Assembly (NCBI GenBank): GCA_947247005.1
Contig: OX365949.1
Location: forward strand, 816,001 to 880,000
Direction: 5' to 3'
From: Spisula solida
Lineage: Eukaryota; Mollusca; Bivalvia; Venerida; Mactridae
DNA length: 64,000 nucleotides
In this document: positions 1 to 64,000 of the stretch, one piece after another
How positions within the stretch are numbered: the stretch's first letter is position 1
How the letters are laid out: each line of letters starts with the position of its first letter
Position numbers and translations under genes: made by a program
The notes under the pieces: model-generated
Databases searched by the model: none
Told to the model about the DNA's origin: nothing
Seen by the model: only the letters and a program-made list of their open reading frames with translations

Positions 1-230
1 AATCTGCTCGGATTGCTGAACTTCTCAGAAACTGTTAAGTTAGACAAAAGTCCGTCCAGTTCAGATCTGGTACAATTGACTGTAACGTTCTCAGTGCATG
101 CGTTGCTTGGGCTAGTCGGTTGATTAGCGTTCTTGGCTGTCGGACCTACACTAGTGGTCGTGCAGTTAGCACATAATTTATTATCAGATGAGTTCCCATG
201 GTTTGTATTTGATAGTATGTGTCTCAGCAT
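1..230 (-). pseudogene. Membrane-protein ORF, copy 1 (cut by window edge)
   Basis: This is the N-terminal part, about 76 codons, of a 5'-truncated copy of the glycosylated membrane-protein ORF; the remainder lies beyond base 1. It matches the copy at 5969-6424 at offset 6194, including diagnostic variants in the Cys/sequon region. Like copies 2-5 it starts at an ATG created by the repeat junction and has no signal peptide, so its coding status is doubtful. Confidence 0.6.
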
Positions 231-797
231 TAACCCTCCGATTCATAATGAAACGACATTTTAAATGATAACTATAGCTCAGAAAATGACGCTATGACAC
301 ACCTTAAGTTGAAACTCTTTTGCTATACGTGAATACGTAAAAACTACGTCGGTGGACTTTAAAGCATCAGCTTGAAATATCCTTTGATTAATAGATAAGT
401 GATAATATGGTGTGTATTTTATGAATACGTTTGATTCATTAAATGCATATTTATATACACGGGTAGTAATACAAGTTCTAGAACTTGAATTGATCCCTCT
501 TGACAACTCATTCCATGAACGCAAGGAGAGAAGAGAAGCCAGTTTTCACTTTACATGTAGAGCGTCAAGTAAGGAAAGCAAAATGCGTACCATTTCTATT
601 TCATCTCAAGTATGATGAGGGTATAGTGCGAACTCCGGACATGTCGCACTCACAGCGGACGCTCGTCCAGACTCATTTGATGCATTGATTCTATATGTAT
701 ATTACATGTGTAAAATATTTATTATATATATATGATAATAGTGTTTGTCTGATTTGTTATATAGCATGCATGAAAACAATAACTCCTAAAAATAATA

Positions 798-1100
798 AAA
801 AGGATCGAGTTCAGTTATATTGGACGGGCTACCATCAGTTGTACATTCACAGACGCTATCCCACTACTGCCCGACACGGAAACTTTTGCCTGCTGTGTCA
901 CCACCCTGGGCCGGTACGTTCCTCATTAGACAACCTGGATCACCTGGGCTCCCCCGAGTGAACCATATTGATGCCGGGCTTAGCGCGGACGCCCGATCTA
1001 CATATACAGGCTGACAGTAGGACTCCCGCCCTCAAACCGTCCTCAGACCCCGGCCTCCAAGTAGCTAGATTACAGGAGCACGCCACAACTCCCTGCCGAT
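798..1100 (-). ncRNA. 7SL / signal recognition particle RNA, copy 1
   Basis: Read on the minus strand, this is a full-length metazoan SRP RNA of about 303 nt, the scaffold of the particle that targets nascent secretory proteins to the ER. The 5' end lies at about 1100. The Alu-domain loop TGTAATC and the following GCTACTTGGAGG lie near 1069-1040. The helix 5/6 block GATCGGGCGTCCGCGCTAAG, then CCCGGCATCAATATGG, lies at about 1000-963. The SRP54-binding helix 8 (CCGGCCCAGG, GTGA loop, AGCAGG) lies near 915-889. The closing CAGTAGTGGGATAGCG and CTGTGAAT lie at about 870-845. It ends in a T5 pol III terminator (AAAAA on the plus strand at 797-801). Each of these blocks follows human 7SL in order. 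Plus-strand open frames here are shadows. Confidence 0.95.
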
Positions 1101-1830
1101 AGTACATCTCGCTAATTGGACTTTTGAATTTATGTCAATATTTTTCTATTCCAAATACATGAAGTCAGTTTATCTTCCTGTATATTTTATCGTCGTGCTT
1201 TAAAGACATTTTTAATATTAATTAATAAAATATTTACAAATTTGACACGTTTGTACGCACGTTTAATCTGTGGAGAACGTCATACATTATTGAATAAATT
1301 GTGACAGGTGTCTGTCCCGTGGGCAATTCACATTGGTACTACTTACCTCCCTTTGTCCGCATGATGTAAACATAGTCAGACAGATATGGCCCTATAGTTG
1401 AAAGTAAAACATATACATGTACCTCATTGCATGTATTTAGATATAACGTATATATTCGATAGTTATTTCAGTATAACATGCATTCAGCATAACTACAAAT
1501 TAGGGGTCGCCTCTCATACACGAAAAAACCTTCCCCAAACCCGGCAAACATATTTTGACAGGCGCGCGTACTAATTTAATGCCGTATTTAGCCTACCCTA
1601 CTTTCACTTTGGTATGTAGGTTAAACTGTCATACGATAGTCATGATCAAACAGTTTCACTGGATAACATATCTGTATGCAATGCCTTCAAACTCAATTTG
1701 ATAGATCCTGTTGCATCTTGGCAAGGCATACCGTCATTTACACACAAACACAAGATTTTGTAAGGACTATTTGAGTGTATCCTATTCTGGACCGCGTAGG
1801 CGTTCACTGGTTTGTTTCCTTCCGAGTTAA

Positions 1831-2286
1831 TCACACGTCCAGATCTTCATTCATTTCTCCTATACGAACAGAATCAGTGTTGCAAGAGTCATATGTCAAC
1901 AATGTTTCGTCATTTTCTACCATGTATATATGGTCAGATTGCCTTCTGTATCTGAACTGCCATCTATAGTGTACATGCTTGTGTCTGTAAGACTTGACCA
2001 GGGCAACAATACCAACAATGACTAGAAAAACAGACCCTGCAATAAACCCTCGTAACAATCTGCTCGGATTGCTGAACTTCTCAGAAACTTTTAAGTTAGA
2101 CAAGTTTCCGTCCAGTTCAAATCTGGTACAATTGACTGTAACGTTCTCAGCGCATGCGTTGCTTGGGCTTGTCGGTTCGTTAGCGTTCTTGGCTGTCGGA
2201 CCTACACTAGTGGTTGTGCAGTTAGCACATAATTTATTATCAGATGAGTTCCCATGGTTTGTATTTGATAGTATTTGTCTCAGCAT
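1831..2286 (-). pseudogene. 5'-truncated membrane-protein ORF, copy 2
   Basis: An open frame of 151 codons matching residues 28-176 of the full-length gene at 10103-10633. It keeps the Cys-rich, sequon-bearing ectodomain, one membrane segment and the Tyr-rich basic tail. It lacks the signal peptide: the first ATG (2284-2286) arises at the repeat junction and adds only Met-Leu. One sequon is lost (NLK in place of NLT). The frame is uninterrupted, so either duplication is recent, an upstream exon supplies a leader, or the protein is made without one. Its protein is identical to copy 5. Confidence 0.6.
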
Positions 2287-2861
2287 TAACCCTCCGATTC
2301 ATAATGAAACGACATTTTAAATGATAACTATAGCTCAGAAAATGACGCTATGACACAATTTAAGTTGAAACTTTTTTGCTTTTGCTATACGTGAATACGT
2401 AAAAGCTACGTCGGCGGACTTTAAAGCATCAGCATGATATATACTTTGATTAATATATAATTGATAATATGGTGTGTATTTTATGAATACGTTTGATTCA
2501 TTAAATGCACATTTATTTTGCACGGGCAGTGATACAAGTTCTAGAACTTGAATTGATCCCTCTTGACAACTCATTCGTATGAACGCTAGGAGAGAAGAGA
2601 AGCCAGTTTTCACTTTTCATGTAGAGCGTCAAGTAAGGAAAGCAAAATGCGTACCATTTCTATTTCATCTCAAGTATGATGAGGGTATAGTGCGAACTCC
2701 GGACATGTCGCACTCACAGCGGACGCTCGTCCAGACTCATTTGATGCATTGATTCGTTATGTATATTACATGTGTAAAATATTTATTATATATATATGAT
2801 AATAGTGTTTGTCTGATTTGTTATATAGCATGCATGAAAACAATAACTCCTAAAAATAATA

Positions 2862-3166
2862 AAAAGGATCGAGTCCAGTTATATTGGACGGGCTACCATC
2901 AGTTGTACATTCACAGACGCTATCCCACTACTGCCCGACACGGAAACTTTTGCCTGCTGTGTCACCACCCTGGGCCGGTACGTTCCTCATTAGACAACCT
3001 GGATCACCTGGGCTCCCCCGAGTGAACCATATTGATGCCGGGCTTAGCGCGGACGCCCGATCTACATATACATATACTGTCAGTAGGACTCCCGCCCTCA
3101 AACCGTCCTCAGACCCCGGCCTCCAAGTAGCTAGATTACAGGAGTACGCCACAACTCCCTGCCGAT
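2862..3166 (-). ncRNA. 7SL / SRP RNA, copy 2
   Basis: Same architecture as copy 1, about 305 nt. The 5' end is at about 3166 and the T5 terminator complements 2861-2865. It carries a short TA-rich extension in the Alu/S linker (plus strand ...acatatacatatactgtcag at about 3063-3082) that copies 1 and 3 lack. A single change (GTACGCC for GCACGCC at 3144-3150) distinguishes it from copy 5. Helix 8 and the helix 6 block are intact. Confidence 0.95.
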
Positions 3167-3909
3167 AGCACATCTCGCTAATTGGACTTTTGAATTTATG
3201 TCAATATTTTTGTATTTTTATTATTCATTCCAAATACATGAAGTCAGTATATCTTCCTGTATATTTTATCGTCGTGCTTTAAAGACATTTTTAATATTAA
3301 TTAATAAAATATTTACAAATTTGACACGTTTGTACGCACGTTTAATCTGTGGAGAACGTCATACATTATTGAATAAATTGTGACAGGTGTCTGTCCCGTG
3401 GGCAATTCACATTGGTACTACTTACCTCCCTTTGTCCGCATGATGTAAACATAGTCAGACAGATATGGCCCTATAGTTGAAAGTAAAACATATACATGTA
3501 CCTCATTGCATGTATTTAGATATAACGTATATATTCGATAGTTATTTCAGTATAACATGCATTCAGCATAACTACAAATTAGGGGTCGCCTCTCATACAC
3601 GAAAAAACCTTCCCCAAACCCGGCAAACATATTTTGACAGGCGCGCGTACTAATTTAATGCCGTATTTAGCCTACCCTACTTTCACTTTGGTATGTAGGT
3701 TAAACTGTCATACGATAGTCATGATCAAACAGTTTCACTGGATAACATATCTGTATGCAATGCCTTCAAACTCAATTTGATAGATCCTGTTGCATCTTGG
3801 CAAGGCATACCGTCATTTACACACAAACACAAGATTTTGTAAGGACTATTTGAGTGTATCCTATTCTGGACCGCGTAGGCGTTCACTGGTTTGTTTCCTT
3901 CCGAGTTAA

Positions 3910-4365
3910 TCACACGTCCAGATCTTCATTCATTTCTCCTATACGGACAGAATCAGTGTTGCAAGAGTCATATGTCAACAATGTTTCGTCATTTTCTACC
4001 ATGTATATATGGTCAGATTGCCTTCTGTATCTGAACTGCCACCTATAGTGTTCATGCCTGTGTCTGTAAGACTTGACCAGGGCACCAATACCCACAATGA
4101 CTAGAAAAACAGACCCTGCAATAAACCCTCGTAACAATCTGCTCGGATTGCTGAACTTCTCAGAAACTTTTAAGTTAGACAACTTTCCGTCCAGTTCAGA
4201 TCTGGTACAATTGACTGTAACGTTCTCAGCGCATGCGTTGCTTGGGCTTGTCGGTTGATTAGCGTTCTTGGCTGTCGGACCTACACTAGTGGTCGTGCAG
4301 TTAGCACATAATTTATTATCAGATGAGTTCCCATGGTTTGTATTTGATAGTATGTGTCTCAGCAT
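3910..4365 (-). pseudogene. 5'-truncated membrane-protein ORF, copy 3
   Basis: An intact frame of 151 codons without signal peptide. Relative to the edge copy it has NLK for the last sequon, a Gly for Val in the membrane segment (VGIGALVK) and RHRHEH after it. The cytoplasmic tail from the RYRRQ motif to the C-terminal EDLDV is unchanged. Confidence 0.6.
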
Positions 4366-4935
4366 TAACCCTCCGATTCATAATGAAACGACATTTTAAA
4401 TGATAACTATAGCTCAGAAAATGACGCTATGACACACCTTAAGTGGAAACTCTTTTGCTATACGTGAATACGTAAAAACTACGTCGGTAGACTTTAAAGC
4501 ATCAGCTTGAAATATCCTTTGATTAATAGATAAGTGATAATATGGTGTGTATTTTATGAATACGTTTGATTCATTAAATGCAAATTTATTTTACACGGGT
4601 AGTAATACAAGTTCTAGAACTTGAATTGATCCCTCTTGACAACTCATTCCATGAACGCTAGGAGAGAAGAGAAGCCAGTTTTCACTTAACATGTAGAGCG
4701 TCAAGTAAGGAAAGCAAAATGCGTACCATTTCTATTTCATCTCAAGTATAATGAGGGTATAGTGCGAACTCCGGACATGTCGCACTCACAGCGGACGCTC
4801 GTCCAGACTCATTTGATGCATTGATTCTATATGTATATTACATGTGTAAAATATTTATTATATATATATATGATAATAGTGTTTGTCTGATTTGTTATAT
4901 AGCATGCATGAAAACAATAACTCCTAAAATTAATA

Positions 4936-5238
4936 AAAAGGATCGAGTCCAGTTATATTGGACGGGCTACCATCAGTTGTACATTCACATACGCTATCCC
5001 ACTACTGCCCGACACGGAAACTTTTGCCTGCTGTGTCACAACCCTGGGCCGGTACGTTCCTCATCAGACAACCTGGATCACCTGGGCTCCCCCGAGTGAA
5101 CCATATTGATGCCGGGCTTAGCGCGGACGCCCGATCTACATATACAGGCTGACAGTAGGACTCCCGCCATCAAACCGTCCTCAGACCCCGGCCTCCAAGT
5201 AGCTTGATTACAGGAGCACGCCACAACTCCCTGCCGAT
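4936..5238 (-). ncRNA. 7SL / SRP RNA, copy 3
   Basis: About 303 nt, with the 5' end at about 5238 and the T5 terminator complement at 4935-4939. This is the most diverged copy. It has a change in the helix 8 stem (plus-strand CACAACCCTGGG at 5037-5048 for CACCACCCTGGG), one in the 3' strand (CATACGC for CAGACGC near 4987) and one beside the Alu loop (AGCTTGATTA for AGCTAGATTA near 5202). The SRP54-binding AGCAGG and CCAGG segments remain. Whether it is functional cannot be told from sequence alone. Confidence 0.93.
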
Positions 5239-5968
5239 AGCACATCTCGCTAATTGGACTTTTGAATTTATGTCAATATTTTTCTATTCCAAATACATGA
5301 AGTCAGTATATCTTCCTGTATATTTTATCGTCGTGCTTTAAAGACATTTTTAATATTAATTAATAAAATATTTACAAATTTGACACGTTTGTACGCACGT
5401 TTAATCTGTGGAGAGCGTCATACATTATTGAATAAATTGTGACAGGTGTCTGTCAGGTGGGCAATTCACATTGGTACTACTTACCTCCCTTTGTCCGCAT
5501 GATGTAAACATAGTCAGACAGATATGGCCCTATAGTTGAAAGTAAAACATATACATGTACCTCATTGCATGTATTTAGATATAACGTACATATTCGATAG
5601 TTATTTCAGTATAACATGCATTCAGCATAACTACAAATTGGCGGTCACATCTCATACAAGACAAAACCTTCGCCAAACCCGGCAAACATATTTTGACAGG
5701 CGCGCGTACTAATTTAATGCCGTATTTAGCCTACCCTACTTTCACTTTGGTATGTAGGTTAAACTGTCATACGATAGTCATGACCAAACAGTTTCACTGG
5801 ATAACATATCGGTATGCAATGCCTTCAAACTCAATTTGATAGATCCTGTTGCATCTTGGCAAGGCATACCGTCCTTTACACACAAACACAAGATTTTGTA
5901 AGGACTATTTGAGTGTATCCTATTCTGGACCGCGTAGGCGTTCACTGGTTTGTTTCCTTCTGAGTTAA

Positions 5969-6424
5969 TCACACGTCCAGATCTTCATTCATTTCTCCTA
6001 TACGAACAGAATCAGTGTTGCAAGAGTCATATGTCAACAATGTTTCGTCATTTTCTACCATGTATATATGGTCAGATTGCCTTCTGTATCTGAACTGCCA
6101 TCTATAGTGTACATGCTTTTGTCTGTAAGACTTGACCAGGGCAACAATACCCACAATGACTAGAAAAACAGACCCTGCAATAAACCCTCGTAACAATCTG
6201 CTCGGATTGCTGAACTTCTCAGAAACTGTTAAGTTAGACAAAAGTCCGTCCAGTTCAGATCTGGTACAATTGACTGTAACGTTCTCAGTGCATGCGTTGC
6301 TTGGGCTAGTCGGTTGATTAGCGTTCTTGGCTGTCGGACCTACACTAGTGGTCGTGCAGTTAGCACATAATTTATTATCAGATGAGTTCCCATGGTTTGT
6401 ATTTGATAGTATGTGTCTCAGCAT
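5969..6424 (-). pseudogene. 5'-truncated membrane-protein ORF, copy 4
   Basis: An intact frame of 151 codons without signal peptide. It keeps all sequons including NLT, has CTEN for CAEN in the ectodomain, GLLSN for GKLSN, and RQKHVH after the membrane segment. Copy 1 at the window edge is its higher-order partner. Confidence 0.6.
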
Positions 6425-6991
6425 TAACCCTCCGATTCATAATGAAACGACATTTTAAATGATAACTATAGCTCAGAAAATGACGCTATGACACACCTTA
6501 AGTTGAAACTCTTTTGCTATACGTGAATACGTAAAAACTACGTCGGTGGACTTTAAAGCATCAGCTTGAAATATCCTTTGATTAATAGATAAGTGATAAT
6601 ATGGTGTGTATTTTATGAATACGTTTGATTCATTAAATGCATATTTATATACACGGGTAGTAATACAAGTTCTAGAACTTGAATTGATCCCTCTTGACAA
6701 CTCATTCCATGAACGCAAGGAGAGAAGAGAAGCCAGTTTTCACTTTACATGTAGAGCGTCAAGTAAGGAAAGCAAAATGCGTACCATTTCTATTTCATCT
6801 CAAGTATGATGAGGGTATAGTGCGAACTCCGGACATGTCGCACTCACAGCGGACGCTCGTCCAGACTCATTTGATGCATTGATTCTATATGTATATTACA
6901 TGTGTAAAATATTTATTATATATATATGATAATAGTGTTTGTCTGATTTGTTATATAGCATGCATGAAAACAATAACTCCTAAAAATAATA

Positions 6992-7296
6992 AAAAGGATC
7001 GAGTTCAGTTATATTGGACGGGCTACCATCAGTTGTACATTCACAGACGCTATCCCACTACTGCCCGACACGGAAACTTTTGCCTGCTGTGTCACCACCC
7101 TGGGCCGGTACGTTCCTCATTAGACAACCTGGATCACCTGGGCTCCCCCGAGTGAACCATATTGATGCCGGGCTTAGCGCGGACGCCCGATCTACATATA
7201 CATATACTGACAGTAGGACTCCCGCCCTCAAACCGTCCTCAGACCCCGGCCTCCAAGTAGCTAGATTACAGGAGCACGCCACAACTCCCTGCCGAT
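6992..7296 (-). ncRNA. 7SL / SRP RNA, copy 4
   Basis: About 305 nt, with the 5' end at about 7296 and the T5 terminator complement at 6991-6995. It is the higher-order partner of copy 1, differing from it in the linker (acatatacatatactgacag here against acatatacaggctgacag). All core blocks are intact. Confidence 0.95.
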
Positions 7297-8026
7297 AGTA
7301 CATCTCGCTAATTGGACTTTTGAATTTATGTCAATATTTTTCTATTCCAAATACATGAAGTCAGTTTATCTTCCTGTATATTTTATCGTCGTGCTTTAAA
7401 GACATTTTTAATATTAATTAATAAAATATTTACAAATTTGACACGTTTGTACGCACGTTTAATCTGTGGAGAACGTCATACATTATTGAATAAATTGTGA
7501 CAGGTGTCTGTCCCGTGGGCAATTCACATTGGTACTACTTACCTCCCTTTGTCCGCATGATGTAAACATAGTCAGACAGATATGGCCCTATAGTTGAAAG
7601 TAAAACATATACATGTACCTCATTGCATGTATTTAGATATAACGTATATATTCGATAGTTATTTCAGTATAACATGCATTCAGCATAACTACAAATTAGG
7701 GGTCGCCTCTCATACACGAAAAAACCTTCCCCAAACCCGGCAAACATATTTTGACAGGCGCGCGTACTAATTTAATGCCGTATTTAGCCTACCCTACTTT
7801 CACTTTGGTATGTAGGTTAAACTGTCATACGATAGTCATGATCAAACAGTTTCACTGGATAACATATCTGTATGCAATGCCTTCAAACTCAATTTGATAG
7901 ATCCTGTTGCATCTTGGCAAGGCATACCGTCATTTACACACAAACACAAGATTTTGTAAGGACTATTTGAGTGTATCCTATTCTGGACCGCGTAGGCGTT
8001 CACTGGTTTGTTTCCTTCCGAGTTAA

Positions 8027-8482
8027 TCACACGTCCAGATCTTCATTCATTTCTCCTATACGAACAGAATCAGTGTTGCAAGAGTCATATGTCAACAATG
8101 TTTCGTCATTTTCTACCATGTATATATGGTCAGATTGCCTTCTGTATCTGAACTGCCATCTATAGTGTACATGCTTGTGTCTGTAAGACTTGACCAGGGC
8201 AACAATACCAACAATGACTAGAAAAACAGACCCTGCAATAAACCCTCGTAACAATCTGCTCGGATTGCTGAACTTCTCAGAAACTTTTAAGTTAGACAAG
8301 TTTCCGTCCAGTTCAAATCTGGTACAATTGACTGTAACGTTCTCAGCGCATGCGTTGCTTGGGCTTGTCGGTTCGTTAGCGTTCTTGGCTGTCGGACCTA
8401 CACTAGTGGTTGTGCAGTTAGCACATAATTTATTATCAGATGAGTTCCCATGGTTTGTATTTGATAGTATTTGTCTCAGCAT
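8027..8482 (-). pseudogene. 5'-truncated membrane-protein ORF, copy 5
   Basis: An intact frame of 151 codons, identical in protein to copy 2. No signal peptide; the first ATG is the junction ATG at 8480-8482. It lies about 575 bases downstream of the copy 5 7SL gene on the minus strand. Confidence 0.6.
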
Positions 8483-9057
8483 TAACCCTCCGATTCATAA
8501 TGAAACGACATTTTAAATGATAACTATAGCTCAGAAAATGACGCTATGACACAATTTAAGTTGAAACTTTTTTGCTTTTGCTATACGTGAATACGTAAAA
8601 GCTACGTCGGCGGACTTTAAAGCATCAGCATGATATATACTTTGATTAATATATAATTGATAATATGGTGTGTATTTTATGAATACGTTTGATTCATTAA
8701 ATGCACATTTATTTTGCACGGGCAGTGATACAAGTTCTAGAACTTGAATTGATCCCTCTTGACAACTCATTCGTATGAACGCTAGGAGAGAAGAGAAGCC
8801 AGTTTTCACTTTTCATGTAGAGCGTCAAGTAAGGAAAGCAAAATGCGTACCATTTCTATTTCATCTCAAGTATGATGAGGGTATAGTGCGAACTCCGGAC
8901 ATGTCGCACTCACAGCGGACGCTCGTCCAGACTCATTTGATGCATTGATTCGTTATGTATATTACATGTGTAAAATATTTATTATATATATATGATAATA
9001 GTGTTTGTCTGATTTGTTATATAGCATGCATGAAAACAATAACTCCTAAAAATAATA

Positions 9058-9362
9058 AAAAGGATCGAGTCCAGTTATATTGGACGGGCTACCATCAGTT
9101 GTACATTCACAGACGCTATCCCACTACTGCCCGACACGGAAACTTTTGCCTGCTGTGTCACCACCCTGGGCCGGTACGTTCCTCATTAGACAACCTGGAT
9201 CACCTGGGCTCCCCCGAGTGAACCATATTGATGCCGGGCTTAGCGCGGACGCCCGATCTACATATACATATACTGTCAGTAGGACTCCCGCCCTCAAACC
9301 GTCCTCAGACCCCGGCCTCCAAGTAGCTAGATTACAGGAGCACGCCACAACTCCCTGCCGAT
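9058..9362 (-). ncRNA. 7SL / SRP RNA, copy 5
   Basis: About 305 nt, with the 5' end at about 9362 and the T5 terminator complement at 9057-9061. It is the higher-order partner of copy 2 and nearly identical to it. It is the 7SL gene nearest the full-length membrane-protein gene, lying about 740 bases downstream of that gene's stop codon on the same strand. Confidence 0.95.
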
Positions 9363-10102
9363 AGCACATCTCGCTAATTGGACTTTTGAATTTATGTCAA
9401 TATTTTTGTATTTTTATTATTCATTCCAAATACATGAAGTCAGTATATCTTCCTGTATATTTTATCGTCGTGCTTTAAAGACATTTTTAATATTAATTAA
9501 TAAAATATTTACAAATTTGACACGTTTGTACGCACGTTTAATCTGTGGAGAACGTCATACATTATTGAATAAATTGTGACAGGTGTCTGTCCCGTGGGCA
9601 ATTCACATTGTACTACTTACCTCCCTTTGTTCGCATGATGTGAACATAGTCAGACAGATATGGCCCTATAGTTGAAAGTATACATATACATGTACCTCAT
9701 TGCATGTATTTAGATATAACGTATATATTCGATAGTTATTTCAGTATAACATGCATTCAGCATAACTACAAATTAGGGGTCGCATCTCATACAAGAAAAA
9801 ACCTTCGCCAAACCCGGTAAACATATTTTGACAGGCGCGCGTACTAATTTAATGCCGTGTTTAGCCTACCCTACGTTCACTTTGGTATGTAGGTTAAACT
9901 GTCATACAATAGTCATGATCAAACAGTTTCATTGGATAACATATCTGTATGCAATGCCTTCAAACTCAATTAGATAGATCCTGTTGATCTTGGCAAGGCA
10001 TACCGTCCTTTACACACAAACACAAGATTTTGTAAGGACTATTTGAGTGTATCCTATTCTGGACCGCGTAGGCGTTCAATGGTTTGTTTCCTTCTGAGTT
10101 AA

Positions 10103-10633
10103 TCACACGTCCAGATCTTCATTCATTTCTCCTATACGAACAGAATCAGTGTTGCAAGAGTCATATGTCAACAATGTTTCGTCATTTTCTACCATGTATA
10201 TATGGTCAGATTGCCTTCTGTATCTGAACTGCCATCTATAGTGTACATGCTTGTGTCTGTAAGACTTGACCAGGGCAACAATACCCACAATGACTAGAAA
10301 AACAGACCCTGCAATAAACCCTCGTAACAATCTGCTCGGATTGCTGAACTTCTCAGAAACTGTTAAGTTAGACAACTTTCCGTCCAGTTCAGATCTGGTA
10401 CAATTGACTGTAACGTTCTCAGCGCATGCGTTGCTTGGGCTTGTCGGTTGATTAGCGTTCTTGGCTGTCGGACCTACACTAGTGGTCGTGCAGTTAGCAC
10501 AGAATCTATTATCAGATGAGTTCCCATGGTTTGTATTTGATAGTATTTGTCTCATTGGATGAATTACTTGAGCTGAACCACTGAAGGCTTTGGAAAGTAT
10601 TATCAGACTATATGACAATGTCAAAACGGACAT
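10103..10633 (-). CDS. Small type I membrane glycoprotein, full-length edge copy
   Basis: A 176-residue protein that I do not recognise. Residues 1-21 form a signal peptide (hydrophobic run LTLSYSLIIL, likely cleavage after GSA). The ectodomain (about 22-104) has four cysteines (45, 48, 70, 78) and five N-glycosylation sequons (at 38, 47, 73, 77, 89). Residues 105-122 are a single membrane segment, followed by a basic Tyr/His-rich patch and a tail with several tyrosines (125, 132, 138, 146, 157) ending EDLDV. The predicted topology is a type I surface or endomembrane protein. The stop is followed by the array spacer and a 7SL gene. This is the only copy with a leader, so it is probably the functional source of the truncated copies. 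Similarity to the array ends at codon 27-28. Gene status rests on the leader plus conservation of the frame across six copies. Confidence 0.7.
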   Translation of the reverse strand: MSVLTLSYSLIILSKAFSGSAQVIHPMRQILSNTNHGNSSDNRFCANCTTTSVGPTAKNANQPTSPSNACAENVTVNCTRSELDGKLSNLTVSEKFSNPSRLLRGFIAGSVFLVIVGIVALVKSYRHKHVHYRWQFRYRRQSDHIYMVENDETLLTYDSCNTDSVRIGEMNEDLDV

Positions 10634-13467
10634 AGTTGGAGTTCACACTCTTCATGACTGCTTCATATTTTTCTTTGGTCAAATTACACACACCATTGTC
10701 TGCAAAATAAGACGGACATAAACAAGCAACAGCCAGATTTCCAAACAAGTTCCAATACTCTGCTAAAACAACTTGGTCCTGTCTTGTTATGAGCTTTCAT
10801 ACGCTGATGAACATTACTGTTTCATGATCATAGAGTATTTTTGGATAAATATCAACCCACTAGTTTAAAGCCACAGTATCTCTCCGAAGGTGTTTTTTCG
10901 ATCATCCAGTAAATAGAGTAATAACAAGGAATCAGGATATATTTCATAAAATACCAATAATTGACGACAGAATGTTTAGTATATCTGTCGAAATAGAATG
11001 CAAAATCACATTTAGTCAAATGTATGGATGACAAAAGACTAATTTTGTAAGAGTTTCTTCCCTTTGATTATGAATTATGCATTTTTTGTTTACAATTCAT
11101 TATTTTGTAAACAAACAAACTTGAGGTTGTATTTCGTTTTATTCCATAGTATGGTGCTTTCCACCCTTGGGACTCAACTAAACTAAATGCTTTTTGAAAA
11201 TAGCCGTTTAAGGCCTAATGTGGCTTTAATTGGCACCAAATGACCCGATCCTATGCTCCATGGTTCTCTTACGAACGTCATAAACTTACGTCCAAATTCA
11301 ACAACAGTTCTACAAATTGTGGTAAAGTGATCTGCAATACTAACTGAGATTTAGGTAACGAACTCATACGAACCATAAGTATATGTCTCCTATTTGGGGT
11401 TGTTGAAGCATGTAAATGTACATATATAAAGACTTTGAATTTGAGCGTAAGTATAAAACAGTACCAAATTGATTCCTGGTCCCCACAAAACCAGTTCCAT
11501 ATGCCGTAGCTAGTGATCACCATAACCCTCTCCCAATGTCAAACTAGTGTATAGGTCTTCTGTATTACATTTAAATACAAGTAGTATTACTTTACAGTAA
11601 ATGAAAGTAAAAATGTTTCACTGTAAATAGTTGACTGTAAATAGTTCACTGTGTCACATGACGCACACTTATTCACGGTGAACTATTTTAATATTTACCT
11701 TCCCAGTCGATTCATATTTATGTTTTCGGAGAAATGGGAAATTCCAAATTTGTCACATCATTAGTTAATGTAAATAAAACACTCATGTCAACACTGATGA
11801 CTTCATAGTCATTCATTTTATACTATATTTAGTCTATATTGATGGAATATTTATATGTTTACAACCCTGTGACCAAGATGTTATTTCCCATTACTACATG
11901 ATGCACGCTTCATTGTACACAATTATTTATAGTATGTTAGCTTTATGTACATTTTGCATCTAATATATTTATTGTCTCCAATTTTCTTAAGATTAGCATA
12001 CATGATAATTCGTATCATTTCATACGAGTACAGTAACACTTGGTTATTGTATATAGAGCGTTTAACAATTCCTGGGGTCTGTTTTATCAAACTTGAATTC
12101 TTAATTATTCTTTAAAACCTACATATTATTGAGAACATATGTGGTTTGTATGAGCTCGTTAACTAAAGCATACTAGTAATTAGTATTGAACGACCTTTTA
12201 TCACAACTTGGAAACGTTTTTATGTCATAAAGATTACTGTAAGTGCTTTGGTAAATCGGTACCCTGGTGACTGGACTTTTTAATGCGGCTTATCATTATT
12301 CGCTCTATCGATATAACGAATTGTGCTATAAAACAAGATCCCAACATACGTAGAGTTAACTGGGACTGAGAAGCAGATATGAATTCGCTATATGCGATAT
12401 TGTAATACAATGTACATTTCAAACAGCCAGCAGGTCTGATAGGTCTGACACCCATGTGACAATATACATGTAGTGAATGTGAGTCAATAAGCGGAAGTCA
12501 TTAGCTGAAGTTGTTCAGTATTATCAAATAAAAATAAACACTAAAAAAAATAACCTTAATGTATTATAAACGAAACCGATCCGTGTCACAGTGTGCCTTG
12601 ACACACTCTACATATTTATAATACACATAAAACAGTAGGAAAATTACCTGAATACGTATAATTTCTCCTTAAAATGACGATTCACTGTATACATGTATAT
12701 TGGGAAAACACCCTGTATTGGGATGTATCTATTTTTGTTTACACTCAGCTAGTCATACAAATAACGTTAGTTTAAACCTTTTTGAATCGATCTGAATAAA
12801 TGAGCAATGTAATTAGATACCGAATATGTAAAATATACTATTTGTGTACGGGGATCCGTATTCAGACTATGCATTGTAATATAATATTTCAGAGTTTTGG
12901 TCTGATTCATTGTATACCTATAATAACCTGAAGAGAAGAATTAATTAAAGGTAAATTGCGAAATGTACCAGTATGGGCTAGTTTTCGATTATCAATCACC
13001 GGTTCAGTATCAATCATCTAGTATACACGAAAATACCCTAAAAGAATTTACGTTTTCTATGAATAGCTTTGAAGTCATATTTACGCATTATTTACTATAT
13101 ACTTACTTTTATACCCATAAGCTGTTTTTGCAATACAGGAAGTTCTCTTATATTGTGAATGAAAACAAAAGACAATTTGTAATATTTTGACGAGTCGAGT
13201 CCGACCACTTATCAAGCCCTTAAAGAATGCAAATATTTAATGACTATGCAGAGCCCTATCAGTGAAATTAGGGATGCTTAAAATCTTAAATTTAGGGTTC
13301 CCGTATTTGAGAACTCTAGTTATAATTATGTTATCACATTTCAAGGTAAAATTTGGATGTATGTCTTTGTTTAACCGACTTATGCTGTCGGACTTAGCTC
13401 CAATATCGTAAGTATCAAATTCCAACCAACAATCAAAAGTCAACACAATTAATTCATCATGTTTACA
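10634..13467. other. No gene recognised
   Basis: AT-rich sequence containing only short open frames (under 85 codons) without recognisable motifs. A few short repeated phrases occur near 11,610-11,670 (ttcactgtaaatag, ttgactgtaaatag, ttcactgtgtca). The first few hundred bases, to about 11,000, would hold the promoter of the minus-strand membrane-protein gene, but no clear TATA was assigned. Confidence 0.5.
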
Positions 13468-13680
13468 GCCGCGGTCGTGGTCCAGTGGTTAGTGTGCTTT
13501 ATTTGTAACCCGACGGTCCGGGTTCGATTCCGGTCCGGGTCGACGAAAAACTCGGGTTTCCTCCACATGTGGAGAAGTTGCTGGTTTCTTGTGGAAGGAT
13601 AAGTTCATACTTGTAATAAACTAGTTAGGTGAATCATCCACGTGAAAAATCGTTGAGACCGACTAAAGATGATAAACATA
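13468..13680 (+). mobile_element. tRNA-derived SINE-like element
   Basis: The head resembles a tRNA gene with a pol III A box (tggtccagtggttag, about 13478-13492) and B box (ggttcgattcc, about 13520-13530), but the acceptor stem is imperfect. It is followed by a non-tRNA body with the palindromic core ctccacatgtggag at about 13561-13574. The same core, with the following aagttg, recurs at 28378, which supports an interspersed family. The 3' end is approximate. Confidence 0.65.
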
Positions 13681-13966
13681 TTTTTACCAACAGATTCAAT
13701 TTTCATACAGAACTCTGTTTGGTTTTCATTGAACGCACTTTGGTGCGGATCATTGAACAGATGTATGTTATCGATGCTATGAAACTGTTTTGTCCTAAAT
13801 TTTGACTTTTAGACTTTATTATTTGCTTTCAATGGATTTTGGAGATTTTTCAGTGAAAATAACAGTGAAATTACCACTTTGTTATTTTCACTGTTTTTAA
13901 GCTGGTTCCAGTATCATGCAGAAAAAGAAACGTAACGCCAACGGCACCGGGCTTAAAAATATGCGT

Positions 13967-13984
13967 TACGTCATAATGACGTCA
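13967..13984. promoter_or_regulatory. Paired CRE/ATF-like sites
   Basis: TTACGTCA, then a perfect TGACGTCA palindrome at 13977-13984, about ten bases apart. They sit in a non-coding stretch rich in CG-containing motifs. No transcription unit was assigned to them; chance occurrence is possible. Confidence 0.3.
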
Positions 13985-14069
13985 TAATTCTCACGTCGTG
14001 ATGTTCCAATTGCAACGTGATTTTTTCCAATTAAGCCAATTACGGCACATTTTACGAGAAATTGAGGCA

Positions 14070-14225
14070 TATAATAAACAGAAAATTTGTTGATTTTTGG
14101 TGTAAGATCAATTTAATTTCACTCGTGATCACAGAAAATTAAATTTATATTGATTTTCTGTAATCACTCGGTGAAATAAAATTCGATCTTACACCAAAAT
14201 CAACAAATATCCTCTATTTAATAAC
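14070..14225. mobile_element. Near-palindromic fold-back (MITE-like) element
   Basis: The left arm, atttgttgatttttggtg onward from 14085, pairs with the right arm ending ...caccaaaatcaacaaat near 14208. Inner arms (gtgatcacagaaaat / attttctgtaatcac) continue the pairing to a short AT-rich loop near 14150. It has no coding capacity. A fold-back or miniature inverted-repeat transposon is the likely explanation. Confidence 0.65.
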
Positions 14226-14695
14226 GTGAAAGAAGAGTAGAGATTAATCGGTCTGTGATATATTCGTGCGTACGTGACAATTGTAACTTTACATTAAACT
14301 AAAGCACACAAGTCTATTCGATGGTTTCAACGTTGACTAACAGAAAGAACATGCAATAAGAAATAATGTATTTAATACAGCCTTCAACCAGATTAATAAT
14401 ACTTAAAACAGTGGTATGTATATACCGAGCGATGAAGAATACAAGGAAACACAAGTGAGTTAAATAGCGTGCATTTTGTCGGGGGGGGGGGTATATCCGA
14501 ATTTCATACTTCCCGTCTAATAATATGCAAGGATGTACCAGTATTGTCATTGTTTGAAGCAGAGAATAGAACCAGGGGACTAAATTGACTTTTCTATGGC
14601 ATTTCATCATGGCGAAGGATACCCTCACGATTGAAGTTTCAATAAAGACATATTTAAGTTGTAGAACTTCGTTCTTAAAGTTGTAGGCCTACATA
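14226..14695. other. No gene recognised
   Basis: Contains a run of ten G at about 14481-14490 and chance open frames only. Nothing else was recognised. Confidence 0.45.
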
Positions 14696-15075
14696 CAGCG
14701 GCGATATCTCAGTGGTAAAGCACTGGGTCTGTCAATTCAGAGGTAGTGGGTTCAATCCCCGGCATGGTAACTGGACATGTCGGAAATATTTATATTTTCC
14801 GCTATATCTGACCGTGTGTAGTGCAAAGTATCAGGGTAAAGGTGCCAGGAAGCTGTGAATCGGTGTTATACACCGGGCACAAATTAAAGAACCAAACTGT
14901 TTATTCGAAATAAGAGCTAGGCGCACTTTTGCAACGCCGGACATGCCTGTGGCTAATGTCTCTCTCTCACTTCAGGAGCTTTCTCAGTCTGTTCTTCGAG
15001 TCAGATAATGCTGTATCTGTACTGGTAGAGGATGCATCTGCGCCCGTGTGGCTGCAACAGTTATTAAAGTGTTTT
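14696..15075 (+). mobile_element. tRNA-derived SINE-like element
   Basis: The tRNA-like head starts at about 14697, with an A box (tatctcagtggtaaagc, about 14705-14721) and B box (gggttcaatccc, about 14749-14760). The tRNA body would be about 72 bases. A body of about 300 bases follows, with a self-complementary hairpin ggtgttatacacc at about 14862-14874. The element differs from the SINE at 13468. The 3' limit is uncertain. Confidence 0.65.
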
Positions 15076-16124
15076 TGAACGTGTGTTCGCATGAAAAAGG
15101 CTGGTATATTTTATTTTACATACTACATGTAGTTAGATTAGTAAATCAGACTTAAATATAGAGTATATTGTAGCTTACTTATATTCATTAAAAATCCTCA
15201 AAAATAACTTTAATACATCGTGAGTGAGTTAATTTTGTGATTAGGTTGTTCAACGAAACCAACGAAAATATCTCCTCAACGAATACTGATGGCTTTACAT
15301 CTTAAATCATTCTGTAATTGTTTTTGGCTCGTGTCAGGGATACGTACACAGCTGTAATATATTTCGTGTAATACGATGCCATAATGACGCAAAATAATGA
15401 ACATAATCATAGCTTATAATTACGTGTTAATAGCGAGTTTATTATTTTATTTAGACGATTTTTGAATAGAATGTTTAATGTATTATTTGCACCTCGATCA
15501 ATAATTAGCAGTTCATTCAAACCGAGTTCAAGGGTACGCACAAAAATACGTAAGAACTATTTTCAATGAAATGAATCGTTGGTTTGAATCAATTTTATTA
15601 CGAACATAGTTGGGTTTTTTATGAAATAATATGTCCCTCAGTGGAAAAATTATTTCCTGGCTCTATTTAGTAAATGTTTTCTGCCAACTTTGAAGTTGAC
15701 TATTTCACCGAGAGCCAATTGGATATAAAAAGCCTGATGATCATGGGTTCGTCATTCATCAACCTGGATAGACTCCGGAATCAAAGATTAAACCAAAACC
15801 AAACGTTGCAGAAATCACACTTTGTGGACTATATTACTCAGGTATCTAGATTTAAAGCATTTATCAGATGATCATGTAGCTTCAATACGGTTGTTTAATG
15901 TATTCTTCTGACCAAAACGTTTGGAATAACCAGCCTATGTAGAGTTTGTACTCACTATACAAGGGTCTTGTCCCTTTTCAAGATATTTGATACAAATGTT
16001 TTAGTTACCTGTGGAGTAAAGGGCTAGATAAAAGTTTTAATACACATGTATATCTACATCAGTAGTACTAATGACATATATAATGACATCAAGTCACAAT
16101 CCCCATACGCACTCTTGTGACGTT
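15076..16124. other. No coding gene recognised; candidate TATA box
   Basis: AT-rich. A TATA-like ATATAAAAAG lies at about 15723-15732, 700 bases upstream of the first coding exon at 16428. A possible donor (ctcag/gtatct) follows at about 15841. This could be a promoter and non-coding first exon for the gene at 16428, but only by position. Otherwise nothing was seen. Confidence 0.3.
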
Positions 16125-16192
16125 ATTATCATATTATAATTATTATTATCACTATTATGATTATTATTATTATATTATTATTATTATTTACG
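16125..16192 (+). repeat. Imperfect (ATT)n microsatellite
   Basis: A run of att/atta trinucleotides with interruptions (tattatcat, cactattatg), AT-only in its second half. Confidence 0.85.
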
Positions 16193-16427
16193 ACTTCTAA
16201 GAGAGGTAGCACAGTTGGGATACCCAATATATACTTTGAATCTACATTTGTGTTCAAGTTTAACTTAAAATCGTAGAAAAATGGCATCATCTACACGCAT
16301 AAAAAACCTTTATTACAATAAATAAGATTTCACTTGATACCATTGATTGAATACAAATGCGTAACTTTTTTCTCATTGAATTGTAGCGGAACATATCTGG
16401 ACATTTTACTCCCAAGTATTCCATATG

Positions 16428-17417
16428 ATGGTTTGGGGTGTGGGATTCAGTATGTCATGGAGCAGTAATGCTACATCTTCCAGTCAGTGAGTATTCTATA
16501 CAGATAAACACATCTTACTTCTCTACACTAGTACATGGCTTAAAGTTTGAAATTCAGAAAAATCCGAAATCTTCAAAAATCGACAATTTTATCATGATAG
16601 TAACAATAAAAAACAGGCTTTTTGGTACTCTTAAAAACCTGAAGTTCAGGCATGTGCCTAAAAGCTTTCACCCATTTAAATATACTTATATTATGTTCAT
16701 TGTTAAATCTGCTACATACATTCCTGATGACGATTACCACGACGAGAGGTGAAACCAGAGTTGCCCTTATAAGGTGAGGACCGTAAACAAGTTGTTAGAA
16801 TTTGTGGCGCAACACCTTTGCTAAAAAGCTATCTTTGTTGTACGTGTTATGTTGTTTGAATTTATCTAGCGATGCAGTATACCACAGGAATTTGAAATTC
16901 TATCCATAAAATTATATATACATATAGAGCGATTTTGATTAGATCGACTGCTATGATAGTTTATGGATGGAATTTCAAATTCCTGTGGGTATACAATATG
17001 TTCAGATCCATTTAGTATTTTGCAACTGTGGTTTTATAGCCTGGGAACTTGACTAACCACTGATGTATGAGGACGGTTTAGAACCAGGGACCGTACATAA
17101 GAACTAGTACATGTATATACGTTCCTGGTTTAGACCAAAGAAAGTCAGGCCAATTTTAATGTATAACTTTGTTTCCCTTTTCTAGAGCTCATAGCAGAAG
17201 CGCAACAATGGGACAACACGTGAACACATGTACGGCTGGTCATACTGGGTTTGGGAACCGAGGTTTATTTAACAAACATTACACAAACCATTGTCCAGGC
17301 TGTAGACGAGACAGGTCACACTCCACGTGGGGTAACAGTGCCAATGGTTCCGGTGCGCTCACATTCATATCATTATTCACAGGGACTACTCGTGCAAAGA
17401 AAAGTTTGTGGGGCTGA
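16428..17417 (+). CDS. WG-rich HCCC mini-protein, paralogue A (two exons)
   Basis: Exon 1 is 16428-16486, donor GTGAGT at 16487. Exon 2 is 17186-17417, acceptor tctag. The join is phase 2 (CA+A) and gives 96 residues. The N-terminus MVWGVGF...SW is Trp-rich. The core H31-x3-C35-x20-C56-PG-C59 looks like a one-site zinc-binding motif. It is followed by RRDRSH, a further WG (68-69), the hydrophobic ALTFISLF, and the C-terminal AKKSLWG. No signal peptide or long membrane segment is present, so a cytosolic or nuclear protein is expected. An in-frame ATG three bases upstream (16425) would add one Met. An acceptor-like ttgtag at 16381-16386 suggests a non-coding exon further upstream. The family is not one I recognise. 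The exon pairing is supported by the shared phase and architecture of paralogue B. Confidence 0.8.
16877..16994. mobile_element. Near-palindromic fold-back element inside paralogue A intron
   Basis: The left arm tataccacaggaatttgaaa (from 16878) pairs with a right arm ending tttcaaattcctgtgggtat at about 16992. Arms of about 35 bases flank a spacer of about 45 bases. It lies entirely within the 699-base intron 16487-17185 and has no coding capacity. Confidence 0.7.
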
Positions 17418-17760
17418 CGGGAGAAAGGTTCCGGTGTGCAATATCTCGTGCAATATGTTGTTATATATGTTTCTGCAACAGGCGAAGATAACAGCATTCG
17501 ATATGTCAAATGCTATTAATTAAACCAGTGTGTGTCATTTCTTACTACTGGTATTAGAATGTTTTATTTTATATGTATGATGTGTACATTAACTTGTAAT
17601 TTTAGAGTTATGTACCCTGTTGACAACGTAGATTTAGCCATCCAGACCTTTGTGCTGCCGAATCTGGTGTTATTTCAGAAACCCTTCCAAGATATATACA
17701 ACCGTTAAACACGCTAGTTTTAAACCATTTCGTCTCTATCATTACAATAAATTATTGTTG

Positions 17761-17766
17761 AATAAA
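17761..17766 (+). terminator. Candidate polyadenylation signal, paralogue A
   Basis: AATAAA 344 bases after the stop codon of paralogue A, with a second partial signal (caataaatt) about 15 bases earlier. Confidence 0.4.
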
Positions 17767-18535
17767 AATTGTACAAAATGCGGTTTAAACTTGTTCGTTA
17801 CCGATTTATGAAACCATGGTTAGATTGTCACATTATCGCCCGGTTGGTCATATTTGGGTTCCCCGGCTATTACCATGTTTCTGAATGTTGGTCCCTGCGA
17901 ACCTTTAAACATATACTACGCCCATCTAAGCAAGTTACACCAGAAAATTGTTGATTCTATTTTGTGACCGCATTGGCTAAAAATCCGTAATTAGAGCCAT
18001 TGTGATAAAATTGCAGCAGAATATATCTATCTACTTTGAATTATACTTGAAAATACTAACAAAATACTGTTTTTGTTAAAAAACTGGAGTTTTTTATATT
18101 TAATATTGACGTGTCACGTAACAATGCAATACAAAGAGATATGTACAGCTGTAATTTTTTCACAATGGTTATCAATGCGTATGTTTTAGTCAATAATATC
18201 TGAAAAAGGATTTTAAAACGTTGTGTTGCTTTTGCCTGGTATATACTAACAAACTAGTATATAATTATATAGTGTTTAGTGTTGGTATGATACAATGAGT
18301 AACAAACTATTTAAAAATAGGACTTTAACACGAGTTCACTAAGTATGCCATTGTGTCATTCAATTTGGTCATTTATGTGTTGCCAATGATGTACAAAACA
18401 TTTTAGCATACGAGGGTGATCAATATATTCGAAGACTTTCATTCTAACTTTTTAATTATTGATTCTAGAACAATGAAATAACCAGGGTATGTAGATCTAT
18501 CAATTACCGACGGTTTTAATTATTTAATTATATTG
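17767..18535. other. No gene recognised
   Basis: AT-rich intergenic sequence downstream of paralogue A; only short frames without motifs. Confidence 0.5.
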
Positions 18536-18577
18536 TGACGTCACAATGGTATTGATGACGTCACTTATCGTGACCAA
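18536..18577. promoter_or_regulatory. Twin perfect CRE sites plus CCAAT box
   Basis: Two exact TGACGTCA palindromes at 18536-18543 and 18556-18563, 20 bases centre to centre, about two helical turns. CCAAT follows at about 18573-18577, then a CG-rich stretch (cagcacgcgccgtcg). CREB/ATF factors bind TGACGTCA. The site may mark the promoter of a distant first exon of paralogue B, but no start site was assigned. Confidence 0.45.
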
Positions 18578-21571
18578 TGTGCAGCACGCGCCGTCGAGTA
18601 TGACGGACAAAAAATAACCTCAAAGAAACGGCATGTCATTAAGATTAACGCCAAACTTGGAAAATCTTTGCGATATGTCAAATATGACTTGACCTACATG
18701 TATAAGGATTCTTTGCGCTCTAAATCAGTGAACTACACATGATTCCACTGTTTATGTGATCATAGGGATTCTGCCAAACGGATGCCGTTGTAATAATGAG
18801 AATAAATATAAGAATCTAGACCGCGGTAGGGACACTCCTCCTTAATTTGTGAGAAATAAGAGGCACAGTTCCGAACCATATGTTGCTGGCGAAATCTGCG
18901 ATCAGTATAGACTACAACATAATAAATATTTGAGTCTAGTTAAAAGGCGTCCTTTAGAAATTTCGCCCTAAACTTGTTAGGTCTTGCCTTCTTCATCATC
19001 GGGATTGTACAACCGTGTAAAGCCAGCCGCCTAGTTCCGAGTTTTATGTCGAACAACGCATCGATACTTTTTCTATTCCGCCTTACATTCCAGCGTTGGC
19101 TATTTATGACTTATTTTCATATTAAAAGTAAATCAATCGTAGGCATTGACCCGGATATGAGTTCAGAAAGAAGCTCGGTGCTGCTCAAACGGTGACGCTT
19201 AGAATGGCATCACGTGACGACGTCAAACGCCACGCACCCTTTCAAGCACAAAAATATTTTATAAACGCATTTGGTCCGAGATATCTTACTCTGAATTATT
19301 CTGATTTGATATCGAACCTTGCTGACAAAACAAAATTGCTAGATGAAAAGACTTCCAATATATTAATCACCCCTCGTAATATGTGCATTTACATATGAAG
19401 TTAACATACATTCGTACAATACGCATTTACTTGTAAGAGAACTCTTGTTGTCATGTGACACTGTGTATGCTTTATTGGACAAATATGTTGAAGCCTAAAA
19501 TAAACATTCTACTTATTTCTAAACATAGAACCACATCACGTAGTCTTGACACGGTGAGTGAGACCTGAAGTATATATAACAGTATCACCATTAAAACAAT
19601 GCCAGTCACTTCAGCATGGCCGGACCAAGATACATTTACGGGCGGAGCAATAAATACAACATCATCTAGGTTTATGTGTTCATGTCTATCTTTATCTACT
19701 AGTAATTCACATAATACATAGAATCTATGATTTTCCATATGTTTGCAGTATACAATATTAGGACAAGGGAACTCGATATTACAAGCTTCTTGTGCGAAAT
19801 AGTGTATGCTGTCAGAATCATTCCGAATAAATAGAAATAGTATTTTGACTTTAGACTGGTACCGCTTAGCTCATTTGCCTTACCATACCCCCCCCCCCCC
19901 CCCCGCTTGGCTACACTACTTTAAACGTGGCACCAGTCTAATTGACATTGTCACCGATGTCTGGTTCCCTGCTTATCTTTTTAACTCTATCGTCATAAGT
20001 AAAGTTTGAAAGTTTGATGATAATGACGACATAAGATGGTTGTGCTACTGCTGATGATACAACTGTGTCAAATATTGTGACTAGAGTACCCGAAAACCAG
20101 CACACGTTGCCAACAGTAAGAAACAACATCATTTTGTAGAATACCGTTCTTTCGTAAATCGTTTATGGAAGCACACAAAAAATACTGTATTTGAAGCCAT
20201 ACAGAAATAGTCTGGATTACCTCCCCTAGATCACTACGTGCTTTTACTTAGAATTCCGTTTGAGATTTTATCCAGTCACCTTCGACAAAATCGTGCAGAT
20301 AACAGGGTGCCGAATAAACTTTGAATTATTAAGGTCACCTGGTAACGTGACTAGTAATAATCCATCAACTGACCACGTGATCCGACGGACTACTTTTTAA
20401 ATAAGAGTCGCCGGTTGAAGTCCGTACACGGTGGCGAAATTGTTCTGCCATAAATGAACTGGCGGTTGATCCATTATTTTCTACGACATATCTGCGTCTA
20501 CATGACGTCTATCAAGAAATCCGACGTCCTTGTTTTTTTGACGTAACAGATGGAATGTGATATTTTCGCACTGGTTAATGAAAGAGTATCAATAGAGGTC
20601 CTAGTTTGATCACCTTTCTAAGCAGATTAAGTGACTAGATAAAGAGTATAATAGGTAAGTGACTGGATGGAGTGAAAGTATATCCGGATTTGCCTTCCTC
20701 CACCTTGCCGGATAAACTTACTCATCCACGTGACTTACCTAAGTAATTTACGTAAGTAAGTATTCTCTTTGTATATTTACTGTTTAAAAATGTACACCTA
20801 TTGCGTTCAGTTTAGAACAATCAATCGTTGAATGAAATCGGCCGTTTATTAGCATAGAGATTTAGTAAAAGGTTGACAAGAAGGCCTACTATCACGTGGA
20901 GCTGTCTTGTATCAAAACACTAAACTCTCCAAAAAATGTTTTCAAAATTATTTTTGGCGCCAATCATAGCACATTTATGGAAGCCAACAGGAATCCGGTG
21001 TCAAGGAGGTTATTCCCGGACTGAATTACATATTGGGGAAAAACTAAACAATCGTACGGAAAAAATGAACAGATAAGAATTAATAAAAATAATTTTACTA
21101 TTATATGACATACTTTCAGTGAAAGTGATACTTTTCGTTTACTTCCGATTGGAATAATACAAATACTCTAATAGAGCAAAACTGTCGAACGGTGTGATCA
21201 CAGACAATGATTTGTTGTTTGTCTATTATATTCAAGTTGTATTCATTCATTGTATATTTACGGGTATGGTGAAATTGTGACATAATGTCTTCATTATTTG
21301 TGAATATATATCATACATAAACAATAAAGACAAAGGGTAGCCGAAAGTATCGATACGACTTTGTAACACGAATGTAGTGATTTCGCAACTAGGTAAATAT
21401 TATTCTATATTATATTTAAACACTTTTACTCATTCTAATTTTTAATAAGTTCACTTATATACATTCTTGTAGCTCCTATAGTTTCTTATTGTCTTATTGT
21501 TTATCAAAAACCGATACATAAAATAAAATAAAATTGTTCTTCTTTGTTATTGTATCGTTCTGTTCTGTTTT
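18578..21571. other. No gene recognised; possible 5' region of paralogue B
   Basis: Contains a C17 run at 19888-19904 and scattered CACGTG/ACGTC motifs (for example atcacgtgacgacgtcaaac at 19209). A TATA-like ttttaaataag lies near 20393, with a good donor (atag/gtaagtgac) at about 20655, which could be a non-coding exon for paralogue B. None of this can be confirmed from sequence alone. Confidence 0.3.
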
Positions 21572-21989
21572 GTTATGCTCTGGTTCTATTCTTGTATGTT
21601 TGCTTCTGTTATGCTCTGGTTCTATTCTTGTATGTTTGCTTCTGTTATGCTCTGGTTCTATTCTTGTATGTTTGCTTCTGTTATGCTCTGGTTCTATTCT
21701 TGTATGTTTGCTTCTGTTATGCTCTGGTTCTATTCTTGTATGTTTGCTTCTGTTATGCTCTGGTTCTATTCTTGTATGTTTGCTTCTGTTATGTTCTGGT
21801 CCTATTCTTGTATGTTTGCTTCTGTTATGTTCTGGTCCTATTCTTGTATGTTTGCTTCTGTTATGCTCTGGTTCTATTCTTGTATGTTTGCTTCTGTTAT
21901 GCTCTGGTCCTATTCTTGTATGTTTGCTTCTGTTATGTTCTGGTCCTATTCTTGTATGTTTGCTTCTGTTATGTTATGGTTCTATTCTG
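21572..21989 (+). repeat. 36-bp minisatellite, about 11.6 copies
   Basis: The unit starts gttatgctctggttctattc and continues ttgtatgtttgcttct. It repeats every 36 bases from 21572 (21608, 21644, ... 21968). Two variant classes alternate in blocks (GCTCTGGTTC and GTTCTGGTCC). Because 36 is a multiple of three, all three plus-strand frames stay open; these are not taken as genes. Confidence 0.95.
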
Positions 21990-22254
21990 TTCTGTTCTGT
22001 TCTTTTGTCAAAATGTTTGATTATTTCATTCGTTCTAAATGTCTGTACTAATTTAATGTTGGTTCTTATTTTGCCTTTTGCAACTATTATATTTATTGCC
22101 ATTTGGATATACAGTCGGTCTTGTCCGTAAAGATCCCACAGGGGATCAGCAAATATGTGCTTGTTGATGGTTGTTCTCTCTGAACAGGTTAAATATCATT
22201 GAAAAACCCTGATTGGAGATACGATCAGTGATCTTTACAAAAGTGGCATTTGCT

Positions 22255-22395
22255 CGTATGTTGCCTTTAAAAAATGATAACAAATCGGACAGGGAATGCA
22301 GCATTTAACAGAAACAGAACGAAACTTGGCGCCAAACAATAACACACAAGAAAGAAAATTAGCAGACCAAAAGTACAAGTCACACTAACAAAAAG
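22255..22395 (+). repeat. Interspersed repeat family copy 1 (GACAGGGAAGGCAGCA type)
   Basis: Contains ataacaaatcggacagggaa then tgcagcatttaacag, a block shared with 25262, 28513 and, in reverse, 46907-46966. Probably a SINE-like or non-autonomous element; termini unknown. Confidence 0.5.
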
Positions 22396-22553
22396 AAATG
22401 AACAAGGGCAAAGTAAACTTAACAGCTATAAAGTCCTTCCTTCGTGTGTCTGTTTGGTTCAATATGTTTGATTTGCATTTTGTCATTGTCATATTATATA
22501 ATACTATACCTGTATATTTACCAGCCTCAATATTTCAATCAAGCACATTCACT

Positions 22554-23480
22554 ATGGGCTGGGGAGAAACTTGGGGCGAGAAGAATAAATGGGGAAACAG
22601 TAGCTGGAAAAGAAAGTAAGTATTTGTGCAACAATTTGAATGTTTGTAATGGCTTTATGTTGAAAATATCACCTATTAATGTATTACTTCGATGTTATAT
22701 GTCCTACTCTCCTAAAACACCGATCGGTTATATAAAGTATCGCCCAGTAATATATGTACGTAGCGTTAATTGTAACGACGCAGTGGACATCAGTGCACTG
22801 AGAGTAGCATAGATATGTCGCAAATTATATACTTTACAACATAGAATAAAGCATATACCTTTGCTTTCGATTTTCGTCAACCGGTCGTATTAAAGCTTCT
22901 ACTTGTGAAATGCTAATGCTTAGGTTAGAATTTAAGTGCCCTTATGTTCGTATTTATAAAGTGGAACAACAATGGCACCATACATGGACCTCGTGTATTT
23001 ACGCTAATTACTCATATATTAACTTATTTGATCATTGTGGCATCACATGTTACTCATTTGTGGCAAGTTGTCTGTTCCGAGGACATGTATGTTTGTTTCT
23101 AGCTCTGCTTTAAAACATCTGAAGTCAGTGTACCGACAATAGCGCATACATAAGCGTAGGAATATTGAATATGTATATAAATACGCATTCAAGTATTCTG
23201 GAACATGTTCATGTTAAAACTTAATTCTTCTTCCCCTTTCAGCCATTCTAATGAAGATCCTCATGGTCAACATCTCAACATGTGCATGGCCGCTACACGG
23301 TTCCCTGGTAGTCCGTTTGATGCCCACTACAACATAAACTGTCCGGGATGTCGGGATGAACGTGCTGGGAAAGGCTGGAGCAATGGTGGTAAAGGCGCCA
23401 CCAACGCTGTTGTCATGGTTGCATCCTTGTTCGTAGGAACCAAACCAAAGAAACAAGCCAAGAAAAGTCTGTGGGGTTAA
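22554..23480 (+). CDS. WG-rich HCCC mini-protein, paralogue B (two exons)
   Basis: Exon 1 is 22554-22615, donor GTAAGT at 22616. Exon 2 is 23243-23480, acceptor ccctttcag. The phase-2 join (AA+C, Asn21) gives 99 residues. The N-terminus has four Trp, three as WG (MGWGETWGEK...KWG). The core is H31-x3-C35-x18-C54-PG-C57, with His and first Cys at the same residue numbers as paralogue A. RDER, a lone W66, the hydrophobic AVVMVASLF and a Lys-rich KPKKQ precede the C-terminal AKKSLWG. An acceptor-like atttaccag at 22515-22523 implies a non-coding exon upstream. A ribbon-like zinc site is inferred from the HCCC spacing; molecular function is unknown. Confidence 0.85.
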
Positions 23481-23760
23481 ATTACAACTCAATATATTTA
23501 ATTATGCGGTTGTAAGAAACTTGAAACCTCAATTGAACTGATCGTCTGGTTAAACGTTTGAATTTTGACAATTATAAATGTGACTATGTTTTGTGTGCAC
23601 ACGTTACAACTTCAGTCCAAGACGTCCATTTCAAAAGTAAAAAGAGCAATATCATCTGCAGATGATAACGTACATAATAGTATAAAAACAGATAATAATG
23701 TTTTCAATGGAAAGGGTATCAACGTTTATTGACTCATTTATAACCAACATTAATGAGCAA

Positions 23761-23766
23761 AATAAA
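23761..23766 (+). terminator. Candidate polyadenylation signal, paralogue B
   Basis: AATAAA 281 bases after the stop codon of paralogue B; the nearest full signal downstream. Confidence 0.4.
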
Positions 23767-24224
23767 CAAAAGAGGACTTAGTGGTTTCAACCAGTTTAAA
23801 AATATCTGAAGTACACATTTTTTTCATCATTGCGTATATCAGATTTAACATTGAGAAAAAAAGACTACTTCACGTTTATTGCACATTTGTTGGGGTTTTT
23901 TATCACACGTGAATGCATCTTTGATGACGTTGCACGAAGTCACGTGGTACGAGAAAGCTATTTATCAACTGAAAAACTGCTTTGATCTTCCAAGTGATCG
24001 CAAATGTGGCCAATCCACATTATGTTTTAATGTTGTTTAATGACTAAAAACTAAATTTAATTATTTGAAATAAACTGAAATTTAATGACAAGCTTGATAA
24101 ATAAACGTTACTTACATCAATAACTATTTCATTACCTATTAAAACCTGTCACAAGAAATAATCGTGAAATAATCATTATACTTATTCATGTTAGGAAAGT
24201 TTTGTATATCAGAGAAGCACCATA
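23767..24224. other. No gene recognised
   Basis: AT-rich intergenic sequence between paralogue B and the mariner-type remnant; nothing was seen. Confidence 0.5.
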
Positions 24225-25110
24225 CAGGGTGTCCAAAAAGAAATTATACAGTTTCAGTGTCTAAAATTTTGCACTAGTTTAGACAAAAAATGTAAGTTTT
24301 TTCTGTGTCCAATTTTAAGATTATAGCCCGGATAATATTAAGAAAAATGTCTATTTTCTAAAATTACCTTATTTTGTCCTTGACGCCATTTTGTAGTAAT
24401 TGACGACGTTTTCACGATGCATGCCGCCTTCTGACATTTCCCTTCTTACACTCGTTCTTGGAAACTATCGATTACATTTGCACATTTGCAAATGTGTTTT
24501 ATCTGATCTTCTAACCTTCTCTTTTGATGTTCCTCAGCAGCATTGATGTGTCCGTTGGATTTAGATTGTACACTAGCGATTCAGATAGCTCAATAGAAAG
24601 AAAAAAACTCACCCCGTTACTCGTCTTTGTTAAACCAGCTCATTCCTAAACACCCCAGGTGATTTATTGTTTTGAATGATGCATAGTTCATGCATGCCAG
24701 GGCCACACATTGTACATAAGGGGTTGGGTGAACTCCTTGAAGCAGTTTGATCCATAGTAATTTCCAGGAAATACCACTGTGGTGAGACGTGGCCCGCACA
24801 CAGCCCGGATCTAAACCATTGCGACTTCTTCTTGTGGGGCTATGTGAAATCGCTAGTGTACAGCACAAAGCCAACAGGCACGTCTATGCTCACGAGAAAC
24901 ATCAAACGAGAAGGTAAGAAGATCAGTTTAGACACATGTGCAAATGTTATCAATAGTTTTAAAGAAGTGCAAGTAGGGAAACGTAAGAAGGGTGGACATT
25001 TTGAGAACGTCATAAATTACTGAATAGACTTCACGGGAAAATTAAGGTAATTTAGCACAATTTTTGTTTTAGTTTAATGGCTTTAGACAATAAAAAACGT
25101 TTTCAATTCA
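24225..25110. mobile_element. Fold-back mariner/Tc1-type remnant
   Basis: The left boundary cagggtgtccaaaaag at 24225 is of the kind found at mariner-type ends. The minus strand of about 24400-24550 (gaacatcaaaagagaaggtt onward) is a diverged copy of the plus strand at about 24897-25022 (aacatcaaacgagaaggtaa onward). Two transposase 3' ends therefore face outwards, with the rest of the element lost on the left. The sequence after the right-hand stop is AT-rich and ends near 25110. Neither end is clearly autonomous. Confidence 0.7.
24694..25023 (+). pseudogene. Tc1/mariner-superfamily transposase C-terminal fragment
   Basis: A continuous frame encodes PxHIVH...GELLEAV, an in-frame TGA at 24748, then ISRKYH...TWPAHSPDLNHCDFFLWGYVK and about 45 more codons to a stop at 25021-25023. 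The block WPAHSPDL..CDFFLWGY is the hallmark around the last catalytic acidic residue of DDE/D transposases of the IS630-Tc1-mariner superfamily. The internal stop and absence of the first two catalytic residues mark it as dead. Confidence 0.85.
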
Positions 25111-25261
25111 AAACGTGTTCGTGTTGTTCACCATTCCATACGAGTTCCACATTATCTATGACATATATATCAATACAGCGATGTATTTACGAACACATAA
25201 AATTCTACTTATACTAGTATAACGATTCTGATACCCATAGCCATCGGCGGCCATGCCAAAA

Positions 25262-25420
25262 AGATAATATAAAGGCAGACAGGGGAGGCAGCACAATGCC
25301 CAACACATAATCAAACGAGAAAATGAACTGCCTTAGTCCAAGCAGTCAAAAAGCTGACTGAACTAGTTCCAGCAATCAAAAAGATGAATGCACTTGCTCA
25401 CGAATATACACTAGATAATC
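25262..25420 (+). repeat. Interspersed repeat family copy 2
   Basis: agataatataaaggcagaca then ggggaggcagcac, followed by aatgcccaacacataatcaa and acgagaaaatgaactgcc; this matches the order seen at 28513-28645. Confidence 0.55.
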
Positions 25421-25694
25421 CATGCCTTGCTGAATAACCTAGCTTCAACAGTAAAACGGCGGACGTACCTAGTGTTAGCTGTCTGAAGTCTTAAAAAGTC
25501 AAGGCATCTAAGCGATCTTTCAATGAAGTGATGCTATATTATATACACTCCCCTGAACCAAACAAATAACCCATACATCAGTTATAAGCAGCGTCAATGT
25601 GAGAGAATGACTTTTTTAAAAGTACTTCTTGTAAAAAGCTGGTCAAACAGAAAGGTCTTATAAATGAAATTATAAATATACAGTCAAACTTGAT

Positions 25695-25870
25695 GGAAGG
25701 CGGCGCTCAACTTAAATACCCGAGCACAGAAAACAGAAAATACATCACATACAACAAATACAAGTCACAATGCCAACCACTACAAACAGACGACTTTATA
25801 ACTTAAAGGCACAGACAATGCCCAACGCAACTACATCATCACAACACCCCACACCGAAAGTCTGCCGCCT
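25695..25870 (+). repeat. Interspersed repeat family copy 3 (diverged)
   Basis: gaaggcggcgctcaacttaa near 25696 corresponds to the ggcagcactcaactta block of the family. Similar caatgcccaac phrases follow at about 25815. Its limits are uncertain. Confidence 0.4.
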
Positions 25871-27852
25871 CAGTCAGTCAAACTAAACCAGAGTAAGAGC
25901 CGGTTGACAAGAATATAACAAGCAGACGACACACATCACAAGGACAAACAACAACATATTTAGTGTATATGCTATTTTGAAAGATACGAAACAGCCCGCG
26001 GGAACGGCAAAATATGGTCCTTGTATGGTGTTCTCTTTAAAACGGTTAAATATTATTGAAATGGTGATAAAATAAGTGATCTGTGCAGACAGGTTTGTAA
26101 TGGGGTCATTGTGAATGACAACCCTGCAATTTATTTGCATTTTGCAGTGACATTTCCGAGGATACGACTCGTACTTAGAGATACAACTATTGTCATTCTA
26201 AAGTATCTAGAGCAAGATGTTCATTAAGTAAAATTCCCAATCTGATAAAATTATCAGTAAAATAATGTCCTCCATGAACGCTTCAAGGAAGATCGAATAG
26301 TATCGTCAGCTTGGTAAAATTCCATGATTAATTCTGGATGTGTATATGAAATTGATCAACAGTTACTATTAACCGTTTGAAAACAACTTGATATTGTGTA
26401 AAACATGTGTCACAAAGAGTGATCGAAAGTTAATAATATTGCGTTAATCAACATTAACGGTCAAGATCGGTATCTATTGCGATGTCCTGATACACCCGAT
26501 GGTTTGAAAGGCGTGTGACGTACACCCTGGCATCAAGTGCTAGTGAGGGATACTTAAATAACTTATTTGCACATTTTCGCTCATTTATCTTCGAAGTAGA
26601 GGGTCGTCATTAATGTAAATATCTTTCTCTGCTGAATAAAAGTAAATACATAAACTGTACTATATTTTATCCATATAATTATTTTTCAATAGCACTCTTT
26701 GATCTTTTAAATCATGTTAATATTTGGTTTTAAACGCGAGTCTGTTGAACGGACTTATCAATTTGGTATTAATATGTATAAGTATTATATATGACATATT
26801 ATTGGATGCACAACCCTGATCTACAGCATTTAACAGAGATTGCGAATCCCAGACATTTTCTGTAAGAAATGCAGCATCATAAGTATACTGACAAGACGTT
26901 TTGAAATTCGTATATGTTAACAATATAGTACAGTATCGCTACTTTGAATGGTTAGACGTGTAGTGAGATGAAGCTAGAAAAGTTCGCAGATTTGCTAAAT
27001 GTGAGATTTTCGCGGACATAAAAATTCGTTGATGTATGGGCCTAATGTTTTGGAAATAAACTGTATGCCTAACGCGAAAGCCGCTAATTCAAAAATACGC
27101 GAAACGATTTCTAGGAAACAGTATAGCATCATTTAATAATAATCTAAAAACGACGAAAAAGTTTTATACATGTTTCAAACGAGTCTACACATGTAATTAC
27201 AGTTATATCGCAATTACAAGGCACGAACTATGCTGATACATCCGCTTTAAACTCATATCAACATTATCCGAGATTAAATGTCGAGACATGGTTCAATGCT
27301 CGAAGTCGAAATATTCCACATTATCTAGGGCTTAAACTTTATGAAGGAAGTTTATCTTATTTCCGAGGCCACGCCAGTATACTTCTAGGTCGGAATCCCA
27401 ATAACTAGAGGATCAATAGTGATGTTTGTGTCATTATCCTGGGGGCCCCATCGCGATAATCTGTTTTTAAAATATTATTGAAAACTGGGTATGGGTTTCG
27501 TTTTGTCGAGTTAAACGCTATTTTTAACTATTTTCAATCCAGTACAATCCCCCGTCGATAACAAGCTTTATCTACACATATAGATTGAAAATGAATCAGA
27601 GTTTTGTTCGATCTCGTGCGTAATCACTTTCAATTTATATACTCTTTTAATCTACAACGATAACTAGCAACCAGTCGACAATGTGGTGATGGTGTTATCA
27701 ATTTTTGTTCGTATACATGGCTAGAATTTTAATAACCAGTTTTAGTTGAGTAAATTAACACTAATAATCAGTACTAACTTGTCCTTCCATTAAGCTCCAT
27801 CTGTCCACACACTCGGGGGCGTGACCATAGTAAAGGTCACGAAATAAAATAA
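25871..27852. other. No gene recognised
   Basis: The 85-codon minus-strand frame at 25883-26140 overlaps sequence that is loosely similar to 22150-22260 and is probably repeat-derived. The rest is AT-rich intergenic DNA without recognisable features. Confidence 0.4.
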
Positions 27853-27935
27853 CCGGTCTGACCTAGTAAGTATTCGAATCCGGATCGCACGGAAAACAAG
27901 CAGAGCTCTTACCACTGCACAACTAGGCGGGATAC
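27853..27935 (-). mobile_element. tRNA-like SINE head or tRNA pseudogene
   Basis: On the minus strand, gcctagttgtgcagtggtaa (from about 27930) contains an A box (tgtgcagtggtaagagc). A B-box-like ggattcgaatac follows at about 27886-27875. The acceptor-stem pairing (gcctag / ctaggtc) is plausible, but the B box departs from consensus, so a SINE head or decayed tRNA is more likely than a working tRNA gene. Confidence 0.5.
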
Positions 27936-28377
27936 CATCATCTTACAACTAATATATCAATATCTTGTTTCCAAGAATTCAGTGGTATATATAAGTACTA
28001 AATTTAACCCTTTTGTTAAAATGAGTAAAAGACATGCGGTAAGTAGTCTGTTAAATATAACAATTACCTAATAATACCGGTGTAACGTGACCTGGTCTAA
28101 CCAAGTTACAACTGTTTGTATGACGACCTAAGCTATTCTATGGAAAAATACACCATATTGAGGACAGTCAGTTACTTGAACAGTCACCGATACTAGATTA
28201 TGTTTGTTTTCATCAGTTGTTACTGTCATGATTAGATCCGACAAAATCCCAGCCAATGACCAGGCAATAGAGCAGTTTCACAGTCATGCACAGTGGCGAT
28301 CTAGATCCGACAAGGACCAGCTAAGACAAAACTCGCTCGGCATGTTCTATCATGACATAGACTAAGGACATGTACCT

Positions 28378-28505
28378 CCACATGTGGAGAAGTTGTCAGT
28401 TGCTGACGTGCTAACGGAAGAAGTTGAGAATTAATACAATACGAAACTGGATTGATAGGTCAACTGCCCACTGTAAATGACATAATTATTGTAACACAAA
28501 CGGTA
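28378..28505 (+). mobile_element. SINE-like fragment sharing the palindromic core of the 13.5 kb element
   Basis: cctccacatgtggagaagtt at 28376-28395 repeats the body of the SINE at 13468 without its tRNA head. It runs directly into another interspersed repeat at about 28513. Confidence 0.5.
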
Positions 28506-28512
28506 CTTAAAA

Positions 28513-28690
28513 AGATAATGGAAAGATGGTCAGGGAAGGCAGCACTCAACTTAACCAGCTGGGTAACGAAAAAATAAAAGTATCACATACCAAAATTACA
28601 TGGCACAATGCCCAACAAATAACCGAACGAGAAAGTGAACTGCCCAAGCCCCAGCTGTTACACCAGACAACCACACAAACACCTTGCTCC
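28513..28690 (+). repeat. Interspersed repeat family copy 4
   Basis: agataatggaaagatggtca then gggaaggcagcactcaactt, followed by caatgcccaacaaataaccg and acgagaaagtgaactgcc. The two blocks are in the same order and spacing as at 25262. Confidence 0.55.
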
Positions 28691-30813
28691 AACAAGTGTA
28701 CCTTGGATTCATGTCTCACTTGCTGTTGTGCTGGTTAGAAAAGACAGTGTGAAGGGGTCACATATACGTTTATTGAGTACCTCATCACACCATTTCCAAT
28801 TATATTTGGCCTATTAAGAGACAATCGGTTAACCAGGACAGATCATTTATGCTGTTCACATGATTGGACATAACGGATCAATTGATTATATATACAGCTT
28901 ATATTTTTTTATTTCATATATACATTGGACTATGTGTTCATGAGTACCCACTTTTACATTTATAAATATTTATACATAGATATTGCATTCAAAGATCTAA
29001 TATCATACTATATAGATAAAATATTAGATCATAGGTTCGCATAAACTGTTAAAAGTTCGCCTTCAGTAGCGAAATGAAATGAAACTAGCATGTATCTAAG
29101 TTGATTATATTCACGGAAGATTTTAGAAATCGTTTATACATATGCTTCCATAAATAGCATCGCGTAATGCAACAACAATCTGAAAACAATTTCCACAAAA
29201 ACACTGTAGGAGGCATGATATGGATACTGTCAATGTACGCATATATTTTACTTCTAGCATTCTCCATATTTATATTTGGAAAATTGCCATAAAATTATCG
29301 TGACCCTTGGGCTATATGACCAATGCGAAGGTAATTTTGAAAAATATGATTTTAACATTTTAAGTTTTAGTATTTCTAAATATATAAACCGAAACTAATG
29401 AAATATGTACATTCACAAACAAAAGCCACGAAAACGATACTAGTCAGCATACCCCCCCCCCCCCCTACACCACCCATCTTTTTATGACAACCAGTGGACG
29501 AGGGTACAAGTTTCAGTACTGGTTTGCCTATAAGGCGGACGAATGGTTATTAACAGGCCACGATGGCCCTACATCGCGCAGCTGAACAAACCTTTTAAAG
29601 TTTAGCTCCTTTAACATCGCAACCTGTCCGTCACTGATTTTTGTATAATTAATATCGTTCATAATTTTCTTTTTCCAATTGTATATACTTATGTTATTAT
29701 AAGTACTTGATTTGTGCTTATGTTATTACAAGTACTTGATGTGTGTATTTAAACGCATTTTCTGTTTGGCGACGAACATGTTCACATGTTTAGGCAATAA
29801 AATTTCTTGAGCTACAATCAGTCTGTATAATTATCATCGAACAAATGTAAGTCTAATGTGAACGATCTTTTGGTAGAGTTCCAAATGACAGTATTCTCTG
29901 ACTTTATTTTACGGGGTTAACACATTTGCATATAAACACAATCTTCCATGCGGACCTCAACATATAATACAAACATTTTACAAACACAGTAAACTAAACA
30001 AATTGAACTTAAAAAATGAATGATTCCATCTATGTAAAAAGAAAGTATTTACAAACATTAATGGGTCCCAAGCCAATTTAATGAGTCGACTCGAGACTCG
30101 CACCAAAATGAAACACTGAGAAAGTGATCCATTAAACGACTTTGCTGAGGTATTAGATTTTCAGTTCACAACATAATGCGTCATTTTAACCACGTTGATG
30201 TACAATATTCCCTTACGACTTTTTTGTAGTAACCAAAATAAGTCAGGAAGGAGGGATTCCAAACCAAACCGCTTTGTCGTTTTCGAGTATTTTCAAATTT
30301 TCATATTTTAAATTTATATCTGGAAGCATTTACAAATATATTATGATTGAAGACAATAAAGCTATAAAATAAAGTATCATTACACAAAATATGATTAAAT
30401 GACAGAATTGTCCACATTATAAATAATCGCCTGTCATATTAATTACTAATGATGATAAATTTAATGACGAAATGTAAGCTATATGTCTAAAAAACACATT
30501 TGAATTCCTTTGTCATAACACATGGATAAAATGAACTTTTTAAAGTATTGGTAATAAATAGCACGCCGAAGCTAAACATGTAATACTATCGCAAACATCT
30601 GAAACATCTCTTCTTATAACACTAGCAATGTACAGTACGGAACAAAACAAGACCTTATATATATTTCTACTTACTATCGCAGTTCAGTATCAAATACATA
30701 CATAATACTAGTATATCACTACAAAGCAGATTGAACAGAAAGGGAATAATACAAAAGTAAATAGCGCAATTCAACACACTAGCGCAGCGCAGTAGAAAAC
30801 ACACAGAACATAT
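28691..30813. other. No gene recognised
   Basis: AT-rich. Holds a C-run of about 14 near 29452-29465 and a short direct repeat (gcttatgttatta, tacaagtacttgat) at about 29690-29745. No coding feature was supported. Confidence 0.45.
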
Positions 30814-31540
30814 AGTCCATGAGCCACCAATAGAAGACCCTCCCCCCCCCTAGGGAATTTTGGTCACTATATTTTTCTGAAAGCATATGGTCCCTGGAGT
30901 ATTTTCCTGAAGTCTGCACTTTGGCCATTGTGGCGTTAAGATTTTTTGGGGTAAAACGTCAAAAAATATAAACGAAAAGTACCAATTTTCGGAATCGGTT
31001 AACTACAATCCTATTTATTATGTTATTTTAAAATAAATCTCTGTAACAGGTAGATATTAACCTGTCCTATCTAGACTGAAAAAATCAGAGTGCTGCTATT
31101 GTGCAAAATGGCTTTTTTGGGGTAAAACGCTAAAAAATTATAAGAGAAAAGTGCGAATTTTTGGAGTCTGTGGACTGCATTGGCATTTATTTATTTATTT
31201 TTTAAAAAAATACTCTTAATTGAAAGATATTATAGTGCAGTTTCATACTGCAAAAAAATTAAAGCCATGTTATTACGCAAAGTGTGAAATTTTTGGGGTA
31301 AAACATCAAAAAATATAAACCGAAAAGTGGGAATATTAGGAATCTGTAGATTACAATAAAACCATTCCTATGAGAATTTTTTTGTAACTAAATAATATTA
31401 ATGTGATAAATTTGTAGTAACATGCAGTTTAAGATTTCAAATATATATTGCCAGATGAGATACTTTGGGGGAAAATTACAAAAATAATAAATGGAAAGTG
31501 TGATTTTTGGGAATTGGTGTCCTAGTTGTAACTTACGACC
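30814..31540 (+). repeat. Left inverted arm with internal subrepeats
   Basis: The motif tttttggggtaaaac(g/a)t followed by caaaaaatataaacgaaaagt recurs at about 30935, 31109 and 31293, with a weak fourth copy near 31464, so roughly 175-base subterminal repeats. Each is followed by an ...attttnggaatc(g/t)g phrase. Confidence 0.75.
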
Positions 31541-33965
31541 ATCGGGTACGGACATTCCTAGTCCTAATGGGTATTCAAAATTACATTCTAACCATATATA
31601 GGCAGTTCTGGTACTGTTGGATAAATTATTATTACACCTCTAAGTACATCCATACCTAGTCCTAATTGGTACATACGAATAACCATTACATGCAATATTG
31701 GTTCTATTTAGCACTAAACAACCCTATACAGACATCAGTTGTCCTATCGGGTATTAACTACCACCATGCACAGACCGTCCTAGTCTAATTTGATAGCATA
31801 CCCAATACCATTCCTAGTTCTATTTGATATTCAAAACCACCATACTTATACAGATATTGCTGGTCAGGCTGGGTACCCATAACCACTGGTAGGTACATTC
31901 ATTCCTCGTCTTAATGGGTAGTCACACTTACCATGTTCTAATTGGGTACTCGTATATTGAAGTACATACATGCCCAGTCATAGTGGTGACTTACATATCC
32001 ATATACAAACATTCCTGGTCCTATTTGGTACTCTAAACCACCATGTACAGGTATTATAGGTGCAATTGGGTACTCATTTCCACCATGTACATATATTGCT
32101 GGTCGTAAAGAATACTCATAACCACTAGGTTCAGACATTCTCGTTGGATACTGCCGATCATCAATTGACAACTCAGGCGCGCCATGTGGCTACATTCTTG
32201 GCCTTATTGACCACTCATAACATATGTACTACTCGAAACCTTCATTTACAAAATCAGTTGTCCGATTGGGAACTACCAACTACTAGGTGCGACCATTGTT
32301 GTCCTATTGGGTAATCACTACCCCCGTGTACAGACTGTGATGTTCTTATTGGATACTCATACATACATTCCTAGTCATAGTGGGTACCCCAACTACCATG
32401 TACATGCATGCCTGGTCCTATTGAATACACAAAACCACAATGTACAGACATTTGTGACTGGGTTGGGCACTAACAACCACTAGGTTCAGTCATATGTTGT
32501 TCTATTTGGTCACTGATACAGGCAGTCCTGGCCCTATCAGGGATACATAACCACTAGATGCATACATTTATAGTCATAGTGGGTACTCAAAACCACTATG
32601 TTCATGCATAAGTGGTATAATCGAGTCCTCACAGCCACTATACTCAGCCATTATTGGTCTCTGTGGGTACTGACTACCATGCATATACATACATTCCTGG
32701 TCGTATAGGGTGCCTATAACCACGATTAACAGACATTCCTGTTTAGGATAGATACTGGACATCATCATGTTTAGACATCTCTCAATCACTAGTTACATAC
32801 ATTATTGGTCTTATTGAGTACAGACAACTATTGGGATCACCCATTCCTTGTCCTATTGACACTATGTAGAGACATTCCTGGTCTTTAAAATTCAGCAGTG
32901 AGCATGCCTAACCATCAGCTGTGACCATTTTTTTCATCAAATTGGGTAATCACTAACCCCATGTACATGAAGCATGGTCTAATTAGATACTCATATCGAC
33001 TAGGTACATACATTTCAAGTCCTAGTGGGTACCCACAACTATCTTGTCCCATGCATTCCTTGTCCTATTGGATACTCCAAACCACAATGTACAGACGATT
33101 GCAGACGGATTAGGTACTAACAACCACTAGGTGCGGTCATTTTTTGTCTGATTGGGTCATGATTACCACGATGTACAGACAGTCCTGACTTTATTAGGTA
33201 CTCATTACCACTGGATACATACATTCCTAGACTAAGTGGGTACCCGTAACCACCATGTACATGCATAAGAAGTGTGATAAAGTACTTGCAGCTACAATAC
33301 ACAACCGTTATAGGTCCTATTGGGTACCCACTACTATCATTTACTAGTACATGTACATACATTCATGGTATTATTTGGTATGCATAGCAACTATTCCGGA
33401 TCCTGTTATGTACATACATTACTGGTCTTGTTGGGTACAGACAAACATTAGGAGCACCCATTCCTCGTCCTATTGACGACTTAGTGCCTAAGTATAACAT
33501 TCCTGGTCTTGTTAGGCAATCATAAACACTGAGTAAATCAGTCCTAGTCCATGTATGTATTCACGACCACCTTGCACATAAACTCCTAGTCTTATTAGGT
33601 ACTCATAACCATTAGGTACATCCATCCTAGTCCTAATGGGTACCCACAACCACCGTGTTCATGCATACTTGGTTGTATTTGGTACTCATAACCACTAGGT
33701 GCATCAATTAGAGGGTACCCAATACCACTAGGTACAGGTATTTATGGTGCTGTAGGGTACTGACACACACCATGAGCAGACAGTACTACTGGATACACAC
33801 ATCCATGGTCTTATAGGATGTGCACTATCATGTGGTATCTCATTTATTGCACTATGTGTACTGGTAACTACAAGGTCGAGAGATTCCTGGTCCTCTTGAA
33901 TACTCACAACCACCCAGAACAGCCATTCCTGACACAACCATGATGCACAGCCATTGTGTCACAAG
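31541..33965 (-). repeat. Degenerate 42-bp minisatellite inside the inverted-repeat element
   Basis: Phrases such as catt cctggtcctattgggtact and cataaccaccatgtacata recur about every 42 bases over 2.4 kb, with strong divergence between copies. On the minus strand one frame reads as 14-residue repeats of the type V-H-G-G-x-E-Y-P-I-x-P-x-x-x, seen best at 32171-32000 and 33362-33150. Stops interrupt it repeatedly, so no intact protein is encoded. Confidence 0.75.
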
Positions 33966-34394
33966 GAATAGCTGTACAATAACATTTGAAAAAAAATGAA
34001 TGTATATTTACCCCACCCACTCTTGTAAAATACATGTTAGTATAACTTAACACAATCCATACAAATGCTACTGATGCCAACTATAACAAACATTGCAAAC
34101 AAAGTGAAAAATGGAAATAGATTTCAAAATCATATTGTGAGTACTTGTAAATAAGTAGAACGGCTGTTTTCAATACTTTAGTCATTTTGGCGGCCATTTT
34201 GATGGCCATTTTCCATAATAGACCCACCTTTTGTGCATTTAAATGTTAAAATACATTTTGGGAATATGCCTTTATTGGTATTCACAATTGCAATTAAAAT
34301 ACAGTAAGGCACAATGTGTTATAGCATAGTTAAGTGAATACATCGTTACAATTTGTACACCATTTAAAAGCAGGGGAGATAATCTTATTTTTGC

Positions 34395-34870
34395 TTTTCC
34401 TGCTGAACGCCCCAATGTCTGAAGTGCAGACTTTGGGAAAAGTATTGGTAGGTCAAAGCCTTTCATAATTATCAAAAAAAAAAGATCAATGACACAGTAT
34501 TCTGCCATTAAAGTGTACCGATTCTCAAAATTTGCACTTTTTCATGTATTTTTTAATGTTTTACCCCAAAAATATCCCATTTGCATAATAACATGGGACT
34601 AAAATTTTGCAGACTTAAACTATGAGTTAATATCAACCCATGAAAGTGTTTAATTACAAAATAACTTACTAAATGTGATAGTAATTAACCAATTCCAGAA
34701 ATTCACACTTTCGTTCATATTTTTAACGTTTTACCCCAAAAAATCTTTACGCCCCAACGGCCAAAGTGCAGACTTTGGAAAAATACTATACTGGTCATAC
34801 GCTTTCAGAAAAATATAGTGTCCGAAATTCCCTAGGGGGGGAGGGTTTACCCCCACTGGCCCATGGACTA
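34395..34870 (-). repeat. Right inverted arm with duplicated terminus
   Basis: acgccccaa(n)g(t/g)c(t/c)(g/a)aagtgcagacttt occurs at about 34407 and again at about 34751, each followed by a similar ...ggtca..gc(c)tttca block. gttttaccccaaaaa occurs at about 34558 and 34728. The terminal module therefore seems to be present about twice on this side. The short hairpin ccaaagtgcagactttgg lies at about 34762-34779. Confidence 0.65.
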
Positions 34871-35005
34871 ATAGTACTATATAGCGATACAGTGTAGTAC
34901 TGAACAGGGCTGTGTAGAACATTACAGGGTAGAGTTCAACAAATTAACGCATCGCAGTGCAGAACCGAGCTATAAACAGAAAATGTTCAACATAGTCACT
35001 AGCAC

Positions 35006-35838
35006 GGTACAGAGCAGAGCACAGCACAGCAGAGCACAGAGCATAGAACACAGAGCATAGAGCATAGAGCATAGAGCATAGAGCATAGAGCATAGAGCAT
35101 AGAGCATAGAGCATAGAGCATAGAGCATAGAGCATAGAGCATAGAGCACAGATCACAGATCACAGAGTAGAGCACAGAGAACAGAACACAGAGAACATGT
35201 CACAAAGCACAGAGCACAGAGTACATAGTACAGAGCACAGCACACAGAACACAGAACACAGAACACTCTAGCACAAAACACAGAGCAAAGAGCACAGAAC
35301 ACGGAACACAGAACACTCTAGCACAGAACAAAGAACACTCTAGTACAGAGCACAGAACACTCTAGTACAGAGCACAGAGCATAGAGCATAGAGCATAGAG
35401 CACAGACCACAGACCACAGACCACAGACCACAGACCACAGACCACAGACCACAGACCACAGACCACAGACCACAGACCACAGACCACAGAACACACTAGC
35501 ACAGAACACATGTCACATGTCACATAACACTCTAGCACAGAGCACAGAGCACAGAGCACAGAGCACAGAGCACAAAGCACAGAGCACAGAGCACAGAGCA
35601 CAGAGCACATAGCACATAGCACAGAGCACAGAGCACAGAGCACAGAGCACAGAGCACAGAGCACAGAGCACAGATCACATATCACAGAACACAGAGCACA
35701 GAGCACAGAGCACAGAGCACAGAGCACAGAGCATAGAGCACAGAACACAGAACACAGAGCACACTAGCACAGAACACAGAGCATAGAGAACAGAACACTC
35801 TAGCACAGAACACAGGGCACAGGGCACAAATCACAAAT

Positions 35839-35872
<34 letters not shown>

Positions 35873-35873
35873 A

Positions 35874-35932
<59 letters not shown>

Positions 35933-36198
35933 AGATCATAGATCACAGATCACAGATCACAGAACACAGAACACTCTAGCACAGAACACAGAGCACAGAA
36001 CACTCTAGCACAGATCACAGACCACAGATCACAGAGCGTAGAACACTATAGCACAGAGCACAGAGCACAGAACACTCTAGCACAGATCACAGAACACAGA
36101 TCATAGAGCACAGAACACTCTAGCCACAGATCACAGAACACAGAACACAGAGCACAGATCCCAGATCACAGAACACAGAGCACAGAGCACAGAGAGCA
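35006..36198 (+). repeat. Heptamer satellite (AGAGCAC/AGAGCAT family)
   Basis: Blocks of pure heptamers follow one another: agagcat (35041-35150), agaccac (35400-35490), agagcac (35530-35730) and gagcact (35840-35930). They are separated by aacactctagcacagaacac spacers that themselves recur (for example at about 35335, 35525, 35790, 35970, 36070). Three minus-strand frames (35362-35748 being the longest) are open only because of the repeat. Confidence 0.95.
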
Positions 36199-37288
36199 TT
36201 ACAGTGCAACACGACAAAGCAGTACATAGCTCATCACTGCATGGCTGTCTAGGCGGGAAAGTTCGGTTTATTCCACAAAGGCTGATTAATCAAATTTGCA
36301 CGATTTATCAGTGATATTTCAGTACAAAACTGACCAAATCTGTTTACTTTAGTAATTTGTGTAACCAATTTTGCAACAGTTGACCAAACCCAGTCATGTT
36401 TGTAAACATCACATTATCCTGTGCGCACTATATAGAGGGATAAGTATGAAAATTCGCATCTAACGAATACTACTGGTTTTACACTACATAATTATATTTG
36501 AAAACACAAATAATGTACCTAACTTCAATACAACGTGAATATAATACTGACATCCAATAGCAACTTATTATTTTTAAGATGTAAATGTTTTGGTTTATGT
36601 CCAGAGTATTTGTTTATGTACAATATTTATATACATTGTTTTAAATCTATCATTGTTTAAGAATAGATCCGAGCTTTTAGTCGCAAAAATTGTGATTTAA
36701 ATTTGGAAATTATAAAACTGTAAGTTGATATATTACTTGATCTAAAACCTTTGGGTTTTTTTAATTTTACGCTATCGATCATTTTCCGACGGCAATAAAA
36801 TTAGACACATCACCAACAATACAATAATCCTCGATCTTTATGCAAGAATATGTTGCAATGTCCTTGTGTCAAATTCATCAGTTTCTGCGAGAAAGTCGTT
36901 CCTTGCCGAAGATTATGCTTAGTGTTTATCTGATATACTAGTATTCCCCGCGTACGAAGCAAAACCCAAAAATTAGATTTTGGACAAGAAATAAACTGTT
37001 TAATTATGCTAACAGAAGATTGGAGTTTTAGGTTGATATGTTTGCACTATAACTCACTGTGATGCACTATCATGTCAAGTTTAAAACATTCGTGATCAAA
37101 ATTCGGTTATTTAACGTTTTCCATGTCGGGATCACGTGAATAGTGTTTCTGATGCCGACAGGAGGGTGAATGGATGGGGAATGAGTCACGCCGACTATCA
37201 TGTTTTGTAATCATATACCATTCTTACGATTATGTAAAATACAAATATACTGAAATCGAGCTAAGTAAAGTTTGTAACATCATTGATC
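36199..37288. other. No gene recognised; possible 5' region of paralogue C
   Basis: AT-rich. A TATA-like actatatagaggg lies near 36427. Nothing else could be supported. Confidence 0.35.
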
Positions 37289-38277
37289 GTACCGGTGACA
37301 TTACGGCGTACACTCGGTATCATATCGTACCGGTGACACTACGGCGTACACTCGGTATCATATCGTACCGGTGACATTACGGCGTACACTCGGTATCATA
37401 TCGTACCGTTGACATTACGGCATACACTCGGTATCATATTGTACCGGTGACATTACGGTGTACACTCGGTATCATATCGTACCGGTGACATTACGGCGTA
37501 CACTCGGTATCATATCATACCGATGACACTACGGCGCACACTGGGTATCATAAAGTACCGGTGACATTACGGCGTACACTCGGTATCATATTGTACCGGT
37601 GACATTACGGCGTACACTCGGTATTATATCGTACCGGTGACACTACGGCGCACACTCGATATCATATCGTACCGGTGACATTACGGCGTACACTCGGTAT
37701 TATATCGTACCGGTGACATTACGGCGTACACTCGGTATCATATCGTACCGGTGACATTACGGTGTACACTCGGTATCATATCGTACCGGTGACATTACGG
37801 CGTACACTCGGTATCATATCGTACCGGTGACATTACGGCGTACACTCGGTATCATATCGTACCGGTGACACTACGGCGCACACTCGGTATCATATCGTAC
37901 CGGTGACATTACGACGTACACTCGGTATCATATTGTACCGGTGACATTACGGCGTACACTCGGTATTATATCGTACCGGTGACACTACGGCGCACACTCG
38001 GTATCATATCGTACCGGTGACATTACGGCATACACTCGGTATCATATCGTACCGATGACATTACGGCGTACACTCGGTATCATATCGTACCGGTGACATT
38101 ACGGCGTACACTCGGTATCATATCGTACCGGTGACATTACGGTTTACACTCGGTATCATATCGTACCGGTGACACTACGGCGCACACTCGGTATCATATC
38201 GTACCGGTGACATTACGACGTACACTCGGTATCATATCGTACCGGTGACATTACGACGTACACTCGGTATCATATCG
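37289..38277 (+). repeat. 38-bp minisatellite, about 26 copies
   Basis: The unit is gtaccggtgacattacggcg then tacactcggtatcatatc, exactly 38 bases (starts at 37289, 37327, 37365...). Common variants are cacTac/cacAtt, gcgTac/gcgCac and ggcg/gacg. The array ends about 120 bases before the acceptor of paralogue C. 38 is not a multiple of three, so frames do not stay open for long. Confidence 0.95.
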
Positions 38278-38406
38278 GACAGTAGACTTGTTATATCTGC
38301 AACTGTTTTAAAACATGTTCCTACAAGAATGTTTAGCATGCATTAAGGTGCCGGGGACATCCAGTTTATACTAAGCATGTGTTTTATTTGTTTTCAGTAT
38401 TCATCA

Positions 38407-38630
38407 TGAATACTCCAGGATTTGGGTTTTCGAGCCGACCGAGAGAGGCACAGGGCACCCATTGTTCCAGCTGTTATGTTGGAAAGTCGGGGTTTGGAAG
38501 CACTGTCAAATATGGAAGTAAATGTTCTGGTTGTCTGCGTCATAGAGCTATGACGTCATCAGTTGGTCAAACCGGAAGGAGAAGATCGTCGGGTAATGGC
38601 GTCTTCATGATAATGAGGCTGTTTCGTTAA
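38407..38630 (+). CDS. HCCC mini-protein, divergent paralogue C
   Basis: A 74-residue frame starting 9 bases after an acceptor (tttgttttcag, ending 38397). The core H19-x3-C23-x16-C40-SG-C43 with GFG between the second and third ligands matches the family, and an extra Cys lies at 20. RHR follows. The protein lacks three family traits: no N-terminal WG repeats (MNTPGFGF instead), VG where others have WG after the core, and termination right after the hydrophobic VFMIMRLF, so no AKKSLWG. The phase-2 frame used by A and B does not lead into the family frame here, so a coding first exon like theirs is unlikely. Either a specialised or a decaying member; the frame is intact. Confidence 0.65.
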
Positions 38631-38657
38631 CTACGTGGCATACATTGTTTTATAAGG

Positions 38658-38663
38658 AATAAA
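38658..38663 (+). terminator. Candidate polyadenylation signal, paralogue C
   Basis: AATAAA 28 bases after the stop codon of paralogue C, giving a very short 3' UTR. Confidence 0.5.
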
Positions 38664-39427
38664 ATATCGTGTGAACGATGGGTGACATTGTTGAAGAACA
38701 ATAGTTTTCTTAGTCATGTGGACTATTATTGTTATTAAATATTTGCACTAATTTCAATGCCGGTTTTGTTTGTCATTATTTAACTCATGGTGTACATGAG
38801 TAGTTCAGCAATACAATATTAATAGTGGTTACTGTTTTTAAAAACACAACTCAAAGACTCGACATTATACGTATACAACAGTTATGATGATGTTTCCATA
38901 TCTTCTAACCAATGACGTCTACTATTTCGTCGTTAGTAGTTATTTTCGTGTATACAAATACATTATAAATATATGAGCCGTTTTCGTCGAAAACCGGGCT
39001 TAGTGACAAATCTATGAAAATCACGATAATATAGCGTTATAAAGAAAAGACCCTTATGAATGGTTTCTGAAAATTTGAGCAAAATATAACATCAAATTAC
39101 AAAGTTACTGACTTTTAAAACTAACAACTCCTGTTCTACTTTTTGAATGACGTCGCAAACGTTTATTTGACGTAACGTTAATTAACACGTATTTCACAAA
39201 TCCAGAATTTGATAAATTCTTGACGTAAACGTTTCAGAACTGTTTTTCATTCGACAGAATTATATTCTCATTTTAATCAAAAAATATCAAAATCGTAAAT
39301 GTTTGCTTTTAGAGAAAAGAAGCTTCTCTTTTAACCACTAACCCCTCGTTTTTCTCATTATGGATTCTTTTCAGAAATTGGTCTCCATAGCAACGGCAGA
39401 AGTTATTTTAACATAATGCGTTAGAAA
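38664..39427. other. No gene recognised
   Basis: AT-rich intergenic sequence; nothing was seen. Confidence 0.45.
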
Positions 39428-39580
39428 AAATAAACATAAGAGATATAGAGGATATTTGTTTGTTTTGATTGAATATGGTTTATATCTCATCGTGTAGTGT
39501 TAAACTTCAATATTTTCATTAACCATATTCGATCAAAACAAACAAACAAACAAATATTATATTTATTTTATGCTTATCTT
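39428..39580. mobile_element. Near-palindromic fold-back element
   Basis: The left arm gatatttgtttgttttgatt then gaatatggtt (39451-39480) pairs with the right arm aaccatattcgatcaaaaca then aacaaac...aaatatta (39521-39558). The spacer is about 40 bases. It has no coding capacity and its sequence is unrelated to the fold-backs at 14.1 and 16.9 kb. Confidence 0.65.
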
Positions 39581-41407
39581 GTGTCAAAACCGGTACTATT
39601 TATGCCAAATTACCACTGTGGTTAAACTGTGTTTGAATATATTATTCCATTAATATTTTTCAATTCAAAATCCGCCATCTTGGATAATGGTGAATATGTG
39701 AAAACGATTTTTTGAGATTTTTTGCATCAAATCATACACCAACTTGTAGGAAATGGTCTAACTAAAAATATGAACCCCCACATGACACGTTTGCATTCAG
39801 ATATAAAAAAAATACAGCCAATTTAGTTTTTGGTAAAATTAAAGTAGTCCCTTAAGGAGGCGGAGCTTATATCAGTCACAGTGAGAGTTATAACCAGTGA
39901 CTTATATAGGTTTTATTTCACTGATAGAACTACATAATTATCTCATCAGTTAGCATTAAATAAAGTACTATATAATCCTAACACTTCAAATTAAATCAAA
40001 GAGCATTATTTTTTTTCATTTGCGAGCATTTTAAAAAACCCTATTACACAGTTATTATATAATGTCATTAATAAGCTCTATTTTGCTGGAGATCGGCTCA
40101 TAACGTTTTGTTTCAAAAGTTCAATTTGCTATTTTGATATATATGTAATTCTACTGTATTGGCAATTAACATCCATTTGTTTTCGTCAAAAAACATTGAC
40201 GTAAAAGAAGAAGAATTATGTCACAAACGTTGCGACACAAGAGGTTCAAATATCAAGATCGCAATGTATTTGAAAGTACCTGGTTTCCAAATCAGATACG
40301 TAGGCAATACATGTTTAATTAGGCTAGTGAATTTACAAGAGCATTTTGAAACCAATTTTGCTGACAATGGCTTATGAAGTAAAAGTAGAACGTCATGCGG
40401 TTAAACCATAATAATCCGGGTATCAGTATTATTATACACACATTGTATAAACCTGTTCAACAGGTCTTATAGATACAATAAGATATAAGGCAGCTCAATA
40501 ACTTTTACCAATCAATAGTAAACTTATTTCGACAAAACGCTTTCGTATATAAAACAATTTTCAGTAATACGATATCGAAGATATTTCACAATCGATATGC
40601 TACTGTAGACAATGAAATTTAAATATTGTTGACATCTGTCACACAATTTAAAAATAGATCTATATCAAGTGTCAGTATACGAAATATAAACAGTTTGGTC
40701 ATCTGAGACAACATAAGACATTGTATATTATCTGTCACCGTGGGGTTTCCTGAGGATGGAATTGGACCTCTGTCTGATTCCCTTGTGTGTTCGTAAGAGA
40801 AAACCCAATGGAGAGTCTAGTTCCTTATGTTATATTTATAGATGGATGTAAATAAGATTTTGAGCGGGAAACACCTTCATGTGAGCTCGTGCGTTATAAA
40901 ACCCGGTGATAGATTATTAGGCCACTCCGGTCCCTACTTGTCCCATCTGGTCCCGGTCCCAAGAACATTATGTGAAATGTGTGATGCCATAAAGGGCGTC
41001 CGCAAGCGCCAAGACGTTTCTTCATTTGATAGATCTAGTTTCCCCACTACAGATACTAACTTTACTATTTGCTCATGCGCGCTAAATGACCATTGCTTTC
41101 GATACACATTAAAACACCATCAAAGCTGTAAGCAAATATGTTCCGGTAGCAATTTACCTCTGTTGCAATTAGTGGTCCATACAAAATGTACCATGTTAGC
41201 GTTGTAGATATAGAATTGGCTTATTTCCCGAGCAGTCAGGGCTCAATACTGGTTAGGGCAGGTTATATTCTTCACGGACATCAACTATGATCAGATACTC
41301 CAAATATGGAGTTATTCGTAACTTCAGGAAGATAAAGTATGACTGACTGTCGGCACAACACATTAGTAAGCCAACGAATAAATAAACAAAACGACTGACC
41401 AACAAAC
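39581..41407. other. No gene supported; one 121-codon orphan frame
   Basis: Mostly AT-rich. A plus-strand frame at 40842-41207 contains an H-x3-C and a later C-E-M-C, but the spacing (27 residues) is outside the family range, there is no glycine-flanked aromatic between them, and there is no family tail. It is treated as a chance frame. Confidence 0.4.
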
Positions 41408-41430
41408 GAAGTAAGTAAGTAAGTAAGTAA

Positions 41431-44400
41431 CAAACTAACCAACCTACGACCAAACCAACCTACGACCAAACCAACCTACGACCAAACCAAACTACGACCA
41501 AACCAACCTTCGACCAAACCAACCAACGACCAAACCAACCTACGACCAAACCAAACTACGACCAAACCAACCAACGACCAAACCAACCAACGACCAAACC
41601 AACCTTCGACCAAACCAACCAACGACCAAACCAACCAACGACCAACCAAACTACGACCAAACCAACCTACGACCAACCAAACTACGACCAAATCAAACTA
41701 CGACCAAACCAACCTACGACCAACCAAACTACGACCAAATCAAACTACGACCAAACCAACCTACGACCAACCAAACTACGACCAAATCAAACTACGACCA
41801 AACCAACCTACGACCAACCAAACTACGACCAAATCAAACTACGACCAAACCAACCAACGACCAAACCAACCAACGACCAACCAAACTACGACCAAACCAA
41901 CCAACGACCAAACGAACCAACGACCAACCAAACTACGACCAAATCAAACTACGACCAAACCAACCTACGACCAAACCAACCTACGACCAAATCAAACTAC
42001 GACCAAACCAACCAACGACCAACCAAACTACGACCAAATCAAACTACGACCAAACCAACCTACGACCAAACCAACCTACGACCAAACCAACCAACGACCA
42101 ACCAAACTACGACCAAACCAACCAACGACCAACCAAACTACGACCAAATCAAACTACGACCAAACCAACCAACGACCAAACCAACCAACGACCAACCAAA
42201 CTACGACCAAATCAAACTACGACCAAACCAACCTACGACCAAACCAACCAACGACCAACCAAACTACGACCAAATCAAACTACGACCAAACCAACCTACG
42301 ACCAAACCAACCTACGACCAAATCAAACTACGACCAAACCAACCTACGACCAACCAAACTACGACCAAATCAAACTACGACCAAACCAACCAACGACCAA
42401 ACCAACCAACGACCAACCAAACTACGACCAAACCAACCAACGACCAAACCAACCAACAACCAACCAAACTACGACCAAATCAAACTACGACCAAACCAAC
42501 CAACGACCAAACCAGCCAACGGCCAACCAAACAACGACCAAACCAACCAACGACCAAACCAACCAACGACCAACCAAACTACGACCAAATCAAACTACGC
42601 CCAAACCAACCTACGACCAAACCAACCTACGACCAAATCAAACTACGACCAAACCAACCTACGACCAAACCAACCTACGACCAAATCAAACTACGACCAA
42701 ACCAACATACGACCAACCAAACTACGACCAAATCAAACTACGACCAAACCAACCAACGACCAAACCAACCAACGACCAACCAAACTACGACCAAACCAAC
42801 CAACGACCAAACCAACCAACGACCAACCAAACTACGACCAAATCAAACTACGACCAAACCAACCAACGACCAAACCAACCAACGACCAACCAAACTACGA
42901 CCAAATCAAACTACGACCAAACCAACCTACGACCAAACCAACCTACGACCAAATCAAACTACGACCAAACCAACCTACGACCAAACCAACCTACAACCAA
43001 ATCAAACTACGACCAAACCAACCTACGACCAACCAAACTACGACCAAATCAAACTACGACCAAACCAACCAACGACCAAACCAACCAACGACCAACCAAA
43101 CTACGACCAAACCAACCAACGACCAAACCAACCAACGACCAACCAAACTACGACCAAATCAAACTACGACCAAACCAACCTACGACCAAACCAACCTACG
43201 ACCAAATCAAACTACGACCAAACCAACCAACGACCAACCAAACTACGACCAAATCAAACTACGACCAAACCAACCTACGACCAAACCAACCAACGACCAA
43301 CCAAACTACGACCAAACCAACCAACGACCAACCAAACTACGACCAAATCAAACTACGACCAAACCAACCAACGACCAAACCAACCAACGACCAACCAAAC
43401 TACGACCAAACCAACCTACGACCAAACCAACCAACGACCAAACCAACCAACGACCAACCAAACTACGACCAAACCAACCTACGACCAAACCAACCAACGA
43501 CCAAACCAACCAACCAAACTACGACCAACCAAACTACGACCAAATCAAACTACGACCAAACCAACCTACGACCAAACCAACCTACGACCAAACCAACCTA
43601 CGACCAAACCAACCTACGACCAAACCAACCAACGACCAAATCAAACTACGACCAAACCAACCAACGACCAAACCAACCTACGACCAAATCAAACTACGAC
43701 CAAACCAACCTACGACCAAACCAAACTACGACCAACCAAACTACGACCAAATCAAACTACGACCAAACCAACCTACGACCAAACCAACCTACGACCAAAC
43801 CAACCTACGACCAAACCAACCTACGACCAAACCAACCAACGACCAAATCAAACTACGACCAAACCAACCAACGACCAACCAAACTACGACCAAATCAAAC
43901 TACGACCAAACCAACCTACGACCAAACCAACCTACCACCAACCAACCTACGACCAAATCAAACTACGACCAAACCAACCTACGACCAAACCAAACTACGA
44001 CCAAATCAAACTACGACCAAACCAACCTACGACCAAACCAACCTACGACCAAATCAAACTACGACCAAACCAACCTACGACCAAACCAACCTACGACCAA
44101 CCAAACTACGACCAAATCAAACTACGACCAAACCAACCTACGACCAAACCAACCTACGACCAAATCAAAGTACGACCAAACCAACCAACGACCAACCAAA
44201 CTACGACCAAACCAACCTACGACCAACCAAACTACGACCAAACCAAACTACGACCAAACCAAACTAGGACCAAACCAACCAACGACCAACCAAACTACGA
44301 CCAAACCAACCTACGACCAAACCAAACTACGACCAAACCAAACTACGACAAAACCAACCAACGACCAACCAAACTACGACCAAACCAACCTACGACCAAC

Positions 44401-44785
44401 CACACTACGACCAAACCAACCTACGACCAAATCAAACTACGACCAAACCAACCTACGACCAACCAACCTACGACCAAACCAAACTACGACCAAACCAACC
44501 TACGACCAAATCAAACTACGACCAAACCAACCAACGACCAAACCAACCAACGACCAACCAAACTACGACCAAATCAAACTACGACCAAACCAACCTACGA
44601 CCAAACCAACCAACGACCAACCAAACTACGACCAAACCAACCAACGACCAACCAAACTACGACCAAATCAAACTACGACCAAACCAACCTACGACCAAAC
44701 CAACCTACGACCAAATCAAACTACGACCAAACCAAACTACGACCAAACCAACCTACGACCAAACCAAACTACGACCAACCAACAT
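41431..44785 (+). repeat. 15/16-bp satellite, about 3.35 kb
   Basis: The array is built from three interleaved unit types: cgaccaaaccaaccta/a (16), cgaccaaccaaacta (15) and cgaccaaatcaaacta (16). These combine into larger recurring strings, for example a 15-mer, then the AATC 16-mer, then two or more AACC 16-mers. An (AAGT)n run of about five units at 41409-41430 precedes it. There is almost no sequence other than C, A, G and T of these units until ccaacatattgtac at 44776. Confidence 0.95.
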
Positions 44786-44940
44786 ATTGTACTTGAGTCG
44801 AGAGAAATAAAGAAGTGTAAGTGGTGACAATAGCGGTCGACAGTTTTAGAATATAACGTATTTATTTCACAACCCTTGTGACGATCGTGTCCTACGTTAG
44901 TAAAAGTCTACTTGTAATCGATAAATTGCTTAACTTTACT

Positions 44941-45165
44941 AAATCCATTACAAAATTTCATTCTTACTGGCACTATATAATAAATGCCGTATAATGCGAA
45001 ATTTTCATACATGTATTTAGCTTAGATATTAGATAGATTGAGAGAGTAATAAATCCATTGCAAAATTTCATTCTTACAGGCACTATATAATAAATGCCGT
45101 TAAATACAAAGTTTTCATATTTAGCTTAGATATTAGATAGATTGAAAGACTAATAAATTCAGAGA
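44941..45165 (+). repeat. 110-bp tandem duplication
   Basis: aaatccattacaaaatttca (44940) recurs as aaatccattgcaaaatttca (45051), followed in both by ttctta..ggcactatataa and ...agcttagatattagatagat. Two copies with a few differences. Confidence 0.85.
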
Positions 45166-45604
45166 TACCATCGGAGCTACAGAAACACGACTCATTGGTT
45201 ATTCAATGTCTAACACTTTGTTGGATGAAAAAAAAACAGTTATAGGTACACCAATTATACTTTAGCATTGTAAACATATAAATCTGTACCGGATCAAAGG
45301 AAACTTGACAAAACTTGACAAAACCGAATTATTTAGCTTTATGCAAATAAATCTCACCGATCATATTACTTTACATTAAAATTATAACGTGTTTGTACTC
45401 AGCATTAATCATTGCTGTGTTATAATATCTCATTTTATGAGATTTTAGTTTACGTAATTTATGCACGTGACCTACAAAATTAATATAGTTTATTTTTTTC
45501 AACTAGTTTTGCTTACATTGACCTAAGTGATATGAATAAGATAAACAAACGTATTACAAGTATATCATTGTGGTTAATTTCGTTTAGGTACTTCCCACTA
45601 GGCG

Positions 45605-45870
45605 TATTTATAGCCACACTCACCAAGAGGAAAAGTTTTTGCGTCGTTGCTGAAAGTTTTGCATCATTATTGGGAATCCAGAAAATTTGGACGGAAATCT
45701 CGAGCATATAAACGAGTGAATAAATCCAGGAGCTCCATTGAAAGACAGGGCCGCTCACAGTACTGAGTGAATTCACGAACAATATCCAACGATTCTTGCC
45801 GACGGATAGGTTCTCTATACTTGCAGTCGGATATCGACATTTGTTTGAGAAGAAAGCTCAGCGCAACTCT
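45605..45870 (+). promoter_or_regulatory. Candidate promoter and non-coding first exon of paralogue D
   Basis: TATA-like tatttata at 45605-45612 and a better TATAAA at 45707-45712 precede a more GC-rich stretch ending in a strong donor (caactct/gtaagtattt, 45871). The next family acceptor is ctactttcag at 49606, just before the start codon of paralogue D. The assignment rests on position, base composition and the donor only. Confidence 0.35.
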
Positions 45871-48800
45871 GTAAGTATTTTGTAAACTCAATGCGAATTG
45901 TTATTTTTCTGCAAATTTTATTGCATTTTAATGATGAACAACTGTGCATGATAACAATAAATAATAGCTTGGTACAAAAGCGTTTGTAAATAGAAAAAAG
46001 TTAAACATATTTTATTGTCAACAATAAATCAAATGGCAACTGGGTTGAACCATCATGTTTTGCGCAGACTGTGCACTCTGTGCGCGCGATTTTCTACCCA
46101 TTTCTGATTTGATGTCTAAATCTACTTCGATTATTAAATTATTTGATGTCGTTAAGTTGTTTTACATCTGCTGCGGTATCAGGTTCCAACAGTTTTGTAT
46201 AGTTTTCATAAAACTGCATCGAAATGCAAATTTAAAAACCTCACACAAAGACAAGTCGACTGAAATTTTAACATGATACATTTCAGTATTTTTGTAATTA
46301 ATACTTTGTAAGACGTAAAATGATGTTCCGACAGGCGCTTGATTTTTTTAAGAAGATGTCCGAGTCTCGTTTGTTTTCAGTTTGATAAATAAATAAATAT
46401 TTACAAAAGCCGCATCGTGCTTGTTACATACGTGGGCTTTTAAAAATAATTACATTTAACTAATTGCATTTTTTAAAATCGCATTTGTTTTCAATTTCTT
46501 CGTAAATAATTAGACACTATGTTGATGCTTGTAGTCTTTTTACGTTTTTGGGGCGAGAAAAGGTCACTATAAAATTATATAATATGCGATATTAAATTAA
46601 TTCAATAATTGACCGAGGCAAAAAGTTTAACAAACGATGCTTTCTTTTTGCCGAACTTTGATAATGAAATGATATCCCAATTTATTGATTCAAGCTTTGC
46701 AATAATGGCTATTGGTTTGGTCAAGTTCTTTCTGTCATTTCACTACTGTCGTCACCATCACATGTGTAGCGATTGGCTGGTTCTTGTAGAAGAAGAAAAG
46801 CACTGGTTTAAATATTAATTCCAGAAAATGTTATTAGTTCAACCGTCTACCACTTATGCTTGAGGTCTGTGATTGCTCATTTTGTGTGTTCCTTTTTATG
46901 CATACGTGATTGCTGGTTCTGTTGAGTGCTGCCTTCCCTGTCCGATTTGTTGTTATCTTTTTATATGGAAACGACGTAACATCCACACAAAGTTAATAAC
47001 AAAAACTGTTTTTGAACGGTGAAATATAAGGCATATTTTAGCATTAAAAAGGTAGCAACATTATAAACAATAGGTTAGTAATAAACAACTAGCGAAAGAT
47101 TACAAATAAAAACAACTTGATAACTCTTATCACCATTTTCTGCTATATGAAATTTTGCAGAAAATAATCGTTGTTGTTGTAGAATTTTTACTTTTTTCTA
47201 TCGTACTGTTCACCAGCATTGTGGCGAGATAAAACATAATATGCGAACTTTTAGTGCGTAATTATGTAGGGACGTTGCATTCAATTAATAAAATATGATT
47301 TATAAGATACGTCGGTCATATTTGTTGTGCACAGAAATGCGTATAATCATGTATTAAAAAGTATCTATAAACTGAACTAACAATTCATTCATAAATATTT
47401 CCAACTAAGGTCCCAGGGGTTCGATCCTTAGCGGCACAAATGATAGCACACAGGATGTACATTGTTGCAACCTTCAAGTATACTCGTATTTTTAATTGAC
47501 ATATAAATAAATGTAAATCATGACATAACTTCAAATGATTGTAATAAATTAGAGTTGCATCGATTAATATCCAACATGATTAACACAACCGAATGACGAT
47601 TAACAACTTTTTTGTAAGTTTACGCGAAATGCATCCACGTAATTGATTCATTTGCATGCCATTTATTCGAGTCAACAATCGTGTAAAAACGATGACCTTC
47701 ATGACTCGAACCGGATTTCCGTGATTAATACAACTATACTAACATACTTTATACATACTTATAGTAAAACCTCAATAAACGCTAGTGAGTCTAGTTAAAT
47801 CATGGTGGCTAAACGGTTAAATAAATAACTTTTTCGTTACTTTCATCGAGTTAATGTTCAGAAATAATCACTCGAGTCTGACGTCCCAGAACGGCCTGAT
47901 GAATGGCCGACTTCCACTCGGCCTCCGGACCGATAAGCCAATACGCCGACCGAACTTCGTAAATGCGTTCGAATGAACGTTTTGTGAACTAAGCGTGTGC
48001 GCCGTTTATTAATCATTACGGCGTTACGGCACATAAATGAAGGTTTGGTTTGAGTTCCATCAACAGTTTTACATACATTCCCATTATAACATCCTGGCAC
48101 TGGGCCAACCGGTTTTGTAACTTATTGCATATTGAGTGCACATCAGGCTAGGTATACAAACCGTCATAATAGTCACTTTTAAGGAGTTCGGATCGTATTT
48201 CTGAATAAAGCTTTCTACTCAATATTTTTTAAAATATGTAAAAATGAATGTTGTTATAAGTTTAATGAAACTAAGTGTTGTTTGAACTGGTTTTGATCGA
48301 ACCCAATACCCCACCTCGTTCCCGCGGCCACAAAATACATTAATAATTACATAATCTATACTAAGTCAGCCTATTTATTCACAACAACTTGACATTTGTT
48401 CTGTACTAGTAGAAGCGATGGCAATGTGATAATGCTACCGGAATGTGACCAGTCTAAGTGTGGATAAATTTATGCAAAAATCTAGTTTTTATACCAGCAT
48501 AAATAATTGAATAAATTATTTAAATGTATAGATCCAGATCACAGATACATAAAAATGACGTGTTTTACAAATATTATATATAATTGTTTACATAACGCTA
48601 CATTAGGGATAAATGTCATATCCATTTTCTTCCCTAGTATCAAACGTTCATTGTTGTACTGTTTAGTAAGTGGTTCAATGGGGCAAACGGGAAGTTTGTT
48701 TATTGTTAATCCATTAAGCTAAGTATCAACCACATTCAATGTAACCTGGTATTATTGGAGTCCTTGGCCTGCAAATTTCATTCACATAACGAAAATCCCC

Positions 48801-49606
48801 ATTTTTATCCATTACAGTCACAAGTTTGTGAATTTGTCGATATTAGGCTTAAAATGAAATAGTCAACGCCTTTATTGTTGATTGTATATACTAATTAAGT
48901 TAAAGTCGTTTGTGAAAATGTTCTACAAATTATATTAATCACTCTTGACTGGTAGTTTATTCATCCGCCGCGTGATTTGAGAGAAATCCGGCCAGTTTTT
49001 TTCAGTTAAGCAAATATCTACTGAATACTGGCACCGTTTTTTACAAGCAGTAATATTTTGTTTATCCTAACAGCAGAACATTTTGTAAATTCTTCTATCC
49101 AGCATATGTGTGACGTATATCAGGGACAAACTTTACAAACACTAACGTGTATAGGCTACTGTTCACATTTTAATCACTTGTTTATGACAGACAGTCTTGA
49201 AACTTGTATAATAAGTATTTTTTTGAATATTGTTTACAGTATCATATTCGTTTTAGCATATGAGATTGTATCTTTTGCATACATTTCATCTGATAAATAT
49301 GCTGTATGTCTGGGTGGTACTGAACAATGCCATCAACAAATAATACACGATATAATGTTATACAAAAGTAAAGTCTAAATCTACAAAATGCTTGCAGGAT
49401 AGAGCGCTGTGTGAGAGTCTCGCGTGTGCGTCATCTAACATTACAAATCGTGTCATATTTAGGATGATGGCAATCGGCGACGACTTCGGTTAATAAATCA
49501 ATTAAGAACTTTATGTTTGCGAGCGACGTCGCTTTAGTGTATGTTAGTTTTAATTTGAAATTGTGTTATTGAAACCATAATACACGTAATGTGTTTCTAC
49601 TTTCAG
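45871..49606 (+). other. Possible long 5' UTR intron of paralogue D; no coding gene seen
   Basis: AT-rich throughout. An isolated GC-richer patch at 47858-48100 contains an 80-codon minus-strand frame with no recognisable motif. ggggttcgatccttagcggc at 47416-47435 resembles a tRNA/SINE B box without an A box. The 106-codon plus-strand frame at 49058-49378 has hydrophobic stretches but no family match. None was called as a gene. Confidence 0.3.
46907..46966 (-). repeat. Interspersed repeat family copy 5 (reverse)
   Basis: On the minus strand, aaaagataacaacaaatcgg then acagggaaggcagcactcaa, very close to the copy at 22262 and 28513. Confidence 0.6.
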
Positions 49607-49620
49607 AATCCTAGACAATC

Positions 49621-49956
49621 ATGAGCTGGGGCAGTTCTTGGGGAAATAGTGGTTGGTCGAGCAACAGTTCTGGTGGAGGAGGGGGTTCCGGCAGCAGTTG
49701 GGGATCCAGTACATGGGGCAACAACGGAAACAACAAGGACCCAAATGGCACACACAACCCATCATGTATTGCCGGAAGTGGTGGATGGGGTAGTGGAGGA
49801 CTGATGAAAGGTTACTATGACGAGAGTTGTTCAGGATGTAGACACGACAGGTCGCACACAGCCTGGGGTACCACTCCATCTGGAGGGAATCCAGTAGCGA
49901 AAGTGACCGCTTTGTTTGGTATTGGTTATTTAGCCAAGAAAAGTTTATGGGACTGA
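49621..49956 (+). CDS. WG-rich HCCC mini-protein, paralogue D (single coding exon)
   Basis: A 111-residue frame starting 14 bases after an acceptor (ctactttcag). It has the longest N-terminal region of the family: about 35 residues of Ser/Gly with WG or GW at 3-4, 7-8, 11-12, 27-28 and 32-33. The core is H45-x3-C49-x20-C70-SG-C73, with GWG between the ligands and RHDRSH after it, nearly identical to paralogue A. A further WG at 82-83, then AKVTALF and a C-terminal AKKSLWD, where Asp replaces the usual Gly. No signal peptide. Unlike A and B there is no intron between the WG region and the core. Function unknown; zinc binding is inferred from the Cys/His spacing. Confidence 0.85.
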   Translation: MSWGSSWGNSGWSSNSSGGGGGSGSSWGSSTWGNNGNNKDPNGTHNPSCIAGSGGWGSGGLMKGYYDESCSGCRHDRSHTAWGTTPSGGNPVAKVTALFGIGYLAKKSLWD

Positions 49957-49970
49957 CACGAGACATTAAA

Positions 49971-50225
49971 CGTGTTGTGCCATATACTGTACATACATGT
50001 TGTTCGCCACGTACTTTTCAAGAAGCGTCGCTAACGTGTTGTACCATATAGCGTACATTGTTTGCCCTTAAAGTGTTGTTACTGACGTCCGATTTTACAA
50101 TACTCATGGCTAACGTGTTGTACCATATAATGTACATAGTTTGCCACTGGAATGCAGTTACTGACCTTGTCTGTGACAAAACATGTGGGTAACGTATTGT
50201 GCAATATAACGCTAATAGTTCGCCA
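49971..50225 (+). repeat. Diverged ~60-80 bp repeats after paralogue D
   Basis: The phrase aacgtgttgt(g/a)ccatata, then (c/g/a)tgtaca or gcgtaca, then tt(c/t)gcc occurs at about 49970, 50033, 50112 and, weaker, 50191. In each case an ...ttactgac or similar phrase precedes the next copy. It may lie in the 3' UTR of paralogue D. Confidence 0.65.
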
Positions 50226-50627
50226 GTCTACCACGGTTAACTATTGTGCTGTCGAATCGAGTTTGGTTCTCCGTTGGATACCGTGCCCTTGTATATGGTC
50301 ACGTCTTCCGTGCGTACCAATTTGCGGTACTTGATATAAATAAGTCGCACATTAGACCAGCCTGGACTAAATAAGTCACATACACTGAATGAGTCGGTCG
50401 TTTGTTAGTTTTGTGAACTTGTTTCTGTCATGTATTATAATTGAGTATGTATCCGCTTTTCTAGACTAAGCCAACTGCATTGTATAGCAGTTAGACTTTA
50501 ATAGATATAGTAAATGTGCTATATGTTTATTTATACATTTTATATAGTTCTATATAGAAATACACGATGTGTTTACATGTTTACATGTATAATAATCACT
50601 TGCCACTAAAATACTGTGATTTGATTA

Positions 50628-50633
50628 AATAAA
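50628..50633 (+). terminator. Candidate polyadenylation signal, paralogue D
   Basis: AATAAA about 670 bases downstream of the stop codon, just before the 42-bp array. It is weakly supported because of the distance. Confidence 0.25.
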
Positions 50634-50690
50634 AAATGATTAATTGCAATTATAGTTTTGTATGTTATTATTGAAACATTTAACTGCATT

Positions 50691-53600
50691 GAGCAACATA
50701 AAGAGGTCTAAGGTTATACCTCGACTGATCACGTACAACATATAGAGGTCTAAGGTTATACTTCGACTGATCACATACAACATATAGAGGTCTAAGGTTA
50801 TACCTCGACTGATCACGTACAACATATAGAGGTGTAAGGTTATACTTCGACTGATCACATACAACATATAGAGGTCTAAGGTTATACTTCGACTGATCAC
50901 ATACAACATATAGAGGTCTAAGGTTATACCTCGACTGATCACGTACAACATATAGAGGTCTAAGGTTATACCTCGACTGATCACATACAACATATAGAGG
51001 TGTATGGTTATACCTCGACTGATCACGTACAACATATAGAGATGTAAGGTTGTACCTCGACTGATCACATACAACATATAGAGATGTAAGGTTGTACCTC
51101 GACTGATCACATACAACATATAGAGATGTAAGGTTATACCTCGACTGATCACGTACAACATATAGAGGTGTAAGGTTATACCTCGACTGATCACGTACAA
51201 CATATAGAGATGTAAGGTTATACCTCGACTGATCACGTACAACATATAGAGATGTAAGGTTATACCTCCGCTGATCACGTACAACATATAGAGATGTAAG
51301 GTTGTACCTCGACTGATCACGTACAACATATAGAGATGTAAGGTTATACCTCCGCTGATCATGTACAACATATAGAGATGTAAGGTTGTACCTCGACTGA
51401 TCACGTACAACATATAGAGATGTAAGGTTATACCTCGACTGATCACGTACAACATATAGAGGTGTAAGGTTATACCTCGACTGATCACATACAACATATA
51501 GAGGTGTAAGGTTATATCTCGACTGATCACGTACAACATATAGAGGTGTAATGTTATACCTCGGCAGATCACGTACAACATATAGAGGTCTAAGGTTATA
51601 CTTCGACTGATCACATACAACATATAGAGGTGTAAGGTTATACCTCGACTGATCACGTACAACATATAGAGATGTAAGGTTATACCTCCGCTGATCATGT
51701 ACAACATATAGAGATGTAAGGTTGTACCTCGACTGATCACGTACAACATATAGAGGTGTAAGGTTGTACCTCGGCTGATCACGTACAACATATCGAGGTG
51801 TAATGTTGTACCTCGACTGATCACATACAACATATAGAGGTGTAAAGTTGTACCTCGACTGATCACATACAACATATAGAGGTGTAAGGTTGTACCTCGA
51901 CTGATCACATACAACATATACAGGTGTAAGGTTGTACCTCGACTGATCACGTACAACATATAGAGGTGTAAGGTTATACCTCGACTGATCACATACAATA
52001 TATCGAGATGTAAGGTTATACCTCGACTGATCACGTACAACATATAGAGATGTAAGGTTGTACCTCGACTGATCACGTACAACATATAGAGATGTAAGGT
52101 TGTACCTCCACTGATCACGTACAACATATAGAGGTGTAAGGTTGTACCTCGACTGATCACGTACAACATATAGAGGTGTAAGGTTGTACCTCGACTGATC
52201 ACATACAACATATAGAGGTGTAAGGTTGTACCTCGACTGATCACGTACAACATATAGAGATGTAAGGTTCACGTACAACATATAGAGATGTAAGGTTCAC
52301 GTACAACATATAGAGGTGTAAGGTTATACCTCGGCTGATCACATACAACATATAGAGATGTAAGGTTATACCTCGGCTGATCACATACAACATATAGAGA
52401 TGTAAGGTTATACCTCGGCTGATCACATACAACATATAGAGATGTAAGGTTATACCTCGGCTGATCACATACAACATATAGAGGTGTAAGGTTATACCTC
52501 GACTGATCACGTACAACATATAGAGATGTAAGGTTATACCTCGACTGATCACATACAACATATAGAGGTGTATGGTTGTACCTCGACTGATCACATACAA
52601 CATATAGAGATGTAAGGTTGTACCTCGACTGATCACGTACAACATATAGAGGTCTAAGGTTATACCACGACTGATCACGTACAACATATAGAGATGTAAA
52701 GTTATACCTCGGCTGATCACATACAACATATAGAGATGTAAGGTTATACCTCGACTGATCACGTACAACATATAGAGATGTAAGGTTATACCTCGACTGA
52801 TCACGTACAACATATAGAGATGTAAGGTTATACCTCGACTGATCACGTACAACATATAGAGATGTAAGGTTATACCTCGACTGATCACGTACAACATATA
52901 GAGGTGTAAGGTTATACCTCGACTGATCACGTACAACATATAGAGGTGTAAGGTTGTACCTCGACTGATCACGTACAACATATAGAGATGTAAGGTTATA
53001 CCTCGACTGATCACATACAACATATAGAGATGTAAGGTTATACCTCGACTGATCACGTACAACATATAGAGATGTAAGGTTATACCTCGACTGATCACGT
53101 ACAACATATAGAGATGTAAGGTTATACCTCGACTGATCACGTACAACATATAGAGGTGTAAGGTTGTACCTCGGCTGATCACATACAACATATAGAGGTG
53201 TAAAGTTGTACCTCGACTGATCACGTACAACATATAGAGGTGTAAGGTTGTACCTCGGCTGATCACATACAACATATAGAGATGTAAGGTTATACCTCGG
53301 CTGATCACGTACAACATATAGAGATGTAAGGTTATACCTCGGCTGATCACATACAACATATAGAGGTGTAAGGTTATACCTCGACTGATCACGTACAACA
53401 TATAGAGGTGTAAGGTTGTACCTCGACTGATCACATACAACATATAGAGGTCTAAGGTTGTACCTCGGCTGATCACGTACAACATATAGAGGTCTAAGGT
53501 TGTACCTCGACTGATCACATACAACATATAGAGGTGTAAGGTTGTACCTCGACTGATCACATACAACATATAGAGGTCTAAGGTTGTACCTCGGCTGATC

Positions 53601-53805
53601 ACGTACAACATATAGAGGTCTAAGGTTGTACCTCGACTGATCACGTACAACATATAGAGGTCTAAGGTTGTACCTCGGCTGATCACGTACAACATATAGA
53701 GGTCTAAGGTTGTACCTCGGCTGATCACGTACAACATATAGAGATGTAAGGTTATACCTCGACTGATCACGTACAACATATAGAGGTGTAAGGTTGTATC
53801 TCGCT
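50691..53805. repeat. 42-bp minisatellite, about 74 copies
   Basis: The unit is gaggtgtaaggttatacctc then gactgatcacgtacaacatata. Main variants are GAGGTG/GAGGTC/GAGATG, TTATACC/TTGTACC, CTCGAC/CTCGGC and CACGTAC/CACATAC. Two adjacent units at about 52255-52310 have a 14-base deletion, which shifts frame. Because 42 is divisible by three, long minus-strand frames of 533-558 codons result (14-residue repeats such as MLYVISRGTTLHLY). They have no non-repeat domains and are not called as genes. Confidence 0.95.
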
Positions 53806-54080
53806 TGATCCTTGAACTTCCATGAAGATCATAACACTTGTTTAAGTTCGTACAGTGTCGGCCGAAATCCTTGGGAAGTATCGGTTCACTATTGACAACA
53901 ACACTTTGTGTGTGCAATATATGCAGATTTAATCATTTGATCACATTATCATAAACTTGTAATACAATATGTTCCATTAGTTTTATAGCTTGTTTATAAC
54001 TGGTAGTGAATAGTAAATGTGAACATGATGACCTTGTAGTTTTCCTGTATTATTTGAATTTCAAATTATTTACCATTAGC
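53806..54080. other. No gene recognised
   Basis: Short unique sequence following the 42-bp array; nothing was seen. Confidence 0.4.
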
Positions 54081-54135
54081 ATAACATAACATAACATAAC
54101 ATAACATAACATAACATAACATAACATAACATAAC
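54081..54135 (+). repeat. (ATAAC)11 microsatellite
   Basis: Eleven uninterrupted ataac units, followed directly by gtttattagcatatc. Confidence 0.95.
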
Positions 54136-54660
54136 GTTTATTAGCATATCTAACTACATGTTCATAGTCAAACACAAATTATGTACATACAAATTAAACA
54201 CAACACGAGGAAAAAGTGGAATTGTTGGCGAGCATTATGTAAGCAGAGAATACGACAGTGTGTCAATTTATGCCACATCGATCAGTCAGATCAGCCTAGT
54301 GGTATACAGACTCTAACAAAAGCTTTTCAATAACTTGCTGAGACATAAAATAACATTTATGCCATCAAGTACTTTTGAAAGGCACACTTGAACTTCTCCT
54401 CATTGAAACCAAACTCGGTGTTAAAAAGTATCTATTTCTTACAATATTACTCACAAGAAGTCACCCTGACACTTTATTATGTCAAGTAAGCTCCCTCCAT
54501 AAATAAAGTCTTTATTATTATACACTTTAATGTTTGTTCTCGTCTTCTATGTTTCACTCTGTAAGGGTATTCATTACCTCTTTGGACTCTTAGTACCCGT
54601 AACAGGTTTTTTACAAATGTTACCATTTAAAAGATAACGTGACATATTAACTCTTTAGAT
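54081..54660 (-). mobile_element. Possible LINE 3' tail (minus strand) ending in (GTTAT)n
   Basis: Read on the minus strand, AT-rich non-coding sequence ends in ...aaacgttatgttatgttatg, a simple pentamer tail of the kind left by non-LTR retrotransposons. No reverse transcriptase is present within the window. The assignment is tentative. Confidence 0.3.
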
Positions 54661-55976
54661 ATTCTATAAGATAAAAATGTTAATTGATAATGTATATCTC
54701 ATACATTTAACGTAGGTCTATTAAATTTCATTTTGCATCAACATGTTTTCGCCTGTCACGTTACATGTCCAGTCATCTACCTAACCGTCAAAATGTTTCA
54801 TTAAATCATAAAATCATAAGACGTTTTTCAATTTCGAGTTAGTGTGTTATCTTTCAAACATCTTTTTCTACCAAGAATGATTTGTTGTTCAAAAAATAAG
54901 TGCAGGCGGATCATGAATAGAATCGGTAAAAAATAACAGTTTTTCTGTAGTTAACAGAAATATGAGATCTACATTTTGCAGCATTATTGGTTGTTTCAGC
55001 ATTATGTAACGTTACTGAAATAAAGGAGTTTTTATTCGCACAAATTCATTTTATTATCGTTCATATTGTAAAAAATAACTACGCGTTTTGGTCTAATAAT
55101 GGTACATGTATATACATGAGAGTAATACCCATTGTGTATATCAAAAGACCAAGGGAGACAATTTACCGAACCCTTTGAAAAAACAAAAATGCAGCTGAAA
55201 AGTCCCGGATGAAAATAAAAAAAAGATATTTTCGAGGCATGTGTTAATGACAAACAAACCAGATGTGTCTTGCTTTTAGATTATTTTGTGACAGCGTATA
55301 GCTAATAATAATAAATGGTGAATGATCGTTTCGATGAATATATACAATGAGATTAATCTAAACAAATCAACAAAGGTTTTAGAAATGGGTCCAAGGATGA
55401 GTTCCAACCTGCACGCGATCGAAAATGTCGAACCGTAAATTCGCAAATATTTAAGTTGAACGTCGCTAACTCATCCAATGAATGGCGTATTTTGAACGTC
55501 AGTTCAAATTTAAGATGATTATATTATGAAGTACTTGTTAACGTTTTATATAGATAATCATTTCTGAAAATGATTTAAATAATGTGTATTGTTGATATTA
55601 ACAGTACTAGTTCTCAAGTTACATTTCATTATTCAACATGTGATTGATTTTAATAAATAAGTAAATGAGCCCCCATCTGAGATTGAAGTACTTCATATGG
55701 ATTTACTCAATTAAATGAGAAATGACATTTTAGGCATACTTCTTTAGCCTTCTAAAAGTTCATAAATTATCGAAATAAGGAAAGTAATAAGGAATCTGTA
55801 ATAAAAAAACCTCATTATGCGATTGTTGATGCCATAAACCTGTTTTACCGGTTTTCAATAAGTTTTGAGAGAGGCTTTTTCTTCTAATGTTACTATATTC
55901 GGTATGTTAAAAGACCGAGGCGCTCCGATGTTGACATGCTAATTACTGTTATAGGAAATCAAGCTAGCAAATAAGT
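54661..55976. other. No gene recognised
   Basis: AT-rich intergenic sequence; only frames under 75 codons, without motifs. Confidence 0.5.
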
Positions 55977-56440
55977 CGCGAGATAATTCCCCCCGTGTTG
56001 TTTCCTCTCGTGAATACATAGCTTCTGTAAACTATATAGCCATACCTCACTTTAAGGCTACCTCTTATATACGACCACCTCGAAATTAAAACCACTTCGA
56101 AATTAAGACCATCACGAAATTAAGACCATCACGAAATTGAGACCACGTTAAATTTAAGACTACATTTTAAAGTCATTTTCTGGTGTTTCTCTTTGCATTT
56201 CAACTTAAGAAATATAACGACTACTGTAATTGGTAATTTTAAAGCGCGAGATAATCCCTCGTGCTGTTTTCTCTCGTGAGTACATAGACTACTAAACTTT
56301 ATACCAATACCTTATTTTAAGACTACCTCATTATACGACCACCTCGAAATTAAAACCATCTCGAAAGTAGGACCACGTTAAATTTGAGACGACATGTTCA
56401 AGTAATGTTCGGGTATATCTTTGCATTTCAACTCAATATT
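55977..56440 (+). repeat. 268-bp direct duplication with internal short repeats
   Basis: cgcgagataattccccccgt (55977) recurs as cgcgagataatccctcgtgc (56245). Both are followed by tctcgtgaatacatag or tctcgtgagtacatag and acgaccacctcgaaattaaa. The first copy holds extra ~17-base internal repeats (accatcacgaaattaag, accacttcgaaattaag), the second fewer. Confidence 0.85.
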
Positions 56441-57192
56441 AAATACAACTCAATACTACAAGCAGTTTATTGTATTTTATTGCAGTTTTCATGACTGTAT
56501 ATTTGACTGGGTCGGATATTAACTGCGTAATTGGCCTTGGAAAAGTTGGTATCATTGACAATAATATTATCTGACCTACTTGCAACAAGCACAGGCTACG
56601 ATGTTTCTGTCTTATTTTTACCCAACCAGGAACACTTTCGGTAGATAATTTTCTACGTACATAGATAGTTTCCTGTATGATTTGTTCTCATAAAAAGGTT
56701 ATATTTACAAACAACACACAGCATGCACGGCTCAATGTGACCCAGTATGAGTTGTCCGCAAAAATAGGTTATATTTACAAACATTCAACATCCTATTATT
56801 ATATCATATGACTATTGACAGTTATACGTTTAGATATCGGTTGATATTGTACGTTCTACTTAGATTGTTCTGAAATATACATATATTTTACATATGATGC
56901 ACATCATATGAGGTTTAAAATAAAGTAATTATTGCTTTCCCTCATCGTGACTCATGCTGTTTAAGGTTGGGTTAGTGGGTAGGAAAAAGATTGTTTTACA
57001 TGATTTTGTACTGAAGTAATATTTAACCTTACTTTTTATTTCTCCGTAATAGTATTCGGATACAGAACAATGTTTGCGGGCAGATAGAGAGGGGAAACCA
57101 TGTTTTTAATTCAAGCCTAGTTTCAATAATAGATTACAGCTGTGACATTTGTTATTGTTCCATCTTATTTAAATTTGGGATGATTTAACCTT
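56441..57192. other. No gene recognised
   Basis: Contains a weak direct repeat (aaggttatatttacaaaca at about 56696 and aggttatatttacaaaca at about 56765). Otherwise nothing was seen. Confidence 0.45.
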
Positions 57193-57346
57193 ATATTGAA
57201 TATCAACAAAGACACCGAAGTGTACAAATGTAGCTATCATAATTTTATAAGTGACCGACGTTTCATAATAAAATTATGATAACCTTGATCGTGTAGCTAC
57301 ATTTTGTACATTTATACGTCGGTGTCCTTGTTGATGTTTATATTGA
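57193..57346. mobile_element. Near-palindromic fold-back element
   Basis: The left arm atatcaacaaagacaccgaa then ...tgtacaaatgtagctatcat pairs with a right arm ...atgataacc...gtagctacattttgtaca then ...cggtgtccttgttgatgtt. Inner ataattttat / ataaaattat continue it. A small non-coding inverted repeat transposon is likely. Confidence 0.7.
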
Positions 57347-58178
57347 TAAGATTAGTTCCAGGTATAAAAAACAAACTTCAACGCGATAAATTGCAATACA
57401 AAAACAAACACAAAATCCGCTATATTTATCGTTTCTAAATATTTAGGAGCACGCAAACTTTATAATTATGTTGTGCCAAATGTTCGAATGCTTTCATAGG
57501 CAAATGTTACGGTCCTTGATTTTAATCCATAACAAAAATATAGGCAATTTTGTGTTTGTTTTTGTACAGCAATTTATAAAAAAAAAATTATCACCGTATC
57601 AGTATCAAGTTCGAAGCGTCCTAAATTACGATGACATCTCATATATAAAATATAATCAGATTGTAGAAAACCGGATTATCAACTTTTTGGAACTATTTTT
57701 ATAAATGATGATGATCTGATTTTTTATGAGTTGGCTTTATTTGGCAATAACTTAAAAATATGAAGGTGAGGTCATGTTAAACTCGGATATACCAGTGTCT
57801 ATAGATGAACATGTTATCTATATCTCTGAATAATCTATGTTCTGCCCATATACATTTAGGTCTTTAGTTCTGCCAAAGTATACTCGTTGTATGCTCTCTT
57901 GGTTCTGCGTAGTTAAAGGTTTCAGAGGCTTATTTTTATTATTTTTTAAGTACTCTTTTTATTACGTTTTATACTGAAATAATAATTTAACATATTTTTA
58001 ATCTAGTTTGCCTGCTTTTGCTGCTGTCAATGGAATATGATTAACACTTTAGGGGTCAACATGGATCATTTGCGCGCTACACATGACTCAGCAATATGAC
58101 ACCGCACATAAAAGAAAGCAATTAATTGTGAACGGTAGTTTTACTTGACTACAAACTTGTGTTTTATAAGTACATTAT
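57347..58178. other. No gene recognised
   Basis: AT-rich intergenic DNA; nothing was seen. Confidence 0.45.
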
Positions 58179-58330
58179 AACCTCTGTAGAGCAACAACCT
58201 TTGGGAGCAAAAAATATTGGTCATTGTTTAGAGGTTGTTGCTCAATCTACAGATGTTACATTTATAGTATAAAGTGACGAAGGAAATTTTGATGGTGTTG
58301 TTACACAGAGGTTGTTGCTCTACATATGGC
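58179..58330. mobile_element. Inverted repeat with a third partial arm
   Basis: aacctctgtagagcaacaac (58179) pairs with gttgttgctcaatctacaga (58236-58255). A third related arm, cagaggttgttgctctaca, lies at about 58305. These look like termini of a small DNA transposon family nested or duplicated here. Confidence 0.55.
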
Positions 58331-58604
58331 CGCTCTGAAGAGGTTGTACTGTACATGAAGATCTATACAATGATGTATTTCAAATATTCTGTAAGTGTAC
58401 ACAGACACAGATGGCTACGAAATATGAACAACAGTACTGCTTTCACAATAACCTTCACTTTTATTTATTGTAAAAAGGGAAACTACTCGTGAGAACTCAA
58501 CTTGAAAATAGTATGGATACCTTCCCCTATACTCTTCGTGATGCGATTATTTTAACCAAGCTGGTAGTACCGCAGGAGTTGGAAATTCTATCCGCAAGTT
58601 AACA

Positions 58605-58740
58605 AGAGGGCCAGTATGGCAGTGTATGGCTCACCTGGGCACATTGATCTAGTGGAACAATATTTAAACTGGACCTTGATTCCGATTGCCATGGTAACCA
58701 GAGTTCTGCATAGATTTCAATTATTTAGTTATTAATAGAA
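58605..58740 (+). repeat. Interspersed repeat fragment (AACAAGAGGGCCAGTATGGC)
   Basis: aacaagagggccagtatggc then agtgtatggctcacctgg. Phrases of this type are, to my recollection, common interspersed repeats in bivalve genomes; this was not checked. It is used here only as weak support for the organism call. Confidence 0.35.
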
Positions 58741-59000
58741 TGTACCATTCAGGACTTGTAATAAATTTCAGCCTGTACTTTCTGATAAAAAGGTTTCATT
58801 ATACATTTGTGCCTAACTCTCTGCTAGTTGGATTTTGTCGTGCAGTTGGAAATTGAATTTCGAACTACGATCTTCTAATTTTTGATCACTTCTCGGATCT
58901 TATTTTTCAATTGAACACATGCATATACATGTAATCATTATTTCTGAATTAAACTTGAAAGGCGAAGAGGATATGAACTGGTTTAAAGAAAAAGAAAAAC

Positions 59001-59282
59001 AGTCAATGCCTTTTCGGATACATCGCTGGCTTAGAATGAGAAGGTCGTAAGTATAAAATCTATATTTTGAGAAAACAGGAAAAAAACTGTCTGAAAACTA
59101 CTCTTTACGTATGGAAAAACAAAATTTTAAAATATCAGTTTGGTCAGCATGACCAGTTCCGATTTTCATGAGAATAGGTTCATAAGAAGCGCCTTGAGAT
59201 GCAGATTTCAAATATATATGTTCTTATAAGTAGCACTTACGACCATTCTAAACCAACGATGTATCCGAAAAAGCACCGACCC
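59001..59282. mobile_element. Fold-back element with 280-bp span
   Basis: The left arm cttttcggatacatcgctgg then cttagaatg..aaggtcgtaagt (59010-59053) pairs with the right arm acttacgaccattctaaacc then aacgatgtatccgaaaaagc (59236-59275). The spacer is about 180 bases of AT-rich non-coding sequence. Confidence 0.65.
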
Positions 59283-61033
59283 TTGTATACACAGAACGTC
59301 GCAGCTATTATCGGCTCACTTGTGATTCATGTTGTCGCAACGCCGTGTGAATACTGTGTCTAGGATCAACTGAGCCGAATGGTCACATGATCCACAACAT
59401 TCGATTTAGAATAGAGCGCGAGGCATGCTCTCATCCAATCAAATTTACTCATGAGTTATATAATTAATTCAAAATATATAATGAATTAAAAATATTTAGA
59501 TTGTTACCCCCATTAACAAAGAAATAACTACATAACGACCTCTGACGTATGCAATCATTCCGCCCTCATGTGTGCCAGTTAAAAAACCAGTGCAGATTAA
59601 TGAAATCAAAAGATCACGTTGCTTTGTTCGCATTTTTCATATTTGGGATTATCAGATTAAAACATACAATTATTTGTTTTCCTCGAAGGAATACTTCTTT
59701 ATCCGCATACCCCTTTAAGCTGATTATCACCACATAGCTTGACATGTCCATTTTAAGATAGGCTGGCCTTGGCAAATTTTATTTGCACTGATGAAACACC
59801 GTAATGCACCTGAGAAAAATAACTCTCATATACACTATCATCGTTACACCACCCCAGTTATTTTATGCTGGTAGTACACTAATGCCAATATACCAAGGAC
59901 ATTGGACTTAACTTGGCTGAACTACTGCGCAATCCTTTTGTTATTGTGCATATAGGCTAATCGCCAGCATTGTGGCTTATAAGCAGAAATAATATAATAT
60001 TAAAGAATATAATATAATATTGCTACTGCTGAATTCGATCATTTGTGGTGCACATAGCCGGTAATAGTAGCATCATTGTTCACGACTCTAATTTGTCGCG
60101 AACAGCGATGTATCGAAAAAAAAGTTCTCATGTTCGGAGCATTAATACGCTAGACCTCTAAGGCTGGGTTAAACTAAATAAAAATAAAATGGAGTTATTG
60201 TATATTCAATGTATACATGCATTTCTTATGATGAGTTGTTCGTACGTGTTTGGAATTAAATGACTGACAACTTTCTACCAATTCCCTCGTGTATCGGTTC
60301 TATACACGGGTCACGTTAAAGATTCAAGGACTCTATTTGGAAAAAAGGTAGGGTAGAACACCCTCAAACGTTGCATCACACAAAAAACTTCCAGTGCCAT
60401 CCCACGAAGTCGGAGGTCATTGGCCAATTAGGCAGGGATAAAAACGAAATGCCACGCACGTCGACTGTCTTAATCGAACGCAAAAACACTAGTTCCTTCA
60501 GCAGCTTTAAACATATCCTTTAAAATCAGTTTACATTAACAAATCTGTAAAACAAAGGTTGTATCAGTGAAAGTAAAGAAAAAGTACATGTACCAACAAA
60601 AAAAAAGAATTAATCTCATAACATATATTATAATCATCGTTAGTTTGGCAGTTGTAATTTCTGATTGTATTTGGTGATGCATAAACCTGTTTTTTTAAGA
60701 TTTATAGTACGGATAATTTGATACGAACCTCAACCTTCTCTTAACATAACTTAAAAGCTGATATATTGTTGTTACGTAGTCCTTATGATTTGGTAAAGAC
60801 AGTAACGCTCGTGTTCGTATAGTAGCTTTTATTCATTTGTTACACAGTTCATAAACATAGTATAGTACTTCTCAGGTTCACAGCATAAGTCAACTTTTCA
60901 TACTCATAAACATCCTGTCCAGGCTTATGGCCCAAGCTACTCGCTTGTTGACGGCCCGCACCAACTGGTCTCTCTCGACTCTACTTCTCAACTCTCTAAC
61001 TTAACTCCGACTCTGACTGACTAACTCCGACTC
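59283..61033. other. No coding gene; candidate promoter of paralogue E
   Basis: At 60418-60450 an inverted CCAAT pair (cattggccaatt) lies 12 or so bases before gggataaaaacg, a TATA-like box. A CG-containing stretch (cgcacgtcgactg) follows where a start site would fall. It is on the same strand as and 3.1 kb upstream of paralogue E. The link to that gene is by position only. Confidence 0.35.
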
Positions 61034-61404
61034 TGACTGACTGACTGACTGACTGACTGACTGACTGACTGACTGACTGACTGACTGACTGACTGACTGA
61101 CTGACTGACTGACTGACTGACTGACTGACTGACTGACTGACTGACTGACTGACTGACTGACTGACTGACTGACTGACTGACTGACTGACTGACTGACTGA
61201 CTGACTGACTGACTGACTGACTGACTGACTGACTGACTGACTGACTGACTGACTGACTGACTGACTGACTGACTGACTGACTGACTGACTGACTGACTGA
61301 CTGACTGACTGACTGACTGACTGACTGACTGACTGACTGACTGACTGACTGACTGACTGACTGACTGACTGACTGACTGACTGACTGACTGACTGACTGA
61401 CTGA
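61034..61404 (+). repeat. (TGAC)n microsatellite, about 93 units
   Basis: Essentially perfect tetranucleotide for 370 bases, bounded by ctaactccgactc on the left and tgaactcccc on the right. The minus-strand SQSV repeat frame is a by-product. Confidence 0.97.
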
Positions 61405-63561
61405 ACTCCCCACTAACATGGTATTAACCAACCAGACATATATTAAATTTACACTTCCTTACACTGACAGGTTTAAGCTCAAGGCTGTGTGGCTTTAGTA
61501 CAAATCTATATTTATGTACGGTCGATATGAAAGTCCATTGCAATTAATATTATATAATTAGCTTTCCCATGAATCATTACGCTACATTGTCTATAATTAT
61601 AGTCCCGGTTGCATGTTTTCATCATGAAGAGGGAAGTATCACGAAGACGCTCAATATCTACTACCAACATAAATCTAAAGGATCGATCTTACACGATTTG
61701 CTCGCAAATATTGATGTATTCAACGCAAGAACCTTGTTATATATTTATACATTAATGTAAGGATCAGGACAAATTATCCTTGCTATACTAGTAATATGAC
61801 CTCGTCTATAATTTTGCGACCATGCGGACATTTGTGATTTTGTTTTGTAAAGGTCCAAAATTTAGCCAAAAACGGTACACGGTATTGAACGGTTCACTAT
61901 TTTGACCATTTCTGTGAAGTTTTATATGGAAGTCTTTTTTGCTGACTCCGAAAATTAATACAACTCGGAAACTGTGGTTATAAGCCAATTGAACTAAAAT
62001 GAATTAAACGTGTGCTTAAATTTTAACCTGAAGTCATGAATTAATGCACTTAATCCCGGCTTATCTTACGGTCACGAGCGGGTTATTAGTTGATGGTATT
62101 ATATAAAGAATATTAGGATATCGTTAAGTTTGTCCAAAACATACTTAAAAATGTTCGACATTTGATATAATGAGCACACTTGCATTCTGTTGGCTGTGGA
62201 CTGAGGTAGGATTGTTTCTGATGATTTTTTTCCTTAAATGTGTTTTGTTTCATTGTGCTGAATTTAATTTGTGATCATGTTGCTGCTTAATTATGCGTTA
62301 TCTATTAATAATACATACATAAAATAAATATATATATATTTATATCATATTTTATGTATCAATTTGATAATAACGAGTTTACATGAGTTGATGTTCGCTG
62401 ACGAACGCTTACAAACGTCGTGTGTTCGTTGATATTTTAACATGCAAACTGTTACATTACAATGGAACAAACGAAACACTGATTAGTTCTCATGATAGAC
62501 CACTTGCTTGAAGTATCATTTATACGAGGGGTGATCCAGAAATAAGTTAGGCGTTTGTGAAATAAACGTTAATGTACGTTCTACGTCATTTGTCAACGTT
62601 CGTAAACGCTGAATTAAGTTGTACTTAGTTTGCCTAAGTTTGACTCAGATGGCAATCGTCTGTCGAGACGCTGGTGGTAAGTTGTTTTACAACGGAGGCC
62701 AACGGAGAACAATGAGGTATTCGATGAGCGCGATGTTAACACAAGGGGTAACGCAGGCAACCTTTCCATAGCATAGCAGGACAACGGATCTACGCATTGA
62801 ACTCAATGGTATCGTAGGAGTTTGGTGTAGGCAAACTTTCCACAACGTACCCGTAACTAACGTAGATTATGTTGCCGATCGCTGAGCATACGCTTCATCT
62901 GCATTTGCAACTCTGACACATGCTGTCAAACTCAAACGTCTAAACGTAGTCAAACACACGGATATGTTTGTAAACGTTGTAAACGTTTAAGTGCGCTGGG
63001 TATATACGTAAAGTATTATTATTACATAAATACCGTGGTCTTTCATGTGCTCGTTGACCCCTTTCTTAAACTCGTCACGAAAACGAACTATTAAGCTCGC
63101 GAATGGCTCCATTCATAACTTGTGTTTTCTGGACTCCTTTAAGAAATGCTAATCTCCAAAGACAACTCATGACGGATCCTATATCCGAACGTAATCTCGT
63201 CGACGTTTTGGGACCAATTATTAGACCTTTGGAATGCTGACCAACGATGTGTTCATGGGAACATCGTGAAAGCATGAACTTATGAAAGATGAAATGATGA
63301 ATGTTATAGTTCATAACAGTTGTCATAACGTAGGTTATCAATCGAATATTGTGTACATTTTGTATAAACATTTTAACCGGCACTTACTGCACATTATCCA
63401 ACCCATTCTCTTGAAACATTAGACACACAACTATCGACAGTTACTGTAAGGCGGGGCGGAGTGTCAAATGTCTCATACACTGCATAATCATGTCATTTTC
63501 AGATGTGGTCAATTCCAATCATATAATTACAACCGTATGATCCGGGACTCAACGCTTCAGC
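61405..63561. other. No gene recognised; possible mariner-type end
   Basis: tacgaggggtgatccagaaataa at 62522-62544 resembles the 5' end of a mariner-type element, but no transposase frame follows. The 102-codon minus-strand frame at 63075-63383 has no recognisable motif. The stretch 62400-63000 is unusually rich in aacg/aaacgt phrases. Confidence 0.3.
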
Positions 63562-63867
63562 ATGACTTGGGGAAACTCGTGGAATGAAGGCACTATGTGG
63601 GGCAGTGGTTGGGGCTCAAAGAATACTGAAGATAACACCAGTAGGTCACGTGGTGTTGACACATCCGGGGTCCATCACGCCAGATGCATGGTGGATAAAT
63701 GCCAGTGGGGACACAGACACATGATGTTGGACACCTCGTGTTCTGGATGTAGACGCAAGTCATCGGCATCGTCCATCTGGGGCAGTGGCAAGATGGGACA
63801 AGGTGCTATAGGTGTTATATCCTTGTTTTCCAAGCCAACTGTTGCCAAGAAAAGTCTTTGGGGCTGA
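63562..63867 (+). CDS. WG-rich HCCC mini-protein, paralogue E (single coding exon)
   Basis: A 101-residue frame. The N-terminus MTWGNSW...TMWGSGWGSK carries WG at 3-4, 13-14 and 17-18. The core is H38-x3-C42-x17-C60-SG-C63 with QWG between ligands and an additional Cys at 47. RRK follows, then a WG (73-74), hydrophobic AIGVISLF and C-terminal AKKSLWG. An acceptor-like cattttcag ends at 63502. Between it and the start lies a seven-codon upstream ORF; a second AG (cgcttcag, 63560) directly precedes the ATG and could be the true acceptor. No signal peptide. It is the fifth plus-strand member; the window ends 130 bases later, so the cluster may continue. Confidence 0.85.
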   Translation: MTWGNSWNEGTMWGSGWGSKNTEDNTSRSRGVDTSGVHHARCMVDKCQWGHRHMMLDTSCSGCRRKSSASSIWGSGKMGQGAIGVISLFSKPTVAKKSLWG

Positions 63868-63896
63868 ATATGTGATAACAATGTTTATGAGCGGCA

Positions 63897-63902
63897 AATA
63901 AA
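63897..63902 (+). terminator. Candidate polyadenylation signal, paralogue E
   Basis: AATAAA 30 bases after the stop codon, a short 3' UTR like that of paralogue C. Confidence 0.55.
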
Positions 63903-64000
63903 ATGAAACTAGTAACTCATGTGTACATGTACAGGAACCCTTCATCGATACGGACTTTCGTCTGTTTGAATGTTGACAGAACTAAAACATGAACTTGTAT

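Follow-up and report, generated by a model that had tools for sequence, protein, structure and literature searches.

Five related genes on one strand of the window

The window, a 64,000-nucleotide stretch of Spisula solida contig OX365949.1, carries five related genes for small proteins, all on the forward strand and at the places where the original prediction had put them (Table 1). A profile built from 19 homologues from outside the window recovered all five frames with E values of 5e-44 to 4e-16 (56 to 146 bits), while the best score in 20 shuffles, the control for this search, was 11 bits. The same profile found no sixth frame above threshold in the window.

Table 1. Genes and associated features in the window
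Feature	Position	Strand	Description
Member 1 coding exon 1	16425..16486	+	WG-containing N-terminus
Member 1 intron	16487..17185	+	phase 2, 699 bp, GT-AG
Member 1 coding exon 2	17186..17417	+	HCCC core, hydrophobic segment, AKKSLWG, stop
Member 2 coding exon 1	22554..22615	+	WG-rich N-terminus
Member 2 intron	22616..23242	+	phase 2, 627 bp, GT-AG
Member 2 coding exon 2	23243..23480	+	HCCC core, tail, AKKSLWG, stop
Acceptor-like site	38380..38397	+	8 bp ahead of member 3 ATG
Member 3	38406..38630	+	74 aa, HCCC core; without Trp, without AKKSLW; C-terminus FMIMRLFR
Member 4	49621..49956	+	111 aa; five WG/GW ahead of HCCC core; AKKSLWD
Member 5	63562..63867	+	101 aa; N-terminal WG, HCCC core, AKKSLWG

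Two ATG codons, at 16425 and 16428, could start member 1; the best match in Mactra antiquata (P0011, 55% identity by BLAST), whose alignment begins at residue 2, favors the second. Acceptor-like sites precede every gene, lying 14 to 59 bp upstream of the ATG in the four genes other than member 3. The best pyrimidine count reached at least 10 of 15 at all five genes, compared with 18.5% of 5000 random positions, at a threshold chosen after the five genes had been seen. This pattern suggests an intron in the 5' untranslated region.

The family in other bivalves and in databases

We assembled a comparison set of 27 sequences, including the five window members; the protein-database search for relatives works through shared 5-residue words. 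All ten relatives with an assigned species come from bivalves of Neoheterodontei: Mactra antiquata (ACF0H5_006880-006883 and 008653), Mya arenaria (MAR_027431, MAR_027432, and one labeled “uncharacterized transmembrane protein DDB_G0289901-like”), and Dreissena polymorpha (DPMN_174587 and DPMN_174360). The other nine are labeled “hypothetical protein” and have no assigned function. The “DDB_G0289901-like” label leads to two papers, which deal with ants and with salmon lice. Among the Mactra proteins, members 4, 3, 2, and 1 are matched best by the consecutively numbered genes ACF0H5_006880-006883, at 55 to 84% identity. Member 2 aligns with Mactra P0001 across its full length (84% by BLAST), member 3 is 73% identical to Mactra P0017, and member 4 is 69% identical to Mactra P0003 and 72% identical to P0005. 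Member 5 has no close partner, with at most 42% identity among the 21 homologues compared. The five-member family of the original prediction is thus real but extends beyond the window to three other bivalve genera.

Scans of Pfam and NCBIfam agree with the earlier statement that no named domain is known with this combination of motifs. None of the 27 sequences (24 plus 3 scanned) exceeded a curated Pfam cutoff; the sole matches up to an E value of 10, UvrD_C_2 with member 1 (E = 0.14) and UPF0547 with P0021 (E = 0.21), fall far below it and were rejected. NCBIfam matched none of 24 sequences (all except P0020 to P0022) at an E value of 0.01, and the PDB sequences contained no relative, with nothing better than an E value of 0.58. 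The strings AKKSLW and AKKSLWG were not found in the literature searched, and a search of the literature on clams and orphan genes likewise gave no match. In PHROGs, two unnamed families each matched one of 24 members (E = 0.0078 and 0.0091), which we took as chance, and a viral origin was rejected since viral contigs held no relative and none of their 52 pattern matches was confirmed. We consider it highly probable that the family is real and distinct from known families. It seems undescribed, by which we claim only that we found no known protein family related to it by sequence.

Divergent nucleotides, evidence of selection on protein, and the case against a transposon origin

The members had been described as very different at the nucleotide level, and they are. 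A comparison of the five loci with flanks of up to 2 kb (133 bp downstream of member 5, where the window ends) gave a single DNA match at an E value of at most 1e-3, a 47-bp segment of 79% identity between members 1 and 4 that sits inside the core exon. In all 10 member pairs, conservation is lowest at third codon positions, a comparison in which alignment of codons through the proteins favors positions 1 and 2. Of the 10 residue columns that are identical across all five members, 8 are encoded by more than one codon. Together, the divergence at third positions and the codon variation at identical residues argue for selection on the protein, as originally proposed.

A transposon-encoded reading frame, or its remnants, had been named as one outcome that would speak against a gene family of this kind. 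The several copies amid satellites and repeats would suit such an origin, as would the order of the core residues, H-x3-ligand followed by C-x2-C, which recalls the zinc site of integrases. However, the loci share no flanking DNA, the 47-bp match being inside the core exon, and Pfam detected no transposon domain. Members 1 and 2 also carry introns of the same phase at one place, and the proteins are 55 to 84% identical to consecutively numbered Mactra genes. On this comparison of the loci in the window, we regard a transposon origin as highly improbable.

A conserved HCCC core

All five window members contain the predicted H-x3-C-x(16-20)-C-x-G-C, and the wider pattern H-x3-C-x(16-21)-C-x2-C is present in all 27 sequences, although some of this conservation is built in because the homologues came from profiles that include the core. 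The consensus reads G-x-H-x3-C-x(16-21)-C-x2-C, followed by basic residues. The central [FW]G held in four of five members, member 2 having PG instead. The retention of all four HCCC residues in every sequence points to a putative site that could accommodate a single zinc ion. No fold was predicted with confidence by AlphaFold2 for whole member 4 (pLDDT 46.8, pTM 0.12) or for its last 75 residues (pLDDT 51.8, pTM 0.18), so the zinc site and the small hub that it might support stay inferred.

A variable Trp-rich arm ahead of the core

The region ahead of the core is rich in Ser (21%), Gly (20%), Asn (10%), and Trp (8%). The predicted N-terminal WG is present in four of the five window members and missing from member 3, which lacks any Trp; the second WG is present in only three, with WS in member 2 and no counterpart in member 3. 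Fewer than two Trp precede the core in 4 of 27 sequences.

This composition raises the possibility that the proteins are miniature GW-proteins, whose WG arm would enter the tandem Trp pockets of Argonaute. At complexes of small-RNA silencing they would then recruit or compete, and the basic zinc core would lie close to RNA. The AGO-binding sites of TNRC6 comprise at least two Trp that are ten or more residues apart (PMC9262622). A Trp pair at least 10 residues apart is found ahead of the core in 19 of 27 sequences and over the whole chain in 24, in keeping with this reading. Nevertheless, eight sequences, including members 1 and 3, have no such pair ahead of the core, and member 3, P0014, and P0017 lack Trp in that region altogether. 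Moreover, 40 of the 72 gaps between neighboring Trp span only 4 to 5 residues, WG composition by itself is a weak criterion, and the SLW tail is left unexplained. We judge this function improbable.

The arm could alternatively serve an endocytic or trafficking adaptor, in which SWG repeats bind EH domains as class II ligands while the hydrophobic segment and KK touch the membrane. Class II EH ligands are given as FW, WW, and SWG (PMC8927860). Counting SWG alone, the tripeptide occurs ahead of the core in 18 of 27 sequences, and the tails contain short hydrophobic stretches. SWG is nonetheless missing from nine sequences, including window members 1, 2, 3, and 5, and in most members the hydrophobic stretch is short and nonamphipathic. 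This role appears still less likely than Argonaute binding.

Hydropathy and the C-terminal S-[LI]-[WF] motif

A hydrophobic stretch closed by LF is present in all five window members, as predicted. In none of the 27 sequences does a 19-residue window score above 1.23 on the Kyte-Doolittle scale, and none has a strongly hydrophobic N-terminus; this crude test gives no clear sign of a membrane span or of a signal peptide. We also weighed a secreted or released immune effector, that is, a family of cationic, Trp-rich peptides. Such peptides would be expected to be small, to lie as several neighboring copies, to differ from member to member, and to have more K/R than D/E, as each of the 27 sequences does. 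The hydropathy scan showed no N-terminus resembling a signal peptide, and no Pfam match exceeded cutoff. The three core Cys with a conserved His differ from paired disulfides, and the tail motif is conserved. An effector role is accordingly unlikely, to about the same degree as the EH-domain reading.

AKKSLW[G/D] is not invariant in the window, being present in four of five members, with member 3 ending in MRLFR. Decay of member 3 was rejected, as its best Mactra match, P0017, has the same short end (FMIMKLFR, hence MKLFR) and P0021 is short too. Across the set, A[KR]KSLW stands at the C-terminus in 22 of 27 sequences, followed by one residue (two in P0018). In 20 of these 22, 36 to 39 residues follow the last Cys, and 42 do so in the other two. 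The tail motif is missing from three sequences (member 3, P0017, and P0021), and the C-terminal A[KR]KSLW[GD] is absent as such from P0020 and P0022. The family as a whole cannot be defined by this tail.

After the core, S-[LI]-[WF] occurs two, two, one, and three times in members 1, 2, 4, and 5, respectively, and not in member 3. The long paralogues of Mya and Dreissena, P0020 and P0022, carry four and five copies, respectively, numbers that 0 of 20,000 composition shuffles reached in either case. Because of this multiplication, the SLW tail reads best as a repeated docking-type motif, new in this analysis. The motif is loose, since the basic residue ahead of Ser is missing from three of the nine long-paralogue copies.

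The motif could dock to cyclins, with K-S-L-W and [RK]-S-[LI]-F acting as RxL-type motifs and the long paralogues as multisite cyclin clients or inhibitors. RXL motifs dock to the hydrophobic patch of cyclins (PMC7895821, PMC12990038). [KR]-x-[LI]-[FWLMP] follows the core in 24 of 27 sequences. Against this reading, the “x” of RxL is Ser throughout, both at the A[KR]KSLW ends and, by virtue of the search pattern, in all nine copies of the long paralogues. The basic residue is not always kept, each protein has only 0 to 2 S/T-P sites, and the RXL descriptions consulted give no example of Trp at the hydrophobic position. Cyclin docking is in our view as doubtful as an EH-domain role.

A possible one-zinc adaptor

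The data describe a family of genes that belongs to neoheterodont bivalves, forms an array in the window, and encodes small, probably intracellular proteins. Four modules are observed: an N-terminal arm rich in Ser, Gly, Asn, and Trp; the core; a short hydrophobic segment; and an A-x-[KR]-S-L-W end. Our tentative reading, to which we give somewhat less than an even chance, is an intracellular multivalent adaptor that joins a one-zinc core to a WG arm and an SL[WF] arm. The four HCCC ligands would hold one zinc ion and form a small folded hub, and both arms would be short linear docking motifs, such that each protein could join two partners as a multivalent adaptor or competitor. Paralogues would then differ in the arms retained, member 3 having neither. 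Neither arm is universal, given the three sequences without the tail motif and the four with fewer than two Trp ahead of the core.

Our best guesses for partners, each of low probability, are, for the WG arm, a Trp-pocket protein of the Argonaute type or a protein with an EH domain and, for the SL[WF] arm, a hydrophobic-patch receptor such as cyclin. The fullest version of the adaptor is a long shot: a bivalve-lineage one-zinc mini-scaffold that inserts its WG arm into a Trp-pocket protein of silencing or trafficking and carries a new motif, A-x-[KR]-S-[LI]-[WF], the scaffold having diversified by gene duplication and by motif multiplication in the long paralogues.

Bivalve genomes contain many unnamed genes, and gene families restricted to one lineage are in themselves common. 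The design of this family is clear and testable: a probable zinc core, shared by all members seen, and a motif that keeps an almost fixed place and is multiplied in relatives. It could point the way to a docking motif not yet described and to the receptor for it.

Comparison with known systems

The HHCC zinc site of retroviral and Ty3 integrases has the order His-x3-ligand followed by Cys-x2-Cys, which the clam core shares. The second ligand in the clam family is Cys in 27 of 27 sequences, not the His of H-x3-H, its spacer of 16 to 21 residues is shorter than is usual in integrases, and no Pfam profile matched; we thus rejected an integrase H2C2 zinc domain. The Argonaute-binding regions of GW182/TNRC6 resemble the N-terminal arm in their S/G/N-rich segment and repeated WG, but the clam arm is very short, its Trp are often 4 to 5 residues apart, and some paralogues lack it. 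GW182/TNRC6 is not known to contain a counterpart to the HCCC core or the SLW tail. With class II EH ligands, the family has SWG tripeptides in common, at most three per protein and, among the five window members, in member 4 only. The tail resembles the RxL cyclin-docking motifs in that [KR]-x-L is followed by an aromatic residue; the clam motif differs by its fixed Ser, its usual Trp, and the loss of the basic residue from three of the nine long-form copies.

Results

The core of the original prediction, a family of five same-strand genes, stands but needs correction. A six-frame regular-expression scan of the window matches the pattern H-x3-C ... C-x-G-C at each of five loci, all on the + strand, confirming the five genes. 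The AKKSLW tail had been described as common to all five; the scan finds only four matches, and the 38.4-kb member 3 lacks it. The family is real. A profile hidden Markov model built from 19 homologues, with window sequences excluded, returned five matches among 1965 six-frame pieces of the window (E values of 5e-44, 1.9e-27, 2.3e-24, 2.9e-18, and 4.2e-16), and the sixth-ranked match (E of 2.6) is the frame carrying exon 1 of member 2. With the family profile, the members score 56 to 146 bits, versus a best score of 11 bits in 20 dinucleotide-preserving shuffles.

Gene models of the five members, with scan positions of both motifs and best Mactra antiquata (ACF0H5) matches, and other features of the window
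Feature	Position	Strand	Core	AKKSLW	Best Mactra match	Description
Member 1	16425-16486 + 17186-17417	+	17217	17394	006883, 55%	97 aa, two coding exons
Member 2	22554-22615 + 23243-23480	+	23271	23457	006882, 84%	99 aa, two coding exons
Member 3	38406-38630	+	38460		006881, 73%	74 aa
Member 4	49621-49956	+	49753	49933	006880, 69%	111 aa
Member 5	63562-63867	+	63673	63844		101 aa
7SL (SRP) RNA genes	799-9358	-				Five, full length; 223-245 bits, spacing 2.06-2.07 kb
Short element	16882-16988					29-bp inverted ends (97%)
Inverted pair	30813-31185 / 34503-34870					~370 bp, 76% alike; more degenerate repeats in between
Satellite	35015-36194					7 bp
Satellite	37286-38277					38 bp
Satellite	41437-44783					16/47/63 bp; GC skew -0.51 over bases 40001-44000
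Open frames	50640-53917	-				537, 533, 558 aa; coincident with 42-bp satellite at 50694-53810, open because 42 is divisible by three
Satellite	61013-61404					CTGA

In members 1 and 2, a GT-AG intron in phase 2 (699 and 627 bp, respectively) separates the WG exon from the core exon. Acceptor-like sites, defined post hoc as at least 10 pyrimidines in 15 and matched by 18.5% of random positions, lie 8 to 59 bp upstream of all five ATGs, which suggests an intron in the 5' untranslated region. Each stop is followed within 9 to 281 bp by AATAAA or ATTAAA, which carries little weight because both hexamers are so common in the window (102 and 49 on the + strand). The short element inside the intron of member 1 is likely a MITE, and an end similar to its own lies at 58570 (3 of 19 positions mismatched).

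Protein searches recovered 22 homologues (P0001 to P0022). The ten with a species name come from Mactra antiquata (five), Mya arenaria (three), and Dreissena polymorpha (two), all Neoheterodontei by taxonomy, and judged by these named relatives the family is so far bivalve-only. The HCCC core is kept in all 27 sequences (the five members and the 22 homologues) with a spacer of 16 to 21 residues, a conservation partly built in by retrieval with core-including profiles, and a Gly stands two before the core His in 25. A C-terminal A[KR]KSLW is present in 22 of the 27, followed by one residue (two in P0018); the Trp is followed directly by D in 16 sequences and by G in the other 6. In 20 of these sequences, 36 to 39 residues separate the last Cys from the C terminus; the remaining two, member 2 and 006882, have 42. 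Member 3 and the homologues P0017 (006881) and P0021 end in [RK][LI]F[RK] instead. A hydropathy scan revealed no obvious signal peptide or membrane span.

Our main new result is the repetition of S-[LI]-[WF] in two long forms, the 282-aa P0020 of Mya and the 266-aa P0022 of Dreissena, which are 48% identical. The motif occurs after the core four times in P0020 and five times in P0022, counts not reached when either tail was shuffled 20,000 times. K or R precedes the Ser in six of the nine copies, and the last copy ends one residue from the C terminus (ANKSIFT, ATKSLFK). Because the motif recurs in this way, the tail reads, at the sequence level, as more than a conserved end, namely as a linear motif that is repeated. 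The same loose pattern matches two, two, and three times in members 1, 2, and 5, once in member 4, and not at all in member 3. The extra matches in members 1, 2, and 5 are SLF or SIW farther upstream in the tail, and the SLF within the hydrophobic segment is only a possible copy of the motif.

Members had been predicted to differ greatly at the nucleotide level, and the only match at an E of ≤1e-3 among the five loci, flanks of up to 2 kb included, is 47 bp within the core exon of members 1 and 4. The predicted selection on protein is likewise supported: across core and tail, the third codon position is the least identical in 10 of 10 member pairs (0.23 to 0.43, versus 0.42 to 0.66 at first and second positions), in a protein-guided codon alignment that favors positions 1 and 2. 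Ten residue columns are invariant among the members; 8 of them use more than one codon, and the two CxxC cysteines are TGT throughout. Judged by these comparisons, the family is under selection.

Best-match identities were computed among 21 homologues; member 4 is closest overall to P0005 (72%), and no homologue comes near member 5, for which the highest identity is 42%. With 84% as the highest identity to Mactra antiquata, the members are divergent enough that the window probably belongs to a different bivalve near Mactridae. Genes 006880 to 006883, each on a 48.1-Mb contig, presumably share one contig. They are numbered consecutively, in the reverse of the order that the members have in the window, so the two arrays look collinear, judged from gene numbers rather than positions. 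A tree with 24 inner branches (8 starred, 11 open), built on 72 columns of the 27 core-and-tail stretches, pairs member 2 with 006882 (support, 100/98), groups member 3 with 006881 and P0021 (100/99), and pairs the two long forms (100/99). A group of 14 (99/96) includes member 4, 006880, 008653 (also Mactra), and short Mya and Dreissena forms, and member 5 sits on a long branch beside the homologue P0012 with weak support (86/65). This tree does not resolve the pairings of member 1 with 006883 and member 4 with 006880, which best match and gene order suggest.

Discussion

The core could hold a single zinc ion, and the protein may present two docking arms as an adaptor or competitor. Two AlphaFold2 models gave no confident fold for member 4; each contains, at low confidence, a single helix, which lies in the hydrophobic segment (residues 91 to 99 and 91 to 105). 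Argonaute-binding sites, as outlined in PMC9262622, have two Trp at least 10 apart, and 19 of the 27 sequences carry such a pair before the core. Class II ligands of EH domains are given in PMC8927860 as FW, WW, or SWG, the last present in 18 of 27. The cyclin RxL docking motif, a criterion described in PMC7895821 and PMC12990038, is roughly matched in 24 of 27. None of the three patterns is found in all 27 sequences, and we claim neither Argonaute, EH domains, nor cyclin as receptor.

As predicted, the family matches no named domain: none of the 27 sequences exceeds any Pfam cutoff, none of 24 matches NCBIfam at an E of 0.01, and PDB holds no relative by sequence. No relative was confirmed in viral contigs, and AKKSLW is absent from the literature searched, subscription papers and supplements aside. 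The family is apparently undescribed. Orphan families are common, and the WG-HCCC-SLW family has as yet no tie to a pathway; its repeated motif and constant core make it testable.
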